From: a virus
Reading direction: 5' to 3' (one strand)
Virus record (IMG/VR): IMGVR_UViG_3300020390_000002
Span: 1-64,000 of that record
DNA: 64,000 nucleotides
The notes under the pieces are model-generated. The model had not been told where the DNA came from, made no database searches, and worked only from the letters and a program-made list of their open reading frames with translations. Numbering within the stretch: the stretch's first letter is position 1; each line of letters starts with the position of its first letter. This document shows, one piece after another, positions 1 through 64,000 of this stretch. Position numbers and translations under genes: made by a program.

Positions 1-133
1 TTACCGGGGGCGTCGCCGGCGGCGGGGCCGGGGGTTCAGGATTGGGAGCACCGCCGCTACCCTGTCCAGGGTCGCCGGCGTCGGTCGCTGTGTTCATCGG
101 CCCGTACTTGAGCCATTGGTTCCGGATAAGCAT
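1..133 (-). CDS. N-terminus of post-portal virion protein (partial)
   Basis: The first 44 codons of a gene continue past the left edge of the window. I chose the ATG at 133 because it follows an AGAGGA ribosome site by six bases; an in-frame ATG at 97 has no such site. The visible protein is rich in Pro, Gly and Ala after residue 15. It lies just downstream of the portal gene, where tailed phages usually encode a scaffold, protease or head protein. That role is inferred from position only. Confidence 0.6.
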   Translation of the reverse strand, partial: MLIRNQWLKYGPMNTATDAGDPGQGSGGAPNPEPPAPPPATPPV

Positions 134-201
134 CTACAGTCCTCTGGCCAGTCTCTCGGCCGTCGTGGTTGGGGTGACCTGTCTCTCGGTCGGTTCTGGG
201 C

Positions 202-1713
202 CTATTCCGCCGTCGCGGTTTGGGCTCCGGGTTGGTCGGCTGAATTGCCGGCCGGGTCTTGTTCGGCCGGGTCTGTCGGCCAGTCATTGATCTGTTGCTT
301 CAGGCGCGCTTTCAGGTCGCGCGACATCTGCGGGAACAACTTGCGAGCAACGACATCCATCTGGCTCTGCTGGAGCGCCTGCGGCGCGTTGAGCAGCGAC
401 AGGCGCGAAGCGATCTCGATGTCGTCGAACAGCCCGCGGACGTCGAAGTCCTTCGGGTAGGTGACCGGCTCGAATCGGTCCAGGTCGCGGCTGCGCGGCT
501 TGCCGGTCCACAGATCGACCAGCTGAGCCAGTCGATTCTCGGCGCGGTTGAGGGTCGCGGCCTTGGAGGCCAGCAGCGAGTTCACCCGCTCGAAGTCGTA
601 GGCTTTGGCTACGCCTGAGCTGTTGTCGATGCCGACCGCGTTGTCCTGCTTGGTGCGCTCACCCGCCATGCCGACGGTGTGATAAATCTCGTTGATGATC
701 GTCTTGATCACCGTGATGATCAGCTCGGCCTGGGTCGGGTCTGGCGACAGGTAGTGCGGCTTGTTGCCACCCTCACCGCCGTCGTAGACGAAGATGCGCT
801 TGGTGCCCAGCTCCAGCAGCTTCTTGTAGGTGTCGTCCTGCGCCGAGATGTTCTGCGCCGGCATGGCCAGCTGCGAGAACGTCTGGTCCTGGATGATCGC
901 GTCGAGGTTGCTCAGGTAGTTGGCAACCGCGCGGTCCAGGTAGGCGATGTCATTGATCAGCGACGGGCTGTGATACAGGTCTTCCGAGACGCCCATATGG
1001 TCGACCGGGAAGCCCGGCACCACGCCGAGTCCGTGAACGCCGGAGGCGACCTGAACGATCGGCCCGTCGTGTTCGTCCCCGGACGCCTGAAATAGCATCC
1101 ACTCGTTGCGCGTCCAGAGCCGATACTGCTCGATCACGTCGCCGGTGCAGTTCAGCGGGTCGGTGTCGTCGCGGTCGTGCTCGAGAAACAGCACCCAGAG
1201 CGGCACACCCATGCGGTCATAGCCGACATCCAGCACGTTCTGGGGGCGCACGATGTAGGCGTAGATCCGCGCATCCTGCTCACGCTGGTCGGCCAGGTTC
1301 TTCGTGCCGCCGGTGGCGGTCGAATCGGTCATCACCCAGATGCGGCCGAACGTGGACGACTTGGTGTCGACCAGACGCATGAACTGGGAGATGTCCTGCC
1401 CGTCGCGGGTGGCGCAGTGCCAGAAGTCGCGGAGCACTTCGCTCGCGCCTTCGTCGTTGCGCAGGATCTCGCCTTTGAAAATGTACTTCGACACGAGATT
1501 GACCACCTCGCGCGAATGGTTGAACCGATAGGCCCGGTTCACACGGGCGCGGTATTCGCCGCGACCTTCCTTGTGATACTTGAAGACGTTGTCCTTGAAC
1601 CACGCCCGGCCGCCGCGATACGTGGATTCGACGAAGTCCCAGTGGGGCTTCATCGCGTCGTAATCGGGGTGACGGCGCTTGACTAGCTTGTCCAGTGCAG
1701 TTTCTTGGGGCAA
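202..1713 (-). CDS. Portal protein
   Basis: This 503-residue protein is the likely portal, the dodecameric ring at the capsid vertex through which DNA enters and leaves. Length, position directly after the large terminase, and the mixed alpha/beta sequence with a long helical C-terminal half and a Gln/Pro/Ala-rich acidic tail fit the family; portals have no short signature motif. Translation starts at TTG (1713), preceded by GAGGA seven bases upstream; no ATG is suitably placed. It has its own promoter in the gap after the terminase (TTGATC, 17 bases, GATAAT on the minus strand) with an operator palindrome touching the -35, so it can be transcribed apart from the terminase genes. Confidence 0.85.
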   Translation of the reverse strand: MPQETALDKLVKRRHPDYDAMKPHWDFVESTYRGGRAWFKDNVFKYHKEGRGEYRARVNRAYRFNHSREVVNLVSKYIFKGEILRNDEGASEVLRDFWHCATRDGQDISQFMRLVDTKSSTFGRIWVMTDSTATGGTKNLADQREQDARIYAYIVRPQNVLDVGYDRMGVPLWVLFLEHDRDDTDPLNCTGDVIEQYRLWTRNEWMLFQASGDEHDGPIVQVASGVHGLGVVPGFPVDHMGVSEDLYHSPSLINDIAYLDRAVANYLSNLDAIIQDQTFSQLAMPAQNISAQDDTYKKLLELGTKRIFVYDGGEGGNKPHYLSPDPTQAELIITVIKTIINEIYHTVGMAGERTKQDNAVGIDNSSGVAKAYDFERVNSLLASKAATLNRAENRLAQLVDLWTGKPRSRDLDRFEPVTYPKDFDVRGLFDDIEIASRLSLLNAPQALQQSQMDVVARKLFPQMSRDLKARLKQQINDWPTDPAEQDPAGNSADQPGAQTATAE

Positions 1714-1737
1714 GGACAGTCCTCGGTGTAAGGTGCA

Positions 1738-1766
1738 ATTATCTCAACAAAGGCGCTGGCGATCAA
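1738..1766 (-). promoter_or_regulatory. Sigma70-type promoter of the portal gene
   Basis: On the minus strand TTGATC (1761-1766) is separated by 17 bases from GATAAT (1738-1743). The operator palindrome overlaps the upstream edge of the -35. Confidence 0.7.
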
Positions 1767-1780
1767 GTCAGCGCTGACTT
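1765..1780. promoter_or_regulatory. Operator palindrome (perfect consensus)
   Basis: AAGTCAGCGCTGACTT is a perfect 16-bp inverted repeat. It lies between the terminase stop and the portal start, overlapping the -35 of the portal promoter. It belongs to the dispersed operator family described in the findings. Confidence 0.8.
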
Positions 1781-1784
1781 ATTT

Positions 1785-3023
1785 TTACAGCGAAATACCG
1801 GCCAGCGTGTGCTTGATGATCGGGAACTCGAACTCGAGCGGGTAACCCAGCGCGTCGGTCGCGTGTTCGGCGCCCGCCTGCTTGTCGATGTCGCGCGACC
1901 CCGGCTTGTAGATCGTCTGTTCGAGCGACTTGATGGTGTTCTTGCAGGACTCGTCGATATGCAGGCGCACCACACCGGAGGCGGTCTCCAGCAGCGAGTT
2001 GACCGCGTTCACGCGGTCGGCGATCGGCGGGTGCTTCTTGCGGTGCTTGATCTTCCTGAAGCCGGCCTGGCGGAACACGTCCAGATCGGACTCACCGCGC
2101 CCGGACTGTCGATAGCTGCCGGCCGGATCGGGGTAGATCGTGACGGCGTCCTGCCAGCGCCAGAACTTGCGATCGAGCGCCGCACAGACGTCGGCCGTGT
2201 TCGAACTCGGCAGATATATCTCGTCGACCACCCACAGCTCGCCGGAGGGCTGCGGCTGGATGATCACGCTCGACATCGGGTCGATGTTGAAGTCCTGCCC
2301 GACCCAGATCGGCAGACCCGGGTTGAAGGGGAACTTGCCGACGTGCTTGGTGCGATCGAACGGGTAGTAGACGCGCCCGGCCATCGACTCGAAGCTCGCC
2401 TCGTACTCCTGACGGAACGTCTTGGGGTCCAGCTCGTTGCGCGCGGCCTCGATCTCCTCCGGCGGCACGAACGGCGACTGTGACGTCGGGAACTGCCAGG
2501 ACTTCCACACGCCCGCCTGCTGGTAATCGCCGCGCTGGCCCATGCGGTAGTGGTCGTAGAGGATGTTGAAGCCCTTGGGCGTGCCCTGAATCAGCGCGCC
2601 GCCGCGGGTGGCCGACAGGGTCGGTCGGATGACCTTGCCCCAGACGTCGGGCTTCATGTCCTGGGCCTCGTCGAGGACCACGTAGTGCAGACCCACGCCG
2701 CGCAGGGTGTCAGGCTTGTCCGCGCCCTTGAGCTCGATCACCGAGCCGTTGATGAGCAGGATGCGCAGGCGCGTGTCGTTGATCTTCTTGATCCAGCGCC
2801 GCGGGATCGCGTCCTTGAGCTCTTCCCACATGATGTCGCGCGCCATCTGATAGGTCGGCGCGACATACCAGATGCGCTGCTTTTTCTTCTTGCCCGCCTT
2901 GTCGATCATGATCACGCGGGCCAAAAACGTCTTGCCGGATCGGCGCCCCGCCACCATCGTCTTGAATCGGTGCGGCGCAGAGTAGACCTCGAGCTGCTTG
3001 GGGTGCAGCGGCAGCGCAGGCAT
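1785..3023 (-). CDS. terL: Terminase large subunit (packaging ATPase/nuclease)
   Basis: The motor that cuts concatemeric phage DNA and pumps it through the portal into the capsid. At 412 residues it is a compact TerL. The ATPase half shows a Walker A motif VAGRRSGKTF at residues 24-33, Walker B VVLDE at 115-119 followed by AQD, and the coupling motif TPKGFN near 148. The RNase H-like nuclease half has acidic residues in the expected order: Asp in VGQDFN (about 244), Asp in YPDPAG, and Asp in HATDALGY near the C-terminus. Its start overlaps the stop of the small-terminase-like gene by one base, so the two are translationally coupled. Confidence 0.96.
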   Translation of the reverse strand: MPALPLHPKQLEVYSAPHRFKTMVAGRRSGKTFLARVIMIDKAGKKKKQRIWYVAPTYQMARDIMWEELKDAIPRRWIKKINDTRLRILLINGSVIELKGADKPDTLRGVGLHYVVLDEAQDMKPDVWGKVIRPTLSATRGGALIQGTPKGFNILYDHYRMGQRGDYQQAGVWKSWQFPTSQSPFVPPEEIEAARNELDPKTFRQEYEASFESMAGRVYYPFDRTKHVGKFPFNPGLPIWVGQDFNIDPMSSVIIQPQPSGELWVVDEIYLPSSNTADVCAALDRKFWRWQDAVTIYPDPAGSYRQSGRGESDLDVFRQAGFRKIKHRKKHPPIADRVNAVNSLLETASGVVRLHIDESCKNTIKSLEQTIYKPGSRDIDKQAGAEHATDALGYPLEFEFPIIKHTLAGISL

Positions 3024-3688
3024 TATCCGGAGATGTCCGCGCCATCCAGGTCGGATTCGCTCAGGTCGTCGAGATCCTCGGCGAGCTTGTCGTCGCTGTA
3101 GTTCTGCAGGTGCTCGGCCAGTTCGTCGTCGTTCTGGATCACGTGCAGGCGCGCGATCTCCTCGGCGGTCAGGCCGCGGATGATCAGCTCCGGCAGCTCC
3201 TCGTCCAGGCCGACATCCTTGTCGAGGCCCAGCAGCGTCCAGCGCTCCTCACGCGCGATCTTGCAGATTTCGATCGCCACCTTGATCGCCTTGAGGTTGG
3301 CCATCGCGGTGGCCATCGGGTTGCCCTTATTTCGGGCCGCGGCCAGCTCGGCCATGCCCAGGCGCGCGAGCATCTGCGCCCACTTGTAGTGCTCTTCCTT
3401 GGTCTCGCGAATCTTGATCAGCAGCTCGGCGCCGTCGTTGGCACCGGCTTCAGCGATACTGTCGCGAACCGCGGTGGCCACATCCTTGGAGCCCTTGACG
3501 ACGCCGCGCTTGGTGAAGCGACGGGACAGCGTCTCGTGACGCACGCCGAAGCGTTCGGCCAGCTGCTTGAGGGTGAACTCGCCGGAGGCCCACAGGGCTT
3601 CGGCTTCTCCCCACTGGGTGGGCGTCAGACGATTCGACTTGGGGGTAGCGATGCGTGCAGCCAGATCATCGCGCTTGGACTTGGCCAT
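3023..3688 (-). CDS. Terminase small subunit-like DNA-binding protein
   Basis: This 221-residue protein has a helix-turn-helix near residues 30-60 (LKQLAERFGVRHETLSRRF), followed by a helical middle and an acidic C-terminal tail. Small terminases recognise the packaging site and load the large subunit; the HTH, the size, and the position directly before terL fit. Small terminases diverge strongly, so a different HTH regulator is possible. The ATG at 3688 is the first in frame. A strong promoter lies about 90 bases upstream. Confidence 0.72.
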   Translation of the reverse strand: MAKSKRDDLAARIATPKSNRLTPTQWGEAEALWASGEFTLKQLAERFGVRHETLSRRFTKRGVVKGSKDVATAVRDSIAEAGANDGAELLIKIRETKEEHYKWAQMLARLGMAELAAARNKGNPMATAMANLKAIKVAIEICKIAREERWTLLGLDKDVGLDEELPELIIRGLTAEEIARLHVIQNDDELAEHLQNYSDDKLAEDLDDLSESDLDGADISG

Positions 3689-3779
3689 TGGATTCCCAGA
3701 AAGCGGGGTCCATGCGGACCCCGAATACCCAGCGGAGGAGGAGAACGGACAACGGCTAACCGAAGCATTGTCCGGGCGG

Positions 3780-3809
3780 ATTATATCGCGGAAGCGTGTT
3801 TACGTTCAA
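3780..3809 (-). promoter_or_regulatory. Strong sigma70-type promoter of the packaging operon
   Basis: On the minus strand TTGAAC (3804-3809), an 18-base gap, then a perfect TATAAT (3780-3785). The operator palindrome at 3807-3822 overlaps the -35, as at the portal promoter. Confidence 0.75.
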
Positions 3810-3822
3810 TCAGCGCTGACTT
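3807..3822. promoter_or_regulatory. Operator palindrome
   Basis: CAATCAGCGCTGACTT, two mismatches from consensus, overlaps the -35 of the terminase promoter. Confidence 0.75.
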
Positions 3823-3829
3823 ACTTTGA

Positions 3830-4310
3830 CAGCAGGGCGCTCCTGGCCGGTGCTCACGCTTCGATCGTCACGTGGGCCGTGTCCTCGTATCCCCTGCCCT
3901 CTGATCTACGCTCCTAGCGCTTCCTAGAGCGTCAAACGTCATCTGAATCCAGTGATTACACAATTTCCGTTTATGTGTGTCTTTTTTATTGTGTTTTCGC
4001 TATTGTTTATTGGTTCTGATTTCTGATGGCTGTTGTTATAAGATAGGGATCGGGTGTTATGAATTAAAAATCGCGAATTTCCTTTTAAAATCAACTGGCC
4101 AACGCAATTTACGGATTTTCATAACGGCAGTTTTCAAGGCATGTGCCTCAGAGCTCAGAAAGAGATCGATGAGACTCGCGGAATGGTGATCCAAACTGCC
4201 CCGACGCCGCGCGATAGTTTTTAGCTATCGTCATCATTACCCCGATCTATCACCCTCGCGGAGCGCGCTTCAGCACCCGCTGATGCCTGCGGCGTGCCGC
4301 GCGGCAAACC
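3830..4310. other. Non-coding AT-rich stretch
   Basis: About 480 bases with no convincing gene. The part from 3950 to 4140 is much richer in A and T than its surroundings. A small hairpin (GATAG, a loop of seven, CTATC) lies near 4210-4230. A 70-codon plus-strand reading frame at 3977 has no ribosome site and no protein-like composition, so I do not call it. Confidence 0.5.
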
Positions 4311-4634
4311 TCACTGATCGCTGATGCTCGCGTCCGTTTTCTCTTGATGCGGGCCGGGTGCGCGCCCCACGTGCTTATAGAGATCGCGCCCCATGACCTG
4401 CATGCCGAGCACGGTGGCTGCGATCACGCGCCGGTTGCGCTCCCTGCGGGTCTCGCAGTCGAGCTTGGTGAGCAGCCCCTTCTTGACCAGAAACCGAATC
4501 GAGCACTGCAGCGCCTGGCGCTTGCACTCGTAGGACAGGCGCTCGTGGATCTGCCCCATGTCCAGCCACTGCCCCGCCCCGTCGCCGCGGGAGACGATGT
4601 TGAGGATTTCGATCTGCTTGGCAGTCAGTCGCAT
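4311..4634 (-). CDS. Small winged-helix-like DNA-binding protein
   Basis: This 107-residue protein begins with a pattern typical of a winged helix: an N-terminal helix (LTAKQIEILNIV), a second and third helix around residues 27-50, then a beta wing with LVKKGLLTKL. That suggests a transcription regulator. The ATG at 4634 overlaps the end of the preceding zinc-motif gene, so it is the last cistron of the 8.9-4.3 kb minus-strand cluster. It is one candidate for the protein that binds the dispersed operators; nothing in the sequence proves this. Confidence 0.6.
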   Translation of the reverse strand: MRLTAKQIEILNIVSRGDGAGQWLDMGQIHERLSYECKRQALQCSIRFLVKKGLLTKLDCETRRERNRRVIAATVLGMQVMGRDLYKHVGRAPGPHQEKTDASISDQ

Positions 4635-4825
4635 GGCTTGTCGCGCTCCATCGCGTCCAGATAGGCGGCCCGCTCAGGCGTCCAGGGCAGCGCCATGTCG
4701 AGCCCCTCGTGGCTGTAGAACTCCAGCCGGCAGCGCTGGCACACAATGCGCGCGCAGTGCGCGTTGTAGCGGTGCGCGACATGCAGATCGTGACCCTTGA
4801 AGATGCAGAGCAGGGATTGCCACAT
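4625..4825 (-). CDS. Small Cys/His protein of unknown function
   Basis: A 66-residue protein with a C-x2-C pair (CQRC) and several nearby His and Cys residues, which could bind one zinc. The ATG at 4825 has GAGGA six bases upstream. It overlaps the start of the winged-helix gene downstream. I do not recognise a family. Confidence 0.6.
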   Translation of the reverse strand: MWQSLLCIFKGHDLHVAHRYNAHCARIVCQRCRLEFYSHEGLDMALPWTPERAAYLDAMERDKPCD

Positions 4826-4827
4826 CG

Positions 4828-5085
4828 CTAGTCCTCGATCAGTTGATTGGCATGGGTGGAGATACGCGGGCCGAACGGCTCTTCGCCCAGGCGCGTGAAG
4901 TCCCAGCGCCCGAACAGATCCTTGTCGCAGTCGGCGCATCGATAGCCCACATGCCAGCCGTGATCGATGCGCAGCAGCGTCGGGTGCTTGCAGGTGTTCT
5001 GATGCCACCAGCGCACCAGCCGACGAGCCCAGCGCGCCAGCGCCTGCTTGAACCGCTCCACCGCGAGCCGGATTTTCTCGATCAT
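4828..5085 (-). CDS. Small basic protein with a zinc-knuckle-like motif
   Basis: An 85-residue protein. The N-terminal third is an amphipathic, Arg-rich helix; the centre has a C-x2-C pair (YRCADCDKD) plus an upstream Cys-Lys-His. The ATG at 5085 overlaps the stop of the preceding gene (ATGA), so translation is coupled. The function is unknown. Confidence 0.6.
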   Translation of the reverse strand: MIEKIRLAVERFKQALARWARRLVRWWHQNTCKHPTLLRIDHGWHVGYRCADCDKDLFGRWDFTRLGEEPFGPRISTHANQLIED

Positions 5086-5306
5086 GAGTCGCTGACCTCG
5101 CCCTGATCCTCGACCGACTCGAACCAGACATCGAAGGCCGGGTCGCCGCGCTCGATGCTGTAGCCGAAGGCGCCGTAGGAATCGCGAGTCAGGCCCAGCG
5201 ATGCCTCGTAGCTGTCGTGATGGAAGGTGCGGACGGTGCCGTCCATCGGATACAGCACGGTGCCGGCCGGAATGACCACGTCGTGCTTCAGACGAATTGC
5301 CCTCAT
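5082..5306 (-). CDS. Hypothetical protein, 74 residues
   Basis: A short, probably beta-rich soluble protein. The start at 5306 was chosen for its clear AGGAG site five bases upstream; longer in-frame extensions lack one. The sequence reads like a small barrel (VVIPAGTVLYPMDGTVRTFH). The family is not recognised. Confidence 0.6.
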   Translation of the reverse strand: MRAIRLKHDVVIPAGTVLYPMDGTVRTFHHDSYEASLGLTRDSYGAFGYSIERGDPAFDVWFESVEDQGEVSDS

Positions 5307-5366
5307 GGGGTCTCCTTTCGTGATTCGCGAACTGGAATGGTGGGCGGGACCGGGCACTCCCGATCG

Positions 5367-5600
5367 TCAGTCGTTGCCGACCTCCCCTTGCGGGCCGCCC
5401 GTTGATTTTTCGAACACAGCGATCCGATCGCCCAGCACGACGCTGAGCGAGCACATCAGGCAGTGCTGGCGCCGCAGCAGCCTCCGCTCATCCGGGGCGA
5501 GATCGGCGAACTGATAGGTGCCCAGGAAATAGCCCAGATTGGCTCTTCGCCTATCGAGATCGGCCTTCTCTTCGACGACGCGCTGCTGAAGCGGTGTCAT
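5367..5600 (-). CDS. Hypothetical protein, 77 residues
   Basis: A charged, mostly helical small protein with a C-x2-C pair (HCLMCS) near residue 49. The ATG at 5600 overlaps the stop of the GNAT-like gene (ATGA). Its place inside the modification-type cluster suggests co-expression with it, but no function can be read from the sequence. Confidence 0.55.
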   Translation of the reverse strand: MTPLQQRVVEEKADLDRRRANLGYFLGTYQFADLAPDERRLLRRQHCLMCSLSVVLGDRIAVFEKSTGGPQGEVGND

Positions 5601-6499
5601 GCAGATTCCCCCTGAAGGTTGGTGAGTCGCGACAGATCCAGCGGCTGGTCGTGGCGCTGCCAGTCGAACGCCGACAGCGGCAACCGGGCCGGCAGCTCGC
5701 GGCCGGCATCGGGGTTGGTGTAGCAGCCGTACATCGGCGAGCTGAATACCAGCTGATTGATGTTCTTGAGCAGCTCCGGGGTCGCCATGCCGGCGACATG
5801 CTCGACGCCGTCGTTGTTCTTGCGCCCGGTCTTCTCGGTCGCCGAGTGCTTGTAGTAGAACGCCTTGAGGTCGCGGATCGCCTTCTTGCGCAGCCCCGAC
5901 GGCATGGTCTCGATCTCTTCCAGGATCGCCTCGGAGTCCGCCGGGTGGGCGTCGAAATACCGCGCCATGAGCACGATGCCCTGGTCGTACATCTTCGCCA
6001 GGGTCGGCTCGTTGAACACGAAGCCGGCGCGCATGGCGAAGGGGTTGAACTTGCTCATCGAGGAGGCCAGCTCGGTGTAGCGCTTGCCTTCCATACGACA
6101 GGCCAGGTTGAGCATCCGATAGCTCACGCCGACGCTGCGATAGAGCGTATCGACGACGGTGCGGCTGCAGGTGTTGAAGTTCCGGTTGATGAACTTCGCC
6201 CGGTAGACGTTGGTGACCTTGGTCTCGACGCCCGGCTTGAGCTTGGGGAACATGATGTGGCGCTGGGCGAGCAGCAGACGCGGCACGCACAGAACGACCA
6301 CACCCACCAGCTGCGGGCCATGCTCGGTCTCGAGCATGCAGCGCCAGTAATGCGGGCCGACCAGATTGCCTTCCGCCTTGTAGTGGAAGCGATGCAGTCG
6401 GTCCCAGTCGGCGGTCACGCCGCGCTCGACATACATCCGGTCGAGCAGGGAAAACGGCTGGGCGTCGCCGGAGCGGCGCTCGATGGTGACGTCACGCAT
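5597..6499 (-). CDS. GNAT-fold acyltransferase-like protein
   Basis: A 300-residue protein with a GNAT-like core. A beta strand GVVVLCVP is followed by a Cys-Ser-Arg and an acetyl-CoA-type motif region in which VVDTLYRSVGVSYRML resembles the V-x-P-x-YR-x-x-G motif A, then the SMSKFNPFAMRAGF end typical of GNATs. Family knowledge: GNAT-fold enzymes include phage Mom, which modifies adenine in DNA, and related proteins are reported beside ABC-type ATPases and ParB-fold proteins in phage DNA-modification loci. Here it sits with an ABC ATPase and two ParB-fold genes. A DNA-modification role is an inference. Confidence 0.65.
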   Translation of the reverse strand: MRDVTIERRSGDAQPFSLLDRMYVERGVTADWDRLHRFHYKAEGNLVGPHYWRCMLETEHGPQLVGVVVLCVPRLLLAQRHIMFPKLKPGVETKVTNVYRAKFINRNFNTCSRTVVDTLYRSVGVSYRMLNLACRMEGKRYTELASSMSKFNPFAMRAGFVFNEPTLAKMYDQGIVLMARYFDAHPADSEAILEEIETMPSGLRKKAIRDLKAFYYKHSATEKTGRKNNDGVEHVAGMATPELLKNINQLVFSSPMYGCYTNPDAGRELPARLPLSAFDWQRHDQPLDLSRLTNLQGESA

Positions 6500-6806
6500 C
6501 GGCAGCGATCAGCTGCGCCAGGGTGCGCAACTGGCGCTGCCCGTCGATCATCACCGCCAGCAGCACGGTGTCCCGGGCCTTGTAGATCGGATTGCGGCGA
6601 TAACCGTCGGTGAGCACCACGCCCGAATAGAGCATGCCGCGGGTGTGCATTTCGTCCCACCCGTAGACCAGCGGCGTATGCAGCTTGTCCTCGGCCGTCT
6701 CCGCGCTGCTGCGCTCGTGGCAGTAGCCTCGGAACAGGTTGACGTTGCCGGCGAGCACGAGGATCGGCTTCGGCCGGCGCCACTTCTTCTTCGGGGTGTT
6801 GATCAC
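6492..6806 (-). CDS. Hypothetical protein of the ABC/GNAT cluster
   Basis: A 104-residue basic protein encoded between the ABC ATPase and the GNAT-like gene, overlapping both (4 and 8 bases), so the three are probably made together. It contains a conserved-looking LAGNVNLFRGYC segment and a C-terminal helix. The constant sandwiching suggests a subunit or partner of these proteins. The family is not recognised. Confidence 0.65.
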   Translation of the reverse strand: MINTPKKKWRRPKPILVLAGNVNLFRGYCHERSSAETAEDKLHTPLVYGWDEMHTRGMLYSGVVLTDGYRRNPIYKARDTVLLAVMIDGQRQLRTLAQLIAADA

Positions 6807-7456
6807 GAGCGGCGCTCCGGGTAGGTGGATACAGCGACCCGGTTCTCGTAGTGCTTGGTCACCACGAGGGTCGGGTTGAGATCGAATTCGAGATCGCTGT
6901 GGGTAGTGGCCACCAGCACGGTTGCGCCAGCCTCGCGCGCCATCTTCTGCAGGCAGAAGGCCACGACCTTGGCGGTGTCGCGATCCAGGGTCGCGCCGAA
7001 CTCGTCAGCGACCCAGACGGTCGCGCCGGACTCGATGACCTTGGCGAGCTTGAAGCGATACTTCTGCCCGTCGGAGAGCTGACTCGGCGAGCGCACGAAC
7101 AGATAGGCGTCGTTGAGCCCGGCCATCGACAGCAGACGCACGGCGTCCGCCATGTTCTCGCCCACCTGGTCGATCAGGGGGCGCTCGTCGTATTGCACCT
7201 CGTCGAGCGAGGCGACGCGCAGCCACTCCTGGGTGCGCATCTGACGATGCAGTTCCTTGAGCAGCTGCGACTTGCCCGAGCCGGACTGGCCGGTGATATA
7301 GACCACGTCGCCCTGCAGCACCTCGAGCTTCAGCCCCTCGTAGAGCACGAACTCCTTGTTCGCCAGGCCGATGCCGAAGGCTTCGGCGCACTCGAGCACT
7401 CGCGGGGTGCGATCGACACGCGAGGAGAACGACTTGCTGATGACGTATTCGGTCAT
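6803..7456 (-). CDS. Stand-alone ABC-type ATPase
   Basis: A 217-residue soluble ATPase of the ABC superfamily. It has Walker A GQSGSGKS at residues 56-63, an ABC signature LSDGQ at 127-131, Walker B VWVADEF at 147-153 and a switch His in TTHSDL. No membrane segments and no permease gene are nearby, so it is not a transporter. Such soluble ABC ATPases occur in phage loci with ParB-fold and GNAT proteins; they may power or gate a DNA-acting enzyme. It overlaps ParB-like gene 1 (7453) and the small gene at 6806. Confidence 0.8.
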   Translation of the reverse strand: MTEYVISKSFSSRVDRTPRVLECAEAFGIGLANKEFVLYEGLKLEVLQGDVVYITGQSGSGKSQLLKELHRQMRTQEWLRVASLDEVQYDERPLIDQVGENMADAVRLLSMAGLNDAYLFVRSPSQLSDGQKYRFKLAKVIESGATVWVADEFGATLDRDTAKVVAFCLQKMAREAGATVLVATTHSDLEFDLNPTLVVTKHYENRVAVSTYPERRS

Positions 7457-8115
7457 GCCGGCAGCCCGCTGTGCTTCTCGGCGTACATCAGGAAGGCATC
7501 CAGCCCCTCGGCTTCGGTCTCCTCCTCGATGCGCCCGATGAAGGCGGCCACGATCTTCTGCATGGTCGCGGGGACCCTCTTGAACCCCAGCAGGTCGGTG
7601 ATCGCCACGTCGCCCTTCTTGGCGTTCTCGATCGCGGCTTCCTGGGTGCGGGTCTGGGCATCCACGGAGGCGCCCAGATCGATGACCACCTTCTCGTCGC
7701 TGAAGTCGCCGAGATCGGCGGTCAGAAAGTCCAGCTCGCGCGCGTCGAAGCCGGTGTTGAGCAGGTCGTCGGTCATCGCCAGCGCGGCCAGCTCGGCCTG
7801 CAGCAGCTCGGTGTCGTAATCGGTCGAGGAGACGCGGTTGTCGGCCAGGCGAGCCGCCTTGACCTGGTCGGGGGTGAGATCGTCACGCACGATCACCGGC
7901 ACCTGGGTCATGCCCAGCTTGAGCGCCGCCAGGCGCCGGCCGTGCCCCTTGATGATCACGCCGTCGGCGTCGACCACGATCGGCTGATCCCAGCCGTGCT
8001 CGCTGATCTGCTGGGCGAGCTTCGTGACCTGCAGCTCGTCGTGGATCTTGGCGTTCTTTTCGTAGGGCAGGATGGTCTCGATGTCCCGCGCGACGATCTT
8101 GAGCTTGTCGGTCAT
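7453..8115 (-). CDS. ParB-fold protein 1
   Basis: A 220-residue protein whose first 110 residues match the ParB/Srx fold: LPYEKNAKIH near residue 16, QPIVVDADGVIIKGHGR with the GHGR motif at 57-60, then a VPVIVRDDLTPDQVKAARLADNR helix pair. The C-terminal half lacks the HTH of partition ParB. Phage proteins of this type act as nucleases, NTPases or modification-complex subunits rather than in partition, and no parA is visible. It pairs with a second ParB-fold gene two cistrons upstream. Confidence 0.8.
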   Translation of the reverse strand: MTDKLKIVARDIETILPYEKNAKIHDELQVTKLAQQISEHGWDQPIVVDADGVIIKGHGRRLAALKLGMTQVPVIVRDDLTPDQVKAARLADNRVSSTDYDTELLQAELAALAMTDDLLNTGFDARELDFLTADLGDFSDEKVVIDLGASVDAQTRTQEAAIENAKKGDVAITDLLGFKRVPATMQKIVAAFIGRIEEETEAEGLDAFLMYAEKHSGLPA

Positions 8116-8262
8116 TTACCAGCCCTCGCTGAAATCAAGCGGCTCGCGCTCGTCGACGGGCTCGTATTGCTCGCCGGCCGGGCACTCGTCACAGACGTCG
8201 GAGTTGCAGTCCTCGAAGTTCACGCAGGAAAGGCACTCCGGGAAACGGATTCGGTCATTCAT
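8116..8262 (-). CDS. 48-residue Cys-rich protein
   Basis: A very small protein with five Cys residues in the first 27 positions (C-x2-C-x5-C-x4-C-x2-C), a probable zinc knuckle, followed by an acidic tail. The ATG at 8262 overlaps the stop of ParB-like gene 2 by eight bases, and its TAA abuts the start of ParB-like gene 1, so it lies inside the operon. A purine-rich AGGGG site precedes it. Confidence 0.65.
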   Translation of the reverse strand: MNDRIRFPECLSCVNFEDCNSDVCDECPAGEQYEPVDEREPLDFSEGW

Positions 8263-8926
8263 GGCTTGGCCCCTTCCCCTGGGCCGAATGGGTGATGAGA
8301 TGGAGTAGCGCGTTGCCGGCGTTGATCTCGGCGAGGTCGTCGGTGAACGACTGCGTGCGCATGATCTTTTCGATGACGTCGGTGACCACGTGGGCGTCCT
8401 TGACGGGCACGCGGAACTTGATCGTCTGATGGGTGGGCGGTGCCGTGGGCTCCAGCGGCGCGGTCGTCACCGTGGTGGGCTCATCGGGGAAGCCGATGCT
8501 GTCCAGATCGATGTCGGTGGCGGCGAAGATCGCGTCCACATCGGTCATCTCGATCGGCAGCAGTTCCACCAGGGTGTCGGCGCCCAGCTCACGGAAGATG
8601 TCGGCAAGCAGCAGGCTGTCGTCGGTGCCGTAGCGGCCGTTGTCGATCAGCCCGATCTCCTTCGCCTGTGCGTCGTCGATCGGCCCCAGGTTGATGACCG
8701 GCACGCTGGCCAGACCCATGCGCTCGGCGACCTTGACGCGGTGCGCGCCGCCCAGGATTTCGAGCTGGCCGTCGGCACGCTCGCGCACCAGCACGGGCTT
8801 GAACATGCCGTTGCGACGGATGGACGCCTCGATCTTCACCTCGTTCTCGGGACCGACCACGTTCGGGTTCCACGGATTCGGGTGCAGCCGAGACGGATCG
8901 ATCTTGAGGATTTCGTGTGCGTCCAA
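8255..8926 (-). CDS. ParB-fold protein 2
   Basis: A 223-residue ParB/Srx-fold protein: P-x-x-WNPN near residue 18, FKPVLVRER near 42, the GGAHR motif at 59-63, then the helix pair. The C-terminal half is unrelated to partition ParB. I chose the TTG at 8926 because GGGAG lies eight bases before it; the ATG at 8950 has no ribosome site and adjoins the operator palindrome. It is the first gene of the 8.9-4.3 kb cluster. Confidence 0.8.
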   Translation of the reverse strand: MDAHEILKIDPSRLHPNPWNPNVVGPENEVKIEASIRRNGMFKPVLVRERADGQLEILGGAHRVKVAERMGLASVPVINLGPIDDAQAKEIGLIDNGRYGTDDSLLLADIFRELGADTLVELLPIEMTDVDAIFAATDIDLDSIGFPDEPTTVTTAPLEPTAPPTHQTIKFRVPVKDAHVVTDVIEKIMRTQSFTDDLAEINAGNALLHLITHSAQGKGPSHE

Positions 8927-8944
8927 AAAAGATTCTCCCAGGGG

Positions 8945-8973
8945 TTGCATTTAAGTCAGTGCTGACTTACTAT
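8945..8973 (+). promoter_or_regulatory. Promoter of the plus-strand operon
   Basis: TTGCAT (8945-8950), 17 bases, TACTAT (8968-8973). The operator palindrome exactly fills the spacer, so a bound protein would block RNA polymerase. The divergent minus-strand operon starts on the other side. Confidence 0.65.
8953..8968. promoter_or_regulatory. Operator palindrome in the divergent promoter region
   Basis: AAGTCAGTGCTGACTT, one mismatch from consensus, lies between the two divergent operons and inside the plus-strand promoter. Confidence 0.8.
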
Positions 8974-10696
8974 GACTGCACGTTTTATCACGAATGAGGC
9001 GCCACAGGCAACAGAAACCGTGAGCAGGATCATCCAAATAGCCCATAATGCGGTCAACGCGATGCTGGTTAAGCCAGACGAGGCCGTACAGCTAGAGGCT
9101 CAGCAGATGCTGAGCTATATGGTTGAGGGTGCAGAGCGTTCCGCGGCCTATCAGGCTGCCGAATGGGATGGTCGGTCGACGTTCTTCGACTTCCGCAACA
9201 ACGGTTTCCCCACTGGCTTCGTCGAGCTGGTCAAGCGTCGTCTGACCAAGCTCGGCTACGAGGTCAAGATCGTGCGCAAGCCCCTGCCGGCCGCGCTCGG
9301 CCCGACCCATCCGGTCGTTGACACGTTTGCGGTCGATCCCCGTTACGAGTATCAGCCGCGCACCGTGGATCTGCTGATCAAGCACGGCATGATGATCGCC
9401 CAGGTCGCCACCGGCGGCGGCAAGTCGCGCATCGCCAACCTGGCCACCGCGCGGATCAAGCGCCCCACCCTGTTCATCACCACCCGCTCGGTGCTCATGC
9501 ACCAGATGAAGGACGCCTTCGCGGCAGCCCTGAAGGTGCGGGCCGAGAACGGCGAGCCGGATCTGCGCAATGCCGAAGTTGGGGTCATGGGCGACAAGGA
9601 ATGGCGCCCGCGCGGCTATATCAACGTCGCGACCGTGCAGACCCTGGCCGCGCGGCTGCGCGAGCCCAATTTCGTGATCTCTTCGAAGAAGAAGGGCAAG
9701 GACGGCAAGCCGTTGAGCTCCGAAGAGCGCGAAGCCCTGGGCGTGGCGCAATACCGGCGCATGAAAAAGCGTCGCGAGGAGACCCTGCGGCTGCTGAGCC
9801 TGTTCCAGTTCGTGATCGCCGAGGAAGCCCATGAGGCCGGCGGCGACACCTTCTTCCAGATCATGCGCCACTGCACCCGCGCCCACTACCGGCTGGCGCT
9901 GACCGCGACGCCGTTCATGCGCGCGGACGCAGAATCGAACATGCGCCTGATGGCCTCCTGCGGGCCGATCGGCATCCGGATCACCGAGAAGCTGCTTATC
10001 GATCGCGGCATCCTCGCGACCCCGAGCTTTCGCACCATCGTGACCGGCTACGCGCCCGACAAGGACGCCCTCGCCCTCTACGAGAAACCCAAGCCCGGCA
10101 AGACGCGCATCTCGACGGTGCTGGGCAACACGTCCTCCTACCAGCGGGCCACCAAGCTCGGCATCGATTTCAACCTGGCGCGCAACCGCGCGATCGTCGG
10201 CGAGTGCGTGCGCGCGCGCCGCTACGGCCTGCCCGTGATCGTGCTCGTGAACCACACGGTCCACGGCAAGATCGTGCTGGCGATGCTGGAAGCGGCCGGC
10301 CTGAACGCGCAGTTCATCTGGGGCGACGACGACAGCGCTGCGCGCCGGGCTGCCCTGCTGGGCCTGGCCGGCGGCATGCTCGATGTCGTGATCGGCTCCA
10401 CGATCCTCGACGTGGGCGTCGATGTGCCCAGTGTCGGGATGATCATTCTGGCCGGCGGCGGCAAGGCTGAAGTGGCCCTGCGTCAGCGCATCGGCCGCGC
10501 GCTGCGCGAGAAGAAGGACGGCCGCCCCAATCGCGCCTTCATCGTCGACTTCGCCGACGACTTCAATATCCACCTGCGCCGGCACGCCATGACCCGACGC
10601 GCAATCGTCGCGGACACCCCCGGCTTCGTCGAGAACCAACTGCCTGTCGGGGCGGACTTCGACTTCACCGGCTTCGAATTACAGGAGATCGCATGA
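8972..10696 (+). CDS. UvsW-like superfamily 2 DNA helicase
   Basis: A 574-residue (maximal) helicase resembling T4 UvsW, which remodels stalled forks, R-loops and branched DNA. The N-terminal domain has an EWDGR segment like the UvsW NWDGR. Then follow motif I ATGGGKSR (146-153), a DEAH-type motif II written AEEAHE (about 283-288), motif III LTATPF and the C-terminal motif VI RQRIGRALRE. The start is uncertain: the first ATG (8972) overlaps the promoter -10 and has no ribosome site. The ATG at 9107 (residue 46) follows AGAGG and is the best-supported alternative, though a start at 9062 would keep more of the UvsW-like N-terminus. The gene overlaps the transglycosylase downstream (ATGA). Confidence 0.85.
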   Translation: MTARFITNEAPQATETVSRIIQIAHNAVNAMLVKPDEAVQLEAQQMLSYMVEGAERSAAYQAAEWDGRSTFFDFRNNGFPTGFVELVKRRLTKLGYEVKIVRKPLPAALGPTHPVVDTFAVDPRYEYQPRTVDLLIKHGMMIAQVATGGGKSRIANLATARIKRPTLFITTRSVLMHQMKDAFAAALKVRAENGEPDLRNAEVGVMGDKEWRPRGYINVATVQTLAARLREPNFVISSKKKGKDGKPLSSEEREALGVAQYRRMKKRREETLRLLSLFQFVIAEEAHEAGGDTFFQIMRHCTRAHYRLALTATPFMRADAESNMRLMASCGPIGIRITEKLLIDRGILATPSFRTIVTGYAPDKDALALYEKPKPGKTRISTVLGNTSSYQRATKLGIDFNLARNRAIVGECVRARRYGLPVIVLVNHTVHGKIVLAMLEAAGLNAQFIWGDDDSAARRAALLGLAGGMLDVVIGSTILDVGVDVPSVGMIILAGGGKAEVALRQRIGRALREKKDGRPNRAFIVDFADDFNIHLRRHAMTRRAIVADTPGFVENQLPVGADFDFTGFELQEIA

Positions 10697-11232
10697 ACCT
10701 TGAGCCCATCGTGAAGACGTCGGCCGTCGCCGCGGCAAAGCGTCACAGCATCCCGTCCCCGCTGGTGCTGGCCATGATCGTGGTCGAGTCCGCCGGCAAC
10801 ACCTTCGCCACCCGCTTCGAGTCGCATTACCGCTACTGCTGGAACATGCGCTCGAATCAGCCGTTCACCGCCCGCGGCGTCGATGCCAGCGGCTCCACCG
10901 CGCCGTCCGGCTTCCCGGGCTTCGGCGGCATGTCCGCCAACACCGAGTGGGTCTTCCAGAAGACCAGCTGGGGCCTGCTGCAGCTCATGGGTGCCAACGC
11001 GCGCGCCTACGGCTTCCGCGAAGAGATGCCGCGGCTGTGCAAGATCGACCTGGGTCTGGAATACGGCTGTCTGCATCTGGCGCGCTGCCGCGACCGCTGG
11101 CTGAAGAGCAACGGCTGGGCCGGCGTGCTTGACGCCTACAACGACGGCAACGGCGCCATCGAATACAAGCGCGACTACCCACACAAGGTGGCGGAGGTGT
11201 CGATCGACGCCCGCGAGATTCTCGGCCTCTAG
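10693..11232 (+). CDS. Lytic transglycosylase-like endolysin
   Basis: A 179-residue protein with the fold pattern of SLT/lysozyme-like transglycosylases: the catalytic Glu in VVESAGN (residue 32) after a LVLAMIV helix, then GLLQLMG and a C-terminal VLDAYNDGNG stretch typical of the family. These enzymes cleave peptidoglycan between MurNAc and GlcNAc. No signal peptide is obvious. A small lipoprotein gene follows 39 bases downstream, so a lysis role is likely; a virion-associated role is also possible. The start overlaps the helicase stop (ATGA). Confidence 0.82.
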   Translation: MNLEPIVKTSAVAAAKRHSIPSPLVLAMIVVESAGNTFATRFESHYRYCWNMRSNQPFTARGVDASGSTAPSGFPGFGGMSANTEWVFQKTSWGLLQLMGANARAYGFREEMPRLCKIDLGLEYGCLHLARCRDRWLKSNGWAGVLDAYNDGNGAIEYKRDYPHKVAEVSIDAREILGL

Positions 11233-11271
11233 TTCATCCACGCGCGCGAGCGCACAACCCAAGGAGACGAT

Positions 11272-11406
11272 ATGAAGAAAGCCCTGTCCGTCCTGGCCCT
11301 GATCGCAGTTCTGGCCCTGGCCGCCTGCAGCCAGCCGACCGAGGAAGACCTGAAGGACAACAACTTCGGCCAGATCCAGTCGGAAGAAACCGTCGTTATC
11401 TGCTGA
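11272..11406 (+). CDS. 44-residue lipoprotein, spanin candidate
   Basis: A tiny secreted protein with a basic N-terminus, a hydrophobic stretch and a lipobox LAAC ending at Cys19, leaving only about 26 mature residues. AAGGAG lies seven bases before the ATG. Outer-membrane spanin subunits (Rz1-type) are small lipoproteins encoded beside endolysins, which fits the position, but no inner-membrane partner is evident nearby. The stop overlaps the DHH gene start. Confidence 0.75.
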   Translation: MKKALSVLALIAVLALAACSQPTEEDLKDNNFGQIQSEETVVIC

Positions 11407-12323
11407 TGAAAAAAGCACCCCTGGTCATTTACCACCACCCTTGCGCCGACGGCATGGCCGCGGCGTGGGCGGTTCGGCTTGCGCTGCCGAACGCCGAGTT
11501 CGTGCCCTCTCATTACGGCACGAACCCGCCCGACGTCACCGGACGTGACGTCATCCTCGTGGACTTCTCCTACAGCGCCGATGTGCTGCGCGAGATGAGC
11601 GCGACCGCGAACACCATCCTGGTGATCGACCACCACGAGTCGGCGGCGAATGACCTGGGGGCGCTTCGGCGCCCGCCCAAGGGCGCCTACCGCCCGGACA
11701 GCTGGAGCTGGAACGTGGTCGAACCGACCCACTGCCCGGTCTTCGCGATCTTCGACATGACGCACTCCGGCTGCGTGCTGGCGTTCCACTACTTCAACCC
11801 GCTGCTGATTCCGCCGCTGCTGCTTCTGCACCTCGAGGATCGAGACCTCTGGCGCTTTCACATGCACGGCACGGAAGAAATCCAGGCTGCGGTCTTCTCC
11901 CATCCCTTCGACATCGACGTCTACGACCGGCTGATGGCGATGGACGTCGAAAAGCTCTACCGCGACGGCAAGCCGATCCTGCGCAAGTATCACCGCGACA
12001 TCGACGAGATCCTGTCCGCCCAGGTTCGTCTGATGACGATCGCCGGGCACGAGGTGCCGGTGGTCAACTGCTCGAAGGTGTTCGGCTCGGACGCGGCCAA
12101 CGAACTGTGCAAGCGCAACCCCGATGCGCCGTTCACGGCCTACTACTATGACCGCGCGGACTGTCGCGAAATCTCGCTGCGCACCATTCGGGACGACGTG
12201 AACGTCGCCGAGATCGCCGAGACCTATGGCGGTGGCGGGCACCGCAAGGCAGCCGGATTCATCACGGCCCTGGACTGGAACGGCGACATCACCATCAAGG
12301 AGGTCACATGCGCGGCGTGCTGA
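11406..12323 (+). CDS. DHH-family phosphoesterase
   Basis: A 305-residue DHH/DHHA1 enzyme. It has an N-terminal H-x-x-x-ADG metal motif near residues 11-16, Asp in LVDFSYS (about 53), the DHH triad at residues 75-77, and the C-terminal DHHA1 glycine motif GGGGHRKAAG near 283. The family includes oligoribonuclease NrnA, RecJ and cyclic dinucleotide phosphodiesterases. Phage members may degrade nanoRNA or signalling nucleotides used in host defence; the substrate cannot be told from sequence. It is translationally coupled to the lipoprotein gene. Confidence 0.85.
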   Translation: MKKAPLVIYHHPCADGMAAAWAVRLALPNAEFVPSHYGTNPPDVTGRDVILVDFSYSADVLREMSATANTILVIDHHESAANDLGALRRPPKGAYRPDSWSWNVVEPTHCPVFAIFDMTHSGCVLAFHYFNPLLIPPLLLLHLEDRDLWRFHMHGTEEIQAAVFSHPFDIDVYDRLMAMDVEKLYRDGKPILRKYHRDIDEILSAQVRLMTIAGHEVPVVNCSKVFGSDAANELCKRNPDAPFTAYYYDRADCREISLRTIRDDVNVAEIAETYGGGGHRKAAGFITALDWNGDITIKEVTCAAC

Positions 12324-12586
12324 TTCTGAATGCAATGATCCTGGTGGCGGTTCTGGTGGGCGTGGCGACCGGGCACCCGGAAGCGCTGCTCGGCGCGCTG
12401 ATGCTGATCCCGATGCCGCACCCCGACATCACCTACCTCACCGAAGAGGCAGGCGTCGATGACGATTACCAGGTGACCGACGCCACCGGCTTCATCGGCT
12501 TCATCGACACCAACGATTACGAGGACGACTGGGAGGAAGACGACATAACCCAGCCGAATGTTGCGCGAGACACTGCACTACTATAA
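12308..12586 (+). CDS. Small membrane protein with acidic tail
   Basis: A 92-residue protein with one or two hydrophobic segments in residues 4-36 and a very acidic C-terminal half. It overlaps the DHH gene end. The end of this gene contains the promoter for the next one. The function is unknown; a membrane anchor with a cytosolic acidic tail is what can be seen. Confidence 0.6.
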   Translation: MRGVLILNAMILVAVLVGVATGHPEALLGALMLIPMPHPDITYLTEEAGVDDDYQVTDATGFIGFIDTNDYEDDWEEDDITQPNVARDTALL

Positions 12587-12589
12587 AAT
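12561..12589 (+). promoter_or_regulatory. Promoter of the RHH-like gene
   Basis: TTGCGC (12561-12566), 17 bases, TAAAAT (12584-12589). No operator palindrome is present, which would suit a gene needed when the others are repressed. Confidence 0.6.
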
Positions 12590-12629
12590 TAGTTCAGTTT
12601 CGAAAGCACAACAACGCAAGGAGTTCACA

Positions 12630-12899
12630 ATGGAAAAGAAGCGTATCAGCGTCACCTTCACCGAGGAAAGCCATGCCCGGATGAAGGAGATCAAGAAGGC
12701 CGCCGGCCTGTCCAGCCAGGACGCCGCGATCTCGATGATCATCGAGCATATCCCGCTGGATCAGGTCCGCGAGATGGGCGACAAGCATCGCGCCGAAGTC
12801 GAAGCTGACAAGCAGCGTCGCACCGATGCCCGGGCGCGATTCAACCAGCTGCCCGTCGAAGAGATGGAACGGCTGATGGCCCAGGCCGAAAGCAATTAA
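12630..12899 (+). CDS. Small ribbon-helix-helix-like protein
   Basis: An 89-residue basic protein. The N-terminus (KKRISVTFTEESHARMKEI) reads as a beta strand followed by two helices, as in ribbon-helix-helix (MetJ/Arc) regulators, and a charged helical C-terminus follows. AAGGAG lies seven bases before the ATG. It has its own promoter without an operator site and is followed by a hairpin, so it is a single-gene unit. Dimeric RHH proteins bind palindromes, which makes this a candidate for the phage-wide regulator. That link is inference. Confidence 0.6.
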   Translation: MEKKRISVTFTEESHARMKEIKKAAGLSSQDAAISMIIEHIPLDQVREMGDKHRAEVEADKQRRTDARARFNQLPVEEMERLMAQAESN

Positions 12900-12906
12900 C
12901 CCACGC

Positions 12907-12929
12907 ACTATCCGGCCCCGCCGGATAGT
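12907..12929 (+). terminator. Hairpin after the RHH-like gene
   Basis: A perfect 10-bp stem (ACTATCCGGC / GCCGGATAGT) with a 3-base loop and no T run. It may be a weak terminator or an RNA-processing site. Confidence 0.45.
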
Positions 12930-12944
12930 TGCGCCCAGAAACTA

Positions 12945-12960
12945 CAGTCAGGAGTGACTT
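12945..12960. promoter_or_regulatory. Degenerate operator-like site
   Basis: CAGTCAGGAGTGACTT keeps both arms of the palindrome but not the centre, and the AGGAG in it also serves as the ribosome site of the next gene. Confidence 0.4.
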
Positions 12961-12964
12961 ATCT

Positions 12965-13408
12965 ATGAGCGACGACGAATTCGACCGTCAAGCCCCGACC
13001 GACCCGAGTCAGATCGTCGTCGGCTCGATCGTGCGCGCAGCCTTCACGGTGCGCGACGACCTGCGCAACACCGGCCCCGTGAAGGGCGAGCTCGGCGTCT
13101 GCCTCGCGGTCCTGCCGCGGCCCCACGGGCAGCAGACCCGCATCGTGCTGTTCCATTCCGGCCCCCTGATGACCTTCACGCTGGAGGGCGTCGAACGCCA
13201 TTTGTGGCCCGAGGGTCGCGTGGTCGAGGGCCTGACCAGCTACCAGCTCAACCTGGAAGACGAATATCAGAGCGTCATGAAGCAGTGGAGCCAGGGCTAT
13301 TTCAACGAAGCCTGGACATTCCGCGCGCCGCGGCTTGTGGCCTCGAATCCCGAAAAGCGTTCGACCGCGAGCGCCGACACCAAGACCACCCCCAACGGAG
13401 CCGCCTGA
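12965..13408 (+). CDS. Hypothetical protein, 147 residues
   Basis: A soluble, probably beta-rich protein (GSIVRAAFTVRDD..., FTLEGVERHLWPEG) with a disordered Ser/Thr/Lys tail. The ATG at 12965 was preferred over the upstream TTG because of the AGGAG ten bases before it. It overlaps the next gene (TGATG). The family is not recognised. Confidence 0.6.
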   Translation: MSDDEFDRQAPTDPSQIVVGSIVRAAFTVRDDLRNTGPVKGELGVCLAVLPRPHGQQTRIVLFHSGPLMTFTLEGVERHLWPEGRVVEGLTSYQLNLEDEYQSVMKQWSQGYFNEAWTFRAPRLVASNPEKRSTASADTKTTPNGAA

Positions 13409-13677
13409 TGATTACCCTGATCTGCACGCGCGGCAATGTCGAGCGCATCGTGTCGACCACCGGCCCGGTCGACAAGGCCACCGCCACCGACGTCGTGACC
13501 TTCGTGGCCGATGGCCAGCATTACTGCGTGTCGTCCGCCGCCCGTGACGGCGCCGAAGGGCATTACGAGTCGATTCAGGTGTTTGGCGCGTCGGGCGCTC
13601 ACCTGCAGACCGTCTCCATCGCGCAGCGGCCGGCTGTCGAGCCCCCTCAAGAAGAAGAAGGCCAGGCCGATGGGTAA
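13408..13677 (+). CDS. Hypothetical protein, 89 residues
   Basis: Short beta-rich N-terminal region and an acidic Pro/Glu tail. The start overlaps the previous stop (TGATG) and the end overlaps the next gene, so it is part of a three-gene coupled unit. The function is unknown. Confidence 0.55.
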   Translation: MITLICTRGNVERIVSTTGPVDKATATDVVTFVADGQHYCVSSAARDGAEGHYESIQVFGASGAHLQTVSIAQRPAVEPPQEEEGQADG

Positions 13678-13828
13678 GCGCTACGACGTGGTGCTGGTCG
13701 ACTACCTTGAAGACGGCACGATCTACGACTACGCGACCTTCCCCGACTGCGGGCTGCTGCGTCGCTGCGTGCTGACTTTTGCGGCAATGACGCTCGGCTA
13801 CGAGGTCGAGTTCCATCCCACGAAATAA
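13670..13828 (+). CDS. Hypothetical protein, 52 residues
   Basis: A small protein beginning MGKRYDVVLVDYLEDGT; two Cys and a short beta pattern are visible. It overlaps the previous gene by eight bases, with GAAGAAGG as ribosome site. The function is unknown. Confidence 0.55.
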   Translation: MGKRYDVVLVDYLEDGTIYDYATFPDCGLLRRCVLTFAAMTLGYEVEFHPTK

Positions 13829-13864
13829 TCCATCCCCAGCACTGGATTTATCTTCACATTGCGC

Positions 13865-13886
13865 GATAATAGCTCAGTATTGAGCG
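13865..13886 (+). promoter_or_regulatory. Promoter -10 with operator-like palindrome
   Basis: A GATAAT -10-like element (13865-13870) is followed at once by AGCTCAGTATTGAGCG (13871-13886), an imperfect relative of the dispersed palindrome. It sits about 150 bases before the 14033 gene in an AT-rich gap. No convincing -35 is visible. Confidence 0.4.
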
Positions 13887-14032
13887 AATAAATCCGATCG
13901 CGCGTCCTTATAGACGTTCGTATTAGATTCCTTCAATCAGCAAGTTATGGACGCTCGGTAAGCTCAATTTTAATTGTGTTAAAGCTGAAACTGCACACTT
14001 TCCGATAAATCACTAATAATGCAGGAGAACTG

Positions 14033-14470
14033 ATGTATACCGAGCTACACCTCACCGCCATGTTATCCGCTGACACGCCCACGGACGTGATCGACACGAT
14101 CAAGCGCATGACTGGCCAGTCCAACGATCCGATCCGCAAGCCGGACCATGCCCTGTTCCAGATTCCGGGCTGGGATTCGATGCTTCAGTCGGATTCGGCC
14201 CTGTTTGCTGGCATTACCTACAGCCGTATCGAGCAGCGCAACGCCAGCGGACGCTACGCCCTGTCGGTGCATTGCAATTTCCGCACCGAAGAGAAGTTGC
14301 CCGCCTTCCTGGAATGGATCTGGCAATACATCGACAGCGCGCCGGGCCGCTTCATCGGCTATCACCGCCGCGAGGGCGAGGCGGACCCCACCCTGATCTA
14401 CGTCCCCAAACCCGAAATGCTCGAGCCCAGCGAGGCGCTCGTCGAAGTGGACATGGCGGGCTACGAATGA
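14033..14470 (+). CDS. Hypothetical protein upstream of RtcB
   Basis: A 145-residue alpha/beta protein beginning MYTELHL. Proteins of this look are common, uncharacterised phage genes. AGGAG lies seven bases before the ATG, and the stop overlaps the rtcB start, so the two are co-translated. No catalytic motif is visible. Confidence 0.65.
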   Translation: MYTELHLTAMLSADTPTDVIDTIKRMTGQSNDPIRKPDHALFQIPGWDSMLQSDSALFAGITYSRIEQRNASGRYALSVHCNFRTEEKLPAFLEWIWQYIDSAPGRFIGYHRREGEADPTLIYVPKPEMLEPSEALVEVDMAGYE

Positions 14471-15690
14471 GCACCCAGCACTACATCTACGACGGCAGCG
14501 CCCGTCACCCGATCAAGGGCTGGACCAACGGCGTCGTCGTCGAACACGAGGCGCAGCAGCAGCTGCGCAACATCGCCAACCTGCCCTTCATCCATAAGCA
14601 CGTCGCGGTCATGCCCGACGTCCACTTCGGCAAGGGCGCGACGGTCGGCTCGGTGATCCCGACCCGCAAGGCGATCGTGCCGGCGGCGGTGGGTGTCGAC
14701 ATCGGCTGCGGCATGTGCGCCGTGCGCACCTCGCTGTCGGCCGCCGACCTGCCCGAGTCCATGCGGGCCGTGCGTGCCGAGATCGAGCACGCCATTCCGC
14801 ACGGCGGCCCGGGCGTCAAGGGCTCCTGGAAGGAAGCCGGGCGCTACGGCACGCCCAACAGCGTGGCCCGGCTCTGGCGCGATCGTTTCGAGCAGCCCTA
14901 CAAGGCGCTGCTCGACAAGCACCGGCATGCGTCGTCGAAGGCGACCGCGGATCAGCTGGGCACGCTCGGCGGCGGCAACCACTTCATCGAGGTCTGTCTC
15001 GACGAGGACGACCGCGTCTGGGTGATGCTGCATTCCGGCTCGCGCGGCCTGGGCAATCGCATCGGCAGCTACTTCATCGACCAGGCCAAGGAGCTGATGG
15101 CGCAGATGCACATCGAGCTGCCCGATCGCGATCTGGCCTATCTGCCGGAGGGCGTCCCGCTGTTCGCGGACTACTGGAGCGCGCTGCAGCTCGCGCAGGA
15201 CTTCGCGCGTGCATCGCGTGACGTCATGCTCGATCGCACGCTGGAAGCGCTGCGCAAGCACTTGCCGCCCTTCGTGCTCACGGAGCAAGCAATAAATTGC
15301 CACCACAATTACGTCGCGCTGGAGAACCACTACGGCGAGAACGTCTATGTGACCCGCAAGGGCGCCGTGCGCGCTCGGGAGAACGACCTGGGGATCATCC
15401 CTGGTTCGATGGGCACCGGCAGCTTCATCGTGCGTGGCAAGGGCAACCCCGAGAGCTTCTGCAGCTGCTCGCACGGCGCCGGCCGCGCGATGAGTCGCGG
15501 TGCTGCCAAGCGCGCGATCTCGCTCGAGGACCACGCGAAGGCGATGACCGGCATCGAGGCCCGGCTGGATGCCGGCGTGCTCGACGAATCGCCCGCCGCC
15601 TACAAGGACATCAATGCGGTCATGGCCGCGCAATCAGACCTGATCGAAGTCGTCTATCGGCTGCGTCAGATCGTCAACGTGAAGGGGTAG
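14467..15690 (+). CDS. rtcB: RNA-splicing ligase RtcB
   Basis: A 407-residue RtcB, the ligase that joins 2',3'-cyclic phosphate (or 3'-phosphate) and 5'-hydroxyl RNA ends using GTP and manganese. Visible family motifs: GVDIGCGM with the metal-binding Cys81, LGTLGGGNHFIEV, MLHSGSRGLG, CHHNY and the C-terminal CSHGAGR holding the guanylylated His. The ATG at 14467 overlaps the preceding stop; longer frames read into the upstream gene. In phages RtcB can repair tRNAs cut by host anticodon nucleases. No tRNA genes are in this window. Confidence 0.95.
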   Translation: MSTQHYIYDGSARHPIKGWTNGVVVEHEAQQQLRNIANLPFIHKHVAVMPDVHFGKGATVGSVIPTRKAIVPAAVGVDIGCGMCAVRTSLSAADLPESMRAVRAEIEHAIPHGGPGVKGSWKEAGRYGTPNSVARLWRDRFEQPYKALLDKHRHASSKATADQLGTLGGGNHFIEVCLDEDDRVWVMLHSGSRGLGNRIGSYFIDQAKELMAQMHIELPDRDLAYLPEGVPLFADYWSALQLAQDFARASRDVMLDRTLEALRKHLPPFVLTEQAINCHHNYVALENHYGENVYVTRKGAVRARENDLGIIPGSMGTGSFIVRGKGNPESFCSCSHGAGRAMSRGAAKRAISLEDHAKAMTGIEARLDAGVLDESPAAYKDINAVMAAQSDLIEVVYRLRQIVNVKG

Positions 15691-15693
15691 CCA

Positions 15694-16017
15694 ATGGAAA
15701 AGATTCTCGATGAAATCCGCGCCGAGCGCGAAAAGCAGATCGCCAAGTTCGGCGGCGTCGAGCGCGACGCGCGCGACGCGCGCTACGTCAATGCCGAACT
15801 GGCGCGTGGCGCGGGCGCCTACATCATGGCCGGCGTCGGTCAGCAGCAGCTTTCGCCGCTCTCCCCGCGTGCGCTCAAGGCTCTGTGGCCCTTCCCGATC
15901 GAGACCCTGAAGCTCGAGGACGCGCGGCGGAACCTGATCAAGGGCATCGCTATGGCGGTGGCCCAGGTCGAGGCGTGGGACGCGGATCAGAACGCGACCT
16001 TCGACAGCGCCCAATGA
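15694..16017 (+). CDS. Hypothetical phage protein, 107 residues
   Basis: A helical protein with an ERE-KQ start, a WPFP segment and a C-terminal helix (RRNLIKGIAMAVAQVEAWD). This order recalls a common, uncharacterised phage family with a WPW segment and an RRNLVKA helix. It lies three bases after rtcB and overlaps the next gene. Confidence 0.65.
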   Translation: MEKILDEIRAEREKQIAKFGGVERDARDARYVNAELARGAGAYIMAGVGQQQLSPLSPRALKALWPFPIETLKLEDARRNLIKGIAMAVAQVEAWDADQNATFDSAQ

Positions 16018-16310
16018 GCGCCATTTACGCGCGGCTCAAGATCCGCCCCATCACGGTGCCCAACTACGTCACCCTGATCTCGGGCGACGAAGATCGCGGC
16101 GACAGCATGCGCGGCGACGAAAAGATCCCGGTGCGCGACCTGGACGTCCAGGCGATCGAAGCCCTGGCCGCCCAGTTTCGACGCGACCTGTTCGAGCGCG
16201 CGGGCAAGCAGCCCACGACGAGCCCGCTTGAGCAGGCAATCAAGCGCAATGTCGGCACTGTCTTGCGTGACGAAATGCGCTCACGCAGCAAAACGGGTGC
16301 CCGCTCATGA
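16014..16310 (+). CDS. Hypothetical protein, 98 residues
   Basis: A charged small protein with a helical C-terminus, coupled by ATGA overlaps to the genes on both sides. No recognisable motif. Confidence 0.55.
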   Translation: MSAIYARLKIRPITVPNYVTLISGDEDRGDSMRGDEKIPVRDLDVQAIEALAAQFRRDLFERAGKQPTTSPLEQAIKRNVGTVLRDEMRSRSKTGARS

Positions 16311-16792
16311 GCGAAACCCAAGAATCCATCTGCCAGTGGGCACAGGACAGCTTCGGCACCGCCAAATCGCTGTTTCGCATCCTCACGCGGGCGAACGAGG
16401 AGATGACCGAGCTGCTGGTCGCGATCGAGCTGAACCCCGACAAGGCGCCCGAGGAGGCCGCGGACATCGCGATCATCCTGTGCCGCGCGGCAAAGCGCCT
16501 CGACCTGGAAGTCCGTTTTGGCGCCGGCAAGGGCTCGATCTACTTCGGGCTTACCCCGATTCGGTTGGCAGTGCTCGCCAACAGCGCCCTAAGTGACGCG
16601 ATCAAAAGCGTCGTCAACGATCGCCCGGAGACCGCACGGGTCGAGATCGACGTGTGTGTCGACTGGCTGATTGACCTTGAGCTGCACTACGGCACCACGC
16701 TCCAGGCCGAGATCGACAAGAAAATGGCCATCAACCGGGCACGCACCTGGGACCTCGACGGTTCCGGGCACGGCTATCACTGTGGAGCCTGA
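16307..16792 (+). CDS. MazG-like nucleotide pyrophosphohydrolase
   Basis: A 161-residue all-alpha protein with the metal-binding pattern of MazG: EExxE at residues 31-35 and EExxD at 49-53. Such enzymes hydrolyse NTPs or dNTPs to monophosphates, and phage versions may tune nucleotide pools or lower host ppGpp. The C-terminus ends with RTWDLDGSGHGYH, a motif seen in phage relatives. It overlaps the gene before it. Confidence 0.7.
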   Translation: MSETQESICQWAQDSFGTAKSLFRILTRANEEMTELLVAIELNPDKAPEEAADIAIILCRAAKRLDLEVRFGAGKGSIYFGLTPIRLAVLANSALSDAIKSVVNDRPETARVEIDVCVDWLIDLELHYGTTLQAEIDKKMAINRARTWDLDGSGHGYHCGA

Positions 16793-16793
16793 G

Positions 16794-16997
16794 ATGCGCG
16801 CCTACTTCAACGCCGCTCTGCTGCGTATCGAGAACCGCATCGACCTGCTGCGCATGCAGGCCAACCAGCTCTGCCTGCTGCGCAGCGAGCAGGCCCGCAT
16901 GAAGGCTTTGGTCCAGCGCGAGCTCGCCCTCGAACTCGAGCAGGACCTGGCCCATGTGCGCGCCCTGCTGGAGGACGGTCAACGTGTGCAGCGCTGA
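16794..16997 (+). CDS. Hypothetical coiled-coil protein, 67 residues
   Basis: Almost entirely helical with heptad-like leucines (LLRIENRIDLLRMQANQL), so probably a short coiled coil. It overlaps the next gene by 14 bases. Confidence 0.55.
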   Translation: MRAYFNAALLRIENRIDLLRMQANQLCLLRSEQARMKALVQRELALELEQDLAHVRALLEDGQRVQR

Positions 16998-17478
16998 GAC
17001 CGTCACCGTCGAGGAGCTCCGCGGCGCGGGCTTCGCCGACGGCAACCACTTCATCACCTGCGCCTGCGGAAGCGTGTTCACCGGCGACAAGCGCGCGCTG
17101 CGCTGTCGAACCTGCGCCGAAACCGAAGCCCTGCGCCTGCGCCCGATCCTCGCCCACCGCGAGCGCGTGCTGCACACCTACCCGGACTGGATGCCCGAAG
17201 ACCAGCGCCCCCAGCGCCGCGTCGTATGTGCCGCCTGTCGCAGCGACAAGGGGCGTCTGATCGTCGGCCCGCGTCACTTCGACCCGATCATGAAGGCCCA
17301 GATCGACACGATGAACTATGCCGGCGACGACGTCGGCCTGTTCGAAGAGCAGGGCTTCATCGATCAGTGGGGCCAGTTCCTCACCCGCGAGGACGCCTGG
17401 ATCGTGGCTAAGGCCGCGCACCAGATCATTCGCCACGTGGAGCGCCCCGGCACGCTCTACTCCGAGAATCTCTACTAG
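16984..17478 (+). CDS. Zinc-finger-like hypothetical protein
   Basis: A 164-residue protein with two Cys clusters: CACG with RCRTC in residues 27-43, and a second C-x2-C (CAACR) near 83. That suggests two zinc sites. The GTG at 16984 is the likely start, inside the end of the coiled-coil gene. The C-terminal half is helical. The function is unknown. Confidence 0.6.
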   Translation: MCSAETVTVEELRGAGFADGNHFITCACGSVFTGDKRALRCRTCAETEALRLRPILAHRERVLHTYPDWMPEDQRPQRRVVCAACRSDKGRLIVGPRHFDPIMKAQIDTMNYAGDDVGLFEEQGFIDQWGQFLTREDAWIVAKAAHQIIRHVERPGTLYSENLY

Positions 17479-17492
17479 GGGGAGCCCATCGA

Positions 17493-18011
17493 ATGGCCAC
17501 AAGCAAAACACTCACAGCGCCCCAGGCCCATATCCTGAATTTCCTCGACGTGCATGCCGGCTTCTGGCGGCTGCGCGACATCATGAGCGACACCGGGCGC
17601 CACTTCACGTCCGGCGCCAGTGCAATCTGGCATCTGCGCACGCATCGCTGGGTCGTGCGCGAGCAAAAGCGCCGCGTCACCGACCCCAACCGCTATGCCA
17701 TCACCGACCGCGGACGCACGATCCTGGCCCAGGGCGTCGCCCGCTCGGCAGTCAACCCCGATCTCGAGGGCGGGCTGACGATCACCGACCTGATCACCCA
17801 GCTGCAGCGGGTGCGCGCCGAACAGGGCGATCTGCGCGTGGTCACGCCCGGTCACTCCGTCTCGCGCTTCAACGACGTCGAGGTGGCCCGTCCGCGCTGG
17901 ATCAGCGTGCGCGCCGCCGCCTCCGGCGTGGCCAAGCACCGCGAGACGCCTGCCCGCACTGCCGGCGCCCAGAAATGTCTCGTGCTCGACTTCAAGGGCA
18001 AACGCACATGA
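17493..18011 (+). CDS. Winged-helix protein
   Basis: A 172-residue protein whose first 80 residues follow a winged-helix pattern (helix TAPQAHILNFL, recognition region SGASAIWHLRTHRWVV, wing RYAITDRGRTIL). The C-terminal half has a separate LITQLQRVRAEQGDLRVV segment typical of small phage proteins that report a variable value. A DNA-binding regulator is likely. It is another candidate for binding the dispersed palindromes. GGGGG lies before the ATG. Confidence 0.6.
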   Translation: MATSKTLTAPQAHILNFLDVHAGFWRLRDIMSDTGRHFTSGASAIWHLRTHRWVVREQKRRVTDPNRYAITDRGRTILAQGVARSAVNPDLEGGLTITDLITQLQRVRAEQGDLRVVTPGHSVSRFNDVEVARPRWISVRAAASGVAKHRETPARTAGAQKCLVLDFKGKRT

Positions 18012-18199
18012 GCCGTCTCTTCCCGATGATCCTGTACGCGCTCGGCGCGCTGTCGCTGATCGGATTCGCTGCGATCGCGATCCTGGCCCATCATCGCGGC
18101 CTCGAGCTGCCCCTGAGCGTCGTGGTCGGCTGCTGGGGCCTGGCCTGGGTGCTGTCGACGGCTGGCGTCATCCTCGATTCGCGTCGGGGCTACCAATGA
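18008..18199 (+). CDS. Small membrane protein, two helices
   Basis: A 63-residue protein with two hydrophobic helices (about 5-27 and 34-55) joined by a short charged loop. It overlaps the genes on both sides by four bases. It could be a holin-like or superinfection-exclusion protein; nothing distinguishes these. Confidence 0.6.
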   Translation: MSRLFPMILYALGALSLIGFAAIAILAHHRGLELPLSVVVGCWGLAWVLSTAGVILDSRRGYQ

Positions 18200-18285
18200 A
18201 CGGCATTATCGTGTGGGCCATCCTTTCCCTGATCGTGGTCGCCGTCTTCTATCTCGGGCGCGATGGTCGCGGCAGCAACCGATGA
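18196..18285 (+). CDS. 29-residue single-helix membrane peptide
   Basis: A reading frame too short for most gene finders: an N-terminal hydrophobic helix of about 18 residues (IIVWAILSLIVVAVFYL) and a basic tail. The ATGA overlaps on both sides make it a real cistron of the operon rather than chance. Confidence 0.6.
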   Translation: MNGIIVWAILSLIVVAVFYLGRDGRGSNR

Positions 18286-18488
18286 GCTTCGTCATACTGC
18301 TGGTTACGGCGCTGATCGTGCTCGGGATGTGGCTCGGGCGGCCCGATCGCGTCTGGACCGACGCCAACGGTGTCGAGCATCACCCCGACGGCAGCGCCCG
18401 GCTGCCCCGGGCCACCCTGCTCGCCAGCCCGAAGGTCCAGGCCGACCTCGCCAAGATCCGCGAGCTGCGCCGCCAGGGCAAAATCTGA
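18282..18488 (+). CDS. Membrane-anchored small protein
   Basis: A 68-residue protein with one N-terminal transmembrane helix (residues 3-17) and a soluble basic C-terminal part. It is coupled to its neighbours by four-base and one-base overlaps. The function is unknown. Confidence 0.6.
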   Translation: MSFVILLVTALIVLGMWLGRPDRVWTDANGVEHHPDGSARLPRATLLASPKVQADLAKIRELRRQGKI

Positions 18489-18676
18489 TGCCCGAGATCC
18501 AGCAGCCGGTGCCGGCAGTGCGCGTGGACTTCACCTGCGACGACTGCGGGCGGGGCCACTACCGGCCCACCGGCATGCTGGGTCTGACCGTGCCGCCCCG
18601 GCACCAGCACAAGTGCGATTACTGCGGGCACGAGCAGTTCCTGCCCAAACGCTACCCCTTCCTCAAGCGCGCCTGA
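18488..18676 (+). CDS. Zinc-ribbon protein, 62 residues
   Basis: Two C-x2-C knuckles (CDDCGR and CDYCGH) separated by about 25 residues form a classic zinc ribbon. Such small proteins bind nucleic acid or protein. It is the last gene of the plus-strand operon. Confidence 0.65.
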   Translation: MPEIQQPVPAVRVDFTCDDCGRGHYRPTGMLGLTVPPRHQHKCDYCGHEQFLPKRYPFLKRA

Positions 18677-19240
18677 CTTTACGCTACCGATCGCACGTCG
18701 CTATGCTGGGCACGTGGGCGCCTTCCTTCCTTCGCATCCCTCGAACCAGGTGGCGCTCACGCCTTGCCAGCGGGGCGCCGCCAGGCGCCCCTGCTGGTCT
18801 TCTCGGCGGTCTGCGCTATCCCTGTACGGCCTGGGTCGAGATCGCGTTCCCTGACCCTCTTCCCGCTCGGATTTTCGGGCAATAGACCCCTACCCCTCGA
18901 CCCCGTCACCCCTAGACCCTCAGCGAGTACGTTCTACGGGCTCAGGGCTGGGTGCTGGGGCGTGGGCGTGGGCGGTGGTGCAAGGCTGTGGGTGCTGGGG
19001 GCTGGGTGCTGGGGGCTGGGTGCTGGGTGCTGGGTGCTGGGGGCGTGCCTGTGCAAGGCTTGTCTCCGGGGTCCGCCGCTCCTGTGCAAGGCTGGTCTCA
19101 CCCCTGGAAAAATACGGCGGCTGGGCGTAGCGATAGATGTATGCTACATCTAAGACTTTGCTTGTATGCTACACACAGTCATCCATCTGTATGTAGCGCG
19201 CATTCATGTGCTTGTGTGTTACATGCAGGAATGCAGTGCA
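18677..19240. other. Gene-free convergence region with GGGTGCT tandem repeats
   Basis: The plus- and minus-strand transcription units meet here. Positions 18949-19045 are a low-complexity G-rich tract made of GGGTGCTGG units. A CCTGTGCAAGGCT segment occurs twice (about 19049 and 19082). I see no gene. Confidence 0.6.
18949..19045. repeat. G-rich GGGTGCTGG tandem repeat
   Basis: About eight imperfect copies of a 7-10 base unit GGGTGCTGG(GGC). The strand bias (G on plus) could favour quadruplex or R-loop formation. Confidence 0.65.
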
Positions 19241-19241
19241 C

Positions 19242-19274
19242 AAAAAAAGCGCGCTAGTCGTGAGACTAGCACGC
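19242..19274 (-). terminator. Rho-independent terminator
   Basis: On the minus strand an 11-bp stem (19249-19259 with 19264-19274, one G-U) with a 4-base loop is followed by seven T. It ends the 19294 gene. Confidence 0.8.
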
Positions 19275-19293
19275 TGTGTGCTGCGCTCTACTA

Positions 19294-19560
19294 CTAGAGC
19301 GCTTCTAGTTCGAGCATGAGCATCTTGTGTGCACGGATCGCGCGCTGAGCGCGCTGGATCGCGTCCATGCTCATGCGATGCGTGCGCTTGTTCATGTAGC
19401 GAATCGAGCGCTTGCATGCGTCGATGAACGCGCGATCATCTGCGCGTCGCGATTCGCTGGATCGATTCGCGGAAAGCTTCAGATAAACGCGCATCGCGTC
19501 CACGTCCGCGCTATCGAATGCTTTATGTATTGCTTGCGGATTCATGCTGATTAGTTTCAT
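19294..19560 (-). CDS. Hypothetical basic protein, 88 residues
   Basis: A basic, Arg- and Ala-rich helical protein with repeated R-A-x-R segments. The start is uncertain: ATG 19560 gives 88 residues and ATG 19545 gives 83; neither has a good ribosome site. A longer frame to 19653 runs into the upstream terminator. Gene use here is AT-richer than in the flanking kilobases. Clean terminators on both sides support a real single-gene unit. Confidence 0.5.
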   Translation of the reverse strand: MKLISMNPQAIHKAFDSADVDAMRVYLKLSANRSSESRRADDRAFIDACKRSIRYMNKRTHRMSMDAIQRAQRAIRAHKMLMLELEAL

Positions 19561-19653
19561 TGTGCTGATTGTTTTAGTGTCATGCGATATTGCACGATTT
19601 AATATTAGCACACTGTTTATGCTTGTGCGCATCTTGGCAAACTTTTTTTGCAC

Positions 19654-19681
19654 AAAAAAGCGCGCTCAAATGAGCGCGCTT
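19654..19681 (-). terminator. Rho-independent terminator
   Basis: Stem AAGCGCGCTCA / TGAGCGCGCTT (19658-19681) with a 2-base loop and six T on the minus strand. It ends the 19699 gene. Confidence 0.85.
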
Positions 19682-19684
19682 TGT

Positions 19685-19700
19685 GACTCAGCGCTGATTT
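19685..19700. promoter_or_regulatory. Operator palindrome
   Basis: GACTCAGCGCTGATTT overlaps the last bases of the 19699 gene and lies just before its terminator, so it is not clearly in a promoter. Confidence 0.6.
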
Positions 19701-20268
19701 ACTTATACAGCGCGACTAGAGCGACGATGAACGGATGCTTTCTGTCGAGCGTCCACGTGCGACGCTTCGCGTCTTTGTCCGTTTTCTGTTCCGTGACGCA
19801 TCCGAGCAGCTTCAGCATATTCATAAAGTAGATCGCTTGCGTGTCCGTCACGTGATTCATCTGCGCTTGAATCTCGCGATTGCTGAACGTTTTCTGACTA
19901 TGCTTCGCTTTGATATAGTGCAGTGCAGCGTCTGCTGCGTTGTCCTTCACGCTCGCGAGCGTCGCATTGACAGACAACGCTGTCATCATGCTTGTGAAGC
20001 GCTTCAGAAACTCGCGTGATTGACGCGCGACATGCGTCGGATTGATCGCGAAAGTCTCCATTGTCGCGAGCGCTTCATCGCTGCACTTTTCCATGCGTGC
20101 GATATACTGAGCATGCGTATCCGCAGTCTTTGCGAGCGCGTTGTCCTCCGGAGTCTGGAGCGCTGCATGCTTGTCGCGCGTCGCTTCGAACTCAGCGCGG
20201 ACACTTGCGAATGCTTCGCGAGCGTTCGAGACAAAAACGTTCGTGCTGTTGTTGTTCGTGCTATCCAT
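19699..20268 (-). CDS. Helical protein with C-terminal winged-helix-like domain (family A)
   Basis: A 189-residue protein. The N-terminal 100 residues are helical and charged; the C-terminal 80 read like a winged helix (AALHYIKAKHSQKTF, then REIQAQM..., then a TWTLDRKHPF strand). The same arrangement recurs in the proteins at 30794 and 37347, so these are probably paralogues. A DNA-binding role is plausible. The ATG at 20268 has GGAAG seven bases upstream; 13 extra in-frame residues upstream lack a site. Confidence 0.6.
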   Translation of the reverse strand: MDSTNNNSTNVFVSNAREAFASVRAEFEATRDKHAALQTPEDNALAKTADTHAQYIARMEKCSDEALATMETFAINPTHVARQSREFLKRFTSMMTALSVNATLASVKDNAADAALHYIKAKHSQKTFSNREIQAQMNHVTDTQAIYFMNMLKLLGCVTEQKTDKDAKRRTWTLDRKHPFIVALVALYK

Positions 20269-20876
20269 GATCGTGCTTCCTTTGTAGTGTGCGTGGATGC
20301 TTTCCACAATTCAAACTATACACACTTTTTGCGCTTGTGCACGTTTTTCTGAAAAATATTTTGCATTGTTTTCTATCGTCGTTCGAAAAACGATAGTGCA
20401 AAACTATCGCTGTTCTATTCCTTCAAACACGCGCGAGCGCGCGCGAGTAGCACACTTTTCAAGATAGTGTCAATTTATTTTTGTAAATATTTTTCTTGCA
20501 CAATCCTGCAAAGCATGATCCAGATTCCTGCGCGCGTGCTCATAGTCCGCGCGCGGCGTCAACGATCGGCAGTGATTTATTTTCGCTGCGTGATACAGCG
20601 ATTTTCGTGTAGGATGCACGCATAATAGTTGTACTATACATGCACAATAGCTGCACTATGCAGACGATTTTCGGCGGCACGGCGGATGGCACGGCCTGGC
20701 GTGCGGCGAACGGCAGGCGCCGCGGCACGGCCCTTGGCCACAGCGCCGCGGGCATGATCTGAGCCGCCTTATACCTATGGGCCGCCGCGGTGCCATAGGG
20801 GCCGCCTTATATGTATAGGCCGAGCCGATCCCTATAGGGGCCGCGGCAAGCCATAGGGCCGCGGCTGGGACGGCGA
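20269..20876. other. Gene-free repeat-containing spacer
   Basis: No gene is visible. From 20300 to 20650 the DNA is AT-rich with palindromic stretches (TATCGTCGTTCGAAAAACGATAG near 20375). From 20670 to 20870 it is built from GCCGCGGC/CCTATAGGGGCCG-like units. A segment at 20755-20780 recurs at 22697-22722. Confidence 0.55.
20755..20780. repeat. Dispersed direct repeat, copy 1
   Basis: TGATCTGAGCCGCCTTATA followed by CCTATGG, repeated with one mismatch at 22697-22722. Both copies lie in spacers upstream of a terminator. Confidence 0.7.
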
Positions 20877-20904
20877 CAAAAGAACGCTGCGGGGCGCGCA
20901 GCGT
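20877..20904 (-). terminator. Rho-independent terminator
   Basis: ACGCTGCG / CGCAGCGT stem with a 5-base loop and a TTCTTTTG tail on the minus strand, just after the 20912 gene. Confidence 0.75.
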
Positions 20905-20911
20905 CCTGGGG

Positions 20912-21196
20912 TTATGGGTGCATGAACTCCTTGAACACGCGATCCAGAAAAGCGTGCGCTGCGCGCTCCTCATTGTCGTCCTGGTCGTCGGTGAGCGCGT
21001 CCTGAATCATCGGGGTCGCGATCAGCGAAACGAATCGCGCTTCCGCTTCGCTGCGCGTCCGACATGGCCGCGTCTGATGCAGCGCGCCATCTCTGTGACA
21101 GTCCACGCGGAATTGCGTCTGTCCGTCCTGAGACTGCTCGATCAGCATGATCGATTCGCTCGATTCGGTGAATTGCGCAATGATGTTTTCACTCAT
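20912..21196 (-). CDS. Hypothetical acidic protein, 94 residues
   Basis: Starts with a short beta pattern (SIMLIEQSQDGQTQFRVDC) and ends in an acidic helix. It is flanked by a terminator and a diverged operator-like site. The ATG at 21196 has GAAAA but no strong ribosome site. The family is not recognised. Confidence 0.6.
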   Translation of the reverse strand: MSENIIAQFTESSESIMLIEQSQDGQTQFRVDCHRDGALHQTRPCRTRSEAEARFVSLIATPMIQDALTDDQDDNEERAAHAFLDRVFKEFMHP

Positions 21197-21214
21197 GGGT
21201 TTTCTCGTTGTGCG

Positions 21215-21235
21215 TCAGTCCTAGCGCTGACGTAG
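21215..21235. promoter_or_regulatory. Diverged operator-like site
   Basis: On the minus strand ACGTCAGCGCTAGGACTGAC has the left arm and centre of the dispersed palindrome with a four-base shift of the right arm. It lies 19 bases upstream of the 20912 gene start. Confidence 0.35.
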
Positions 21236-21288
21236 ATCATTATCGAATCCAGCACACGGCACTCCAACGATCGGCGATCATTCACCAC

Positions 21289-21350
21289 ACACGCGCGTGG
21301 CCGGGGTTAGGCGAACCGTACACGCGCGTGGCCGGGGTTAGGCGAACCGT
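21289..21350. repeat. 31-bp perfect tandem duplication
   Basis: A 31-base unit beginning ACACGCGCGTGG occurs twice head to tail (21289-21319 and 21320-21350). The adjacent 21351-21380 holds two copies of GTGGGTCGCC. It is non-coding. Confidence 0.85.
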
Positions 21351-21394
21351 GTTGCCATGGGTCGCCGTGGGTCGCCGTGGCTAGGACACAACAC

Positions 21395-21420
21395 AAAAGC
21401 GCAGCGGTGATCCGCTGCGC
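21395..21420 (-). terminator. Rho-independent terminator
   Basis: GCGCAGCGG / CCGCTGCGC stem, 4-base loop and TTTTG tail on the minus strand. It ends the unit that starts at 22357. Confidence 0.75.
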
Positions 21421-21437
21421 TCAATCGCTAGACTCCG

Positions 21438-21638
21438 ATGCGTGTCAGTTCGATCAATCGCATGAGCGCTCGCTATCTGCGCGCTATGCTCGCGGCTCAA
21501 TGCGATTCGTGCCTTGGGCAGTTCAACCACATGGACTTGAGAAACGCTGAAGCCAGTCTTTTGGCAGGGTTGGTGCCGGGCCATCAGATTAGCGAAATAC
21601 GGATTTGCACCAACTGTCAGTCGAGGCTTGCGCATTAG
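21438..21638 (+). CDS. Possible zinc-ribbon protein on the plus strand
   Basis: A 66-codon frame with two C-x2-C knuckles (CDSC and CTNC) and a sensible LVPGHQISEIRICTNC segment. It is on the opposite strand to its neighbours and has no good ribosome site, so it could be chance. A minus-strand frame over the same DNA reads through the terminator and is less protein-like. A remnant of an older gene is another option. Confidence 0.35.
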   Translation: MRVSSINRMSARYLRAMLAAQCDSCLGQFNHMDLRNAEASLLAGLVPGHQISEIRICTNCQSRLAH

Positions 21639-21651
21639 GCTTTGAGTTGAA

Positions 21652-21993
21652 TCAACAAAACTCATAGCGCGCTCGGAATCTACCGTATGGACCGTCCCAC
21701 CATTGATCGACTGCATCTTCGTCTTCTGGCCATCCGCGCATATAGTCGCGATCAGGGTCACCAAACGCCTCAATAATCAGCAGCCCCATCGGGCCGTTCG
21801 GATCGGTGTAGTTGCTGTAATCGGGGTGCACATAACCCGGCCGGTTAGGGTCTTCCCCTTCAAATTCCGCGTCGCATCCACGCCACGGCTCGCAAATCTT
21901 GTCGAGCAGGTATAGCGCCTTTTGATCTGTCCGCATTTCTAAAGCCATCTCTGTGGCTTTGCCCATTGCTAGACCTGCCGTGTGATTTCCCAT
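21652..21993 (-). CDS. Hypothetical protein, 113 residues
   Basis: A soluble acidic protein, Trp- and Tyr-rich at the C-terminus (DQWWDGPYGRFRARY). The ATG at 21993 has AGGAG six bases upstream. It is in one transcription unit with the 22049 gene. The family is not recognised. Confidence 0.6.
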   Translation of the reverse strand: MGNHTAGLAMGKATEMALEMRTDQKALYLLDKICEPWRGCDAEFEGEDPNRPGYVHPDYSNYTDPNGPMGLLIIEAFGDPDRDYMRGWPEDEDAVDQWWDGPYGRFRARYEFC

Positions 21994-22048
21994 TTCAAAC
22001 TCCTTTTTTGAGAGTGCATTCCACACTCAGCCAGATCTCTCTTAATGC

Positions 22049-22357
22049 TCATTCCCACACGCTTTTCCGAATAGCCCCTGCGTCGAAGTCTGCATAGAGC
22101 GCGACGTGCGTGAATTCGCGCAGTTCGACGTCGAGCGCGAGCAGTTCGACAGAGAACTGTCCGTTGATGATGCCAACGAATGGATCGCTGAGCGCTCCGT
22201 GGTCGTAACTGAACGCTTTGTCTTCGCTGTCTTCGCTGATCGTGAAAGATTGCGTTGCGTCCTTGAGCGTGTCCGTGATCTGCGCATAGATGCTGTCGTT
22301 GAATGCGCTGTAGTGCTCGATGATGCTTTTGTCGCGTGCTGTGTTTTGTGTGTTCAT
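22049..22357 (-). CDS. Hypothetical acidic protein, 102 residues
   Basis: A helical then beta-rich acidic protein. The start at 22357 has AAAGAG close upstream; 12 more in-frame codons exist but overlap the promoter leader. It is the first gene of a short unit with an operator-controlled promoter. The function is unknown. Confidence 0.6.
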   Translation of the reverse strand: MNTQNTARDKSIIEHYSAFNDSIYAQITDTLKDATQSFTISEDSEDKAFSYDHGALSDPFVGIINGQFSVELLALDVELREFTHVALYADFDAGAIRKSVWE

Positions 22358-22397
22358 AGCTCTTTTCGTTGTTATCAGCGATTGTGCTGACAACTGA

Positions 22398-22426
22398 ATA
22401 ATAGCTCAGCGCTGACTTAATGCACA
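22398..22426 (-). promoter_or_regulatory. Promoter with operator in the spacer
   Basis: On the minus strand a weak TGTGCA (22421-22426), 17 bases, TATTAT (22398-22403). The operator palindrome occupies the spacer. Confidence 0.55.
22403..22418. promoter_or_regulatory. Operator palindrome
   Basis: AGCTCAGCGCTGACTT, two mismatches from consensus, between -35 and -10 of the 22357 gene promoter. Confidence 0.75.
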
Positions 22427-22429
22427 GCA

Positions 22430-22760
22430 ACGGCGAAAATTATTTTCGATTCACCAGGAGCGTGCAGTCGTATCCAGCCATGGCTGTGTCCAGCGTGCCG
22501 CGGCAGCACGGCACTTCGACACACGGCACGCGGCACTTTTGCTTCCCCGAAACAGTCGAAAACGGCTGTATTGGCACAAAACAGCCATGGGGAGCGAGCC
22601 ATGGCTGCCCGGTCGTCATGGGGAGTAAGCCATGGTCAGCCATGGCGTGCCGCACCCGTATCTGCCATGGCGACCCGGTCGCCACGGGGCTCGGTCTTGA
22701 TCTGAGCCGCCTTATATCTATGGCCGTGGTGAAACGCCAAGGCGGCTGCCTTATATAAAT
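22430..22760. repeat. Gene-free spacer with clustered CCATGG sites
   Basis: No gene is supported. CCATGG occurs six times between 22480 and 22680, usually as GCCATGGC or CCATGGGG, mixed with GCCACGG and GCACGCGGCAC units. The repeat at 22697-22722 matches 20755-20780. Confidence 0.6.
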
Positions 22761-22787
22761 AGGCCCCGTCGTTCACCAACGGGGCCT
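22761..22787 (-). terminator. Rho-independent terminator
   Basis: AGGCCCCGT / ACGGGGCCT stem with a 9-base loop; the minus strand continues ATTTATATAA. Confidence 0.7.
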
Positions 22788-22792
22788 GGGGC

Positions 22793-23158
22793 TTATTCGA
22801 TGGGCTCGAGGCGGTCGTCGAGACCGAAGGCTTGGCGAGCTTTTTCGAGCGCCTGACGGCGAATCTGGAGATGCTGTGCCATTTGCTCGTCGGTCATGCC
22901 GTAACTACCAATGATCAGCGCCTGCTTGTCCAGCATCAGCACCGCGCACTCCAGGGCTGCCCGCAGATCCACCAGGCTGATCTCCTGCCCGTTGAACTTG
23001 ATCTGGGCATGATCGTCGATCGGCTGCTTGACCAGGCGTCTGAAGTCTGCGCCCCAGGCTTGAACGTCATCGTAATCGGGATCGTCCGGCAGACCGTCGA
23101 AGGCGATCTCGTCGGCAGCAGCAAGGCTGATCTGGAGCTTCTGGGCTTGTTCGTTCAT
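22793..23158 (-). CDS. Hypothetical early protein (family B)
   Basis: A 121-residue helical protein. Its first half (ADEIAFDGLPDDPDYDDVQ, then RRLVKQPI) aligns by eye with the proteins at 32418 and 32777: each has an x-IAFEGADWP-like motif, then a helix ending in R(K/R)PI, so the three are paralogues. AGGACA lies six bases before the ATG. The function is unknown. Confidence 0.65.
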   Translation of the reverse strand: MNEQAQKLQISLAAADEIAFDGLPDDPDYDDVQAWGADFRRLVKQPIDDHAQIKFNGQEISLVDLRAALECAVLMLDKQALIIGSYGMTDEQMAQHLQIRRQALEKARQAFGLDDRLEPIE

Positions 23159-23196
23159 GGCAGTGTCCTGTTGAGTCGTCGCTGTTTGCGACAGTT

Positions 23197-23226
23197 CTAT
23201 TGTTGTGCAGGCTCCGCGGCACGCAA
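23197..23226 (-). promoter_or_regulatory. Class 2 promoter (CCGCGGA spacer)
   Basis: On the minus strand TTGCGT (23221-23226), 18 bases, CAATAG (23197-23202), with GCCGCGGAGCC in the spacer. The operator palindrome is absent. Confidence 0.5.
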
Positions 23227-23281
23227 ACACTCGGGGCACGGCTTATGCGCGTGCCCCTGTGGCCGGGAATCGAGGAACCGT

Positions 23282-23470
23282 CTAGGTGGTGATCTCCTTG
23301 AGCAGGCGGCGCAGGGCAACGATCGCGGCATCCTCTCGGTGGCGCACAATCGGACCCAGGTCGCCAATCATGCGTCGGTGCGCGACCAGCTTCGCCTTGT
23401 GGTGGGCAATCCGCTCTTCGATCTCATTCACGATCTCGTCCGCGGTGAGCGTGGCTTTGGGGCTGCTCAT
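23282..23470 (-). CDS. Hypothetical helical protein, 62 residues
   Basis: A short basic helical protein (DEIVNEIEERIAHHKAKL) that is probably a coiled coil. Its start overlaps the stop of the 23467 gene (ATGA). The function is unknown. Confidence 0.6.
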   Translation of the reverse strand: MSSPKATLTADEIVNEIEERIAHHKAKLVAHRRMIGDLGPIVRHREDAAIVALRRLLKEITT

Positions 23471-24075
23471 GCGTCCCCCGTCAGCACAGCCAGGGCGCGC
23501 TTCTCGTCACTGTTGAGGGTGCTCCAACCCATGATCCGGCGACCGATCTCACGGGCCTCTACCACGCTCATGGGGTCGGGGTCGAAATCCTGGGCGACCA
23601 GGTAGCGCCCCTCGATCCTGATCGCCTCGTAAGCCGCATGAGAGGCGGTCTCCGGGATCATCGGGCGCAGGCGACCGAAGAGCGACTTGGACAGCTCGCC
23701 CCGTGCATGCCCGAGCAGCCCCGTGATCAGCGCCAGCTCCTTGAGCGTCAGCTGCACGGTGTAGTCCGTCGGCACGGTCTGCGGGGCGTCATCGACTGCC
23801 CGGCGGGCCTCGATCAGGGCGTGCCAGGCATCGGTGTCGCCGGCGTGGCTAAAAATGCGCGAGTTGAAGCCGTGATCGACCGCTTGCCCCTGATACAGCG
23901 CCAGGGCACGAAGTCCCTTGTGGTAGTTGCCGTAAAGCTGACCCAGAACGCAGCGGCTTTCGTCTCTCTGGTCCAGTGCCTCCAGGTCGATCTTGTGCCA
24001 CCAGCCGGGCTTCTTCTTGTCGAGCAGGTCCGCGCCATCGAGGATGCGCGGGTCGATGTTCTGGTCGTCTTTCAT
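23467..24075 (-). CDS. Hypothetical protein, 202 residues
   Basis: A mostly helical soluble protein with a Trp-rich N-terminal part (KKPGWWHKIDLEALDQRD). GAGGACGAAT lies before the ATG, and a class 2 promoter is just upstream. I do not recognise a family. Confidence 0.6.
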   Translation of the reverse strand: MKDDQNIDPRILDGADLLDKKKPGWWHKIDLEALDQRDESRCVLGQLYGNYHKGLRALALYQGQAVDHGFNSRIFSHAGDTDAWHALIEARRAVDDAPQTVPTDYTVQLTLKELALITGLLGHARGELSKSLFGRLRPMIPETASHAAYEAIRIEGRYLVAQDFDPDPMSVVEAREIGRRIMGWSTLNSDEKRALAVLTGDA

Positions 24076-24500
24076 GTATTCGTCCTCGTTTTGGAGATTC
24101 CATTATTTGTCAGGCTTCCTGGCGCATAAACACTCGGCAGCAGGCGTTTTCTCAAGCCCCGAAAAATCCGACCCGGGGAAAAAGACGCTCGAAGGCGCAG
24201 ATAACTGCCGTGGCGTCCCCGCCGCGGCTTTATCCCACAAGGCATCCGCCGCGGTCGTACAACAAAGCCCGTGGTTCGATCCCGTGGGGCGCCTGCCGTG
24301 GCAGTTCCTTCACCGTTGCCGTTGCTTTCAACGCCGTCTGCCGTGCGATAAGATGAATCGAGCGTATTTGGACCCTGACCGAGCGCTCGCCACCCTGCCC
24401 CGTCCATCCCCGCCTCGAGCCACCCTTTGATAACCCTGGCCGTATCCCTTTGACCCGTGGCCCCGTATCCCGTGGGGTTGCCGCGGCGCTCTATCCACAA
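24076..24500. other. Promoter and gene-free spacer
   Basis: Positions 24102-24130 hold a class 2 promoter for the 24075 gene (TTTATG, 17 bases, AATAAT on the minus strand). The rest, to the terminator at 24503, shows no gene; GCCGCGG and CCCGTGG-like units recur. Confidence 0.55.
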
Positions 24501-24502
24501 AA

Positions 24503-24531
24503 GACAGGCCCGGCATGGTGTCCGGGCCTGT
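24503..24531 (-). terminator. Rho-independent terminator
   Basis: ACAGGCCCGG / CCGGGCCTGT 10-bp stem with an 8-base loop and a CTTTTG tail on the minus strand, after the 24545 gene. Confidence 0.8.
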
Positions 24532-24544
24532 GGCGCTATACGTT

Positions 24545-24769
24545 CTAGTGCCCGGAGTAGAAAGCGGACACGCCGTCCTGAAGCTGGTGGCGCGCGGACT
24601 GGGCACGCAGGGCATTGCGCTGAGCGCGGAATGCACGGCCATTGGTGCGTTCGGCAGTGCGCGCGGTCTGACGCACGGGGCTGGTGGTCAGGCGCTGAGC
24701 CCGTGCCGGTGCCTGCTCGGAGATGAACTGCATGATCTGGTCGTTGGCGCTGGGGGTCTTGTTCTTCAT
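24545..24769 (-). CDS. Small very basic protein, 74 residues
   Basis: Residues 24-60 carry many Arg and Gln with little hydrophobic content, suggesting a nucleic-acid-binding or disordered protein. AAAGGA lies eight bases before the ATG. It is a single-gene unit with its own operator-controlled promoter and terminator. Confidence 0.6.
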   Translation of the reverse strand: MKNKTPSANDQIMQFISEQAPARAQRLTTSPVRQTARTAERTNGRAFRAQRNALRAQSARHQLQDGVSAFYSGH

Positions 24770-24788
24770 GGCTTGGTCCTTTGGAGTT

Positions 24789-24804
24789 AAGTCAGTGCTG
24801 AGTG
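24789..24804. promoter_or_regulatory. Operator palindrome at the transcript start
   Basis: AAGTCAGTGCTGAGTG lies just downstream of the -10 of the 24769 gene promoter, where the transcript would start. Confidence 0.7.
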
Positions 24805-24811
24805 AAGTTTG

Positions 24812-24840
24812 ATTATGCAGAAGGCGAATCAGGCGCGCAA
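24812..24840 (-). promoter_or_regulatory. Sigma70-type promoter
   Basis: On the minus strand TTGCGC (24835-24840), 17 bases, CATAAT (24812-24817). The operator lies eight bases downstream of the -10. Confidence 0.65.
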
Positions 24841-25462
24841 GCGCTGGGAGCGGGGTTTTTGCCCAAGGGTTTCCGGGGCGCCGGAAATATATGCCGTGGC
24901 AGCACGCTGTAACCTAGCGGCACGGTCCTTTCCCCTTCACCCAGCGCTAAGCCCCACGACCCTAGCCCTATGCGCCAAGCGTTAGGAACCTACACTCAGC
25001 GCTGAGCAATCCGGGGACGGTCTCCTTTATGCCTGTACTCGAGGGACCTATGGCCTATGGGGGAGTAACCGTGTCTGTTTGTGCTATGGGAGTGACGCGC
25101 TGAGAGCGTCTCTAAGACACGGGAGTGCTTATCCTGTATGCGTGTACGTCTCTATGGACGATCGCAGCGGGAAGGAGCGCTGGATGCGCTGGAATGACGT
25201 GGTTCGTGGATGCTATATCGCTGTTTGCATCGCGCATAGGTCAGAGCGTGCTGCTTTGCGTATCGATCCGGGGGTTTGTCAACGATCCGGGCCTGGGCTT
25301 TCTGTGTGTCTTTCGCTTGGCGTTTGCGGGATTTTGTGCGTTGACGGGTGGTTGGGTTTTGTGGCGCTTGTTTGCGGGTTCGCGTGATCTGGATTTGACC
25401 GGGATTCAATCGTTTAGCATTTTGCGGTTATAACGTGCGGTATAAGGCTGGGGCTGTGGGGG
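24841..25462. other. Gene-poor spacer with an isolated palindrome
   Basis: No well-supported gene. CACTCAGCGCTGAGCA (24993-25008) matches the operator family but is far from any start. A 102-codon hydrophobic plus-strand frame (25125-25433) could encode a membrane protein, but no ribosome site supports it. Confidence 0.5.
24993..25008. promoter_or_regulatory. Orphan operator-like palindrome
   Basis: CACTCAGCGCTGAGCA keeps the ACTCAGCGCTGAG core but sits in a spacer without a clear promoter. Confidence 0.4.
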
Positions 25463-25624
25463 TCAACTCGGGTCATACGGGGCTTCGATCAGCAGCAGCG
25501 CGGGGCTACGGGGTTTGGCCTGGAGCTGGCGCAGTTCGCGGTTGTAGCGCTCGATCCGGTCGCGGATTTCGCGATGGCGGTGGCGAAGGATTTCAGCCTG
25601 GGCGAGGTCGAGGGTGGTGCGCAT
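25463..25624 (-). CDS. Hypothetical basic helical protein, 53 residues
   Basis: A short, Arg- and His-rich helical protein (HRHREIRDRIERYNRELRQLQ) with a Pro-containing tail. It is the last gene of a minus-strand series. The ATG is at 25624 and the ribosome site is weak. Confidence 0.5.
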   Translation of the reverse strand: MRTTLDLAQAEILRHRHREIRDRIERYNRELRQLQAKPRSPALLLIEAPYDPS

Positions 25625-25668
25625 GATGATACCGCGGTGGGTTGCCGCTGCATCATAGCGAAAGCGGG

Positions 25669-25764
25669 CTACGGTGTCTTGATGGCCGGGAAGGCAACCA
25701 TGAAGTGATCGCGACTGATCCAGCCGCGATTGAGTAGCCAGACCTGGAACGGGTGGTCGCTCAT
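25669..25764 (-). CDS. 31-residue hypothetical peptide
   Basis: A tiny frame whose ATG overlaps the stop of the membrane protein upstream (ATGA), the pattern used by neighbouring genes. It contains Trp and aromatic residues and no other feature. Confidence 0.4.
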   Translation of the reverse strand: MSDHPFQVWLLNRGWISRDHFMVAFPAIKTP

Positions 25765-25937
25765 GACCTGACCCGCCGGCCGAGCGGCTGGTATCGCTGG
25801 TCGAGGACGGCGCCGGCGATCGTGATACAGATGATGCCGCCGATCTCGCGCAGCCCGATGGGTTGCCAGTCGATCAGCATGCCGATGCCGATGATGAACA
25901 GGGCGTAGCCGCCGATCGTGAGCAGCATGGTGCGCAT
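25761..25937 (-). CDS. Small membrane protein, 58 residues
   Basis: Two hydrophobic helices (about 4-23 and 31-45) and a basic C-terminus. It is coupled by ATGA overlaps to genes on both sides. The function is unknown. Confidence 0.6.
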   Translation of the reverse strand: MRTMLLTIGGYALFIIGIGMLIDWQPIGLREIGGIICITIAGAVLDQRYQPLGRRVRS

Positions 25938-26074
25938 CAGTAGTCGCCGTCCTCGTAGATGGCCTCGATCAGCTCGGTCAGCTGCGTGCGCAGGGCCGCC
26001 CAGTCGACGCCGGTGTATTGCTCGCTGGCGTTGCCGCCCTGCTGGAGGACCAGATATACGGTTGTGGTGCTCAT
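25937..26074 (-). CDS. Hypothetical protein, 45 residues
   Basis: A short beta then helix protein (TTVYLVLQQGG..., TELIEAIYEDGDY). Both ends overlap neighbouring genes by ATGA, supporting it as a real cistron. Confidence 0.55.
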   Translation of the reverse strand: MSTTTVYLVLQQGGNASEQYTGVDWAALRTQLTELIEAIYEDGDY

Positions 26075-26286
26075 GCGCCTGGCCCTTCGATAAACGCAGG
26101 GCACTGCTCGTGCTTTCCGAACGGACGGCGCTGGCACAGCAGCTCGCCGTCGTCTGTCTCGTAGAGCGCGACCGGGTGACCCTGGGCGAACTCGTTGATC
26201 GAGACGCGGCGGTTCAGGTGCGCGGCGTCGGTCGCGCTGTGCGGCACGATCTCGATGTCGTCGGTGAAGAATTTGATGGGCTTCAT
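26071..26286 (-). CDS. Hypothetical protein, 71 residues
   Basis: A small, probably beta-rich protein (IKFFTDDIEIVPHSATD). The ATG at 26286 directly follows a half-operator (GACTCAGCAC). A class 2 promoter (GATACT -10 near 26320) appears to drive it from within the end of the upstream gene. Confidence 0.6.
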   Translation of the reverse strand: MKPIKFFTDDIEIVPHSATDAAHLNRRVSINEFAQGHPVALYETDDGELLCQRRPFGKHEQCPAFIEGPGA

Positions 26287-26320
26287 GTGCTGAGTCCGTG
26301 TTGTTTTCGAGATTCCAGTA

Positions 26321-26692
26321 TCAGTCCGGGTCCGCGGGGCTTCCAGCAACGGCGCGCGGCTTGACGAAGAGCACCTGCGCGAACCCCTGCATGCGAAACT
26401 CGCTCAGGTCGATACCGAGCGCCTTGGATTCCAGCTCACCCGGCCAGAAGCCGCTCCAGCGCGAGAAGGCGGGGTCGTGATCCTCGCAGGCACACTGCAG
26501 CCGCTGATCGCCACAGGAGGAGCACCGCTCAATGTCGCAGCCGTCTTGATGCGGTTGGCCGGCGGACACGCCGCAGTCGTAGCAGTTCGGGAGCTCGGTG
26601 CCCTGCTCTTCCTCGCACAGGCATTCCGATTCGTATTCGCCGCAGAACTCGCAGTGGTTCTCGACGTAGGAACCGTCGTATTCGCCGCTCAT
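26321..26692 (-). CDS. Cys-rich zinc-binding hypothetical protein
   Basis: A 123-residue protein with four Cys pairs in the first 70 residues (CEFC, CLC, CYDC, CSSC, CAC), likely two zinc sites. A D-P-A-F-S-R-W-x-G-F-W-P-G-E motif follows that I recall from uncharacterised phage and actinobacterial proteins, then a C-terminal alpha/beta segment. It is coupled to the 26689 gene. Confidence 0.65.
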
Positions 26693-26880
26693 GGGTCGAT
26701 TCCGATTTCGTGGCCCAGCGGCACGATCACTTCGTTTTCGACGCAGCGCTCGGCTTCCGCCTCTTCTTTCGAGCGAAACTTCCGAGCCCGCGCGACGTTG
26801 TTGGTGTAGCTGCTTTTGGAACCAGGCTCGGCGACATAGCCGCCGCCCTGATCAGTGCGCTTGAGAACGTAGTGGCTCAT
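26689..26880 (-). CDS. Hypothetical basic protein, 63 residues
   Basis: Starts [17 protein letters not shown], resembling small phage proteins with a gly-rich strand followed by an [15 protein letters not shown] helix. I chose ATG 26880 (GGAGATATTG before it). A GTG at 26961 with GGAG upstream would add 27 residues, so the longer form is possible. Confidence 0.6.
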
Positions 26881-26964
26881 CAATATCTCCGAAATTTGTC
26901 GCGCCGCAACGTGCGCGAGCGGGTGTCTGTGTCCGACGATGGCGATACACTTGTCGCTCACCGC

Positions 26965-27180
26965 TTACTCCGTCAGGTCCAGCCGGCGTTCGATCCGGTC
27001 GATACGACGTGCCATTGCGCGCATCGCTTCGCGATCGTCACCGGCGCCCGCATAGATGTGGCCTACGGTGTGCTCGATCGACGAGAGCCGCGTTTCGATC
27101 CGGTCCAAACGGTTCGCCGCATCCTGCTGATCGGCACGGATCGCCTTGAGGTGTTCGAGTATCAGATTGTCGTCAGCCAT
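26965..27180 (-). CDS. Coiled-coil protein, 71 residues
   Basis: Heptad repeats (LEHLKAIRADQQDAANRLDR, then RMARRIDRIERRLDL) indicate an oligomeric coiled coil. GAGGACACG lies before the ATG. A class 2 promoter (CAATAA -10 near 27210) lies upstream. Confidence 0.6.
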   Translation of the reverse strand: MADDNLILEHLKAIRADQQDAANRLDRIETRLSSIEHTVGHIYAGAGDDREAMRAMARRIDRIERRLDLTE

Positions 27181-27206
27181 GAACGTGTCCTCGTGTTGTC
27201 CATGTC

Positions 27207-27425
27207 TTATTGTCGAACAGACTCCGCGGCGAATCGAGTGTCGGGCAGATAGAACTTCGTATCGCCATGTCGTTTCCCGTCCACAGCCTTTCCGCACACG
27301 CGCCCATCCGGCAGCTTGTAAAGCGACACGTAAGGGAAGTTGCCGGTCGGGTAAGGCGTCACGTTCTGTGGCCCGATCTCGCGGTAGAACTCGTCCTTGG
27401 TGACTTCGCGCCACTGATCGCTCAT
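27207..27425 (-). CDS. Hypothetical protein, 72 residues
   Basis: A small beta-rich protein with a DEFYREIGP start that recalls the DEFWDDYQP start of the 29839 gene, so these may be distant paralogues. Its start overlaps the stop of the 27422 gene. Confidence 0.55.
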   Translation of the reverse strand: MSDQWREVTKDEFYREIGPQNVTPYPTGNFPYVSLYKLPDGRVCGKAVDGKRHGDTKFYLPDTRFAAESVRQ

Positions 27426-27847
27426 GAGTTGCCTCCGGAAGCGGCGATGACCTGCTCGAAGTCGTCGCGGGTGATGAGGGTGCTCGGGTCCGCCAGGTCC
27501 ACCGGCTTGGAGATGAACATGCCGTTCGCCTTTGCATGCTGGGTGGTCATCGTGCCGCTGTAGAACTCGGCTATGCAGAAGCTCTCGATGCCGTCGTTCG
27601 TGCGCCAGCGCATCGGCGGCAACACATTGAGCGCGTAGTCGAAGCGCTCCTCGTTACTGGCTACCGCCGGACCCAGGAAGGCGTCGCGCTCCCACTGCGT
27701 CTTGAACGCCAGATACTCGTCCCATTCCATGAGCACGGGCTCGACGTATTCGGGATTGGCGCGATACTTCACGGGGATCTGGTCGTCGAGCACGACGGTC
27801 AGGATCGAGCCGCGGAAGTTGCCCTTGTCGATTACTACCTTCTCCAT
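27422..27847 (-). CDS. Hypothetical protein, 141 residues
   Basis: An alpha/beta soluble protein without a recognisable motif; a TRDDFEQVI helix near the end is similar to the TKDEFYREI of its neighbour. A GATAAT -10-like element (near 27877) lies upstream. Confidence 0.55.
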   Translation of the reverse strand: MEKVVIDKGNFRGSILTVVLDDQIPVKYRANPEYVEPVLMEWDEYLAFKTQWERDAFLGPAVASNEERFDYALNVLPPMRWRTNDGIESFCIAEFYSGTMTTQHAKANGMFISKPVDLADPSTLITRDDFEQVIAASGGNS

Positions 27848-27876
27848 TGCAGTCCCTTGTTATTGCTGTAGTTTTA

Positions 27877-28167
27877 TTATCCGCAACGCTGCGCGGGGCT
27901 GCGAGCGATGGCAGCGGGGATCGTCGGATCAGCCGCGCGCGCTTGCCGCAGCAGCGCCAGCGCTTTGCGGCGGACGTATTCCGGCAGCGGGTGCTTCGCC
28001 CGGGTGGTGACCTCGCCGAGCCTGTCCACGGTGTAGGTGTCCACGCGGGTGATGTCGGCGGGACCGAAGTAGCCGCAGCGCAGGAACTGGACGATCACCC
28101 GCTCGGATGTGACGGCCGATGCCTGCCAGTGGCTCGCTTTGTTGGCGCCCAGGATCAGCGCGCTCAT
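27877..28167 (-). CDS. Hypothetical protein, 96 residues
   Basis: A beta-rich N-terminal half (ERVIVQFLRCGYFGPADI) and a basic helical C-terminal half. The ATG overlaps the stop of the 28164 gene. The function is unknown. Confidence 0.55.
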   Translation of the reverse strand: MSALILGANKASHWQASAVTSERVIVQFLRCGYFGPADITRVDTYTVDRLGEVTTRAKHPLPEYVRRKALALLRQARAADPTIPAAIARSPAQRCG

Positions 28168-28553
28168 CCGATCTCACCCAGCAAACTCAGCGGCATCCGC
28201 AGGCGTTTCGCATAGTTGATCCGGCCGCACAACGACTGGAACAGCAGCGACACCAGGTCTGCGTTGCCTCGCGCATGAATGTCCAGAAACCATTGGCCGC
28301 TCAATAGCCCGACCAACTCCGCCAACGTGACCAGCTGCAACCCGCCAGCGAGTTCAGCCAGCCGTTGGACGACCTGGCCCAGATGCACATCTTCGAGGTC
28401 GCATTCGAGCTTTTCTGCCCAGACCTTCATGGCGCTGGATTCACGCTCACTCGCCGCCATCGCGGTGCAGGCGAGCTGTAGCAGCCTGACATCGTGGTCG
28501 TCGAGCGTGACCGAATGCTCACACAGGTCGGTGAAGGTGCGAGTACGACTCAT
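28164..28553 (-). CDS. Hypothetical helical protein (family C)
   Basis: A 129-residue protein whose first 65 residues match the 29097 protein: L-D-x-x-DVRLLQLA, then KVWAEKLECDLEDV, then VQRLAEL. These are paralogues. The C-terminal half is Leu-rich and helical. It overlaps the neighbour downstream and has a weak ribosome site. Confidence 0.6.
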   Translation of the reverse strand: MSRTRTFTDLCEHSVTLDDHDVRLLQLACTAMAASERESSAMKVWAEKLECDLEDVHLGQVVQRLAELAGGLQLVTLAELVGLLSGQWFLDIHARGNADLVSLLFQSLCGRINYAKRLRMPLSLLGEIG

Positions 28554-28555
28554 GG

Positions 28556-28858
28556 CTACTGCACCGCCTCGAGCGCGGCATCGAAGATGCGGTCGCTCGA
28601 GCCGTCGGGGCGGACGCCGTAATCGCTGATCGCGTCTTCGCCGTTGCCCAGGATGAAGCAGGCCCACAAATGGTCGCCAGACTTGTTGCGGAATCGGATC
28701 GTCGCCATGTCGACCGCATCCACGGCCTCCACCATCTCGGTTCGAGTCGGCGTCCGGACAATCTCGTCGTCGCCGTAGTCTACCTCGAGAGGCGCGAAAC
28801 CTTCCTTGTCGGCCTCTTCGATATAGGCATTGAGCAGCGTGCGTTCGATGAAGTTCAT
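28556..28858 (-). CDS. Hypothetical protein, 100 residues
   Basis: An acidic alpha/beta protein with ACFILGNGEDAISDYGVR, a segment typical of small phage proteins of unknown function. It lies three bases after the 28861 gene. No motif is recognised. Confidence 0.55.
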   Translation of the reverse strand: MNFIERTLLNAYIEEADKEGFAPLEVDYGDDEIVRTPTRTEMVEAVDAVDMATIRFRNKSGDHLWACFILGNGEDAISDYGVRPDGSSDRIFDAALEAVQ

Positions 28859-28860
28859 GG

Positions 28861-29100
28861 CTACACCTCGATGTAGTGGATGGATTCTTCCCAGGGCGTA
28901 GCCACGTTCGGGATATAGTTCGTGCCGCCCCGGCTGTGCGGATAGACCGTGCCGTCTTCGGCAATCTCGACCAGATCCCCAGGCTCGTAGATTTCGGGCA
29001 CGGTCTCCTGGTGATAGGGGCGCGGCTCGAAGCGCTCGTTGTATTGCGCTAGCGCTTCGTCGAGCCACTTGCGATAGGCGATCATGAAGGCGCGGTTCAT
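28861..29100 (-). CDS. Hypothetical protein, 79 residues
   Basis: A helical start (AYRKWLDEALAQYNERF) and a beta-rich acidic end. It overlaps the stop of the 29097 gene. Unknown. Confidence 0.55.
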   Translation of the reverse strand: MNRAFMIAYRKWLDEALAQYNERFEPRPYHQETVPEIYEPGDLVEIAEDGTVYPHSRGGTNYIPNVATPWEESIHYIEV

Positions 29101-29525
29101 GACTGTGCCGCCAGTTCTGGGTCACGCTCGAAGTGTTTTGCACCGTTGAACGTGCCGGGTGGGAATTGATCGCGTCTCGCCAGCAGCAGCACGGTCATCA
29201 GGGCCGCATACCAGCTCTCGTCGTGCGGCTTGTCCTGCTTGGGCAGCGCCGGATAGAAGCGATAGGGGTTGGTGTAGTCGATCATCGTGGCGATCGACGC
29301 CAGTGCGTGTTCATCCACGATCTTCGCCAGGCGCGACACGACATACATGCGGCGCACGTCCTCGACCGGCATGCCACAGCGCTCAGCCCAGAGCTTTCTG
29401 GCATAGGGCCAGCTGTCGCCGACATCGGACTTCGCCAGCATGATCAGGCGCACGTCCCATTGGTCCAGGGGCGGCGTGAAACGAGCCGGCCCGATCGTGG
29501 ATGACCAGAGTTTCATGCCGCTCAT
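29097..29525 (-). CDS. Hypothetical helical protein (family C)
   Basis: A 142-residue paralogue of the 28164 protein, sharing LDQWDVRLIML, ARKLWAERCGMPVEDV and VVSRLAKIV segments. The ATG at 29525 has GGGAG eight bases upstream and overlaps the 29522 stop. Two copies so close suggest tandem duplication with divergence. Confidence 0.6.
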   Translation of the reverse strand: MSGMKLWSSTIGPARFTPPLDQWDVRLIMLAKSDVGDSWPYARKLWAERCGMPVEDVRRMYVVSRLAKIVDEHALASIATMIDYTNPYRFYPALPKQDKPHDESWYAALMTVLLLARRDQFPPGTFNGAKHFERDPELAAQS

Positions 29526-29836
29526 GAGTTTGACTCCCGCTGTGCCTTGACCCAATCCACGTAGCCGCGCCGCGTGTCGTTGTTCGTGACTTCGAGCTGC
29601 CAGTCCTCGACCGAGAACTCCGGGTCCTCGCCCCAGGGGTTGACCTCCGGCTCCGGCTCGATCTCGTAGGTGTCGTAGGGGTCACCCACCGCCTCGTGCG
29701 TTTCGCTCGGCGGGCAGGACTTGAGGTCGCGCAGGCGCGCCTCGAGTCCGTTGAGAATCGCTCGCGCTGAGGCGGTCTTGGGGTCCAGACTCTCGACCGA
29801 GAAGCCGATCTGATAGGCGTGGTTGTATTTCTTCAT
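29522..29836 (-). CDS. Hypothetical protein (YNHA family)
   Basis: A 104-residue acidic protein starting MKKYNHAYQIGFSVES; the 32239 protein starts MSKRYNHAFTLAFELV, so the two share a domain. The centre is acidic with a PPSET linker. The function is unknown. Confidence 0.6.
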   Translation of the reverse strand: MKKYNHAYQIGFSVESLDPKTASARAILNGLEARLRDLKSCPPSETHEAVGDPYDTYEIEPEPEVNPWGEDPEFSVEDWQLEVTNNDTRRGYVDWVKAQRESNS

Positions 29837-29838
29837 GG

Positions 29839-30126
29839 CTACTCTTCCTCCGCGGGGTCATTTGTCATATACACCGCTTCCACTTCGTCGTTGTCGCGGG
29901 CTTTTTGCGTGACCACGTAGCCCACGCAATTGACCCAGTGATAGCGGGGCACCGCATATAGGGAGCCGTCGTCCGTGCCGTCGACGACGGTCCAGACTCG
30001 GTCGATCGGGTAGGTTTCGACGAGCGCCCGATCGTTGGTGCATAGATCGCCGCCAACCTCTATCGGCTGATAGTCATCCCAGAATTCGTCTTCGGTAATA
30101 AGCGTTGGTTCGGGGAGGGTCTTCAT
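29839..30126 (-). CDS. Hypothetical acidic protein, 95 residues
   Basis: Acidic ends and a beta-rich centre (RVWTVVDGTDDGSLYAV, then NCVGYVV). The ATG lies directly after a half-operator (GGACTCAGCAC). The last gene before it, at 30200, is a separate unit. Confidence 0.6.
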   Translation of the reverse strand: MKTLPEPTLITEDEFWDDYQPIEVGGDLCTNDRALVETYPIDRVWTVVDGTDDGSLYAVPRYHWVNCVGYVVTQKARDNDEVEAVYMTNDPAEEE

Positions 30127-30159
30127 GTGCTGAGTCCGTTTTGTTGATCTGCTTAAAGC

Positions 30160-30175
30160 ATGTCAGCGCTGACTT
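30160..30175. promoter_or_regulatory. Operator palindrome
   Basis: ATGTCAGCGCTGACTT lies in the leader between the 30200 and 29839 genes, with a half-site near 30130. The promoter elements here are weak. Confidence 0.7.
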
Positions 30176-30199
30176 GGCTTTGCGCGCGAAGGTGCGCGG

Positions 30200-30652
30200 C
30201 TAAAGTCCGATCGCCTCGAGCCTATCCGCCAGCTGGTTCATGTCGTCGCGGAAAGCGCCCGGATCATCCTTGTGAGGGGTCACTTCGACACACACCAGAT
30301 TGTGCGACTTGAGCTGGTCGTAAGAATCCGAGAATGTATCCTTGTCGGGATCAGAAAGAAGGAGGACCGTCTGGAGCACTTCGCCCCTGCGCAGTTCGTC
30401 CAGAGCTTTGAGCGCCAGGCGATCTTCGCCGAAATCCTGCGGGACAGCATTCACGTGAAACGGCCAATTCAGCGTGCGCGCCATCACTGCCCCTGCGAAA
30501 CAAACCGTGCATGTGCCCGGGAATTCCCAGTCGGTGTTCTGGTGGTAATAGTCGTCCATGCTGACGATGTAGCGATGGTCCTCCTCGACCTCACCCAGGT
30601 CAGCCAACGCCACGCGGATCAGTTCGGACGGAATGTTCGGCAGTTTTTTCAT
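30200..30652 (-). CDS. Hypothetical protein (family D)
   Basis: A 150-residue protein with a CAVCFAGAVMA-type segment (TVCFAGAVMARTL) and a C-terminal D-x-x-Q-LADRLEAIGL helix; both recur in the 33743 protein, a clear paralogue. The ATG follows the operator-controlled promoter by 33 bases. The function is unknown. Confidence 0.65.
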   Translation of the reverse strand: MKKLPNIPSELIRVALADLGEVEEDHRYIVSMDDYYHQNTDWEFPGTCTVCFAGAVMARTLNWPFHVNAVPQDFGEDRLALKALDELRRGEVLQTVLLLSDPDKDTFSDSYDQLKSHNLVCVEVTPHKDDPGAFRDDMNQLADRLEAIGL

Positions 30653-30684
30653 ACGCTGAGCCTCTGTTGTTGTTGTCTGCGTTG

Positions 30685-30713
30685 ATTATGTCAGCGCTGA
30701 CTTATGCCTGCAA
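30685..30713 (-). promoter_or_regulatory. Promoter with operator in the spacer
   Basis: On the minus strand TTGCAG (30708-30713), 17 bases, CATAAT (30685-30690). The perfect core GTCAGCGCTGAC fills the spacer. Confidence 0.7.
30688..30703. promoter_or_regulatory. Operator palindrome
   Basis: ATGTCAGCGCTGACTT within the 30652 gene promoter. Confidence 0.8.
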
Positions 30714-30761
30714 TAGCTGGCGGCGGCTATTTCGTGCTCGCCGCGGCGTCTGCCTGGACGA

Positions 30762-30787
30762 AAGAAAGGGGCGCCGAAGCGCCCCTT
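30762..30787 (-). terminator. Rho-independent terminator
   Basis: AAGGGGCGC / GCGCCCCTT stem, CGAA loop and TTCTTTC tail on the minus strand, directly after the 30794 gene. Confidence 0.8.
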
Positions 30788-30793
30788 GTTGGG

Positions 30794-31357
30794 TCAGGCG
30801 GCGACTGCCTCCTTGCCCTTCTCGGCGATCGAAGCCATCGCCGGATTGTCGTAGTCGAAGGTCATCGTGGTCTCGATACCCTGGCCCCGGACGCTGGAGA
30901 CGCCGCCGAGTTCCATGAAGAAGGTCTTGATGTAGTTCGCCTGGGTCGCCGTCTTGTGCCCGGTGACGCGCATGATCTTGGCGTAGTCCAGCGTCGCCGG
31001 CTTCTTCGCCTCGATCAGCTCGATCACTGCGCGCAGCGGCTTGTCCGCCACCGCCTGCCGGAGACCCTTCGCGAACGCCACGATCGCCAAGCGCTTCTTG
31101 AACTCGCGCGAACCGGCTTCGACCTTCACCGGGTCGAGGTTGTTGCTCTCGCACCAGCCGATCGCATCGTCCGGCAGCTTGAACAGCACCTCCGCCATCT
31201 TCGCGTGGGTCTTGCTGGCGGATACGAGCTTCGCATCCTCCATGTCGCCGTGCGCCTCGAAGCGCGCCTGGGCTTCCTTCGCCGTGTTCAGACGACTCTT
31301 GATGGCGTCCTTCATGACCTTGCGGAACTTGGTGGTGTATTCATTCTTCTGCGTCAT
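30794..31357 (-). CDS. Helical protein with C-terminal winged-helix-like domain (family A)
   Basis: A 187-residue protein of the same layout as those at 19699 and 37347: charged helical N-terminal part, then VIELIEAKKPATLDYAKIMRV, a TATQANYIKTFFMELGGV helix and a terminal beta hairpin. GAGAGG lies seven bases before the ATG at 31357. Its strong terminator suggests high expression. A DNA-binding role is inferred from the fold-like pattern. Confidence 0.6.
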   Translation of the reverse strand: MTQKNEYTTKFRKVMKDAIKSRLNTAKEAQARFEAHGDMEDAKLVSASKTHAKMAEVLFKLPDDAIGWCESNNLDPVKVEAGSREFKKRLAIVAFAKGLRQAVADKPLRAVIELIEAKKPATLDYAKIMRVTGHKTATQANYIKTFFMELGGVSSVRGQGIETTMTFDYDNPAMASIAEKGKEAVAA

Positions 31358-31674
31358 GGTGTTACCTCTCATGCTGTGTGTGAATTGACACTTTCGTGCC
31401 TGTTTTTCTATGTCGCTTATTTCCCTGCGACAACTATAGTTTCGTGGAGGCGACGCGGCTGCGCAATAGATTTTTACGGCTAATTTCAACGCCTTGCGAT
31501 TTCACCACAAGAAAGGCAAAGCGAGGCGTTGCGTCGAATCCAGCGCTCCATGCTCGGATATGTCTTATCTTTTGCCGTCGCTTAGAAGCGCTCACACGCG
31601 CTCGCCCTGCGAAGACGATACGACGCGCTCAGTGCATCCGCGCATCGGACAGAACCGCGGCTGAAGCCGGATAC
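31358..31674. other. Leader and gene-free spacer
   Basis: Contains the promoter region of the 31357 gene (TTGTCG, 17 bases, TAGAAA on the minus strand, near 31405-31433). No gene or clear repeat is seen in the remainder. Confidence 0.45.
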
Positions 31675-31700
31675 AAAAAACCCCGCGCGAGGCGGGGTTT
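31675..31700 (-). terminator. Rho-independent terminator
   Basis: CCCCGC / GCGGGG stem with a short loop, followed on the minus strand by TTTTTTG. It ends the unit that starts at 32072. Confidence 0.8.
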
Positions 31701-31703
31701 GGT

Positions 31704-31889
31704 TCAGCGGTCGTATCGTCCGGGTCGTCCGATCAGCGGGTGACGATGCTCGCGTCTGCGGCGATCTTCGAATTTCAGGCGACGCTCGCGACAGCGGCAG
31801 TCGCGGAACTCTTCGGCAAGGAGCGCTGCGGCCATGAAGGCGAGTATCACCACCGCGACCCAGAAGAACCAGGGTAGTAAGTCAGCCAT
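31704..31889 (-). CDS. Small membrane protein with Arg-rich tail
   Basis: A 61-residue protein: one transmembrane helix (residues 5-26) followed by a Cys-x-Cys and a strongly basic cytosolic tail (RERRLKFEDRRRREHR). It could anchor to the membrane and bind nucleic acid or phospholipid; the function is unknown. Confidence 0.6.
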   Translation of the reverse strand: MADLLPWFFWVAVVILAFMAAALLAEEFRDCRCRERRLKFEDRRRREHRHPLIGRPGRYDR

Positions 31890-31892
31890 GAG

Positions 31893-32072
31893 TCAGACCT
31901 CCGCGTAATAGTTGGCCCAGTCGGCGTCGTCCGACAGGGGTGCGCCGCTGCCGAGATCGTCGGCGTCGTCGTGCTCGGGAAAGAGCGTGTCCATATCCTC
32001 GTCCGAGAAATAGTAGCGGCCGTTGCTGCTTTCGCTCGGGCTCAGGTCAAGATCGAAGTGCTGAAGTGCCAT
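31893..32072 (-). CDS. Very acidic 59-residue protein
   Basis: Roughly a third of the residues are Asp or Glu, with aromatic residues (YYFSDEDMDTLFPEH). GAGAGGACGAC precedes the ATG. It is the first gene after an operator-controlled promoter, so it is likely early. Small acidic early proteins can mimic DNA and block host enzymes, but this is speculation for this sequence. Confidence 0.6.
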   Translation of the reverse strand: MALQHFDLDLSPSESSNGRYYFSDEDMDTLFPEHDDADDLGSGAPLSDDADWANYYAEV

Positions 32073-32103
32073 GTCGTCCTCTCGTTGTTTTAGCGACGAT
32101 TAA

Positions 32104-32133
32104 AGTATGTCAGCGCTGACTTACTACCTGCAA
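32104..32133 (-). promoter_or_regulatory. Promoter with operator in the spacer
   Basis: On the minus strand TTGCAG (32128-32133), 18 bases, CATACT (32104-32109). It has nearly the same sequence as the 30652 gene promoter. Confidence 0.7.
32107..32122. promoter_or_regulatory. Operator palindrome
   Basis: ATGTCAGCGCTGACTT within the promoter of the 32072 gene. Confidence 0.8.
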
Positions 32134-32140
32134 CACTTTT

Positions 32141-32242
32141 TTACGGCTTACGCGAGATCGCCAGGCGCTCCAGAAAACTGATCGCAATCCAGGCGACACC
32201 CGCGAGGCAGACGGCGAGGACGATGATGCCGATGACGCTCAT
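32141..32242 (-). CDS. 33-residue single-helix membrane peptide
   Basis: A hydrophobic helix (IGIIVLAVCLAGVAWIAI) followed by a basic end. The ATGA overlap with the 32239 gene shows it is translated as part of that operon. The function is unknown. Confidence 0.6.
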   Translation of the reverse strand: MSVIGIIVLAVCLAGVAWIAISFLERLAISRKP

Positions 32243-32421
32243 GTGCCCTGCTCCATCGTGTCGAAAGGCGCGCCGAGATTGGTCAGCAGTTCGGTGTCGT
32301 TGCTCTTGTCGAGCCAGTCCCGAATCGCTTGGCGCGCCTCGTCTGCGGTGATCTCGCCCTCTTTGCTGCCATTGACCAGCTCGAAGGCGAGCGTGAATGC
32401 GTGGTTGTATCGCTTGCTCAT
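32239..32421 (-). CDS. Hypothetical protein (YNHA family)
   Basis: A 60-residue protein beginning MSKRYNHAFTLAFELV, related to the N-terminus of the 29522 protein. The rest is helical (ADEARQAIRDWLDK). It overlaps its neighbours on both sides. Confidence 0.6.
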   Translation of the reverse strand: MSKRYNHAFTLAFELVNGSKEGEITADEARQAIRDWLDKSNDTELLTNLGAPFDTMEQGT

Positions 32422-32780
32422 GCCAGCGGCTCCCCTTTTGCGTCGCAGCCGAAGGCGCGCACCGCGATCTCCGCAGCTTCGGCGACGGCGTCCAGATCGA
32501 ACTCGTCGCCATGTCGCCCTTCCGTATAGGCGCGCGCCAGTGCCCGTGCAGCTTCGAGGGCATCCGCCAGGCTCTGCAGCCCATAGGTGGCGGTGATGTT
32601 GCCGTCGATGTCGGTGTTCTCGAGAACCGTCTCGCGGATCGGGCGACGGATCATGTTGTCGAAGTCGTTGGCGATAGCCTGGGCATTGGGGTAGTCAGCG
32701 CCCTCGAACGTGACCGCTCTTGCCGTATCCAGCGCCACGATCATGGCGTCGTGCCGGCTCTTCTGATTGGTGTCGCTCAT
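32418..32780 (-). CDS. Hypothetical early protein (family B)
   Basis: A 120-residue protein adjacent to and clearly paralogous with the 32777 protein: both share A-x-x-FEGADxP, a helix ending IR(R/K)PI, and the C-terminal AFGC(D/N)xxGEPLA. Tandem duplication is evident. The 22793 gene is a more distant member. Confidence 0.65.
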   Translation of the reverse strand: MSDTNQKSRHDAMIVALDTARAVTFEGADYPNAQAIANDFDNMIRRPIRETVLENTDIDGNITATYGLQSLADALEAARALARAYTEGRHGDEFDLDAVAEAAEIAVRAFGCDAKGEPLA

Positions 32781-33142
32781 GCCAGCGGCTCCCCTTCGGT
32801 GTTGCAGCCGAACGCTTCGCAGGCGATTTCACCCGCCCTGCACACCCAGTCGGTGTCGATGTGCTGGGTGTGGCGGGCGTCCAGATACAGCGCCAGCAGC
32901 GTTTCGCAGGCGCTGATCGCAGCCTGGAGATTGCACAGCTTGAGGTCGTGCATGCGCTCGTCGTCCTCGTCCCGCACTTCCACGCTGGCTTTCTCGATCG
33001 GCTTGCGGATCATGCCGCGGAAGTTCTCCGCGATGATCGGTGCGCCGGGCCAGTCGGCGCCCTCGAATGCGATTTCGCTCGCCGTGCCCAGCGCTTCGAG
33101 CATGGCTTCGCGCGAGGGGTTGTTGACTTGAATCTCGTTCAT
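32777..33142 (-). CDS. Hypothetical early protein (family B)
   Basis: A 121-residue paralogue of the 32418 protein and first gene of this operon. A diverged operator (33176-33191) lies 35 bases upstream. The function is unknown. Confidence 0.65.
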   Translation of the reverse strand: MNEIQVNNPSREAMLEALGTASEIAFEGADWPGAPIIAENFRGMIRKPIEKASVEVRDEDDERMHDLKLCNLQAAISACETLLALYLDARHTQHIDTDWVCRAGEIACEAFGCNTEGEPLA

Positions 33143-33175
33143 GGTGTTATTCCGTTGTCGTCGCGATTTGCGACA

Positions 33176-33191
33176 GGATCAGTACTGAGTC
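33176..33191. promoter_or_regulatory. Diverged operator palindrome
   Basis: GGATCAGTACTGAGTC keeps the ATCAGTACTGA centre, in the leader of the 33142 gene. Confidence 0.5.
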
Positions 33192-33226
33192 GGGGCGTGG
33201 CGTTGATAGCGATGGCAATCCGTCGC

Positions 33227-33676
33227 CTAGCAGTGCGCCTCGATGAAGTCCGCTATCTGGGTGAACTTCAAGCCGCTATCGTTCATCCTTGTCAGGCACG
33301 TCACGTCGTCGTCTCTGCCCAGGAAGTGGAACATCGTGATGGCCGCTCGTCTCTGATCTTCGTTGAGTGCGCCCGCAAGGTGGAAGTCCGGGTCATCTCG
33401 GAACTCCGCTATCTTCCGGTCGGCATCTTCGAGAACCATCGTCTCGCTCGCGACCGATTCGGGCAGCAGGGTCTCGCCGTCCAGGTAATTGATGCCGTCC
33501 CAGGTATTTCCGGTTTTCTGTGCATGGAGATCGCACAGGACACCCAGGCAGCAATAGCCCATAACCTCTGTGCGGTCGTCAGGGTCGAATCGGCGCAGCT
33601 GCCCGTCGATCTGCTCGTAGGCGCCGCTGCGGAGAGCGGCGACGAGCTCGGTTTTGTAGGGTTCGATCAACTTCAT
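33227..33676 (-). CDS. Hypothetical phage protein with CCLGVLCDL motif
   Basis: A 149-residue protein with the segment GYCCLGVLCDLHA near residue 40, a motif found in many uncharacterised phage proteins. AGGAGCACG precedes the ATG at 33676. Its promoter is of class 2 (TATAAG, 17 bases, AATAAT on the minus strand, 33705-33733). Confidence 0.65.
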   Translation of the reverse strand: MKLIEPYKTELVAALRSGAYEQIDGQLRRFDPDDRTEVMGYCCLGVLCDLHAQKTGNTWDGINYLDGETLLPESVASETMVLEDADRKIAEFRDDPDFHLAGALNEDQRRAAITMFHFLGRDDDVTCLTRMNDSGLKFTQIADFIEAHC

Positions 33677-33704
33677 GGCGTGCTCCTTTGTTCTTGATCG
33701 GATC

Positions 33705-33733
33705 ATTATTGGATCGGGTCCGCGGCACTTATA
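33705..33733 (-). promoter_or_regulatory. Class 2 promoter (CCGCGGA spacer)
   Basis: On the minus strand AATAAT (33705-33710) with TGCCGCGGACCC in the 17-base spacer, like the promoters at 23197 and 27210. Confidence 0.5.
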
Positions 33734-33742
33734 GCGATGGCG

Positions 33743-34165
33743 CTAGAAGCCCTTCGCCCGCAGTCTTTTCGCCAGGTCTCGCATATCTGCCTTGAATTCT
33801 TCGGGGTCTACCGCGTAAGGGGTTGGGCGGAAATCCCACTCACTGGCTAGCTCGGGCGTCCACTCCACGCCGAAATTCATCAGCCCGTCAGCGACCTCGC
33901 CGCATCGAAAGTCATCCAGCGCCCCCAGGCGCTTAGCAGTGCGGCCCGAGAAATTACCGGGATGCTTGTCGCTACCCACTGGGGACTTGAGGGTCTTGGC
34001 CATGACGGCGCCGGCGAAGCAGACCGCGCAGTGGTTTCCACTCAAGGGCTCGTGCCAGGTGCTCATGTCGATCCGATAACGAGGATCGGCCTCGACGAAC
34101 TCAAGATCGGCCAGTGCGACTTCGATCACGTCAGAGGGCAGGTTGGGCAGTAAGCGCTTGGGCAT
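33743..34165 (-). CDS. Hypothetical protein (family D)
   Basis: A 140-residue paralogue of the 30200 protein, sharing P-N-(I/L)PS(E/D)(L/V)I, VALADL, CFAGAVMAKTL and a terminal DLAKRL helix. AGGAGG lies close to the ATG. The function is unknown. Confidence 0.65.
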   Translation of the reverse strand: MPKRLLPNLPSDVIEVALADLEFVEADPRYRIDMSTWHEPLSGNHCAVCFAGAVMAKTLKSPVGSDKHPGNFSGRTAKRLGALDDFRCGEVADGLMNFGVEWTPELASEWDFRPTPYAVDPEEFKADMRDLAKRLRAKGF

Positions 34166-34182
34166 AAATCCTCCTTGAACGG

Positions 34183-34422
34183 CTACCAGCCGTTGGTGTC
34201 TCGGCAGTGGTTGTGGCAGGGGCAGGTGTCGTCCTCGATGCGGAACTGGGCCTGCCAGAACGTGTGCTTGCCGCCGACCCAGGTGAAGGCGTCCTGCTGC
34301 TGTCCACAACGGCGGCAGTAGCGGCGATAAGGGTTGCGCTTGTCGTAGGCGAACAGCGGCTTGCGGGTGAGCCACCACAGCATCACCAGCGCGATCGCCA
34401 GCAGAACGATCAGGCGAATCAC
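34183..34422 (-). CDS. Membrane-anchored zinc-ribbon protein
   Basis: A 79-residue protein with an N-terminal transmembrane helix (IRLIVLLAIALVMLWWL), then C-x2-C (CRRC) and C-x-C (CPCHNHC) that could form one zinc site. The start is GTG at 34422, overlapping the stop of the 34419 gene. Confidence 0.6.
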   Translation of the reverse strand: MIRLIVLLAIALVMLWWLTRKPLFAYDKRNPYRRYCRRCGQQQDAFTWVGGKHTFWQAQFRIEDDTCPCHNHCRDTNGW

Positions 34423-34769
34423 TTCTGATACCCGATATGACCCGCACAGCGCATGGCGCGATGCAGCACCTGAGTCAACGAGGGATCGAGGTCCGGGCGC
34501 AGCGCCCATTGCCCGACGAGCTGGCACCCTTCGACGAGCCAGTCTTCGATACTGCTGGCCATTTCATAGGCCATGACAAAGCGGGCGATGTCGTCGTCGG
34601 GCATGTGGTCGCTCATGTCCGTGTAATGCCAGGCGACACATTGGGCCGCCGCGATCTTGATCAGGTGAGCGACATCGCCCGCCTTTGGCATCGCTTCGAT
34701 ATAGAAGCCGTAGCCCAGCGGATAGCGGCGCCCGGTGTGTTCCATGCAGTCCTTTGCGGTGATACTCAT
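34419..34769 (-). CDS. Hypothetical protein (family E)
   Basis: A 116-residue helical protein. The TGRRYPLGYGFYIEAMP start and the ARFVMAYEMASSIEDWLVEGCQLV helix recur in the 34780 protein, so the two are tandem paralogues. AGGAGAC lies before the ATG. Confidence 0.65.
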   Translation of the reverse strand: MSITAKDCMEHTGRRYPLGYGFYIEAMPKAGDVAHLIKIAAAQCVAWHYTDMSDHMPDDDIARFVMAYEMASSIEDWLVEGCQLVGQWALRPDLDPSLTQVLHRAMRCAGHIGYQK

Positions 34770-34779
34770 GAGGTCTCCT

Positions 34780-35250
34780 TCAGGCGCTCTTGGCGAGCGG
34801 CGATTTCTTGAATCGAGGGTCGTCCGGATACATGCGCAAGCTGCTGCGCGTGCGCAGCCCGGCGAGCCCCGGCAGGCTCGGACTCGGGGTGTAGTTGCTG
34901 AGAAAATCGGGGTGCCCGCATCTGCCGAGCATCGACTTGATCTGGTGCGCGATGTTCCAGTCAGCCTTGCCCTGCTCGATGCGGCTGTAGATCAGCTGGC
35001 AGCATTCGATCATCCACCCGTAATCGTCCTTGGCGGTCTCGGAGGCGACGACGAATCGAGCCACGTCGAGATCCCCTGGCTGAGTCATGTCGTTGAAGAA
35101 CTGCTTGGCGACAACCCCGAAGGCGTCGCGCTGGAGCAGGTAGCGGTTCTCCCAGGCGCCGGGCATCTGATCGATGGCGAAGCCGTAGCCCGGCGGGTAT
35201 TTCCGTCCGGTCCTGGCAATGCAATCGGCGCTGGTGACGATTTCACTCAT
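34780..35250 (-). CDS. Hypothetical protein (family E)
   Basis: A 156-residue paralogue of the 34419 protein (TGRKYPPGYGFAIDQMP, ARFVVASETAKDDYGWMIECCQLI) with a 40-residue basic C-terminal extension. AGGACAC lies before the ATG. An operator lies about 40 bases upstream. Confidence 0.65.
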   Translation of the reverse strand: MSEIVTSADCIARTGRKYPPGYGFAIDQMPGAWENRYLLQRDAFGVVAKQFFNDMTQPGDLDVARFVVASETAKDDYGWMIECCQLIYSRIEQGKADWNIAHQIKSMLGRCGHPDFLSNYTPSPSLPGLAGLRTRSSLRMYPDDPRFKKSPLAKSA

Positions 35251-35288
35251 GTGGGTGTCCTGTTGTTTCGATAATTCATTGTCGCGCT

Positions 35289-35304
35289 AAGTCAGCGGTG
35301 ACTA
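35289..35304. promoter_or_regulatory. Operator palindrome
   Basis: AAGTCAGCGGTGACTA, in the leader of the 35250 gene. Confidence 0.7.
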
Positions 35305-35321
35305 CAGAATCGGCGCGCGGC

Positions 35322-35633
35322 TTATCCGTGCGCCGGGCGGATGCCGTGATCCGACAAAGCCTTTTGCGCCTCTTCGACCGACTGCATATAGCTGTCGTAC
35401 TCGCCGATCTCGTCGATCGTGGCGAACGAATACCACCAGCGGCCGTCGTCTCGACGCTGGGCATGACACAGCACGCCGTATTGATTGATCACGCCGATCT
35501 TCACGCCGACTCTGTTGTAGAGGTTGATCGAGCGCTTGAACGCCCGATAGGAGCCGACCACCTTCGGGTCGATGACATCGGCATCCTTCGGCTTGACCTG
35601 GTTGTAGAACCGCTTGCCGTTGAGTTCGATCAT
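35322..35633 (-). CDS. Hypothetical protein, 103 residues
   Basis: A basic beta-rich start (LNGKRFYNQVKP) and a DGRWWYSFATI segment, then a helix (SVEEAQKALSDHGIR) typical of small phage proteins. The ATG overlaps the stop of the 35630 gene. The function is unknown. Confidence 0.6.
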   Translation of the reverse strand: MIELNGKRFYNQVKPKDADVIDPKVVGSYRAFKRSINLYNRVGVKIGVINQYGVLCHAQRRDDGRWWYSFATIDEIGEYDSYMQSVEEAQKALSDHGIRPAHG

Positions 35634-35824
35634 GCTCGCACCTCCACTTCGTCGATCCAGCTCAGGGGTATGCGGAAGGCGCCGGTGATGACGTGCGCCT
35701 CCGCGCCCTTGCCCTTGACGCCTTCGCTGATGTAACCGCTGAACAGATAGCCCTGCGGGTCGCGGTAGCGGATCAGCGCGCGCGAACCCGCGACATAGGC
35801 TGCGTTGAACTTGGCCAGCGTCAT
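35630..35824 (-). CDS. Hypothetical small beta-barrel-like protein
   Basis: 64 residues with the look of a small barrel (SRALIRYRDPQGYLFSGYISEGVKGKG). Coupled to the genes on both sides by ATGA overlaps. Unknown. Confidence 0.6.
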   Translation of the reverse strand: MTLAKFNAAYVAGSRALIRYRDPQGYLFSGYISEGVKGKGAEAHVITGAFRIPLSWIDEVEVRA

Positions 35825-36216
35825 GCTGGCCGCTCGAAGCGATCAACGACACTAGCCTGCAACCCTTGCCCTCTCGCCAGCTCGCGCAGTTTCTGTGGCC
35901 ATTCGCAAACTTCACTGGCGTCGTGAACCATTTGCAGGCGGTGAATCAGCGAGGCGTGCTGAGTTGGCACGCGACCTTGAGCATGCAGCGTGGGCCAGAC
36001 CTTGCCCTCTTGAATCTGACACAACTCGCTGTCGGCGACGAAGCAGCCCGCCGCGCAGGCCAGTCCGTCGAGCGTCCGGTATCGGCAAAGATTGTGTCCC
36101 GCCCCGTCCGATTCTCGGCTCTTGGCGTTCTGGGTGAGGAGGTGCTCCGCTGCCTGGTCGAAGACCGCCTGAGCGGTGGCCTGGGGCAGCGTAGCGAGGG
36201 TGATTTTTTCGGCCAT
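35821..36216 (-). CDS. Hypothetical protein, 131 residues
   Basis: A helical protein with a centre containing CAAGCFVADSELC, whose Cys residues might bind metal. AGGAGACCGTC precedes the ATG. The family is not recognised, though the G-x-x-CLYRT-x-x-G-x-x-CA-x-G-C-F pattern occurs in other phage proteins. Confidence 0.6.
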   Translation of the reverse strand: MAEKITLATLPQATAQAVFDQAAEHLLTQNAKSRESDGAGHNLCRYRTLDGLACAAGCFVADSELCQIQEGKVWPTLHAQGRVPTQHASLIHRLQMVHDASEVCEWPQKLRELARGQGLQASVVDRFERPA

Positions 36217-36225
36217 GACGGTCTC

Positions 36226-36312
36226 CTAGTAGAGAGCTTCGAGAAAATCCCCGAAGCCCAGGAAGTCGAGAGCAAGGATGGTGAGTGCGATGAAAACGAC
36301 GAATACCTTCAT
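36226..36312 (-). CDS. 28-residue membrane peptide
   Basis: A hydrophobic helix (VFVVFIALTILALDFLGF) with a short tail. The ATG overlaps the stop of the 36309 gene (ATGA), the coupling used throughout this operon, so it is likely translated. Confidence 0.55.
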   Translation of the reverse strand: MKVFVVFIALTILALDFLGFGDFLEALY

Positions 36313-36881
36313 GCCGGATCGATCGCCTCCGGCGTGCGGATGCCGCCTTTCAAGCCATAGATTTCGTTCACCAGGTTGATCGCCTGCTTCCACTCGCTCC
36401 AGTCGCCATCCGATCTGATCGTCCAGCAGCCGGGTGCCTCGTTCTCGCAGACCAGCAGCAGCGCGCAGACCAGCAGGTCGTAGGGCTTGCGTGCGGTCTT
36501 GCAGAAGTTGAAGATCCCCTCGCCCGACTTGAAGGCGTCCTCCTGCCAGTCTTCCGGCGTGCAGGTGCGCTCCAAGAGCATCGTTTCGTGGCCGAGATCG
36601 GCTTCACCGCCGCCGTCGGCAGGTTCGCAGCCGTTGAATAGAATCATCGACTCGGTGCTCACGAAGGTGTGCTCTATCGTGCTGTTCTTCGACGCCACTT
36701 TGAACACGCCTTCGGTTTCGCCTTGAGCGTCGATAGCCAGCGGGTCCTCCTCGTGATAGCCGCCCGCCGTGCCGGTGAACTCGGGTGCGCGATGAGCGCA
36801 TTGCAGGAACTTGGCCCGGATCGCGTCCCACTGCTCGTCGGTGGGCGCCTTGTGCCATCTGAAGTAGTGCGTGTAGCCCAT
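36309..36881 (-). CDS. Hypothetical phage protein (MGYTHY family)
   Basis: A 190-residue protein that begins MGYTHYF and includes an E-T-M-x-L segment and FCKTARKPYD; such proteins are widespread in phages and uncharacterised. AGGAGG precedes the ATG by eight bases. First gene of an operator-controlled operon. Confidence 0.7.
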   Translation of the reverse strand: MGYTHYFRWHKAPTDEQWDAIRAKFLQCAHRAPEFTGTAGGYHEEDPLAIDAQGETEGVFKVASKNSTIEHTFVSTESMILFNGCEPADGGGEADLGHETMLLERTCTPEDWQEDAFKSGEGIFNFCKTARKPYDLLVCALLLVCENEAPGCWTIRSDGDWSEWKQAINLVNEIYGLKGGIRTPEAIDPA

Positions 36882-36900
36882 ATTGTTGTAACCTCCTGTT

Positions 36901-36916
36901 AAGTCAGCGTTTACTT
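36901..36916. promoter_or_regulatory. Operator palindrome
   Basis: AAGTCAGCGTTTACTT lies between an AATAAT -10-like element (36916-36921) and the ribosome site of the 36881 gene, close to the expected transcript start. Confidence 0.65.
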
Positions 36917-36945
36917 ATTATTTCAGACGCAAAGCGGCTGTTCGA

Positions 36946-37350
36946 CTACAGGTCCTGGGACGCCATTATCGTGACCACTACCTCGCCCTCGTCGCCGGGG
37001 CCGACGTTCACGAACACGCGGTTAAGCTCAATCTCCTGGTCCGGATACCTCAGCGCCGGAACCTCGAACTCCAGGTCGCCTGAAACCGGCTTGTCCCTGG
37101 TCGCAAGCATGTGGCGCATGGCCTCATGCAGCAGTATGTATTCGCGCGCGGTCTCGTAGCCCAGGCGTTCCATCGGCTCCTCGCTCGGCCAGGCGACGTT
37201 CTCGTTCCAGCAGTTGATGGCGATTGCCACCGGCACCTTGAAGCCCATCGCAGCGGCGCCATCGGTGACGTCTTTCAGGACGCCATCCTCGAGGGCTTGC
37301 GCCCTAGAGTAGGTGAAGATCGGCTCGCCGAAGATGTCGTCCATGCTCAT
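36946..37350 (-). CDS. DUF6573-like hypothetical protein
   Basis: A 134-residue protein with FTYSRAQALEDGVLKDVT near the start and GFKVPVAIAINCW, which I recall as the pattern of a plasmid and phage family of unknown function. It overlaps the 37347 gene stop. The name is given from memory. Confidence 0.6.
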   Translation of the reverse strand: MSMDDIFGEPIFTYSRAQALEDGVLKDVTDGAAAMGFKVPVAIAINCWNENVAWPSEEPMERLGYETAREYILLHEAMRHMLATRDKPVSGDLEFEVPALRYPDQEIELNRVFVNVGPGDEGEVVVTIMASQDL

Positions 37351-38105
37351 GCCGCCACCTTCTGCGACAGCTTCTGGGTCAGCGGGTGATCGCGCTCGAT
37401 AGTGAACTCGCCCCGGACGCCGGTCGGCTTGAGCATGCCCACCGTCACGAGCAGCCCCTTGAGCTGACCCGCCTGGGCATTCGCGGTGCCGGGCCGATAG
37501 CCGTTGTCCGCATAGACCTGCTTGAGGTCGACCATGTGGACGATGCCGCTGTCCTTCGCGAGCGCGGTGTCGATGGCGAGCTCGGTGTAGCGCGAGAGCT
37601 TCGCGCCGGACACCAGGTGCTGCACGAGATTGACCGCCTTGTCCTGGGTCTTCTTCGGCAGATCGCTGAGCCGGTCGAGCAAGATGGCGGTGCGCTCCTG
37701 GCGGCCCGCATCATCCAGCGCCGTGAGGTCCAACACGCCCTCGCCTGCCAACGGCGGCCCCACAAGCGTGAGCTGACCGTCCTTGACGAGTTCGCCGACA
37801 CGCGCGCTGACGGTCGCACCCGGCGCGCGGGGCGCGCGCTTCGCCTTCGGCGCAGCAGCCGCTTCCGACTTGACGGCGACTTCGGTGAGTGCGTCCGGGT
37901 TGTCTTCGAGCTGCTTGGCGTAGACCTCGTGGCGCATTTCGTCGCTGGCGATCGCCTTCTCGAGGGTCTGCATGTTCTCGCTGGAATCGGCGAGCATGGC
38001 TTCGATCTCGTCGGCGATGTCGCCACGAGCGTCTTCCGCGGCGTCGATTTCGCTGAGCGCCGCGTCCAGATCGAAGTTGTCGTCGAGGCTGATTTCTTCT
38101 TTCAT
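37347..38105 (-). CDS. Acidic protein with C-terminal winged-helix-like domain (family A)
   Basis: A 252-residue protein: an acidic N-terminal 80 residues, an Ala/Lys/Pro linker, then a helical part and a C-terminal domain (VHMVDLKQVYADNGY, then QLKGLLVTVGMLKPTGVRGEFTI) matching the proteins at 19699 and 30794. It is the longest member. AGGAGG lies five bases before the ATG. The promoter upstream is strong with the operator at the transcript start, so the protein may be autoregulated if it is a DNA binder. Confidence 0.62.
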   Translation of the reverse strand: MKEEISLDDNFDLDAALSEIDAAEDARGDIADEIEAMLADSSENMQTLEKAIASDEMRHEVYAKQLEDNPDALTEVAVKSEAAAAPKAKRAPRAPGATVSARVGELVKDGQLTLVGPPLAGEGVLDLTALDDAGRQERTAILLDRLSDLPKKTQDKAVNLVQHLVSGAKLSRYTELAIDTALAKDSGIVHMVDLKQVYADNGYRPGTANAQAGQLKGLLVTVGMLKPTGVRGEFTIERDHPLTQKLSQKVAA

Positions 38106-38121
38106 TTTACCTCCTGCGTGT

Positions 38122-38137
38122 AAGTCAGTGCTGAGTC
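38122..38137. promoter_or_regulatory. Operator palindrome in the leader
   Basis: AAGTCAGTGCTGAGTC lies about 15-30 bases downstream of the -10 of the 38105 gene promoter. Confidence 0.7.
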
Positions 38138-38151
38138 ATTACTCGAATCGA

Positions 38152-38180
38152 ATTATGTGCGATCCGATACGGCATGACAA
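38152..38180 (-). promoter_or_regulatory. Sigma70-type promoter
   Basis: On the minus strand TTGTCA (38175-38180), 17 bases, CATAAT (38152-38157). Confidence 0.72.
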
Positions 38181-38195
38181 TAGCTGGGAGCGGCT

Positions 38196-38693
38196 TTAGT
38201 AACGCTCGGTCTTGCTCCACAGGCCCCAGGCCAGCAGCTGCCCGGCGCAGGCATCATTGGCGCGCTCGTGCAGTTCGTCGGAGCGGATCGGACGCGGCAG
38301 CGTGAACACGGCGCGCGTCATGTTTTCCCGCATCTCGAGGTTCTTGGCGCTGGCCCGCTCGATGCCCGGCACGGTCTTGTAATACTCGCGTATCTCGGCC
38401 TCGCTCATGCCGCCGTTGATGAAGCCTGCGACCTCTTCGGCGTGCTCGCTGAACACGCGGCAGACGTAGAGATTCTCGGCGCCGGAGAAGTATGGGTGGT
38501 CGTAGTCGGCCAGCAGCGGCTGGGGTGCGTCGGGTGACGGCTGGTCAAAGGCGACGGCTTGAACCGACGGCTGCTCTTTGACATCGCTGGCCGTATCCAC
38601 GGCCTCGCCCTGGGTCACGGCATAGGCGGTCAGCGCGCTGCCGCAGATGATGCCGGCACTCAGCGCGCCAGTGATCAGGATGGTTTTCTTCAT
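38196..38693 (-). CDS. Exported or membrane-anchored hypothetical protein
   Basis: A 165-residue protein with a signal-like N-terminus (KKTILITGALSAGIICGSA, ALTAYA at the possible cleavage site), then a Pro/Asp-rich linker and a helical domain with two Cys. The mature part is likely periplasmic. The function is unknown; superinfection exclusion is a possibility. Confidence 0.6.
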   Translation of the reverse strand: MKKTILITGALSAGIICGSALTAYAVTQGEAVDTASDVKEQPSVQAVAFDQPSPDAPQPLLADYDHPYFSGAENLYVCRVFSEHAEEVAGFINGGMSEAEIREYYKTVPGIERASAKNLEMRENMTRAVFTLPRPIRSDELHERANDACAGQLLAWGLWSKTERY

Positions 38694-38773
38694 GTGGCCC
38701 CCTATGCTGTGAATGGACGATTTATTAGATAACGTCCGCAGCGGCGCGTCTATATTCGGCAGAGGCCAGGCAT

Positions 38774-38800
38774 AAAAAAGCCGGCCCCATAAGGGCCGGC
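38774..38800 (-). terminator. Rho-independent terminator
   Basis: GCCGGCCC / GGGCCGGC stem, 5-base loop and TTTTTTAT tail on the minus strand. It ends the operon that starts at 41564. Confidence 0.85.
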
Positions 38801-38849
38801 AATCACACTACTCAGCACGAGTAGAGAATAGCCGCTGTCAGCGTGCGCT

Positions 38850-39413
38850 TCAAGCGGCCTGGTGGTCCTCAGATTCTTGATTCGGCAGCGCAAAGAACCC
38901 CATGTCGATCCCCCGGAAGAGACACTCCATCATCACCCTGACGTCGTACTCCGCAGCGTGGGCCTGCTCGGTGTCATAGTCGACGCCGAGCGCGAACGCC
39001 AGCTCCATGAGCTTCGGCTTCTTGCCGTCCGGCGTCGCCCACCGCGAGTCCAGGGTGTCGACCACACTCAGGTGCGTCGGCACCGGCTGCTTCACCCGAT
39101 TCAGCTCGGCTGCGAGGAACGGCACGTCGAACGACATGGCGTTATGGGCCACCAGCACATTGCACTTCGCCAGAATCTTGTTGACCTGCTCGGCCATCTG
39201 CTCGAACGTCGGGCAGCCTTCGAGGTCTTCGAGCGCGATGCGATGCACGGCCTGCGCCTTCGGGTCGATGCTGCGCCCCGGATAGATGCGCCGGGTGAAG
39301 TTCAGCAGCTCGCGCCGCGATGGCCAGTGATAGAGGATCAGCGAAATCTCGATGATCCGATGGTCGTTGAAGTCCAGCCCCGTCGTTTCGAGGTCGAATC
39401 CACCCAGGATCAT
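38850..39413 (-). CDS. DEDD-family 3'-5' exonuclease (DnaQ-like)
   Basis: A 187-residue exonuclease with the three acidic motifs of the DEDDh family: FDLETTG (residues 6-12), HNAMSFD (90-96) and HAAEYD (152-157). Such enzymes proofread or degrade DNA or RNA. The phage polymerase seen here is DnaE-type, which lacks a classical 3'-5' exonuclease domain, so this could be the separate proofreading subunit; an oligoribonuclease role is also possible. It is coupled to the 39410 gene. Confidence 0.88.
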   Translation of the reverse strand: MILGGFDLETTGLDFNDHRIIEISLILYHWPSRRELLNFTRRIYPGRSIDPKAQAVHRIALEDLEGCPTFEQMAEQVNKILAKCNVLVAHNAMSFDVPFLAAELNRVKQPVPTHLSVVDTLDSRWATPDGKKPKLMELAFALGVDYDTEQAHAAEYDVRVMMECLFRGIDMGFFALPNQESEDHQAA

Positions 39414-39850
39414 AGCTTGACCCAGCCGGTGCGGCCGACGATCTCGGCGATGAACTTGCGATAACCTTGCTCCGCTTCGAGATACGGTTGTTCTTCGGCC
39501 GAAAAATCCTTCTGCCGGTGCTCGCCGTCGATCGTGTAGCGGAACACCTCGTCTCCGGGCATCCAGTAGGCCGTGATGTAGTGGCCAGACTTGGAAAAGA
39601 CCTGCATGCCGATGAGCTCTTCGGGCATCCGGCTGGCTGTGTCGGCCGCCTGCTCAAGTATCCGGCGCACCTTGTCCGAACACAGGCCGCTGACGCTCGA
39701 CCATACGACCTGAACGCCACAGACCACCTCTTCGCGCGAAATGCGTCGCAGCTTGTGGTCGGTGAACAGGCGCTTGAGCGTATCAATCGCCTTGCGATCC
39801 AACTCTTCCTCGAAACTCGGGAAGTCCATCGACTCCGCGGTTGCACTCAT
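39410..39850 (-). CDS. Hypothetical protein, 146 residues
   Basis: A helical acidic N-terminal part and an ITAYWMPGDEVFRY beta segment. The ATG at 39850 overlaps the stop of the 39847 gene. The family is not recognised. Confidence 0.55.
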   Translation of the reverse strand: MSATAESMDFPSFEEELDRKAIDTLKRLFTDHKLRRISREEVVCGVQVVWSSVSGLCSDKVRRILEQAADTASRMPEELIGMQVFSKSGHYITAYWMPGDEVFRYTIDGEHRQKDFSAEEQPYLEAEQGYRKFIAEIVGRTGWVKL

Positions 39851-39881
39851 TCGGATTCTTCCTCGTTGGTGCCGGGCCGGT
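39846..39881. repeat. 36-bp direct repeat, copy 1
   Basis: A perfect 36-base repeat beginning CTCATTCGGATTC, repeated at 40022-40057 (spacing 176). It encodes the last ten residues (RPGTNEEESE) and the stop/start overlap of two neighbouring genes. Confidence 0.9.
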
Positions 39882-40026
39882 GCCTTTTGAGCGAGCCCAG
39901 GCGATTGATGATGTCGTCGATCACGTCTGAGGTGGTTTCTCGGGTGCCGCCGATACAGATCGAAGCCAGGCGCACGCACCCATCCATTAGGATTTGATGC
40001 GCCTGGCTGGGAGACGGCCCTCTCAT
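39847..40026 (-). CDS. Hypothetical protein, 59 residues, repeat-flanked
   Basis: A small protein sharing its last ten residues (RPGTNEEESE) with the 40023 protein through the 36-bp direct repeat. It is overlapped on both sides by ATGA. The N-terminal 49 residues differ from the neighbour, so this gene may have been inserted at, or duplicated with, the repeat. Confidence 0.55.
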   Translation of the reverse strand: MRGPSPSQAHQILMDGCVRLASICIGGTRETTSDVIDDIINRLGSLKRHRPGTNEEESE

Positions 40027-40057
40027 TCGGATTCTTCCTCGTTGGTGCCGGGCCGGT
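40022..40057. repeat. 36-bp direct repeat, copy 2
   Basis: Second copy of the repeat at 39846-39881; both lie at a gene end. Confidence 0.9.
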
Positions 40058-40304
40058 AACTCGGCCCGATTTGGGTTGCGATACGGGCGATCGTGTCGTC
40101 GACCAACAGGCGAACGTCAGCCGGGATGCCGGCATCGTTCATCGCCGCGAGACGCGCAAACGCCTCGGAGAGAATGTCGCGATGCTTTTCCAGGCGCTCG
40201 ATCTCGCGCTCGGCGCGCATCATGTCGGCGATGACGTTCTCGAGGGTGCGCTTGGCACCCTCGACCTCACGTCGCGAGAGCTGCTGCTTGCGGATCGTAT
40301 TCAT
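40023..40304 (-). CDS. Coiled-coil protein, 93 residues
   Basis: A long helix with heptads (TLENVIADMMRAEREIERLEK) and an acidic tail ending RPGTNEEESE. The ATG overlaps the stop of the 40301 gene. Unknown. Confidence 0.6.
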   Translation of the reverse strand: MNTIRKQQLSRREVEGAKRTLENVIADMMRAEREIERLEKHRDILSEAFARLAAMNDAGIPADVRLLVDDTIARIATQIGPSYRPGTNEEESE

Positions 40305-40885
40305 GCGGCCTTGTTGGTGATGCCGAGCATCGCGTTGATGTCGATCACCTTCATCGGCAGATTGACCGTCGGCGGGGCGTCCTCCGGCGGCATGAAGCGC
40401 TCTGCTTCCGGCCACAGGGCCAGGAGCTGGCTCGTCGTCTTGACGGCGTGAAGCAGGTCGTAGAGCCCGCGATCGATCTGTTCGATCTGCTTTTTGCATT
40501 CAACCAACCGTCCGACAGCCTTCGAATAGGCTTCGAATGCCCGCTGCTGCTTGGCGGTTTTCAGGGTCTCGCCGTCACCGCCCTCGGACCTCAGCCAGGC
40601 GGCGGGAAGACGCAGCCGCTTGCCGTCCATCCTGACGTAGGTGCCCTCACGGTCGCTGCTGGTGAGAAAGACGCGGAAGCCGTCGTGGCTCACGAAGAAA
40701 TCCTCGGGCACCGATCTGAAGGCGTCCAGCCGGTCGTCAAGCAAGATGTCGCGAAGGGCGATTACCGCCTTGTTCACGTCGCGGCCGGCTTTCTCCCGCT
40801 CTTTCGTGGCGGGCGCATCCTGCAGCGCCGCGCGCTTGATGGAACTGCGCAGGTTATCGCTGAGATTCTTGGATTTACGGGCCAT
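40301..40885 (-). CDS. Nmad5-like phage protein
   Basis: A 194-residue basic helical protein. A C-terminal sequence with LLALWPEAERFMP, then LPMKVIDINAMLGI resembles a phage family with an AWPEG-x-x-FF, then LNAMLGI ending (nucleotide-modification-associated domain 5, recalled from memory). Family knowledge: its partners are thought to act on modified nucleotides, but the reaction is unknown. AAGGAG lies nine bases before the ATG. Confidence 0.6.
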   Translation of the reverse strand: MARKSKNLSDNLRSSIKRAALQDAPATKEREKAGRDVNKAVIALRDILLDDRLDAFRSVPEDFFVSHDGFRVFLTSSDREGTYVRMDGKRLRLPAAWLRSEGGDGETLKTAKQQRAFEAYSKAVGRLVECKKQIEQIDRGLYDLLHAVKTTSQLLALWPEAERFMPPEDAPPTVNLPMKVIDINAMLGITNKAA

Positions 40886-40958
40886 ATTTTTCTCCTTTGT
40901 GCTGTGTAGTAGACTGATTTTGTTGGATTAGAAGCGGCTGATCACGCTTAGGTGACGG

Positions 40959-41564
40959 TCAGTGCGTCCCTGCCACCTTCGCCAGCTCCATGTCGTCCTG
41001 CTGCAGGCTGTGCCGCATGGTGTCGAGCATTTCGACCCGCTGATCGAGCGCCGTTACCGACGGCCGGCAGAGCATCGCTCGGCATCTATTCAGATCGAAT
41101 GCGACGCCACGCACGATAGCGTTGAACTGCGCCATGTAGGCCGTGTTGGGCTCGGCCTTGCCCTCTTCGGCAGCGATCGGTATGCCCGGCTGCAGGATCA
41201 AGACGCCGCCGAAATAACGGTCGGTCAGGTTCAGACAGGCGGTGACGTATTTCGACACGATCACTTCCATGACGCCGGACGTGCAGTTGCGGGCGTCCGC
41301 GAGCGTGTACGCGATCAGGTCGAGCGGCGTGCGGTCGCTGATGAACACGCCGCCGGCCTCTTTGAACAGCTCAGTGAAGTGCGCCAGCAACGCCTGTTGC
41401 AGCAACATTCGAGATGCGAACGGGATCGGCCGATCGACAGGAATCCCCATGACTTGCGCGATGGCGCCGACATTGGTTTCGATGAACGGGATGTCTGCCA
41501 GCTCCGCGTAAGCCCTGGCGAGTGTGGTTTTGCCCGTGCGGTGGGCGCCGGTGAGTCCGAGCAT
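40959..41564 (-). CDS. P-loop kinase
   Basis: A 201-residue P-loop protein with Walker A GAHRTGKT (residues 6-13), a FISDRTPLDLIAYTL segment typical of the AAA_28/NadR-like group, and a C-terminal helical lid. Such phage kinases phosphorylate nucleosides, deoxynucleotides or modified bases; the substrate is not evident. It shares an operon with the Nmad5-like and exonuclease genes. AGGAGG lies eight bases before the ATG. Two operators and a promoter lie upstream. Confidence 0.75.
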   Translation of the reverse strand: MLGLTGAHRTGKTTLARAYAELADIPFIETNVGAIAQVMGIPVDRPIPFASRMLLQQALLAHFTELFKEAGGVFISDRTPLDLIAYTLADARNCTSGVMEVIVSKYVTACLNLTDRYFGGVLILQPGIPIAAEEGKAEPNTAYMAQFNAIVRGVAFDLNRCRAMLCRPSVTALDQRVEMLDTMRHSLQQDDMELAKVAGTH

Positions 41565-41578
41565 GTATTCCCTCCTTG

Positions 41579-41594
41579 AGGTCAGCGCTGAACC
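41579..41594. promoter_or_regulatory. Operator palindrome, leader copy
   Basis: AGGTCAGCGCTGAACC, 22 bases downstream of a second copy (41601-41616); the centres are two helical turns apart. Confidence 0.65.
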
Positions 41595-41600
41595 CCTATT

Positions 41601-41616
41601 GACTCAGCGCTGACTT
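41601..41616. promoter_or_regulatory. Operator palindrome, promoter-proximal copy
   Basis: GACTCAGCGCTGACTT lies just downstream of the -10 of the 41564 gene promoter. Confidence 0.75.
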
Positions 41617-41619
41617 ATC

Positions 41620-41647
41620 ATTTTAGACGAAAGCAAACGGTTTGCAA
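41620..41647 (-). promoter_or_regulatory. Sigma70-type promoter
   Basis: On the minus strand TTGCAA (41642-41647), 16 bases, TAAAAT (41620-41625). Two operators follow, the only tandem pair in the window. Confidence 0.68.
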
Positions 41648-41654
41648 GCCCTGG

Positions 41655-42050
41655 CTAGTAGCTGCCGCTGGCACCACCACCGCCGAAGTCGCCACCGCCG
41701 CCGGAGAAGCTGCTGCCGCCCGCATCGTGGCCGCCCCAGCCGAAGCCATCGCCACCCATGCCGAAGCCCATGCCGGCCCCGTACAGGCTGGCTGAGCGCA
41801 TCTCCTCGTCTTCATCGTCGAGCCGCCGGCGGCGCGCTCGTTCGGCCTCGCGGTGCCGGCGCTCCGATTCCTCGACGATGCGCCGCGCCGTCCAGCCATC
41901 GGTGATGCTGTCCTCGTCGTCGGCTTCGTCCAGCTCCGGGGTGTCGGTATAGCGCGCGTGAACTTCGTCCAGGCGGTCGTCCATGAAGGCCGCCAGCCGC
42001 TCTTCCCGACGCCGCGCGTAGAGTGCTTTGATCCGGGCGATTATGCCCAT
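41655..42050 (-). CDS. Hypothetical protein with Gly-rich tail
   Basis: A 131-residue protein: a basic helical start, an acidic centre, an Arg-rich helix, then a 40-residue Gly/Ser/Phe-rich tail ending GGGGASGSY. The tail composition resembles low-complexity Gly-rich ends seen on some membrane-associated or SSB-like proteins. No known domain is visible. AAGGAG lies before the ATG. Confidence 0.6.
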   Translation of the reverse strand: MGIIARIKALYARRREERLAAFMDDRLDEVHARYTDTPELDEADDEDSITDGWTARRIVEESERRHREAERARRRRLDDEDEEMRSASLYGAGMGFGMGGDGFGWGGHDAGGSSFSGGGGDFGGGGASGSY

Positions 42051-42064
42051 AGTTATCTCCTTTT

Positions 42065-42080
42065 GAGTCAGTGGTGAATT
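42065..42080. promoter_or_regulatory. Operator palindrome
   Basis: GAGTCAGTGGTGAATT lies in the leader of the 42050 gene, next to a GATAAT-like -10. Confidence 0.6.
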
Positions 42081-42082
42081 AT

Positions 42083-42490
42083 CTATGCGGTCGCGTGGGA
42101 GCCGCCCGTGTGGACGGCATCACAGCCGGAGCCGCCCGTGTGGGCGGGGATGTAGCCGAAGTCCTGGCGCTGACGCACTACGCGCAGGGGCTCATTGCCC
42201 GAGTCGAGGCGGGTGCAGATCGTCAGCTCCGCTTTCGGCAGATTCCACCGCGCGACCTCGTTGCCGGCGTGGAAGAACAGGCCGAACATGCCGTTGTTGC
42301 GATCGGTGACGACCATCGACTGATCGAACCGCACGCCGAGCGCCTCGAGCGCGAGCTGGCCGAAGTTGATGCCTTCGATCGTGACGCCGCCGCAGACACT
42401 GCGCCGCAGGCCACGTGCGCCGTGCTTGTTGCGCAGGTCATCCATGCGATGACCGACCTGGGCCAGAATTACGTCTTGCTTGGTTTCCAT
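42083..42490 (-). CDS. Hypothetical protein downstream of thymidylate synthase
   Basis: A 135-residue protein. The C-terminus carries an imperfect Gly-Gly-Ser repeat (HTGGSGCDAVHTGGS), matching a short DNA repeat (GAGCCGCCCGTGTGG twice). Its ATG overlaps the thymidylate synthase stop. The function is unknown. Confidence 0.6.
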   Translation of the reverse strand: METKQDVILAQVGHRMDDLRNKHGARGLRRSVCGGVTIEGINFGQLALEALGVRFDQSMVVTDRNNGMFGLFFHAGNEVARWNLPKAELTICTRLDSGNEPLRVVRQRQDFGYIPAHTGGSGCDAVHTGGSHATA

Positions 42491-43977
42491 CAGATTGCTA
42501 CCTCCGCAGAGATTTTCGGGTGTGAGTTGTAGCCCTGGAGATCGAAGTCGTCGTAGACGAACTCGTCGATGGTGGCGCGCGGTGCGATCACCATTCGGGG
42601 CGGCAGCCGGGGCTCACGGCTGAGCTGTTCTTGCACCTGCTCGAGGTGATTCGAATAGATATGGGCGTCGCCGATGGTGTGGACGAAGGTCTGCGGCACG
42701 TGGCCGGTCACCCGCGCGACCATCATGGTCAGCAGCGCATACGAGGCGATGTTGAACGGCACGCCCAGGAACAGGTCGGCGCTGCGCTGATAGAGCTGGC
42801 AAGAGAGTCCGCGGCGCGGGATGTTGGCGCGGTCCATCGCGTCATGCCCGCCCCAGCCGCCCTTCGGCTCGCCCCACTGCTGGCGATACAGCTCGCAGCG
42901 GTGACCCAGGGTCAGCGGCTGGGAGTAGAACTGGAACAGCAGATGGCACGGCGGCAGCGCCATCAGCTCCACTTGCCCCGGATTCCATGCGGAAACGATA
43001 TGCCGGCGACCATCGGGGTTAGTCTTGAGACCCTCGATCACGTTGGCGAGCTGATCCACCCCATCATTGAGGTTTTCTACGGATACCAGCTCGAACCCGT
43101 ATCGTTTTTTACCGAGCTTCGGGTCGACCCAGAGATCTGACAGGTTTCGACCATCAACGGCACGGCCGTCTGCATTCATGCGCTCGCAGAAAGCCGCTAT
43201 GTTGGTGAACTGATACGACCTGTTTTCATCCTTGATCGTGTAGAGCTTGTTCGCGCCAAAGCCCGCGTTCGCTTCGTCGGTCACCCAAACACAATGTTCA
43301 GGGGCATAGACGAAGCCGTTACCCGCGGAGTCCTTATCGAGAACGTATCGTCGATCAGACTTTACCTTGTCCGAGTATCCCGGCAGCCGCTCGGCGTCCG
43401 CCGCGAATGCGGCGAACTCCAACCAGCGGTTGCAAACCGAAACGCCGCGCGCGCCATATCTCGCGTAGCTAGGCGAGTGAATGTCATAGCAGCGCGCGAC
43501 CATCCCTTCCCATGTTTTACCCAGAGCGTGCTTGGACTTGCCGGCGCCATTAGCTACGCCGAGATAGGTAGCGGCAACACCCTCCCGCAGTTTGGGCGTC
43601 GGCTGCGGCACACTTTCCGGCCGCTTGCCGTAGCGTCGCCAGGACCAGCCGTACACCGGCCCCAGATCCCCGTTCTCGTCGGCCCACTCGTCCCATATCC
43701 GCACGCCGTTTTCTTTCAGGTAGCGGATATTGGTGTCGCCGCGGATGAACCACAGCAGCTCATGGATCACCGACTTCAGGTGAACCTTCTTGGTGGTCAG
43801 CAGCGGGAAGCCGCGCGCCAGGTTGAAGCGCATCTGGGCGCCGAAGTAGCTGATCGTGCCGGTGCCGGTGCGATCGTCCTTCTCGACGCCATGCAGCAAC
43901 ACCCGGGTGAGCAGGTTCAGATATTCCGCCTCGTTGGCTACGCTGGCGGCGAACAGTGCGTTGTGGGGGCTACTCAT
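42490..43977 (-). CDS. thyA: Thymidylate synthase with in-frame HNH endonuclease domain
   Basis: A 495-residue protein that reads as a thymidylate synthase split by an in-frame insertion. Residues 1-133 and 307-495 together give a ThyA of normal size: RTGTGT near 36, the catalytic Cys in [11 protein letters not shown] (about 344), [20 protein letters not shown] with the Asn that selects dUMP, and the C-terminal [10 protein letters not shown]. Residues 134-306 encode an HNH homing endonuclease ([39 protein letters not shown]) and a NUMOD-like DNA-binding tail. No intein splicing residues are visible at the borders, so the product may be a fusion or the DNA may be a group I intron. ThyA makes dTMP or a modified dUMP. 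Confidence 0.85.
43060..43578 (-). mobile_element. HNH homing endonuclease insertion in thyA
   Basis: About 173 codons inserted between the ThyA segments ending KLREG and starting VDQLANV. The insert is in frame, has no stop codon and carries the Cys and His pattern of a phage HNH enzyme. Base composition is less GC-rich than the surrounding thyA. Confidence 0.7.
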
Positions 43978-44338
43978 CGGCGCCGCGCTCCTTCATGGCT
44001 TGCGCCAGGTAGAGGTCGAAATCCCTGGTCTTTGCGCTAGCCGAATGCTCCATGACATCGGCGTAGTCGCTTTCCAAGTCGGGATGGATCACGTGGACCA
44101 GCTCTTTCGGGTCCGTGCCGTCGGTGTCGTAGTCGAGGATCGTGACCTGCACCGGCAGGTTCGATTCGATGCCCTGCGCGACGCCGCCGCGAACGTGAAT
44201 GATCACGTGGGCTTCGGGGTCGGCGCAGCGACAGCGCATGACGCTTTTCGGGATACTGCCGAAATACGGCGGCGCGGGCGGCGGAGCTGGGCGTTGGGCG
44301 CCCTCCGGCGGGTTGGGATTGGAGCCTTTCTTACTCAT
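43970..44338 (-). CDS. Hypothetical protein upstream of thyA
   Basis: A 122-residue protein with a Pro-rich start, C-x-C residues (MRCRCAD) and a beta segment VQVTILDYDTDG. Its end overlaps the thyA start by eight bases, so the two are probably co-translated. CAGGAG precedes the ATG at 44338. Confidence 0.6.
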   Translation of the reverse strand: MSKKGSNPNPPEGAQRPAPPPAPPYFGSIPKSVMRCRCADPEAHVIIHVRGGVAQGIESNLPVQVTILDYDTDGTDPKELVHVIHPDLESDYADVMEHSASAKTRDFDLYLAQAMKERGADE

Positions 44339-44420
44339 TTCGTCTCCTGCGTGTTGCGTTGGAGTTATTGTTGAATCGGGCAGACGGGCACGCACGCATC
44401 GGCGCACGTGCCCCTTGCTG

Positions 44421-44810
44421 TTAGCCGCTGATGCTCGTTTCCAGATCGATATTCGGGATGATCGATTGAGGCTTGAAGATCACGCGGTAGTGGAAGGTGC
44501 TGGCCTTCGTAGAATCGAGCTGCTCCGAGAAGTAGGTCACGTTGTCGCTCAGCCCCAGGTGATGCTTCTTGAGTTCGCCGTTTTCCGTCATGCAGAGCAC
44601 GCGCAAAACGCTGGAGCCGATGTCGATCGAGCAGCGCCCCTCGATTACCAGCATGTATTTGTCGGTGATGCCGTTGTAGAAGACGATCCGGCGGTTCAGC
44701 TCGAACTCGTCGCCGGCCTTGGACAGGTTTCGGGATGCAACGGTGGCAGCCGTATCGCAGCCGGCCAGGAGCGGCAGAGCCAGGCAGGCCGCAATGATGA
44801 GTTTTTTCAT
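44421..44810 (-). CDS. Beta-sandwich-type phage lipoprotein
   Basis: A 129-residue secreted lipoprotein: signal KKLIIAACLALPLLAGC with the lipobox LAGC, then a beta-rich domain with NRRIVFYNGITDKY and HHLGLSDNVTYFSEQL. These segments match a common phage lipoprotein family whose cell role is not established (superinfection exclusion is suggested). I prefer ATG 44810 because of the AGGGGGG upstream. It lies behind a class 2 promoter region near 44370. Confidence 0.78.
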   Translation of the reverse strand: MKKLIIAACLALPLLAGCDTAATVASRNLSKAGDEFELNRRIVFYNGITDKYMLVIEGRCSIDIGSSVLRVLCMTENGELKKHHLGLSDNVTYFSEQLDSTKASTFHYRVIFKPQSIIPNIDLETSISG

Positions 44811-44820
44811 GGGCACCCCC

Positions 44821-45339
44821 CTATGCCGCGGACGCGGCTGCGTTTTTGGCAGCCTCGATCGCCATGTCCGAGAAGTCGGCTTCGGCGTAGTCCGGCCCCT
44901 TCACCCACTTGTGGTTGTCGCGGCGCTTGCAGATCGCCTTGCCGGGGATCGGGGTCGGCTCGAAGTAGACCTCGTCCACCGTGAGCTCGTGGGTGGCCAG
45001 ATGGTCGACGATCTGCTCGTCGGTCATGCCGCCCGGCCAGAGCTTGCTGAGATTCGCCTCGTGAATGCGGGCGGTCACGATCTTGCCGTTGACGCCGGCC
45101 TCGACGAACGTGCCGTCGACGAAATACTTGATGTCGCCCAGCGCATCGACGAACTGGGCGAAGTCGCCGGCCTCGATAGCCTGAAACAGCTCCACCAATT
45201 CCGACTTGATGTAGTCGGCGCGCTGGGTCATGCGAAGCTCGGTCATGAGCGTCGGGCGGTTGGCGATCGGGTGCCCGGCGATCTCGTGCATTTCACGCAC
45301 CATCGTCTGCGATCCCACCAGGGTGTAGTCCTTGGACAT
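44821..45339 (-). CDS. MazG/HisE-like nucleotide pyrophosphohydrolase
   Basis: A 172-residue protein; residues 20-90 show the all-alpha NTP pyrophosphatase pattern: SELVELFQAIEAGD followed by VDALGDIKYFVDGT with the acidic metal residues, then IHEANLSKL. Such enzymes hydrolyse dNTPs or other nucleotides. The start at 45339 has AAGGAG upstream; a long upstream frame extends into the neighbour but has no ribosome site. A hairpin (45359-45381) lies in the leader. Confidence 0.75.
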   Translation of the reverse strand: MSKDYTLVGSQTMVREMHEIAGHPIANRPTLMTELRMTQRADYIKSELVELFQAIEAGDFAQFVDALGDIKYFVDGTFVEAGVNGKIVTARIHEANLSKLWPGGMTDEQIVDHLATHELTVDEVYFEPTPIPGKAICKRRDNHKWVKGPDYAEADFSDMAIEAAKNAAASAA

Positions 45340-45358
45340 CGGTTCTCCTTGCGTTGAC

Positions 45359-45381
45359 GGGCGCGGCCGTATGCCGCGCCC
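45359..45381 (-). terminator. GC-rich hairpin between genes
   Basis: Perfect 9-bp stem GGGCGCGGC / GCCGCGCCC with a 5-base loop and no T tail. It may slow RNA polymerase or protect RNA ends. Confidence 0.45.
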
Positions 45382-45404
45382 TGTGTGGTTGGTCCTGTGG
45401 CCGG

Positions 45405-46415
45405 TTAGACGTGACAATCGATCGCGGTCAGGATCGTGTCGTCGTCCAGAGCGTCGAGCACGGCCCATGCCTTGTCGTGCCATTCATCGGCGCCCTGTTC
45501 GTTGCTCACGCAGCCGAACCAGCCCATTTCGCCCTGCTCCATCCACTCGCCGTCGACCAGCAGGGCGAAGGGAGTGATGGCCTTCTTGCGGGCGCGCTCG
45601 ATGAAGGCGTCGCGATCGCCTGCGCAGAAGTGCTTGCGCAAAGACCCGGCGACCCAGATCAGGTCCTGGTCCAGTTCTTTCAGGGCTATGATCGCCGGGT
45701 GCTTGTTGTGCTCGTCCCGTGCGGTATCGATGTCGCCGCCGGTCTCGTTGTGCCGATCGCGGATTTCGTCCCAGCAGGGCAGCTGGCTGAGGTCGGTGAT
45801 GGCGGCGGCGCGATCGAACTCAGCGGCAGCCTTTTCGCCGGCTTTGGTCATCATCGCCTCGAAGTCGATGTCACCCTTGCGCAGGCTGTCGGCGCGGCCT
45901 TCCTCGGCCGGCTCGGTCATAAGTCCGGGGCGGCCGATCTTGCCGCTCTGCACGCCGGGCTTGGTCTTGAAGTAGCCGGTCCAGCGACCGCCGACGAGAT
46001 ACCAATCCCACTTTGCGTTCGGATTCTCGAAGTAGCCGAAGCGGGGTTCGTCGTAGCCATCGATCTGACGAGGGTCGAAACCGTGATACTCATGGGCGAA
46101 CTCTTCGAGCGAGCCGTAGATTTCCTTGTTCGGCTTCTCGATCTCGGTCGCGCCTTCGGGCAGGACCAGCTCGCGACGTGCGAAGAGCGTATCGTCGACC
46201 GGCTTGTAGACCTCGTCGCTGTAGCGCGGGATCTCGCGGCCGTCGGGCATGCGCACCATTGACCGGGTGCCGTTCTCGTAACCATCGACGACATCATCGG
46301 TCTCATCGTGGAACTTCAGGTATTCCGCAGGGCAGTCACCCATGTTGTTTTCCTGAAACGGCGCGAGCGCGGCGTCCACGTCTTCTCCGGCCACGATTAC
46401 TACGAAATGACTCAT
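45405..46415 (-). CDS. Hypothetical protein, 336 residues
   Basis: An acidic alpha/beta protein beginning MSHFVVIVAGEDVDAAL, a start shared by large uncharacterised phage proteins, with a central WDWYLVGGRWTGYF segment. AAGGAG precedes the ATG. The function is unknown; an operator and its promoter region lie directly upstream. Confidence 0.7.
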   Translation of the reverse strand: MSHFVVIVAGEDVDAALAPFQENNMGDCPAEYLKFHDETDDVVDGYENGTRSMVRMPDGREIPRYSDEVYKPVDDTLFARRELVLPEGATEIEKPNKEIYGSLEEFAHEYHGFDPRQIDGYDEPRFGYFENPNAKWDWYLVGGRWTGYFKTKPGVQSGKIGRPGLMTEPAEEGRADSLRKGDIDFEAMMTKAGEKAAAEFDRAAAITDLSQLPCWDEIRDRHNETGGDIDTARDEHNKHPAIIALKELDQDLIWVAGSLRKHFCAGDRDAFIERARKKAITPFALLVDGEWMEQGEMGWFGCVSNEQGADEWHDKAWAVLDALDDDTILTAIDCHV

Positions 46416-46432
46416 AGGCTGTTCTCCTTGTT

Positions 46433-46448
46433 ATGTCAGTGCTGAGTT
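46433..46448. promoter_or_regulatory. Operator palindrome
   Basis: ATGTCAGTGCTGAGTT in the leader of the 46415 gene. Confidence 0.7.
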
Positions 46449-46501
46449 ATCTTTGGGAGCGCGGCTTTGCGCTCGTTTCGTTTCAGAGCGCTTATGATGC
46501 G

Positions 46502-46546
46502 CAAAAAAATGCGAGTTGTAAATCAGTGGTGACTTACAACCCGCAT
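46502..46546 (-). terminator. Strong terminator containing an operator palindrome
   Basis: On the minus strand a 17-bp stem (46509-46525 with 46530-46546, two G-U pairs) with a 4-base loop is followed by seven T. The apex of the stem is the sequence AAGTCACCACTGATTT, a member of the operator family (46520-46535). It ends nrdB transcription. Confidence 0.85.
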
Positions 46547-46575
46547 AGTATTTTCCTATCGTCGGACGACGGTCG

Positions 46576-47586
46576 CTACCAATCGAGCGCGCCGCTCAGG
46601 TAGCCGGTGACCTTCCCTTCGAAGAAATTCTCCGACGTGCCGTCGACGCGGCTGTAGTCGTCAAACCAGGCCACCGGGCTCCGCGTGCCGTAGAGTGTGC
46701 CCAGGCCGATCGAATTGGCGCGCAGGTCGGCCAGATTCTCGACATGGGCACGGCAGACGCGGTCATTCATGCCGGGCACGCCGCCCTGCACGAAGTAGGC
46801 GCCCCACTCGGCTTCCATATCGACGGCATTGCGCAGGATCTGGCGCGCGTCCTCCAGCAGCTCGGCCGTGAACAGCTCCGGGCGCTCGCGCTGGATCGCA
46901 TACCAGATGTTCACGAACAGCTCGAGGTGGGTCACCTCGTCGCGCTGGATGAACTTCACCATCTTGGCGCTGCCCTGCATCTTGCCCATGCGAGCCAGGG
47001 TGTAGAACAGCAGGAAGCCGTTGTAGAAGTAGATGCCTTCCAGCGCGATGTTGGCCACGACCGCGCGCACGAAGTTCGCCGCGGAGTAGTCCTCGCCCAG
47101 GATGCGCGACTGCTTGAGGATCGCCGCGTTCTTGGCAGCCAGCATGCCGTCGCGCTCGAACATGAAATAGACCTCGGTGGGCTCGAAACCCATCGACTCG
47201 ATCATGTGCGCGTAGGACTCGACGTGCATCGCCTCTTCCCACGCCTGGCGCACGAGGCACTGATTGATCTCCGGCGACGTGATGTGCTGGTTGATGTTGT
47301 TCGTGAGGTTGTTGAGCTGGATGCCGTCGAGGTTGCTCAGCGCGGCCAGGACGCACTTGTAGGCGCGCTGCTCACCTTCGGACAGGTCGCCGTTGATCCA
47401 TTGCTTCTGATCTTCGCCGAGCGGCGCTTCTTCCTCGGTCCAGTGGTTGTTGCGCATCTTCTTGAGCATGTCGCGGGCGAACTGATGGCGCACCGGACGC
47501 ACGCACATGAGCTCAGACCGTTCGCCCTCAATCACGCGCCGCGCGTTGATCACTTCGGCCGGCGTTGGGATTCTTCCTTCTGTCAT
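46576..47586 (-). CDS. nrdB: Ribonucleotide reductase small subunit (class I)
   Basis: A 336-residue R2 protein, which holds the radical cofactor used to reduce ribonucleotides. The family pattern is visible: EEAMHVESYAHMIESMG with metal-ligand Glu and His, FERDGMLA, LEGIYFYNGF, RDEVTHLELF with a further ligand pair, and a C-terminal end with a spaced Asp-Trp. Its start overlaps the stop of the HNH gene (ATGA). It is paired with nrdA at 48940, with two other genes inserted between them. Confidence 0.92.
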   Translation of the reverse strand: MTEGRIPTPAEVINARRVIEGERSELMCVRPVRHQFARDMLKKMRNNHWTEEEAPLGEDQKQWINGDLSEGEQRAYKCVLAALSNLDGIQLNNLTNNINQHITSPEINQCLVRQAWEEAMHVESYAHMIESMGFEPTEVYFMFERDGMLAAKNAAILKQSRILGEDYSAANFVRAVVANIALEGIYFYNGFLLFYTLARMGKMQGSAKMVKFIQRDEVTHLELFVNIWYAIQRERPELFTAELLEDARQILRNAVDMEAEWGAYFVQGGVPGMNDRVCRAHVENLADLRANSIGLGTLYGTRSPVAWFDDYSRVDGTSENFFEGKVTGYLSGALDW

Positions 47587-48203
47587 TGATTGAACCTTCC
47601 TTTGTTGGTTAGATGTTTATGCAGGGGCTCCGTGACTGCCCTCTCTTCGGTCCAGCCCTTCTTGAGCCGACTACGGATTGTTTCCGGCTTAACGCCCAGG
47701 CGCTCAGCCCATTGATTGATCGAAAGGGATAGGTCTCCACAGGCGATCAGGGCCGGGATTCTCCCGTTGCGACGTCGATTGTTCGCCTGCTCCTTGTATG
47801 TCGCCCATCGACAGTTTCCGGGTTCGTAATTGCCCTCGTTATTGGATCGCTCGATCGTTAGTCCGGGTGGCCTTTCGCCCATGTCGGCTAGAAAGTTTTC
47901 GAACGAGTGCCACCGCTCGCACACTCGAATCCCACGCCCTCCATAGCGGCAAAAACTCTTGTTCTTCGGGTTCCGACAGCGTTCGAGCATCCCGAACCAG
48001 ATCGTGTACGTGGAAGTGCCGTAGTAGCCGTGCTTCGTTGCCTTCTCCCTCGAGACGTCGCCGCGCAGGCAGCCGCACGATTGAGTCTCTCCGGATCGCA
48101 GCCTTTTACCCTCGACCTTTGCGGTCGAGCCGCAATCACAGCGACACAGCCAAAGCGCCTTACCGTCGCTCGTGCTGCCGGAGCGTTCGGCCACCAAGAG
48201 GCG
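47583..48203 (-). CDS. Free-standing HNH homing endonuclease
   Basis: A protein of about 206 residues with an N-terminal zinc ribbon (CRCDCG, GCL), the HNH core (ERCRNPKN, YGGRGIRVCERW, TIERSNNEGNYEPGNCRWAT) and a C-terminal HTH (SINQWAERLGVKPETIRSRL). The start is unclear: related proteins begin ITGERFGRLLVAE, and these residues are encoded upstream but no ATG, GTG or TTG occurs before the TTG at about 48200 within LLV. Either an ATT/ATA start is used or the 5' end has been lost. The stop overlaps nrdB. Homing endonucleases often sit beside nrd genes in phages. Confidence 0.82.
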   Translation of the reverse strand, partial: RLLVAERSGSTSDGKALWLCRCDCGSTAKVEGKRLRSGETQSCGCLRGDVSREKATKHGYYGTSTYTIWFGMLERCRNPKNKSFCRYGGRGIRVCERWHSFENFLADMGERPPGLTIERSNNEGNYEPGNCRWATYKEQANNRRRNGRIPALIACGDLSLSINQWAERLGVKPETIRSRLKKGWTEERAVTEPLHKHLTNKGRFNQ

Positions 48204-48244
48204 GCCGAAGCGCTCGCCAGTAATATCTATCGTGCGGGACAGGG

Positions 48245-48754
48245 TTAGGCGTCCTCTTCCTCGGGATACGCAGCCTTCTCGGCGGCTTCCGGATCGAAGT
48301 CGGCGAGCTTGCCTTCGTAGAGCACGCGGTCGTCGCCGGAATAGCCGACCTTTTCGACGCGCAGCATCAGCGGGCCGTAGGTGGCGAAGAATCCTTCACC
48401 CTCGCCCTCACCCGGATAGAGGCGATAGATGTAGTCCTCGCCGCAGTCCGAGCTACCGGCCGGATACACGTAGACATTGCCGACGCTCGGCGAGGCGGGG
48501 TTGTTCTTGTAGTCGGAGTCGTGCATGCCGCCGAACTTGAGAAAGGCGATCAGCTGCGCGGCCAGACAGCCCATGCCGTTGGCCACAGGGTTGTCCGAGA
48601 TGCCGAAGCCGTTGACGATCTCGTGCTTGCCGAAGCTGTCGAGCAGTTCCTGCCCGTGTCCGGTCGGGTAGCCATCGAACTGTCGATAGATAGTGACGAG
48701 CGGCCGATTGTCGCCCTTCTGTTCGTAGACGTGCGTGAGTGATCGTGTGCCCAT
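48245..48754 (-). CDS. Hypothetical phage protein, 169 residues
   Basis: Begins MGTRSLTHVYEQ and has a FDGYPTGHGQEL segment and a GMGCLAAQLIA helix; proteins with this start are widespread in phages and bacteria, with no known role. AGGAGG precedes the ATG. It lies between nrdA and the HNH gene. Confidence 0.7.
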   Translation of the reverse strand: MGTRSLTHVYEQKGDNRPLVTIYRQFDGYPTGHGQELLDSFGKHEIVNGFGISDNPVANGMGCLAAQLIAFLKFGGMHDSDYKNNPASPSVGNVYVYPAGSSDCGEDYIYRLYPGEGEGEGFFATYGPLMLRVEKVGYSGDDRVLYEGKLADFDPEAAEKAAYPEEEDA

Positions 48755-48794
48755 ACTGATGTCCTCCTGTGTTTTGCGTGCTCTTATAGTATGT

Positions 48795-48810
48795 AAGTCA
48801 CTGTTGACTT
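48795..48810. promoter_or_regulatory. Operator palindrome
   Basis: AAGTCACTGTTGACTT, just upstream of TATAAG/TACTAT-like -10 elements that precede the 48754 gene. Confidence 0.65.
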
Positions 48811-48842
48811 AGCATCTTTCGGCGGATATTCGCCTGAACTGA

Positions 48843-48868
48843 AAAGGAGGGGCGCCGTAGCGCCCCTA
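48843..48868 (-). terminator. Rho-independent terminator
   Basis: AGGGGCGC / GCGCCCCT stem, 4-base loop and CCTTTTC tail on the minus strand, after nrdA. Confidence 0.75.
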
Positions 48869-48904
48869 ATGGTTGAATCTCGCTGTGCCCTTTGATCCAG
48901 CGTT

Positions 48905-48920
48905 AAGTCAATACTGACTT
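48905..48920. promoter_or_regulatory. Operator palindrome
   Basis: AAGTCAATACTGACTT lies in the 3' region after nrdA and before its terminator, so it has no obvious promoter partner. Confidence 0.6.
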
Positions 48921-48939
48921 ACTTTCTGGAAGAAAGCAA

Positions 48940-51285
48940 TCACTGGCAAGAGGTGCAGTCCGGGCCGTTTTCGATCGAACAGACCAGCGCGTCGAGCGGT
49001 TCGGAGCTGTTGTTGACGACGCTGACCGTAACCGGCGCGACGCCCTGCTCGTCGACCTTCACGCGGTAATCGCTAGCAGCGAGCCCAGCGGGGGCCATCA
49101 CCTCGACGACCGGCTTGATCTCGCCGATGACCTTGTGGTCCACGTCGTTGATCTGATTGCGCAGGTAGTAAGTCGTCTTGACGCCGAGACGCCAGGCAGT
49201 GCGATACCAATCGTCCAGCTCGCGCCCGAGGGTGCCGAACTTGGCGAACAGGTTCAGGCTCTGGGCCTGGTCGATCCACTTCTGACGCACGGCCGCGGCA
49301 CGGATCAGCCACTTCTGGTCGATCTCGAACACCGTCTTGATCTGGTCGGCAGACAGATACTTGAACGTGGGGTCGAGCACCTTGAACAGGCCGGAGGTCT
49401 GCTCGAAGTTGCCTACCCGCTCGAACGCCGGCTCGATGCAGGGGCTGCAGCCGGTGATGTGGCTGATCGTGGCGGTCGGGGCGATCGCCATGACGTTGGA
49501 GTTGCGCATGCCGTGGCGCTTGATGCGCTCACGCAGGCCGTCCCAGTCCACGCGACCGCCGCGCCCTGACCAGGCCGCCGGCAGCTTGCGGGCCGTATCG
49601 ATAGGCAGCAGTCCCCGATCCCACTTCGAGCCGTCGTAGCTCTCGTAGGTGCCGCGGTCGGCTGCCAGATCGCAGCTGGCGCTGATCGCCCAGTAGCTCC
49701 ACTGCTCGAAGAACTCGTCGGTCAGGCGCAGATGCTCCTCGCTCTCCCAGTCCACGCCCATGCGGGCCACGTATTCGTTCCATCCCATCAGGCCCAGGCC
49801 GATCGGGCGATGGCGCATATTGGAGTAGCGCGCCTTTTCGGACGGGTAGAAGTTCAGGTCGATCACGTTGTCGAGCATGCGCACCGCAACGGTGATGACG
49901 CGGCGCAGCTGGGCCGGGCCGATGCGGCCCACGTTCACGCTACCCAGGTTGCAGACTGCGGTTTCGTCGTCGGAGGTGTTGAGGGTGATCTCGGTGCAGA
50001 GGTTGGAGTTGTGGACCGTGCCGACGTGGTCCTGCGGGCTGCGGCGGTTGCACTCGTCCTTGAAGGTGATCCAGGGCGCGCCGGATTCCGCGAGCGAGGT
50101 GATGATCTTGCGCCACAGCGTGTTCGCATCAACCTTGCGGACAGCCCCACCCTCTGCTTCGGCGGCCTCGTAGGCGGCCTTGAACTCGTCGCCGTACAGC
50201 TCGTGCAGCTCGGGGTATTCGGCGGACGAGAACAGCGACCACTCGCCGCCGGCCTCGAGGCGCTCCATGAACAAGTCGTTCATCCACAGGGCCGGGAAGA
50301 TTTCGCGGGCACGCATGCGGTCGTCGCCGGCGTTCTTCTTGAGGTCGATGAACGCCTCGACGTCGGCATGCCAGGGCTCAAGGTAGGCCGCGAAGGCGCC
50401 GTTGCGCTTGCCGCCCTGATTGACGGCCACGGCCGTATCGTTGAACACCTTCAGGTAGGGCACCACGCCGGACGACTTGCCGCGCGTGCCCTGGATCAGA
50501 TCCCCGGACGGGCGAACGCGCGTCCAGTCCGTGCCGATGCCGCCCGCCCACTTCGACAGGTGCGCGCACTCGGTGATCGTGCCGTAGATCCCCTCGATCG
50601 AGTCGTCGACCGTATTCAGGTAGCAGCTCGACATCTGGCTGTGGTTTGTGCCGCTGTTGAACAGCGTCGGCGTGGAGCTGACGAACTCGAACTGGGACAG
50701 CACGTCATAGAACTGAATGGCCCAGAAGGTGCGCGCGGACTCATGTTCGTTGAGCGCCAGGCCGAGCGCGACGCGCATCCAGAAGTGCTGCGGCATCTCC
50801 ATCACGGTGCCCTTGGAGCCGCGCTTGCCCTCGCGACGGATCAGGTAGCGGTCATAGACCGTCTGCATGCCGCGGTAGTCGAACAGCATGTCGCGGTCGG
50901 GATCGATCGCCTTGTCGATCGCCTCGAGATCGAAGCTGAGCAGGTCGTAGTTCAGCGCCCCCTGAGCCACGCCCTCTTCGATGTATTCACGCAGCGGCCG
51001 GTAGCTGACTTCGCCGCCGGTGGCCTCCTTGTAGGTGCGCTGCATGAGCAGGCGCGCGGCCACGAACGTGTAGTCGGGGTTGTTGACGGTGACCGCTTCC
51101 GCCGCGGCCTTGATCAGAAGATCCTGCATCTGTTGGGTCGACACGCCGTCGTAGAAGGCGATGCCGCTGTTGTCGATGACCAGCTGGGGGTTCACGTCGA
51201 GTCCGGCGCACGCCCAGCGCACGCACTTCTCGATCTTTTCGGGACAAAGGGGCTCTTTCGAGCCATCACGCTTGATGACTTCCAT
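48940..51285 (-). CDS. nrdA: Ribonucleotide reductase large subunit (class I)
   Basis: A 781-residue R1 protein. An N-terminal ATP-cone (MEVIKRDGSKEPLCPEKIEK) is followed by the barrel with SCYLNTVDDS, NQGGKRNGAFAAYLEPWH, LCTEITLNTSDDETAVCNLGSVN, and a Cys-x-x-Cys end (DCTSCQ) that takes electrons from thioredoxin or glutaredoxin. It makes dNTPs for phage replication. AGGAGAC lies six bases before the ATG. The promoter upstream has an extended -10 and an operator. Confidence 0.95.
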   Translation of the reverse strand: MEVIKRDGSKEPLCPEKIEKCVRWACAGLDVNPQLVIDNSGIAFYDGVSTQQMQDLLIKAAAEAVTVNNPDYTFVAARLLMQRTYKEATGGEVSYRPLREYIEEGVAQGALNYDLLSFDLEAIDKAIDPDRDMLFDYRGMQTVYDRYLIRREGKRGSKGTVMEMPQHFWMRVALGLALNEHESARTFWAIQFYDVLSQFEFVSSTPTLFNSGTNHSQMSSCYLNTVDDSIEGIYGTITECAHLSKWAGGIGTDWTRVRPSGDLIQGTRGKSSGVVPYLKVFNDTAVAVNQGGKRNGAFAAYLEPWHADVEAFIDLKKNAGDDRMRAREIFPALWMNDLFMERLEAGGEWSLFSSAEYPELHELYGDEFKAAYEAAEAEGGAVRKVDANTLWRKIITSLAESGAPWITFKDECNRRSPQDHVGTVHNSNLCTEITLNTSDDETAVCNLGSVNVGRIGPAQLRRVITVAVRMLDNVIDLNFYPSEKARYSNMRHRPIGLGLMGWNEYVARMGVDWESEEHLRLTDEFFEQWSYWAISASCDLAADRGTYESYDGSKWDRGLLPIDTARKLPAAWSGRGGRVDWDGLRERIKRHGMRNSNVMAIAPTATISHITGCSPCIEPAFERVGNFEQTSGLFKVLDPTFKYLSADQIKTVFEIDQKWLIRAAAVRQKWIDQAQSLNLFAKFGTLGRELDDWYRTAWRLGVKTTYYLRNQINDVDHKVIGEIKPVVEVMAPAGLAASDYRVKVDEQGVAPVTVSVVNNSSEPLDALVCSIENGPDCTSCQ

Positions 51286-51332
51286 TGGGTCTCCTGTGTG
51301 GGATTAGGGGGTTCGAATCCGGCGGGGCCGGG

Positions 51333-51357
51333 ATTATAGCATAGTCAGCGCTGACTT
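51333..51357 (-). promoter_or_regulatory. nrdA promoter and operator
   Basis: On the minus strand an extended -10, TGCTATAAT (TATAAT at 51333-51338), with the operator TAGTCAGCGCTGACTT (51342-51357) covering the spacer and -35 region. No good -35 is needed with the TG extension. Confidence 0.72.
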
Positions 51358-51362
51358 ATTTT

Positions 51363-51782
51363 CTACCAACTTCCGCGCAGCGGATCGTCGGCGGGCGCCG
51401 CTTCCACGCCCAGCTCCTCGTCGAGGGTCAGCTCACGCTCGGGTGGCACGTTGATCTTGCGGGGCGGTATGCGCTCTGCAGGCAGCAGCAAGCTGGGTAT
51501 TTCGCGGGCCGTGTAGACGCAGCCCTGCTTCGGCGATCGGGTGCAGCTGTTTCGCATGCTGAAGACGCGGTCGAAGGTCGCGTTGCCTTCCTCCTCGAAC
51601 CGGATCGACCGATACGGGCACCCTGCGCACGACGGGTGCATCTCGGCCTCGCAGCCGCGAGTCAGCTCCTCCTGAGCCCACGCCTCTATGCGCCCGGTGG
51701 GCATCATTTCAGCCATGTGGCGGTCGAGGGAGATGTAGTTCTTCATGACCCGGCCGATCAGCTGCTCGCGAATGTCACTCAT
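51363..51782 (-). CDS. Hypothetical protein with Cys motif and RGSW tail
   Basis: A 139-residue protein with a Cys-rich centre (CEAEMHPSCAGCPY and later two Cys) that may bind metal, and a C-terminus REL-TLDEELG followed by the last residues LRGSW. Two features, the TLDEELG segment and the terminal RGSW/WGSW, recur in neighbours at 52375, 52716 and 53129. It overlaps the RuvC stop. Confidence 0.6.
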   Translation of the reverse strand: MSDIREQLIGRVMKNYISLDRHMAEMMPTGRIEAWAQEELTRGCEAEMHPSCAGCPYRSIRFEEEGNATFDRVFSMRNSCTRSPKQGCVYTAREIPSLLLPAERIPPRKINVPPERELTLDEELGVEAAPADDPLRGSW

Positions 51783-52366
51783 GCGTTGACAGCCACCGCA
51801 CGGATCATGCTGCGCATCATGGCGACGGCCTGGGCATACTGGGCAGTCCGGATGCCGGCATAGATCACCGCGACCGCATCGGCCAGGTGCTCGTTGTCGT
51901 TCATCAGCACCTGCTTGCCTTTGAGCTTGCGCACCAGCCAGGGGGCCGACGGGTGCAGTTCGGTCGCCCAGCTGATCATCTCCTCCTTGCTGGCGGTCTT
52001 TTTGCCGACGGAAGCCAGCTTGACCTCTTTCTGATCGACCTCGATCAGCGGGATCGGCAACGTGGCCAGCAGCCCGGTCGCGATGCCGAAGGCGCGCGCG
52101 GTCGAAGCGCTCTGGCCGCCGGTAGGCACTTCCGCGATCGCCAGGTGACACTGGGCGCAAGCAGCATTGAGCGCGCCGTGTATCTGTCGAGCGCGCTGCA
52201 GGTTGTCCGACGACGCCCGCACCTGCTTGCTCTTGGTCTTTGCGGTCTTCACCAGATCCATCTGACGGATCACGACCGCACCGTCATGCAGATCGACGTC
52301 GGCGAACACGAGACCCACGTTGGCCAGTGCCATGTCGATGCCGACCACCTTTATGATTTCGCTCAT
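51779..52366 (-). CDS. RuvC-like Holliday junction resolvase
   Basis: A 195-residue RNase H-fold nuclease: Asp11 in VGIDMALANVG, Glu79 in LAIAEVP, and a C-terminal E-H-x-x-D (NEHLADA, 159-163). This order fits RuvC and phage resolvases, which cut branched DNA before packaging. It lies near SbcCD and RecA-like genes. The ATG is at 52366. A related Holliday-type function in another RNase H family cannot be excluded. Confidence 0.8.
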   Translation of the reverse strand: MSEIIKVVGIDMALANVGLVFADVDLHDGAVVIRQMDLVKTAKTKSKQVRASSDNLQRARQIHGALNAACAQCHLAIAEVPTGGQSASTARAFGIATGLLATLPIPLIEVDQKEVKLASVGKKTASKEEMISWATELHPSAPWLVRKLKGKQVLMNDNEHLADAVAVIYAGIRTAQYAQAVAMMRSMIRAVAVNA

Positions 52367-52374
52367 GTTTACTC

Positions 52375-52719
52375 CTAGTTCCAGCTGCCGCGCAGCGTGT
52401 CCGTTTCGCTCAGGTCGGCGTCTATCGTCGTCAGCTCCATGACCCGCGCCTCGAGCGCCTCGAGTGCTTCAAGGCGTCGCTCCAGGCGCTCCAGGCGCTG
52501 GGCGATACCGGGGATCTCGCCGTCGAACTCGACCCTGTCCAGACGGCGCTCGATCATTTCGCGGCGCGTGGTTTCGGCCGAGAGGTCCCCGGACAGCAGG
52601 CTGCTATCGCAAATCAGCCGGTCGACCTCGATACGCATCTGGCCCGAGTTGTGTTCCCAGTCGGTGAGGCGCGTGTTGATCGCGATCACCGCGTCACGTA
52701 ATTCATCGAAGTTGTTCAT
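52375..52719 (-). CDS. Coiled-coil protein with RGSW tail
   Basis: A 114-residue protein with long heptads (RRLDRVEFDGEIPG, then LERLERRLEALEALEARV) and the terminus TLRGSWN. GGGGGAG precedes the ATG at 52719. The last residues match those of the neighbouring genes. Confidence 0.6.
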   Translation of the reverse strand: MNNFDELRDAVIAINTRLTDWEHNSGQMRIEVDRLICDSSLLSGDLSAETTRREMIERRLDRVEFDGEIPGIAQRLERLERRLEALEALEARVMELTTIDADLSETDTLRGSWN

Positions 52720-53129
52720 GACCAGCTCCCCCACAGTTGGGCGGGGCTTTCTTCCTCGATGCCCAGCTCCTCGTCGAGGGTCAGCTCGCGACCTGCCGGC
52801 GCGTCGACCTCGTCGCGCGCCACCAGGTTGGGCTCCAGACCCCGGATGAGTGGCTCCAGAACAGCGGCACTCAAAAGGCTCTTCTCTGCCCGTCTCGCCG
52901 GGAGCCGGGCGGCCATCTCTTCCGCGAGCCGAGAGGTCATCCCTTCCGCTTCGCGCGCCTCGATTTCACTCGCAGTAAAGCTCTTGGGTTCAATCAGGCT
53001 CGAGCGGAGGCGCGGAGTGCCGGTGAGCAGGCTTCCGGTGGACACTGGCGTGTTGTATTCCCGTGCCCAATCGATCCAGACCCGTGATGCCGATTCCCGG
53101 ATGATGCTGTCGTATTCTTCGTTGTCCAT
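52716..53129 (-). CDS. Hypothetical protein with WGSW tail
   Basis: A 137-residue helical protein that ends with REL-TLDEELG and then LWGSWS, as in the 51363 protein. The two are otherwise different. It overlaps the stop of the 53129 gene by one base and the 52719 start by four. Confidence 0.6.
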   Translation of the reverse strand: MDNEEYDSIIRESASRVWIDWAREYNTPVSTGSLLTGTPRLRSSLIEPKSFTASEIEAREAEGMTSRLAEEMAARLPARRAEKSLLSAAVLEPLIRGLEPNLVARDEVDAPAGRELTLDEELGIEEESPAQLWGSWS

Positions 53130-53536
53130 TACCAGCTCGCCCACAGGGGATTCCTGGCCACTCGATCAGCCATTGCTGCATTCGCGGTTGCGTCGATCGG
53201 CGGCACGTTCGAGTTGCCCTCGAGGTCCGCCTCCTCGATCACGGCCAGATAGTCGGCAAACCCTTTCAGCAAGCCCCTGGCGACGTCCAGCGTCATTTCC
53301 ATGTGCCGACGCCCCGGGTCATCGCTGTGCGAAAAGATGAAAACTAGACCGCCGCGCTTGCCGACGTAGCACTCGGTCAGCGTGAAGCGATCACCGCGAA
53401 CCATCGACACCTTGAGGAACTTGCCGTTTATCTTGGCGGTGACCTTCGCGGTCGTATTCAGCTGCCAGGAAGGCGCAGCGCCGCCATTCTCTTCGAACAT
53501 GCGCCGTCTCAGGCGCGTGGCATAGGCTTGATCCAT
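53129..53536 (-). CDS. Hypothetical protein with WASW tail
   Basis: A 135-residue alpha/beta protein (KVTAKINGKFLKVSMVRGDRF, then GGLVFIFSHSDD). It ends NPLWASW, the fourth member of the tail-sharing group. Its ATG overlaps the SbcC stop. Confidence 0.6.
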   Translation of the reverse strand: MDQAYATRLRRRMFEENGGAAPSWQLNTTAKVTAKINGKFLKVSMVRGDRFTLTECYVGKRGGLVFIFSHSDDPGRRHMEMTLDVARGLLKGFADYLAVIEEADLEGNSNVPPIDATANAAMADRVARNPLWASW

Positions 53537-55470
53537 CAGGCAGCGTCCTCCACCAGGGTCGAATAGCCGCCCTCTTTCACCAGCGTCATCGACGTGCGAA
53601 TCCAGTCGCGCAACGGGTTGTGTGACACCACGATCACCGTGCCCTTCTCGCGCGCCTTCTCCTCCAGCACCGCCATCAGGCGCTCGAGGCCCGCCGCGTC
53701 CAGTGCGTCGTCGATCTCGTCGGCGATATACAGGCCGATCGGCTTCTCGGCGCGCGAGGCCACGAGGTCCTGCAGGGCCATTGACGTGGCCAGCCGGACC
53801 TTGCGCTTCTCGCCGCCCGACAGGCTGCGGAAGGACTCCGCGGCCGTCGTGGAGGTGGCCGCGATATGGAACTTCTCGCGCGCCTCACCCTTCGACGTCT
53901 CGCCGATGGTCGACCACACGGCTGACAGATTGCCGTCGGACAGCACGCCCAGGTAATGCGCAGTGCGGTCATTCAAAAACGGGGTGACCTCGTCGAGAAT
54001 GTAGCCGCGCACACCCGCCGGCGAGAACACGTCGCAGGCGGCCTCCATCGGCTTCATAGCCTGCTTCTGATCGATAAGCCGGCGCGTGACGGCCACCAGC
54101 TCGCTCTTCGCTCCATCGGCGCGCTCACGTGCTTTGACCAGCATGGCCGTATACGGGTTGACCTCGTCCTGCGCGGTGGCCAGATTGGCCTCGCAGGTAT
54201 CCTTGATCTCGCCGGCGCGCGTGATGCGATTGCCGGCATCGCGGTGCTTCTGAATCTCGGCGTCGACGCGGTCGCGCGCATCGAGCATCTTGCTGATGTC
54301 CGTCATGGAAGACTCGTAATCGGTGACGCGCTGCGCTGCGATCTGAGCGCGTTTCTCCGCTTCCGAATACGCTGATAGCGCTTTGTCCGCGTTCTCCTGC
54401 TCACGCGCGAGCTGCGCGCTGATGCGGGCCTTTTGATCGGCCACATCATCCTCGCAATACAGCTTTCCGCACTCACCGCAGGGCTTGCCGGGGATCTGTT
54501 CGACCCGGTCGAGCGCACCCTGACTGGCCTTGACGGCATTGCGCGCAGTGTTCAGCGCGTTCAGCGCCGTGTTCTGCTGGTTGATCAGATTGCCCTGCTC
54601 GGCCAGCAGTCGATTGTGTTCGACCTTCTCGCCCGACACGCCGTTGATTCTGTCGCCCACCTTCGCCCGCATGTCGTTGAGCTTGGTAAGCGGGGTCAGG
54701 CGCCCGGCGTCGGCCTGGGCGGCCTTGAGTGAAGCGACGGCCTCGTCCAGCGCCTTCTGCGCCGTCTCGATCTTGGTCGCCTGGGTGCCGCCCCAGCCGG
54801 CCTCGTTGGTGGTCAGCTCGTCTACGCGGCGCTTGGCGTCGTCGAAAACCTGGCGCTTGGCATCCTGGTCACGCACCAGCGATTCGATCTCCTTTTCCAG
54901 CGCGCCGCGCCGGGTGCGCGCCTCGACATAGGCACGCTCGAGCACGGTCACGCCCGCCGCTTCCTCGACAATCGCCTTTAGTTCGCGATCGGTCATGCCC
55001 GGCAGGTCCGGCATCTTCTCCTGGCCGGAGTAGATCGCGGCATTGAATACGTCCACCGGCGCGCCGATCAGCCGCTCGACCATTTCCTGGGTGAGCTTGT
55101 TCGTGCCCTTCGTGACGTCGACGCCGTTGTGATAGACCCACAGCTTGGACTTGAGGGTCTTGTGCTTGCGTCCGCGGCTCACGACCCAGTCGCTGCCATC
55201 CGCAGGATCGGTCAGGCCGATGGTCACGGAGCAGCCCTTGCCGGCAGTGCGATTGATGACCTCGTCGCCGGAGTCGCCTTTGGCCGTGATGCCGTAGAGG
55301 CACCAGGACAGCGCGTCCGGCAGGCTGGACTTGCCGGCACCGTTGGAATCGGCCGAGCTGTCGTCCAGATTCTTGCCCTGCAGCAGCAGCAGCCCGAGCG
55401 AATCGAGGCTGTTCAGGTTGGCCCGGCCGATCGCGCCGAAGTTTTCAAGATGAATGGACTGGAACTTCAT
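53536..55470 (-). CDS. SbcC/Rad50-like recombination ATPase (gp46-like)
   Basis: A 644-residue SMC-like ATPase: Walker A NGAGKSSL (about 43-50), then long coiled coils broken by a zinc-hook CGEC (331-334), the signature LSGGEKRKVRLA (near 550) and Walker B LYIADEIDD. With the SbcD-like nuclease it processes DNA ends and starts recombination-dependent replication, as T4 gp46/gp47 do. It overlaps the nuclease gene (ATGA). It is shorter than bacterial SbcC because the coils are short, as in phages. Confidence 0.93.
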   Translation of the reverse strand: MKFQSIHLENFGAIGRANLNSLDSLGLLLLQGKNLDDSSADSNGAGKSSLPDALSWCLYGITAKGDSGDEVINRTAGKGCSVTIGLTDPADGSDWVVSRGRKHKTLKSKLWVYHNGVDVTKGTNKLTQEMVERLIGAPVDVFNAAIYSGQEKMPDLPGMTDRELKAIVEEAAGVTVLERAYVEARTRRGALEKEIESLVRDQDAKRQVFDDAKRRVDELTTNEAGWGGTQATKIETAQKALDEAVASLKAAQADAGRLTPLTKLNDMRAKVGDRINGVSGEKVEHNRLLAEQGNLINQQNTALNALNTARNAVKASQGALDRVEQIPGKPCGECGKLYCEDDVADQKARISAQLAREQENADKALSAYSEAEKRAQIAAQRVTDYESSMTDISKMLDARDRVDAEIQKHRDAGNRITRAGEIKDTCEANLATAQDEVNPYTAMLVKARERADGAKSELVAVTRRLIDQKQAMKPMEAACDVFSPAGVRGYILDEVTPFLNDRTAHYLGVLSDGNLSAVWSTIGETSKGEAREKFHIAATSTTAAESFRSLSGGEKRKVRLATSMALQDLVASRAEKPIGLYIADEIDDALDAAGLERLMAVLEEKAREKGTVIVVSHNPLRDWIRTSMTLVKEGGYSTLVEDAA

Positions 55471-56558
55471 TCGACGGCCTCCACGGTGGTCAAAATGTCG
55501 TCGCAGACCGTCTTGACGGCCTCCGGATCGTCGTATCCCTTCTCGTCGATGTACGCCGCAGTCGAGCCACGCAGCGTCTTGCCGGCGGTGACCGCCGCGC
55601 TACGGGTTGCAGCAGCCTTGCGGATGGGGATGACCGTGACGCCCAGCGCGCCGGCCTCCTTGAGCTGATTGCGCACGGTCTCGACGTCGGATTCGTTCTC
55701 GATCTCGACCTTCACGCGCACGAAGTGGCCATCGACCATCAGCTCGATGTCGTTGGGGTCGGTGTCGACCGTGATGTCCACGAACTGCGGCGCCTGGGTG
55801 CAGCGCCACTCGACCTTCTCCGGGTAGACCAGCAGGTGGCCCGCCTTCGTGTTCGGGTCGTTCCAGGTCTGGTGCGTGACCGCGCCGATGGAGTAGACGC
55901 CGTTACCGAAGTCGACATGATTGTGGTAGTGGCCGGCGAACACGCGCTTGAAGCCCAGTGCGGCCAGCTCGTCGGCCTCGAGACCGGAGTCCGGCAGGCC
56001 CTTGATCACGCCGTTGACCGGCGCATGGATGACGGCGTCGACTTGAGCGCAGTCACCGCCGCGTTCCGACAAGCCCTGCAGCCATTCCTGCATCGTCTTC
56101 ATAAGCTGCTGATGTGAACCATGCCAGGGGAAGAGCGCCACGTTCTGGTCGCAGTCGAGCTTGAAGCTGTTGCCGGCAGGATCGTTGACCATCGTCACAC
56201 CCACGCGCGTGAGCGCTTCGGCGGAATTGCTCAGCCGGAACGTGTCGTTGGTTTCCAGATCGTGGTTGCCGGGGATCGCGTAGATGTTCAGGTCGAACTG
56301 AGTTTTCAGTTCGGCGAACAGGTCGAGCGTGACGTTGAGCACCATCGGCGAGACCGAGCCGCGCACGTGAAAGATGTCGCCGCCGATCACCACGTCCCGG
56401 CCGCCGCGATCGATCAGCTCGCGACAGGCAAGCCGGATGTTTTCGCGGATACTCCACAGGCGCGAGTTGACGCCGTTCTCGTTGATGGTCGAGAACGCGG
56501 ACCACTCGTGCATGTGCAGGTCCGAGATCAGCAGATAGGGAACGCTACTTGCCGGCAT
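55467..56558 (-). CDS. SbcD/Mre11-like nuclease (gp47-like)
   Basis: A 363-residue metallophosphoesterase: ISDLHMH, VIGGDIFHVRG, PGNHDLE, and later FAGHYHNHV, the order of metal-binding motifs in SbcD/Mre11. The ATG at 56558 has GAGG six bases upstream and overlaps the end of the small membrane gene; an upstream ATG has no site. It is the partner of the SbcC-like ATPase. Confidence 0.92.
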   Translation of the reverse strand: MPASSVPYLLISDLHMHEWSAFSTINENGVNSRLWSIRENIRLACRELIDRGGRDVVIGGDIFHVRGSVSPMVLNVTLDLFAELKTQFDLNIYAIPGNHDLETNDTFRLSNSAEALTRVGVTMVNDPAGNSFKLDCDQNVALFPWHGSHQQLMKTMQEWLQGLSERGGDCAQVDAVIHAPVNGVIKGLPDSGLEADELAALGFKRVFAGHYHNHVDFGNGVYSIGAVTHQTWNDPNTKAGHLLVYPEKVEWRCTQAPQFVDITVDTDPNDIELMVDGHFVRVKVEIENESDVETVRNQLKEAGALGVTVIPIRKAAATRSAAVTAGKTLRGSTAAYIDEKGYDDPEAVKTVCDDILTTVEAVE

Positions 56559-56793
56559 TCTTGGCCTCGTCAAGCTGGGCCTCGAGGTCTGCATCGGCGT
56601 TCTTGATGAGGTTCGACATCACCATGAAGCCCGTCGCGAGCATCGAGTTCCAGATCAGCAGGCAGATCGCGAGGATCGTGAACAGCCAGTTGGTGCCGAC
56701 CGCGAGCGCGGCGATCAGGGCGACCGACAGGACGAAGTGTCCGAGCGTGAGCAGTGGGTTGAGGGTGCATTTGACGCCTTTGAAATGGTGCAT
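56545..56793 (-). CDS. Small two-helix membrane protein
   Basis: An 82-residue protein with hydrophobic helices (about 12-32 and 36-62) and an acidic C-terminal tail. First gene of the recombination operon, with AGAGGAC before the ATG. It could attach recombination proteins to the membrane, but that is speculation. Confidence 0.65.
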   Translation of the reverse strand: MHHFKGVKCTLNPLLTLGHFVLSVALIAALAVGTNWLFTILAICLLIWNSMLATGFMVMSNLIKNADADLEAQLDEAKNAGK

Positions 56794-56828
56794 GTTCTGT
56801 CCTCTTGTTGTGTGCTGAGTCTCTGCTT

Positions 56829-56856
56829 ATGATAAGTCAGCGCTGAGTTATGTCAA
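56829..56856 (-). promoter_or_regulatory. Promoter of the recombination operon
   Basis: On the minus strand a perfect TTGACA (56851-56856), 16 bases, TATCAT (56829-56834). The operator fills the spacer. Confidence 0.78.
56834..56849. promoter_or_regulatory. Operator palindrome
   Basis: AAGTCAGCGCTGAGTT between -35 and -10 of the recombination operon. Confidence 0.8.
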
Positions 56857-56863
56857 TAGACGG

Positions 56864-57295
56864 CTAGATTTTTATTTCGCCCTGCAGCAGCCGGAAGTGG
56901 ATCAGCGGCAGATACTTCTGATTCGCGCCGCCGCGACGCGAGTAGTCCGCGGACTTCACCTTGTGCGGATCATAGTAGTTGCTGATGTGGGTGAACCATT
57001 TGTCGCGACTGTTGCGCACCAGCACCACGATCCACTCGACGCCGCGCGCTCGTGCCATGCCGAGCGTCGAGACATCGAGCGCCCAGGTGGCGGTGCCCGC
57101 GCGCATGGCATCCGAGAGCGTCTTGCAGTCCGACCCCGCGCGGAAGATTTCGCGCGTGCTGCGATAGGCCACGTAGACCTGGCGGCCGGAGGGATGGAAG
57201 GTCACGAACGCACCGTAGAGCTTGCCCTTGTGCTTGAGCGGCTCGACCGTGCGGTCAGCGTTGGATTTCAGCATCGTGTATCGGCTCGGGGCCAT
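56864..57295 (-). CDS. Hypothetical basic protein, 143 residues
   Basis: A beta-rich basic protein (YGAFVTFHPSGRQVYVAYRS, then GVEWIVVLVRNSRDKWFTHI) without a recognised motif. The start could be ATG 57295 or 57274; the end of the upstream gene overlaps both. Unknown function. Confidence 0.55.
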   Translation of the reverse strand: MAPSRYTMLKSNADRTVEPLKHKGKLYGAFVTFHPSGRQVYVAYRSTREIFRAGSDCKTLSDAMRAGTATWALDVSTLGMARARGVEWIVVLVRNSRDKWFTHISNYYDPHKVKSADYSRRGGANQKYLPLIHFRLLQGEIKI

Positions 57296-57839
57296 CCTCG
57301 TAAGGGGTGAGATAAAGCGCCTGCAGCTGCAGGTCCTCCTTGTTCATGAACGCGCCGTAGGCTTTGCGCAGCACCGCATCGACATGGGCGACGGGATCTT
57401 CGGGCTTGTCGTGGAGCGCGCAGTGATTGAACTTCGCGTGCGCCAGCAGAATGGCGTTGTAGCCGCCGGCGAATACCTGCCGGGTGCGGGCGTAGCCGAA
57501 GATGTTGTCCGCCACGCTGTCGTAGAGCGCAACGGTGGTGCCCGTGCTCAGGCGCTCGGTCCAGGCGCGGCCAAGCCGCATCGTGTTGAAGGTCGTCTCC
57601 ATGCCGATCAGCGGCGGCCGGAAGGCCACCAGCGGTATGAACTTCTCGCACCAGCGCGTGCGTATCTGGACGAACGACGGTGCCGCTGCGAGCCTGCCGA
57701 CCGCGCACAGGGCAGCGCGCCCACAGCAGTCGCAGAGGTTCACGTCGCGCGCCTGCTCGGGCTGCGTCTCGATCGTGAATGCCCCGTTGGGGTGACGCTT
57801 GACCCGCTGGCTGAGCTTGTTGTCGAGGCCGGAGCTCAC
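57255..57839 (-). CDS. Hypothetical Cys-motif protein, 194 residues
   Basis: A soluble protein with an N-terminal CDCCGRAALC cluster and a central MRLGRAWTERLSTGTTVALYD segment reminiscent of an ASCH-type RNA-binding pattern; that resemblance is weak. The GTG at 57839 overlaps the preceding TGA (GTGA). Unknown. Confidence 0.55.
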   Translation of the reverse strand: MSSGLDNKLSQRVKRHPNGAFTIETQPEQARDVNLCDCCGRAALCAVGRLAAAPSFVQIRTRWCEKFIPLVAFRPPLIGMETTFNTMRLGRAWTERLSTGTTVALYDSVADNIFGYARTRQVFAGGYNAILLAHAKFNHCALHDKPEDPVAHVDAVLRKAYGAFMNKEDLQLQALYLTPYEDGPEPIHDAEIQR

Positions 57840-58117
57840 GCCTCGTCTTCCTCGGCCGCGCACTTCTGACAGAGCCAGGTCTCGTCGTCGTCGTCGAGCG
57901 TCGCTTCTTCGGTCGGCACGTCGTCGTAACAGTCACCACAGACCTTGTGGTCCGCCGTGTTGATGTCTTCGAAGCTGACCCACTCCCAGGTCTGGACGTA
58001 AGCGCCGTACTCACACCCGAACGAGACGACGGCGTCCGCATCGGCTCCGGACGCGCATGCGTCGCGAACGCGCTCAACTATTTTCTTTTGATTTTCATCG
58101 TACTCGACGTCAGGCAT
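57836..58117 (-). CDS. Acidic zinc-ribbon protein, 93 residues
   Basis: An acidic protein with C-x2-C pairs (CGDC and CQKC) in the second half, a likely zinc ribbon. The ATG at 58117 has GGAG seven bases upstream; a longer frame lacks one. Convergent with, and divergent from, neighbouring units: it is the first gene of this minus-strand series. Confidence 0.6.
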   Translation of the reverse strand: MPDVEYDENQKKIVERVRDACASGADADAVVSFGCEYGAYVQTWEWVSFEDINTADHKVCGDCYDDVPTEEATLDDDDETWLCQKCAAEEDEA

Positions 58118-58254
58118 GCGTGTTCTCCATGTTTTCTGATATGAAAATGATATGCGCACAGAAGCGGCGAAGCACGCAATGGCGAAATGCCACGAGGAGA
58201 TTCGCCGCTGTCGCGCGGATAAACTCCGCTCAGGGTAAAAATCGAGGGAAAAAA

Positions 58255-58488
58255 ATGACGTTGGACGGAATAAAGGAGCGACTCGCATTCGCTCGGGTCG
58301 CAACGGGCCTGATTGTAGTGACGGACGCTTCAATAATTGGCGTGACCTTCAACTCCTGGGGCAACCCGGCGCGCGAGATCACGATCGCCTGGGGCGCGAC
58401 GAGCGCCATTGTCTTAACGGCGATGGCCGTGTGCGCTATCATCTACGCAACGCACCTGATTCGCCGCATGGAGGAAGATCATGCTTGA
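58255..58488 (+). CDS. Two-helix membrane protein on the plus strand
   Basis: A 77-residue protein with two hydrophobic helices (about 15-31 and 42-67) and charged ends. GAGGG lies seven bases before the ATG. It is one of only two plus-strand genes in the right 40 kb, sharing a unit with the next gene. Candidates are a holin or an exclusion protein. Confidence 0.65.
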   Translation: MTLDGIKERLAFARVATGLIVVTDASIIGVTFNSWGNPAREITIAWGATSAIVLTAMAVCAIIYATHLIRRMEEDHA

Positions 58489-58573
58489 GCTATTCAACAA
58501 CGTAATGGTCCCCCTGTCGGCGGTGTCCTTTGTCGCCATGCTGGGCTGGGCGATCTACTACATCACCCACTAG
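58481..58573 (+). CDS. 30-residue membrane peptide
   Basis: A short peptide with one hydrophobic helix (VPLSAVSFVAMLGWAIYYI). The ATG overlaps the end of the preceding gene, with GGAGG six bases upstream, so it is translated. It ends directly before a bidirectional terminator. Confidence 0.65.
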   Translation: MLELFNNVMVPLSAVSFVAMLGWAIYYITH

Positions 58574-58587
58574 ATCGGACAGTGCAT

Positions 58588-58617
58588 AAAAAGCGGGCCA
58601 TCGGCCCGCTTTTTTTA
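58588..58617. terminator. Bidirectional terminator
   Basis: AAGCGGGCC / GGCCCGCTT stem with a 3-base loop and T runs on both strands. It ends the plus-strand pair and the minus-strand recA-like operon. Confidence 0.9.
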
Positions 58618-58637
58618 TGCCTGCGATCCGCGAGCGG

Positions 58638-59660
58638 TCAGGCGGATTCGGGGAACAGCTCCAGCAACTTGGCGGTCTCGTCATTGGCCGCAATACGTTC
58701 GATCAGCGTCGAGCGGGGGAATTTCTTGCCGTCCCATTCGATGTTGTTGCCCGCCTTCTCGAGCCGACCCATTTCCAGCAGCGCGTCGATGCTCGAGCCG
58801 ATCACGTCGAACTTGCCGGTGCCGTCCTCCTGGTAGAGGAAGTCCCATTCGCACTTGCCGAACGGGCGATAGACCTTGTTCTTGATGATCTCGGCGCCGA
58901 TGCGCTGACCGATCCGAACCTTCGCACCGCCGACCGTCTTCGTGAGCTGGCTGCGACCGAGCTTCACACGCACCGACGCATAGAACTCGGGCGCGTTGCC
59001 ACCCGGGGTCGTCGTCGGATCGCCGAACATGACGCCGATCTTGGTGCGCGCCTGATTCAGGAACAGCGCCAGCATTTCATACTGCTCGCACCACTGCGCC
59101 AGTGCCGGGAAGCTGGCAGAGGTCGCACGTGCCAGCGCAGTGTTGTCGGACATATTCAGCGCAGCGACACCCTTGTCCTCGATGTTGTTGAACTTCGATT
59201 GCGGCACCATAGAGGCAAGCGAGTCGAACACGCAGACGATCGGGGCGTCCGGGTCGATCAGGCTCTTCTCGCGGATCACCTTCGCCATGTTCATGGCGGT
59301 AGCGATCGACTCCTCGAACGTCTTGGGCGCCTTGTAGACCCACTGGCCCGGATCGACATTCAGGCCGAGCGCGACGCCCTGTCCCACGTCGAAGCTGCGC
59401 TCGTGGTCGAAGAAGGCGGCGACGCCGCCGTTACGCTGTGCGGTCGCCATCGCGCAGGTCGCGATCGCGGTCTTGCCGGAGGACGGCGGGCCGAACATTT
59501 CGACGATACGGCCCAGGGGAAAACCGCCGCCGTGATAGTGGCCGGAGATTTCGTAGTCGAGCTTGGGGTAGCCGGTCGACAGGAACATGCGGACTTCCTG
59601 CCGCGGATCGTTGATGCCGATCGCGGCCTCCAGCTCAGCAGCCAGGTCCTTTACACTCAT
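58638..59660 (-). CDS. RecA/UvsX-like recombinase
   Basis: A 340-residue RecA-superfamily protein: Walker A GPPSSGKT (57-64), CVFDSLAS as Walker B, FLNQARTKIGVMFGDPTTTPGG as the L2 region, and an acidic end. It forms filaments on single-stranded DNA for strand exchange, working with the gp32-like SSB, gp46/47-like pair and UvsW-like helicase. GGAGG lies before the ATG. Last gene of the operon. Confidence 0.95.
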   Translation of the reverse strand: MSVKDLAAELEAAIGINDPRQEVRMFLSTGYPKLDYEISGHYHGGGFPLGRIVEMFGPPSSGKTAIATCAMATAQRNGGVAAFFDHERSFDVGQGVALGLNVDPGQWVYKAPKTFEESIATAMNMAKVIREKSLIDPDAPIVCVFDSLASMVPQSKFNNIEDKGVAALNMSDNTALARATSASFPALAQWCEQYEMLALFLNQARTKIGVMFGDPTTTPGGNAPEFYASVRVKLGRSQLTKTVGGAKVRIGQRIGAEIIKNKVYRPFGKCEWDFLYQEDGTGKFDVIGSSIDALLEMGRLEKAGNNIEWDGKKFPRSTLIERIAANDETAKLLELFPESA

Positions 59661-59669
59661 GGTGCCTCC

Positions 59670-60602
59670 TTATCGGGAAAAGCGTTCGGCCCAGAGGTCG
59701 AACTTTTGGAGAATCGATTGGAAATTCAGCTCACGACACAGGCGCTCGAAGGCGTCCATGTCGGGCTTGGGGTTGCCCACCTGCAGCTGTAGCCCGGTCG
59801 GGTCCGTTTGCAGGTTCATCAGCTTGAAGTTGCGCTTGAACACGTCCAGGCGCCCGACATGCTCATGCTTCGGACAGGGCTTGTTCTCGGCGAGGTCGCG
59901 GTAGGGCTTGGGAATCTTCTGGCCAGCCAGTTCGCCGCCGTTGTACGCCTTCACGAAGGCCGGCACCGAGCCAAACTCCGCCAGGAGCTCCGCGGCCTTC
60001 TGCTCACCGAGCATGCCGACCGGATGAATGTTGTCCGAGTTGTCACCCTGCAGCGCCTTGCCCTGCAGGAAGGCAGCCGGCGTGGCGTATCCGGTGAGAT
60101 CGAGAAAGGTCTCGTGGTGGACGAACTTGTAGTTGTCGTCGCGGGCATTCATCCAGGCGCAATTCGGGCGCACCAGCTGAATCCAGTCGCGGTCGCCGGT
60201 GACCAGGATCACGCCATTGTTCGGCTTGGCCAGCAGTCGCCGCGCGAGCACGCCGGCGAGATCGTCGGCCTCCTGGCCCGGATCGTAGATGGCGCCGACA
60301 CCCAGCGTCTCGCAGACGCGCTTGATGTCGTCCTTCTGGTCACGGAATGCGGCCCGCATCTTGGCGATCTTCGGGTCCATCTCCCGCTTTTCCTTGTATT
60401 GCGGGTAGAGGTCGTAGCGCCACTGGCTATGCCCGTCCCAGAGAACGATGATGCGTGCGTGGGGCTTTTCGCCGATCAGGAAGTTCAGCTTCTTGGCGAA
60501 GCCGAAGATCGCCTGCACCTCGCGATTGCCGACCGTCAGTCGGGCTGACTGCTGTGCGGCGTATCCGACCGAGTGCGCGTCGATAAGGTATGTCGTTTTC
60601 AT
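59670..60602 (-). CDS. 5'-3' exonuclease / flap endonuclease
   Basis: A 310-residue FEN-type nuclease: IDAHSVGYAAQQ at the N-terminus, PQYKEKRE, DPGQEADDL with acidic metal ligands, VTGDRDWIQLV, and the helix-hairpin-helix LQGDNSDNIHPVGMLGEQKA. It removes RNA primers and flaps, like T4 RNase H or T5 D15. GAGGGGCA lies before the ATG. Confidence 0.92.
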   Translation of the reverse strand: MKTTYLIDAHSVGYAAQQSARLTVGNREVQAIFGFAKKLNFLIGEKPHARIIVLWDGHSQWRYDLYPQYKEKREMDPKIAKMRAAFRDQKDDIKRVCETLGVGAIYDPGQEADDLAGVLARRLLAKPNNGVILVTGDRDWIQLVRPNCAWMNARDDNYKFVHHETFLDLTGYATPAAFLQGKALQGDNSDNIHPVGMLGEQKAAELLAEFGSVPAFVKAYNGGELAGQKIPKPYRDLAENKPCPKHEHVGRLDVFKRNFKLMNLQTDPTGLQLQVGNPKPDMDAFERLCRELNFQSILQKFDLWAERFSR

Positions 60603-60672
60603 TCTTGCCCCTCTAGGAAGCAGGGCCGGATTAACCGGCCCTGCGGGTTGCGCCTTGTGTCCGCGACCGGGC

Positions 60673-61659
60673 TTACGAGCCCAGCGCGTCCAGCTCGGCC
60701 ATCAGGGCATCCACGTCCTCGTCGTCCGAGCTGGCCGCAGCCTGGACCGGGTTCGCGGCCGGAGCAGCAGCCGGAGCAGCAGCCGGAGCAGCAGCCGGAG
60801 CCGGGGCAGCAGCCGGGGCCGGAGCCGGGGCAGCAGCGGCCGGAGCGGCGGGCTCCGACTCGGTGAAGTCGGCATCGCTGACGTCACTGAGGTCTTCGTC
60901 GAGGCTGATTTCACTCAGACTCGGCGCCTTCGCAGCGGCAGGAGCGTGCGTCAGAGCGCCCGCGCCCGTCGAAGCCGTCACCAGACCGCGCGTTGCGTTG
61001 ACCACGCCCAGCGCCTTCTGCAGACCCGCCTCGTATTCCTGATCGACGTACTCGTCGAGGTTGGTCACCTTGTCCATGATCGACGGATCGATCGCGGTGG
61101 ACTTGACGGCCACGTTGACGGTGTATTTCGTGCTCAGGCCGGTGCCGTCGCGTTCGATCATCACGTCATAGCCTTCGGCGAAGTCGAAGATATTGACGCC
61201 TTCGTCGTAGTAGTTCTTGGCGACGTTGCAGAACTGCTCGAACACGGTCATCGGCATTTCCAGCACGACCGGCGTGTTCGGCTCGGAACCATCACGACGC
61301 AGCGCGTTGACCAGCATGCGCGGGGTGGCCTTGCTCGCTTCCAGCGCCTTGATCGTGGCGTCGTCGTGCGCGTCACGGATGCCCTCGCTGATCAGCTCGC
61401 ACACCCGGCACGGACGGCCATAGGTGGCCTCTGCGCAGATGTAGACGGCCTTGACCTCGTCGCTGCCCGGCGCCTTCAGGAAGTGAACGCCGTAGCCGTG
61501 GAAGAACGGCTGCTCTTCACCATTCGGGCCTTTCGGGCGCCAGGACGGAAGCACGCGATAGCGCGACTTGCCCGGCGTGATCTTGGCCGTGCGCTCACGG
61601 CGGCCCGAGCGGGCCTGCGCCTGCTTCTGCGCGGCATTAAGAATGTCCAACATGCTCAT
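60673..61659 (-). CDS. gp32-like single-stranded DNA-binding protein
   Basis: A 328-residue protein with an N-terminal self-association region, a core with a gp32-type zinc site (His54 or His59, Cys75, Cys84, Cys87 in YICAEATYGRPCRVC), a long Ala/Pro-rich linker built from repeated Pro-Ala units, and an acidic C-terminus (DDEDVDALMAELDAL) for protein contacts. It protects and organises single-stranded DNA at the fork. AAGAGG lies nine bases before the ATG. Assigned by motif order, not by alignment. Confidence 0.85.
   Translation of the reverse strand: MSMLDILNAAQKQAQARSGRRERTAKITPGKSRYRVLPSWRPKGPNGEEQPFFHGYGVHFLKAPGSDEVKAVYICAEATYGRPCRVCELISEGIRDAHDDATIKALEASKATPRMLVNALRRDGSEPNTPVVLEMPMTVFEQFCNVAKNYYDEGVNIFDFAEGYDVMIERDGTGLSTKYTVNVAVKSTAIDPSIMDKVTNLDEYVDQEYEAGLQKALGVVNATRGLVTASTGAGALTHAPAAAKAPSLSEISLDEDLSDVSDADFTESEPAAPAAAAPAPAPAAAPAPAAAPAAAPAAAPAANPVQAAASSDDEDVDALMAELDALGS
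60750..60840. repeat. GCCGGAGCAGCA repeats encoding the SSB linker
   Basis: Short tandem GCAGCAGCCGGA-like units encode the Pro/Ala linker of the SSB. Length variation here would change linker length without breaking the frame. Confidence 0.75.
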
Positions 61660-61694
61660 AGATAGGTTCCTCTTAGTTGTGCAGTCGTAAATGT

Positions 61695-61710
61695 AAGTCA
61701 GTGGTGATTT
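61695..61710. promoter_or_regulatory. Operator palindrome
   Basis: AAGTCAGTGGTGATTT in the leader of the SSB gene, next to a TAATAA-like -10 (about 61709-61714). Confidence 0.68.
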
Positions 61711-61722
61711 ATTACTGCGATG

Positions 61723-62235
61723 TTAATGTTCTCGTCCAACCTGGCCTGCGATTCGGGTTGCCTCGTCACGAGCCGAGCCGCCTGAACCCGTTGTTCCGCT
61801 AACGGTGACACGGGCCTGGCCCTTCATTTCTTCGAGCTGACGCTTACCGACCTGCACGAGCATGTCGCGACGCTGCTTGAAGGCTTCGAGCGCGTTACGG
61901 GCCATTTCCGCGATCATGCGCGAGTCATTGGCCAGCTTCGCTGCCTGGATATAGTCGGGGTGCAGGATGATCCGCTCCTCGACCATGTTCTCCGTCACTT
62001 TCTTGCCGCCCTCCGCGGCATCCTCGCGCACCGCATGGGCGACACGCGCGCGCACGTGGGTCATGTGCGTCTTGAACCGATCCGCCTGATGCTGCGCCTG
62101 CGCGTAAATGTTCCCGTAGTAGGAATACAGCGACGCCTGCTGCATCATGGCCGTGTCGATGTCCACGTCCGAAAAAGCGACCTGCTCCTTGAGCTTCGCA
62201 GGGTCGATGAACTTCTTGAAAACAGGAGCGGTCAT
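61723..62235 (-). CDS. Helical protein between SSB and polymerase
   Basis: A 170-residue helical protein with a basic centre and a disordered Gly/Ser/Thr tail. Its position between the gp32-like SSB and the polymerase suggests a replication accessory such as a recombination mediator or helicase loader, but no motif confirms it. The ATG at 62235 has AGAGGA nine bases upstream. Confidence 0.55.
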   Translation of the reverse strand: MTAPVFKKFIDPAKLKEQVAFSDVDIDTAMMQQASLYSYYGNIYAQAQHQADRFKTHMTHVRARVAHAVREDAAEGGKKVTENMVEERIILHPDYIQAAKLANDSRMIAEMARNALEAFKQRRDMLVQVGKRQLEEMKGQARVTVSGTTGSGGSARDEATRIAGQVGREH

Positions 62236-62263
62236 AGAATTTTGTCCTCTTTCTGATGAATGA

Positions 62264-62292
62264 ACTATAGTCGTCGCTGAGTAGAAAGTCAA
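62264..62292 (-). promoter_or_regulatory. Strong promoter of the SSB/RecA region
   Basis: On the minus strand TTGACT (62287-62292), 17 bases, TATAGT (62264-62269). The operator lies directly upstream and overlaps the -35. Confidence 0.78.
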
Positions 62293-62305
62293 TCAGCGGT
62301 GACTT
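62290..62305. promoter_or_regulatory. Operator palindrome
   Basis: CAATCAGCGGTGACTT overlapping the -35 of the 62235 gene promoter, as at the terminase promoter. Confidence 0.78.
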
Positions 62306-62310
62306 ACTTT

Positions 62311-63489
62311 TTACACCGCTTCAGCGGCCTTCACGAACACTTCGTCCAGAAGGTTCTGGCGATCCGGCTCGAACGAGATCATCCCCGGATTGAGGCCGAA
62401 GATGATCGTGGCGTCGCGGCGCGTGTCGTACACGGCCTGCCCGCACAGTGCCTCCCAGCCGCCTTTGGCCTCCGGCACGAGGTGGCGTATCGACTTCGAG
62501 CCCAGCGCGATGATGACCGGCGGCTTCAGCAGCTCGATCTCCCGATCCAGGTAGCCGCTGCAGGCGTTGATCATAGCGTTGGTGATGCCGTCCTCGCCCT
62601 TGATCGACTTCACCAGCGTCGTGAAGTAGCCGTCCGAGACCTTGAGCCCGGCGTTCTTGAGCGCGGTCACAAGGAAGTTGGACGCCTTACCCTCGATCAG
62701 CTTGCCGGCCTGGTCCTCCGACCAATTCGGGCAATCGGAAACGACCATGAACTTCGGCTTGCTGCCCAGGCGCGGCAGCGGGTGAACACCGCCGGCGAGC
62801 GGGCACTTGTCGCAGACGCGGGTCTCGTTGATCAGGTGGATGATCTTCGCCTTCACGAACTTGTCGACCACCACCTGCCGATCCGCCTTGACCACCTGAT
62901 TGATCAGGCCGGGCAGCAGCTCGATCTGATCGCGCAGACGATCCGGGTGGCGGGCGTCGATCGACCCCGCTTCGATGGTCGCGAACGCGCCCACGCGGCG
63001 CAGACGATCCTGCACCAGCGAATTGCAGGCGCGCAGGCTCACGTTCTCGATCAGGTCGGTGATCGACTCGAACTTCCCGCCGGACTTGTCGCGCGCCTTC
63101 ATGATCGCCTGGCTGCCCTTGTCGGACACCCCCTTGACTGCAGAGAACGGCATCACGATCGTGGGCTTGGCGCGGCCCGTGTCCCAGGCGATCTCGAAGC
63201 GGTCGGTCGACTCGTTGATATGCGGCGGCATGACCAGGATGCCCTCAGCCTCGATCGCGCTCACCAGCGACGGCCGGCGGTCCTCGTCGGCCATGTCCAG
63301 CGATGCCGCGAAGAACTCGGCCGCGTAGTAGGTCTTGAGATACATGGACCAATAACTGATGACGCTGTATTCGCACGAATGTGACTTGTTGAAGGCGTAA
63401 CCGGCGAACTTCTCGATGCGCGAAAACAGCGCGTGCGCGGCGGTCTCCTCCATGCCAGGGTCGGCAACACTTACGCTCTTAATTTTCAT
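62311..63489 (-). CDS. DnaE polymerase C-terminal part fused to a UDG-like domain
   Basis: A 392-residue protein. Residues 1-165 match the end of the polymerase III alpha fingers: EKFAGYAFNKSHS, VISYWSMYLKTYYAAEFFAA, then AVKGVSDKGSQAIMKAR and FESITDLIENV. Residues 210-380 look like a family 4 uracil-DNA glycosylase: CDKC, VVSDCPNWSEDQAG, KPPVIIALGSKSIRHL. The usual final HPS is replaced by NPG, and Fe-S type Cys are partly kept (CDKC plus two later Cys). The polymerase N-terminus is missing here; the start overlaps the stop of an HNH gene (ATGA), so the polymerase gene is split by that gene. Confidence 0.75.
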   Translation of the reverse strand: MKIKSVSVADPGMEETAAHALFSRIEKFAGYAFNKSHSCEYSVISYWSMYLKTYYAAEFFAASLDMADEDRRPSLVSAIEAEGILVMPPHINESTDRFEIAWDTGRAKPTIVMPFSAVKGVSDKGSQAIMKARDKSGGKFESITDLIENVSLRACNSLVQDRLRRVGAFATIEAGSIDARHPDRLRDQIELLPGLINQVVKADRQVVVDKFVKAKIIHLINETRVCDKCPLAGGVHPLPRLGSKPKFMVVSDCPNWSEDQAGKLIEGKASNFLVTALKNAGLKVSDGYFTTLVKSIKGEDGITNAMINACSGYLDREIELLKPPVIIALGSKSIRHLVPEAKGGWEALCGQAVYDTRRDATIIFGLNPGMISFEPDRQNLLDEVFVKAAEAV

Positions 63490-64000
63490 TTTGCCTCCGC
63501 CAGCTTTCGCTGAATTTGTGTTCTTGAAAAGCCCAGTTCGCCAGCAATCTGATGAAGCGTTAAGCCCCGACCCTTCAGGTTCAGCGCTTGACTTACGTCA
63601 GCCGCAGTCATCCTTCGGAGCTTGCGTTTCTTGTCGGCTAGTGGCCCCGCTACGTGTTTGTATTTTTGCCCCGAGCAAACACGCCAGACGTAGGGCGCGG
63701 TCAACCCAGTTGATCGCGCTATTTCGTCATAAGTAGCTCCCCCCTCGCGTAGATTGCGAATCGTCACCACCTGGTCCGGGCGCAACTTCGACCAGCTCAA
63801 GTCGATGTCGCTCGGCTGCGTCCCGTGAACCAGCTTGTCGGCGCAGTTTTCAGAGGGTGTGCCGTAGCGGAGGTTTTCGATCCCGTCATTACCCGGCACG
63901 TTGTCACCGTGCAGAACGTAATAGCCGGCGGGACACTCGCCGAGGAATGCCTCCGCGACGAGCCTATGTCGAAACTCCCAGTGTCTAACGCCGTACAGGC
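63486..64000 (-). CDS. HNH homing endonuclease, C-terminal part (edge of window)
   Basis: At least 171 residues are visible; the gene continues past the right edge. The core HRLVAEAFLG, YYVLHGDN, GIENLRYGTPSENCADK, HG is a phage HNH type, followed by two helix-turn-helix units (YDEIARSTGLTAPYVWRV and LHQIAGELGFSRTQIQRKL) for DNA recognition. It ends by overlapping the start of the polymerase C-terminal gene, so translation of the polymerase fragment is coupled to it. Confidence 0.85.
   Translation of the reverse strand, partial: LYGVRHWEFRHRLVAEAFLGECPAGYYVLHGDNVPGNDGIENLRYGTPSENCADKLVHGTQPSDIDLSWSKLRPDQVVTIRNLREGGATYDEIARSTGLTAPYVWRVCSGQKYKHVAGPLADKKRKLRRMTAADVSQALNLKGRGLTLHQIAGELGFSRTQIQRKLAEAK

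What the first reader, a model, noticed from the sequence alone, without database searches (positions are those of the whole stretch)
1765..62305. A phage-wide family of about 25 operator palindromes
AAGTCAGCGCTGACTT (16 bp, perfect dyad) or close variants occur near 1765, 3807, 8953, 12945, 19685, 22403, 24789, 24993, 30160, 30688, 32107, 33176, 35289, 36901, 38122, 41579, 41601, 42065, 46433, 46520, 48795, 48905, 51342, 56834, 61695 and 62290. Essentially all lie between genes; the copy at 19685 only touches a stop. Where a sigma70 promoter can be read, the palindrome covers the -35, the spacer or the transcript start, which is how repressors block RNA polymerase. The pattern recalls the dispersed stoperators of mycobacteriophage L5, but with a symmetric site. 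It implies one dimeric regulator controlling most operons.
Basis: partly seen in the sequence, partly recalled or inferred. Interest (0 to 1): 0.88.

Follow-up and report, generated by a model that had tools for sequence, protein, structure and literature searches.

The report
Phage-wide repressor binding sites
A bacterial virus carries the same short mirror-image DNA sequence in front of most of its gene groups, very probably so that one small repressor protein, made just outside the window, can keep the whole virus switched off, and distant relatives use their own matching pairs of repressor and site.

Summary
The palindromes are real. AAGTCAGCGCTGACTT with up to 3 mismatches occurs 21 times in the window against 0.24 expected. 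The record belongs to the SSU5 phage-plasmid superfamily. Six relatives each have a dispersed intergenic palindrome of their own; Nickievirus hairong has none. The regulator is not in the window: most likely it is a 133-residue lambda-repressor-like protein at record 70950-71351, beside the integrase. Homologues occur in the palindrome genomes examined, except SSU5, which lacks the integrase-repressor block but keeps 26 operators, and partial records. Operator letters mostly track the recognition helix: C with K/S/Q in 9 of 10 repressors, A with N in 6 of 6, with some contrary weak cases. In a published E. coli lysogen, 3 of 80 genes in operator-headed units but 11 of 43 others are expressed. 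Best reading: dispersed-operator lysogenic repression, working like P1 C1 and L5 stoperators, with a symmetric site. No binding was measured.

The parts
1765..1780 (.). operator palindrome upstream of portal gene (202-1713, -)
   Evidence: perfect 16-mer; 28.9 bits with G001 matrix. The probable regulator itself lies outside the window, at record 70950-71351 (+), with the integrase at 71842-73371 (+)
3807..3822 (.). operator upstream of the HTH-like gene 3023-3688 (-) and TerL
   Evidence: 17.8 bits
8953..8968 (.). operator between divergent ParB-like gene (-) and helicase gene (+)
   Evidence: 29.1 bits
12945..12960 (.). operator 4 nt before + gene 12965-13408
   Evidence: 18.6 bits
19685..19700 (.). 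operator; overlaps the 3' end of minus-strand ORF 19699-20307 by 2 bases
   Evidence: 13.1 bits
22403..22418 (.). operator
   Evidence: 17.4 bits
24789..24804 (.). operator
   Evidence: 19.6 bits
24993..25008 (.). doubtful copy: perfect 10-bp core, poor flanks
   Evidence: 0.3 bits with independent matrix
30160..30175 (.). operator
   Evidence: 24.9 bits
30688..30703 (.). operator
   Evidence: 24.9 bits
32107..32122 (.). operator
   Evidence: 24.9 bits
33176..33191 (.). doubtful copy
   Evidence: 4.0 bits with independent matrix
35289..35304 (.). operator
   Evidence: 18.2 bits
36901..36916 (.). operator
   Evidence: 21.9 bits
38122..38137 (.). operator
   Evidence: 20.3 bits
41579..41594 (.). 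weak second copy, 22 bp from 41601
   Evidence: 6.4 bits with independent matrix
41601..41616 (.). operator
   Evidence: 20.1 bits
42065..42080 (.). operator
   Evidence: 15.5 bits
46433..46448 (.). operator, 17 nt before gene 45405-46415 (-)
   Evidence: 19.7 bits
46520..46535 (.). operator
   Evidence: 18.8 bits
48795..48810 (.). operator
   Evidence: 21.9 bits
48905..48920 (.). operator
   Evidence: 25.3 bits
51342..51357 (.). operator upstream of nrdA (48940-51285, -)
   Evidence: 21.5 bits; NrdA
56834..56849 (.). operator upstream of gene 56545-56793 (-), which runs into sbcD and sbcC
   Evidence: 23.5 bits
61695..61710 (.). operator upstream of the single-strand-binding protein gene (60673-61659, -)
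   Evidence: 18.8 bits
62290..62305 (.). operator upstream of gene 61723-62235 (-)
   Evidence: 14.5 bits

Best explanation
The palindromes are operators of a single lysogeny repressor. A 133-residue lambda-repressor-like protein encoded beside the integrase (record 70950-71351, +, outside the window) is inferred to bind, as a dimer, the dyad AGTCA-N4-TGACT placed at promoters or transcript starts of about 30 transcription units, early and late, and so to keep most of the prophage silent; it also has sites at its own gene and at the integrase. Shown here: the sites, their intergenic placement, the repressor's co-occurrence, and covariation of operator with recognition helix, with exceptions. 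Shown from published data on a relative: few genes of operator-headed units expressed in a lysogen. Inferred: binding, dimerisation, blocking of polymerase, superinfection immunity.
For: Sites. Six relatives (SSU5, X66, B1VFA, RHEph10, Acinetobacter pDETAB1, Cyrano) have a dispersed intergenic dyad, e.g. 37 intergenic / 1 coding in X66 and 40/1 in B1VFA. phmmer with the G000 protein finds one homologous ORF in each of G001, G002, G003, G009, RHEph10, X66, B1VFA and Acinetobacter; Cyrano's annotated 'putative repressor' CYRAN_45 matches the family profile at 84.8 bits and sits between integrase and CobT/CobS as in G000. Helix residue 3 K/S/Q goes with AGTCA in 9 of 10 repressors, N with AGTAA in 6 of 6, p = 0.0009, not corrected for descent. 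In the 7 genomes an operator lies within about 200 bp upstream of the repressor start; in Cyrano 30 nt. SSU5 has no match to CYRAN_40-46 (integrase and repressor among them) yet keeps 26 intergenic operators, as lytic mycobacteriophage D29 keeps stoperators (PMC5712189, passages). Cyrano lysogen: 3 of 80 genes in operator-headed units are among the 14 listed as expressed, against 11 of 43 others, p = 0.0005. The N-terminal fold model is lambda-repressor-like. In the Methylocystis bin 25 of 29 rows with 0-1 mismatch lie on contigs C3, C4 and C7.
Against: No binding, transcript start or immunity was measured. The gene-level Cyrano test (operator directly upstream: 1 of 26 expressed against 13 of 97) is not significant, p = 0.30; the unit-level result has p < 0.05 in 10 of 12 settings. 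Helix rule: L273 (K; 3 C, 5 A) breaks it; L291 (S; 2 C, 4 A) and L288 (N; 2 C, 0 A), left out of the 16 for having few sites, break it too; with both added p = 0.013. Of 17 further homologue loci (L274-L290) 15 have no hit to either operator matrix and none a significant dyad of its own, so the protein family alone does not imply dispersed operators. G006 and G007 have sites but no repressor match; both are partial records, and G006 ends inside its CobS match, just before the locus. In G001 9 of 46 and in G002 7 of 46 sites fall in called genes. In Acinetobacter the top-ranked dyad was TATATA, not TAAGTA, so AT-rich intergenic DNA may inflate that case. In the 101 class I sites the sense excess of -10 boxes is modest: 9 to 4, 11 to 8 and 10 to 2 in three regions. 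G000's own protein is below Pfam's curated cut-off for HTH families (E 0.05).
Confidence: 0.85

Rival explanations
1. The sites are centromere-like parS sites bound by the two ParB-like proteins (7453-8115, 8255-8926), used for partition or spreading.
For: Two ParB_N proteins lie in the window and one starts next to a palindrome; parS sites are also 16-bp palindromes (recalled).
Against: Pfam finds only the ParB N-terminal domain in them at E up to 1. Hairong has homologues of both proteins (40% and 38% identity) but gave no dispersed dyad. Sites lie mostly just before start codons, and their letters track another protein.
Confidence: 0.03
2. A host regulator, not a phage one, binds the sites.
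For: Single copies are kept upstream of aroC in six Bradyrhizobium and dnaB in six Mesorhizobium contigs (gene names by eye).
Against: The site differs between phages and mostly tracks the phage repressor. In the Methylocystis bin the near-exact sites are concentrated on three contigs, one of which carries the bin's only repressor homologue. The 66 stretches found in GTDB are close to about 60 expected by chance (the estimate is mine).
Confidence: 0.04
3. RNA hairpins (terminators, attenuators or processing sites) in the 5' leaders.
For: The palindrome can form a 6-bp stem, and many copies could lie in leaders.
Against: Across 112 sites of three genomes, 98 changes are on one side of a pair and only 6 of 12 two-sided changes are complementary; median RNA energy is -1.9 to -4.1 kcal/mol.
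Confidence: 0.02
4. The same repressor acts mainly as an elongation roadblock (true stoperators) rather than on initiation.
For: Four of 30 G000 sites lie over 100 nt from the gene start and some units have two sites; the L5 repressor works so (PMC5712189, passages; PMC9283540, title and abstract start).
Against: 25 of 30 sites lie 12-57 nt before the start codon, and -10-like boxes abut some. The site is symmetric, so it has no direction.
Confidence: 0.12

Closest known systems
Phage P1 C1 repressor and its dispersed operators
   Same: One repressor, 22 operators dispersed over the genome of a phage with a plasmid prophage, repressing lytic genes (PMC8546580, passages).
   Different: P1's operator consensus is an asymmetric 17-mer (same passages); here it is a symmetric dyad. 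Homology of C1 to this protein was not tested.
Mycobacteriophage L5/Cluster A repressor with stoperators
   Same: 24 sites in L5, mostly intergenic; site consensus varies with the repressor; lytic relative D29 lost the repressor but keeps sites (PMC5712189 and PMC6550527, passages).
   Different: Sites there are asymmetric, bound by a monomer through two domains (PMC9283540, title and abstract start). Homology was not tested.
CYRAN_45 of E. coli LF82 phage-plasmid Cyrano
   Same: Homologous protein at the same locus, already annotated as putative repressor and expressed in the lysogen (PMC9928086, passages).
   Different: None of the 12 passages I saw mentions its operators; they are TAAGTA-N2-TACTTA-like.
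Lambda CI, P22 c2, restriction controller proteins (XRE/HTH_3 fold)
   Same: Similar predicted fold of the N-terminal domain.
   Different: Those act at one or a few operators (recalled); here there are tens of sites, and no peptidase domain was found in the searches made.

Membership tests
SSU5 phage-plasmid superfamily | Homologous portal and terminase | tested here: met
   Portal 54.5% to SSU5 over 93%; TerL by PHROGs
SSU5 phage-plasmid superfamily | Shared core gene content: two ParB-likes, NrdA/B, SbcC/D, RecA, exonuclease, SSB, DNA polymerase, CobT/CobS | tested here: met
   gene order compared by eye, not scored
SSU5 phage-plasmid superfamily | Plasmid replication initiator | tested here: inconclusive
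   RPA domain in G002; not looked for systematically in G000
Lambda-repressor-like (XRE/HTH_3) regulators | HTH_3-type domain | tested here: inconclusive
   G000 protein E 0.05-0.12, below Pfam cut-off; PHROG transcriptional regulators, best E 1.4e-5 for G000 and 7.5e-15 for the Acinetobacter homologue; fold model of homologue L203 lambda-like, Foldseek best E 0.006, none below 0.001
Cluster A stoperator system | Asymmetric 13-bp site in one orientation | tested here: not met
   Site is a dyad
Cluster A stoperator system | Many mostly intergenic sites over the genome | tested here: met
   31 of 32 intergenic
Cluster A stoperator system | Repressor homologous to L5 gp71 | not tested
   no comparison run
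Cluster A stoperator system | Sites stop elongating polymerase | not testable with these tools
   needs reporter assays
P1 C1 system | Asymmetric 17-bp operator | tested here: not met
P1 C1 system | Repressor homologous to C1 | not tested
   no comparison run
ParB-parS | ParB protein with DNA-binding domain | tested here: not met
   only PF02195 found at E up to 1 in both proteins

The most novel reading that the evidence does not exclude
A superfamily of temperate phages and phage-plasmids of alpha- and gammaproteobacteria keeps lysogeny by closing nearly every promoter, early and late, with one small repressor, and its specificity is readable from sequence: one recognition-helix residue sets C or A in the half-site and the dyad spacing differs by lineage, so immunity groups could be predicted from genomes. 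The many sites might also be bridged, condensing the prophage.
Probability: 0.3. Interest if true: 0.82.

Novelty: new variant of a known kind. Interest (0 to 1): 0.67.

Why it matters
SSU5-type elements are common in Klebsiella, Escherichia, Acinetobacter, Enterobacter and Salmonella (904 plasmid records match the portal protein), and integrons with predicted resistance genes are reported as common in P1-like and SSU5-like phage-plasmids (PMC11652158, passages). I saw no description of genome-wide operators for them in the listings of ten searches. If right, superinfection immunity and induction in this group become testable from sequence; a third kind of dispersed-operator control joins P1 and L5; and SSU5 looks like a natural derivative without this repressor.

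Tried and rejected
RNA hairpin reading: rejected by the pattern of changes. ParB/parS reading: disfavoured by hairong. Host-regulator reading: chromosomal copies examined and judged near chance or inherited with a neighbour gene. Small window proteins shared with the other phages (RNase T-like, AAA, unknown), scanned, gave no good regulator. The search for related loci with the G000 repressor found nothing. Class I and class II matrices cross-match each other's sites, so counting with them does not separate the classes; I used the half-site letter instead. Spacer counts (N4 or N8) are confounded in X66/B1VFA by the 4-bp period of their site; the geometry statement rests on the information profiles.

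Rows dropped from the helix test: 16 repressors were used; left out were L203 (same as G001), L204 (helix as L205), L208, L209 and L211 (relatives of B1VFA and L212; all A-type), and L274-L291 for having no or few half-sites. Of these last, L291 and L288 go against the rule; with them p is 0.002 (L291 only) or 0.013 (both). The tree did not settle whether A-type operators arose once. Klebsiella pINF102.5 was searched only for the G000 site, not for one of its own. SSU5 was not searched for an unrelated replacement repressor. My note 'ThyX' is wrong: Pfam gives the Thymidylat_synt family.
Full report
WHAT IS THERE. The 16-bp dyad AAGTCAGCGCTGACTT is strongly over-represented: 21 matches with up to 3 mismatches in the window, 0.24 expected. 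To avoid circularity I trained a matrix on another phage, G001 (an IMG/VR record of 117.5 kb found by the exact 16-mer). It scores 23 of the 26 at 10 bits or more and rejects 24993, 33176 and 41579. Genes were called with a simple hexamer finder of my own, so intergenic labels carry that uncertainty; for Cyrano, with published annotation, 29 of 31 sites are intergenic.

WHERE THE SITES LIE. In G000, 29 of 30 oriented sites precede a minus-strand gene, and 25 of the 30 lie 12-57 nt before the start. 103 of 142 called genes lie in units that begin with an operator; 30 have one directly upstream. The controlled genes include packaging genes (portal, terminase) and replication and nucleotide genes (nrdA, sbcCD, ssb) by PHROGs. 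In 101 oriented class I sites from three genomes, -10-like boxes in sense exceed antisense just upstream of the dyad (9 to 4), hardly at its downstream edge (11 to 8), and again 20-39 nt downstream (10 to 2), which would put the dyad on the start site or near the -35. This is modest evidence.

WHAT THE RECORD IS. G000 is a 91,335-base virus record. Its portal is 53-55% identical to SSU5-type elements of Klebsiella and Escherichia. The gene set (two ParB-like proteins, RNR, SbcCD, RecA, polymerase, CobT/CobS, ligase) recurs in Cyrano. It has a tyrosine integrase at 71842-73371. The host is not known. Of the 66 cellular stretches found with a 17-mer of the site, only the one from a Methylocystis bin (L145) encodes many proteins like the phages' (15 BLAST hits; next best 3), and its genome holds one repressor homologue, so a Hyphomicrobiales host is an inference.

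RELATIVES HAVE THEIR OWN SITES. A blind search over all 6-mer half-sites and spacers 0-8 for intergenic dyads gave, besides G000, G001 and G002 (AGTCAG-N2-CTGACT: 31 intergenic / 1 coding, 38/12, 34/6), TAAGTA-N2-TACTTA in Rhizobium phages X66 (69/0) and B1VFA (71/0), TCAATA-N2-TATTGA in RHEph10 (44/2) and TAAGTA-N2-TACTTA in SSU5 (36/5). In Acinetobacter pDETAB1 AT-only dyads ranked first (TATATA, 30/1) and TAAGTA came sixth (23/1), so that case is weaker. Hairong, a Nickievirus, gave no half-site with 8 or more intergenic matches. Refined matrices give 26-40 intergenic sites per genome against 1-9 coding; Cyrano has 29 and 2. The most informative triplet sits at about 5-4-3 bp from the dyad centre in G000, G001 and G002 (TCA) and at 7-6-5 in the others (TAA or TCA).

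THE REGULATOR. A protein of 133 residues at record 70950-71351, outside the window, opposite in direction to the genes before it and next to the integrase, is the candidate. Phmmer with it finds, at E up to 1, one ORF in each of RHEph10, G002, G009, G001, B1VFA, X66, G003 and Acinetobacter, and none in hairong, SSU5, G006 or G007. G006 and G007 have sites but are partial records; G006 ends inside its CobS match, just before the locus. Cyrano's CYRAN_45, annotated putative repressor, matches the family at 84.8 bits and lies between integrase and CobT/CobS. In the seven genomes an operator lies within about 200 bp upstream of the gene's start, and in Cyrano 30 nt. A model of the G001 homologue (148 residues) is confident over residues 11-80 (block means 86-92) and poor at the C-terminus; its best fold matches are C.BclI, C.AhdI and lambda repressor, none below E 0.001. 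By sequence the best solved relative is 8bny, an immunity repressor protein, E 3.9e-6.

OPERATOR AND HELIX CHANGE TOGETHER. Counting half-sites AGTCA and AGTAA (spacers 4 and 8, one mismatch, intergenic), repressors whose third recognition-helix residue is K, S or Q have mostly C (G000 31:5, G001 48:15, G002 35:0, RHEph10 35:12, L205 10:4, L206 11:1, L207 7:1, L272 8:1, G003 16:2), and those with N have mostly A (B1VFA 2:86, L212 0:11, L213 0:13, L210 3:6, Cyrano 0:16, Acinetobacter 0:26). L273 (K; 3:5) is an exception. Nine of ten against none of six gives p = 0.0009. Two loci that I left out for few sites also go against the rule: L291 (S; 2:4) and L288 (N; 2:0); with both p = 0.013. None of this is corrected for shared descent; the tree needs three changes but does not exclude one. 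Cyrano and Acinetobacter proteins are only 23-30% identical to the B1VFA-type proteins that share their N and their A.

NATURAL EXPERIMENTS. First, the published lysogen transcriptome of E. coli LF82 (PMC9928086, passages with Table 1) lists 14 Cyrano genes at least 5-fold above the prophage median, CYRAN_45 among them. Of 80 genes in operator-headed units 3 are listed (one is the repressor itself); of 43 others 11 are (p = 0.0005). Across 12 definitions of unit and distance the odds ratio is 0.11-0.51, with p < 0.05 in 10; random placing of the same number of operators gives p = 0.01. The gene-level test is not significant (1 of 26 against 13 of 97, p = 0.30). Second, SSU5 lacks the integrase-repressor block: no CDS is annotated between 41776 and CobT at 42761, and CYRAN_40-46 have no tblastn match, but it keeps 26 intergenic operators, as D29 keeps stoperators (PMC5712189, passages). 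An unrelated repressor elsewhere in SSU5 was not excluded. Third, in the 4.2-Mb Methylocystis bin, of 29 rows (both strands) with 0 or 1 mismatch 25 lie on contigs C3, C4 and C7; C3 carries the bin's only repressor homologue.

LIMITS. Homologues of the repressor are frequent in Hyphomicrobiales genomes (62 of 397 at E 0.001, of which 14 below 1e-20), but of 17 loci (L274-L290) 15 have no hit to either operator matrix and none shows a significant dyad of its own, so only part of the family seems to use dispersed operators. No peptidase domain was found in the repressors searched; how DNA damage induces Cyrano (stated in PMC9928086, passage) is open. No experiment on binding exists here.

NOVELTY. 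Dispersed operators are known from P1 (22 asymmetric sites, PMC8546580 passages) and Cluster A mycobacteriophages (24 asymmetric sites in L5, PMC5712189 passages). The listings of ten paper searches showed no account of such sites in SSU5-type or Rhizobium phages; most subscription papers and all preprints are outside that library, and one likely source (PMC5800970, on phage D6 and plasmid prophages) was not held. I file it as a new variant of a known kind.

Noticed in passing
window 42490-43977 (-): Thymidylate synthase gene with an in-frame HNH-endonuclease-like insert (residues about 143-288): intein or similar homing element.
   Followed up: partly
window 62311-63489 and record 63486-66576: The DNA polymerase, one ORF in G001 and G002, is split in two by a 235-residue ORF.
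   Followed up: partly
record 76541-78622 (L023): Primase ORF is about twice the length of its G001/G002 counterparts and carries an intein-like stretch near its N-terminus; the intein reading is by eye.
   Followed up: no
L102, L103, L106, L113, L116, L162 (Bradyrhizobium); L101, L118, L126, L144, L155, L160 (Mesorhizobium): One exact copy of the palindrome is kept upstream of aroC, or of dnaB, in related host chromosomes; inherited, function unknown (gene names by eye).
   Followed up: partly
SSU5 (JQ965645) 41776-42761: SSU5 lacks the integrase-repressor block of its temperate relative Cyrano but keeps operators, so it looks like a natural derivative without this repressor.
   Followed up: yes
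window 41579/41601 and record 71613/71636: Pairs of palindromes 22-23 bp apart, about two helical turns, which would suit cooperative binding; 41579 itself is weak.
   Followed up: no
L066 (G002 68414-69376): Plasmid replication initiator (PF10134, E 1.7e-74) near the repressor: G002 is probably a phage-plasmid.
   Followed up: no
window 14467-15690 (+): RtcB RNA ligase gene, about 71-72% identical in DNA to that of Caulobacter phiCbK-like phages.
   Followed up: no

What the first reader, a model, noticed from the sequence alone, without database searches (positions are those of the whole stretch)
4828..8926. Cluster of two ParB-fold proteins, an ABC ATPase and a GNAT-like protein
Overlapping genes encode ParB-fold protein 2, a Cys knuckle, ParB-fold protein 1, a soluble ABC ATPase, a small partner and a GNAT-fold protein. 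Such combinations occur in phage loci for hypermodified bases; Mom of phage Mu is a GNAT-fold DNA modifier. With the Nmad5-like gene, P-loop kinase and MazG-like genes elsewhere here, a modification of DNA used to escape restriction is a reasonable hypothesis.
Basis: inference. Interest (0 to 1): 0.72.

Follow-up and report, generated by a model that had tools for sequence, protein, structure and literature searches.

The report
Phage ParB–ABC–GNAT DNA-marking gene module
A set of neighbouring phage genes, conserved in hundreds of plasmid-like phages of E. coli, Klebsiella and other bacteria, very probably adds an unknown chemical group to the phage's own DNA, because its relatives sit exactly where phage Mu keeps its DNA-modifying enzyme.

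Summary
The cluster is real and conserved: helicase (divergent) | ParB, Cys-knuckle, ParB, ABC ATPase, small protein, GNAT. In ten named phages and in every sufficiently long contig among 80 IMG/VR relatives the four main genes keep this order in front of TerS–TerL–portal. About 900 PLSDB plasmids and 249 of 5,426 complete E. coli genomes carry it. The 300-aa protein, called "ABC transporter" in databases, is a GNAT (AlphaFold pLDDT 90; homologous to a clear GNAT domain, E 1.4e-9). ABC plus GNAT are a split form of an ABC–GNAT fusion found in more than 590 viral contigs, usually preceded by a ParB or by the ParB's C-terminal tail alone. Three contexts point to DNA modification. In Mu-like phages the fusion sits at the right end, 30–35 kb from the transposase, where Mu has mom; no Mom was found there. 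In tailed phages ParB+ABC–GNAT fills the slot before the terminase that ParB–DNA-methyltransferase fills elsewhere. A formyltransferase, or aspartate decarboxylase plus CoA-transferase, often follows. Iyer et al. (2013) already predicted a GNAT–ABC nucleobase-modification system, so this is a split, two-ParB variant of a predicted, untested kind. It is not a Mom-family member. The product is unknown.

The parts
8255..8926 (-). ParB-fold protein 1 of the operon (223 aa from TTG 8926; ATG at 8950 possible); ParB_N plus about 110 aa, no HTH domain
   Evidence: PF02195 E 4.3e-11, phrog_723 E 1.5e-58; box II G59 G60 H62 R63 at least 85% conserved in 54 homologues
8116..8262 (-). 48-aa Cys-rich (CxxC) protein, optional part
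   Evidence: sequence; homologues at the same place in L008, L009, L033, L037, L079
7453..8115 (-). ParB-fold protein 2 of the operon (220 aa), the type also found fused to DNA methyltransferases
   Evidence: phrog_930 E 9.7e-81, phrog_498 DNA methyltransferase (ParB part) E 4e-38; PADLOC MTase_II ParB part E 8e-25; PDB Noc/ParB E 4e-5
6803..7456 (-). soluble ABC ATPase (217 aa): Walker A K62, signature LSDGQ 127-131, Walker B D151/E152, H-loop H186
   Evidence: PF00005 E 1.3e-11; motifs invariant in 10 homologues; homologous to the ABC half of ABC-GNAT fusions, hhalign E 1.6e-26; no transmembrane segment in the module
6492..6806 (-). 104-aa protein in the ABC/GNAT gap, a variable slot
   Evidence: no family; the slot differs or is empty in relatives
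5597..6499 (-). GNAT-fold acyltransferase (300 aa), predicted catalytic subunit; signature HYK (39-41) and motif A R121-x-x-G124
   Evidence: phrog_886 E 2.1e-114; AlphaFold pLDDT 90.4; Foldseek hits to acetyltransferases incl. NAT10/TmcA; homologous to the GNAT half of ABC-GNAT fusions, hhalign E 1.4e-9
5367..5600 (-). 77-aa helical protein, crAss001_48 family, translationally coupled to the GNAT gene; probably a passenger
   Evidence: PF21825 E 1e-12; no counterpart by tblastn in the named relatives
8972..10696 (+). divergent UvsW-like SF2 helicase, conserved left border of the locus
   Evidence: PF04851, PF00271, PF21241; present at this border in most relatives
3023..3688 (-). small terminase-like gene, conserved right border
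   Evidence: synteny
1785..3023 (-). large terminase
   Evidence: synteny with annotated terminases

Best explanation
The module makes a hypermodified base in the phage's own DNA before packaging. The GNAT subunit transfers an acyl-type group, from an acyl-CoA or another activated donor, to an exocyclic amine of a DNA base (adenine or cytosine). The ABC ATPase is its dedicated motor or switch; in most relatives the two are one polypeptide. The ParB-fold proteins act as nucleotide-switched DNA clamps or docking factors that put the enzyme on DNA and perhaps set sequence choice, as ParB domains appear to do for phage DNA methyltransferases. The mark probably protects DNA from restriction. Shown: gene order, conservation, folds, homology, positional replacement of Mom and of ParB-methyltransferases. 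Inferred: that the target is DNA, the acyl chemistry, the base, the roles of ABC and ParB, and the anti-restriction benefit.
For: (1) Position of mom: Porphyromonas Mu-like phage PP754929 (transposase, MuB, Gam) ends with a 42-aa tail protein, ABC-GNAT and a formyltransferase, where Mu ends with com-mom. Ten of 20 further records with the fusion have a Mu-type transposase (one of them a weak match); by coordinates it lies about 30-35 kb upstream on the same strand (Mu 33 kb). The Mom profile finds Mom in Mu and two relatives but not in the virus records that carry the fusion. (2) ParB-N6/N4-methyltransferase precedes TerS-TerL in P8625, the slot that ParB+ABC-GNAT fills in Pmp13 and many contigs. 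(3) Directly after ABC-GNAT: a formyltransferase in 46/71 viral and 47/79 bacterial loci, 110/119 with the HPSLLP-type motif, or aspartate decarboxylase plus CoA-transferase III. (4) Downstream genes include large terminases of four families. (5) GNAT fold, homology to the fusion, catalytic motifs conserved. (6) DpdB, a ParB-like ATPase, takes part in DNA base insertion in Dpd systems (PMC12839542). (7) Earlier prediction of this kind (PMC7824862).
Against: No modified base has been measured. The mom-locus and formyltransferase evidence comes from the fused family; in the window's own clade the module is always next to the terminase and has no formyltransferase or PanD beside it. The GNAT profile match covers about 90 residues, and the window protein has about 140 extra C-terminal residues of unknown role. 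GNATs mostly acylate proteins and small molecules. Late-gene position alone could explain both the mom-like and the terminase-adjacent placements.
Confidence: 0.72

Rival explanations
1. A DNA-handling complex for packaging or genome compaction: ParB clamps plus a small SMC-like ABC ATPase act on DNA at the terminase, and the GNAT acetylates a protein partner as a switch (compare ParB-SMC loading and cohesin acetylation).
For: In the window's clade the module is always beside TerS-TerL-portal; fused relatives lie beside large terminases of four families; ParB folds are DNA clamps and ABC ATPases include SMC (established knowledge).
Against: The ABC protein is 217 aa with no room for a coiled coil; fused relatives sit far from the terminase at the right end of Mu-like phages (terminase 14.9-16.5 kb, module 33.2-34.9 kb in PP754929); formyltransferase, PanD and CoA-transferase neighbours have no packaging role.
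Confidence: 0.12
2. A host-takeover or anti-defence protein modifier: the GNAT acylates host proteins such as RNA polymerase.
For: Phage GNATs that modify host proteins exist (Rac of phiKMV-like phages, PMC7824862); anti-defence genes such as Tad2 sit in the ABC-GNAT gap of Rhizobium phages.
Against: Does not explain the ParB/ABC coupling, the replacement of mom, or the slot shared with ParB-methyltransferases.
Confidence: 0.08
3. Plasmid partition (ParB) genes of a phage-plasmid with an unrelated ABC transporter, as database annotations suggest.
For: About 900 PLSDB plasmids carry the module; annotations read partition protein and ABC transporter.
Against: No membrane partner or transmembrane segment; no ParA in the module and no HTH domain found on either ParB; Rhizobium relatives have a separate ParA gene; relatives in Mu-like phages need no partition.
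Confidence: 0.05
4. The cluster belongs to a bacterial or inter-phage defence system carried by the phage.
For: The ABC gene gives PADLOC hits (mad3 E 9e-14).
Against: The mad3 hit is limited to the ABC half (profile 257-326 of 374), with a different architecture; the GNAT and the small protein hit nothing in PADLOC; no nuclease effector is conserved in the module.
Confidence: 0.03

Closest known systems
GNAT coupled to an ABC ATPase, predicted acyl nucleobase-modification system (Iyer et al. 2013, as summarised in PMC7824862; Tenacibaculum phage pT24; database name 'MK0520 / ABC-type ATPase fused to a predicted acyltransferase domain')
   Same: Homologous ABC (hhalign E 1.6e-26) and GNAT (E 1.4e-9) parts; phage setting; same predicted role
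   Different: Here ABC and GNAT are separate genes with a variable gene between them, the GNAT carries about 140 extra residues, and there are two ParB genes
Mom of phage Mu (N6-adenine modification)
   Same: GNAT fold, late phage gene; fused relatives of the window's proteins occupy the same genome position in Mu-like phages; an HY motif near the N-terminus of the domain appears in both (visual lead only)
   Different: No significant sequence or profile match (PF25680, hhalign); Mom has no ABC or ParB partner and is preceded by Com
ParB-fused phage DNA methyltransferases (phrog_498 type, e.g. Verrucomicrobia phage P8625)
   Same: Same ParB subfamily as the window's 7453-8115 protein, same slot before the terminase
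   Different: Catalyst is a SAM-dependent N6/N4 methyltransferase, not ABC+GNAT
Dpd 7-deazaguanine DNA modification (DpdB, a ParB-like ATPase)
   Same: A ParB-fold NTPase serves a DNA base modifier
   Different: Base exchange by a TGT-type enzyme; no ABC-GNAT
NAT10/TmcA RNA cytidine acetyltransferases
   Same: GNAT fold coupled to a P-loop ATPase acting on nucleic acid; among the Foldseek hits (E 1.6e-3, prob. 0.99)
   Different: Helicase-type ATPase, RNA substrate; low TM-score, not close homologues

Membership tests
ABC-GNAT coupled base-modification family | ABC ATPase domain homologous to the fusion, with intact Walker A/B, signature and H-loop | tested here: met
   hhalign E 1.6e-26; motifs invariant
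ABC-GNAT coupled base-modification family | GNAT domain homologous to the fusion's, with motif A and the (H)HY signature | tested here: met
   hhalign E 1.4e-9; HYL-type motif in 219/221 fusions, HYK in 90/90 split proteins
ABC-GNAT coupled base-modification family | ABC and GNAT in one polypeptide | tested here: not met
   separate genes in the window and all its close relatives; split forms also occur next to ParB in Streptococcus and Oenococcus phages
ABC-GNAT coupled base-modification family | modified nucleobase in DNA | not testable with these tools
   needs LC-MS; never shown for any member that I found
Mom family (PF25680) | match to the Mom profile | tested here: not met
   no hit for 42 homologues at E up to 1, none in the window's record, while Mu gives 2.8e-77
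Mom family (PF25680) | GNAT fold | tested here: met
Mom family (PF25680) | preceded by the translational activator com | not tested
   the Cys-rich 48-aa gene is not next to the GNAT; no Com profile was searched
ParABS partition system | ParB_N domain with NTP-binding box II | tested here: met
ParABS partition system | ParB HTH (parS-binding) domain and a cognate adjacent ParA | tested here: not met
   only ParB_N is hit; no ParA in the cluster or its immediate neighbours
ABC transporter | transmembrane partner domain | tested here: not met
   no transmembrane domain in the module; highest 19-residue hydropathy 1.64
Known defence systems (PADLOC) | full-length match of the GNAT or of the whole set | tested here: not met

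The most novel reading that the evidence does not exclude
A large uncharacterised class of ParB-guided, ABC-driven GNAT enzymes installs N-acyl-type bases in phage DNA, with the acyl group varied by accessory enzymes (formyltransferase; aspartate decarboxylase plus CoA-transferase). The window's split two-ParB form marks the DNA of the whole SSU5-type phage-plasmid group found in about 5% of complete E. coli genomes.
Probability: 0.45. Interest if true: 0.8.

Novelty: new variant of a known kind. Interest (0 to 1): 0.6.

Why it matters
If true, a very common group of phage-plasmids (about 900 PLSDB plasmids, 249 of 5,426 complete E. coli genomes) carries DNA with an unrecognised base modification. 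That would affect restriction, CRISPR targeting, native long-read base calling and spread of these plasmids. The accessory enzymes give concrete guesses about the chemical group (formylated or beta-alanyl-like), and E. coli K-12 phages such as PhiR41_1 make the prediction testable at once. It would also correct wide misannotation ('ABC transporter', 'partition protein').

Tried and rejected
Mom membership: PF25680 scans and hhalign with six Mu-type Mom sequences gave nothing significant; the Mom alignment was thin, so hhalign had little power. PDB sequence search with the GNAT alignment found no relative. A first count of 'ParB directly upstream' in 182/233 loci was wrong: iteration had drawn in short proteins matching only the ParB's C-terminal tail. 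Corrected: full ParB 102/233, tail-only protein 77/233. An 'anti-defence island' idea from Tad2 in the ABC–GNAT gap was dropped: only 2 of 98 slot genes are Tad2, and the slots also hold PNKP phosphatase, thioredoxin and GIY-YIG genes. The 77-aa PF21825 protein gave no PDB match. PADLOC mad3 was rejected on architecture. Javan174's 'DNA modification methylase' turned out to be ParB–DUF4417, so it is not counted as methyltransferase evidence. Iyer et al. 2013 is not held in the library, so whether it reports the ParB or formyltransferase link is unknown. A single-sequence viral scan found nothing; the alignment scan did.
Full report
The window is the first 64 kb of a 91,335-base IMG/VR virus record. 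On the minus strand, between a divergent UvsW-like helicase (8972–10696) and the terminase genes (TerS 3023–3688, TerL 1785–3023), lie ParB 8255–8926, a 48-aa Cys-rich protein 8116–8262, ParB 7453–8115, ABC ATPase 6803–7456, a 104-aa protein 6492–6806 and a 300-aa protein 5597–6499. Stop and start codons overlap or abut throughout. Pfam identifies the two ParB_N domains and the ABC domain but not the 300-aa protein; PHROGs puts the latter in phrog_886, labelled 'ABC transporter ATP-binding subunit', although it has no ABC motifs.

The locus is conserved. The 300-aa protein has 30 relatives in the phage collection, among them SSU5, Klebsiella ST13-OXA48phi12.3, nickie, Stenotrophomonas ANB28 and Rhizobium RHEph10, all at 42–52% identity. 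In these, and in every sufficiently long contig among 80 IMG/VR relatives, the order is helicase(–) | ParB, ParB, ABC, GNAT, TerS, TerL, portal. The same protein is found in 905 PLSDB plasmids, mostly of Enterobacteriaceae and Acinetobacter and mostly near 110 kb, and the SSU5 version in 249 of 5,426 complete E. coli genomes, never on a chromosome. The stretch between ABC and GNAT is a variable slot.

The 300-aa protein is a GNAT. An AlphaFold model from 42 sequences has pLDDT 90 and pTM 0.83. Its PDB matches are led by acetyltransferases, including NAT10/TmcA and arylalkylamine N-acetyltransferases, although E-values stay just above 0.001. Acetyltransf_10 is the top Pfam family among its homologues, at weak E-values. 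The ABC protein keeps Walker A, LSDGQ, DE and H-loop in ten homologues, and no protein of the module has a transmembrane segment.

Distant relatives explain the pairing. Searching with the ABC protein finds phages in which one polypeptide holds both an ABC and a GNAT domain: Pasteurella Pmp13, Gordonia Jace and AnClar, Nonlabens P12024S, Porphyromonas phages. Profile comparison links the window's ABC to the fusion's ABC half (E 1.6e-26) and the window's GNAT to its GNAT half (E 5e-8; E 1.4e-9 with larger alignments). The fusion's GNAT domain is unambiguous: 263 PDB chains at E below 0.001 by fold, with acetyltransferases filling the listed top 50, and Pfam Acetyltransf_1 at 1e-8 in Jace. At least 593–595 viral contigs and 301 bacterial genome stretches encode the fusion. 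So the window holds a split form.

ParB is the usual partner. In three sets of 80 loci (viral near Pmp13, viral near AnClar, bacterial genomes; a few contigs are shared between sets) a full ParB gene lies directly upstream of the fusion in 56/77, 37/76 and 9/80 loci. A further 23 and 54 loci in the last two sets have instead a 41–81-aa protein that resembles only the C-terminal tail of those ParBs. The tail is therefore the most constant partner of the fused enzyme in those sets; the window's ParBs do not match it.

What the enzyme acts on is suggested by position. First, Porphyromonas phage PP754929 is Mu-like (transposase, MuB, Gam), and its right end after the tail genes carries a 42-aa gene, the fusion and a formyltransferase. 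In Mu that place holds com and mom. Among 20 further records with the fusion, nine have a Mu-type transposase C-domain over the family cut-off and one a weak match (two also match the Mu DDE domain). From the coordinates it lies about 30–35 kb upstream of the fusion on the same strand, as in Mu (33 kb); for the bacterial genomes this assumes that the contig numbers correspond. The Mom profile finds Mom in Mu and two relatives but in none of 13 virus records with the fusion nor in PP754929. The fusion has thus taken the place of a known DNA modifier.

Second, the ParB subfamily of the 7453–8115 protein is elsewhere fused to N6/N4 DNA methyltransferases, and such a fusion precedes TerS–TerL in Verrucomicrobia phage P8625, the same slot as ParB+ABC–GNAT in Pmp13. 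Among 94 genes downstream of the fusion in set A, 26 match Terminase_6, 11 Terminase_3, 6 TerL_ATPase and 3 GpA, so the association is not inherited with one terminase.

Third, the next gene after the fusion is a formyltransferase in 46 of 71 and 47 of 79 loci with room in sets B and C, with the HPSLLP-type motif in 110 of 119, or an aspartate decarboxylase plus a CoA-transferase III homologue in Jace and four other loci. Such enzymes suit the making or tailoring of an acyl group. The window's clade has neither beside the module.

Mechanism. Shown here: conservation, fold, intact motifs, homology, and positional replacement. Inferred: the GNAT transfers an acyl-type group to an exocyclic base amine; the ABC ATPase drives or gates it; ParB proteins, an NTP-switch and DNA-clamp fold (PMC12704722), load it on DNA. 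DpdB, a ParB-like ATPase in 7-deazaguanine insertion, is a precedent (PMC12839542). A GNAT–ABC nucleobase-modification system was predicted by Iyer et al. 2013 (summarised in PMC7824862; the original is not held). The general kind is therefore predicted already. New here, as far as the held literature shows, are the split two-ParB form as a core module of SSU5-type phage-plasmids, the mom-locus replacement, the tail partner and the accessory enzymes.

The Nmad5 gene (40301–40885) and the neighbouring P-loop gene (40959–41564) are real, but nothing ties them to this cluster.

Noticed in passing
window 40301-40885 and 40959-41564 (-): Nmad5 protein (PF18757 E 7.6e-11) beside a P-loop kinase-like protein (AAA_28): a possible second, independent nucleotide-modification pair.
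   Followed up: partly
window 5367-5600 (-): 77-aa helical crAss001_48-family protein (PF21825) coupled to the GNAT gene; the slot after the GNAT holds small winged-helix-like proteins in some relatives.
   Followed up: partly
L008:7393-7695: Tad2-like (Thoeris anti-defence 2) gene inserted between ABC and GNAT in Rhizobium phage RHEph10.
   Followed up: partly
L096:4441-7206; L135, L137, L171, L174: Four-gene cassette ParB / ABC-GNAT / aspartate decarboxylase / short CoA-transferase III homologue, suggesting a beta-alanine-derived acyl group.
   Followed up: partly
L379:33155-33283 and many L2xx/L3xx loci: A 41-81-aa protein like the C-terminal tail of ABC-GNAT-associated ParBs stands alone before ABC-GNAT in 77 loci without a full ParB nearby (the gene at this place in PP754929 is annotated 'acr candidate protein').
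   Followed up: partly
L375:4492-5601: Streptococcus phage Javan174 'DNA modification methylase' is ParB fused to DUF4417, in the same pre-terminase region.
   Followed up: partly
SSU5-type records (L001, L002, L005): Misannotation: the GNAT is called 'ABC transporter ATP-binding subunit' and the ParB proteins 'DNA methyltransferase' or 'partition protein'.
   Followed up: yes
window 10700-63500: RtcB ligase, uracil-DNA-glycosylase, both ribonucleotide reductase subunits and thymidylate synthase are encoded in the window (exact genes not assigned); whether the last makes hydroxymethyl-dUMP was not examined.
   Followed up: no
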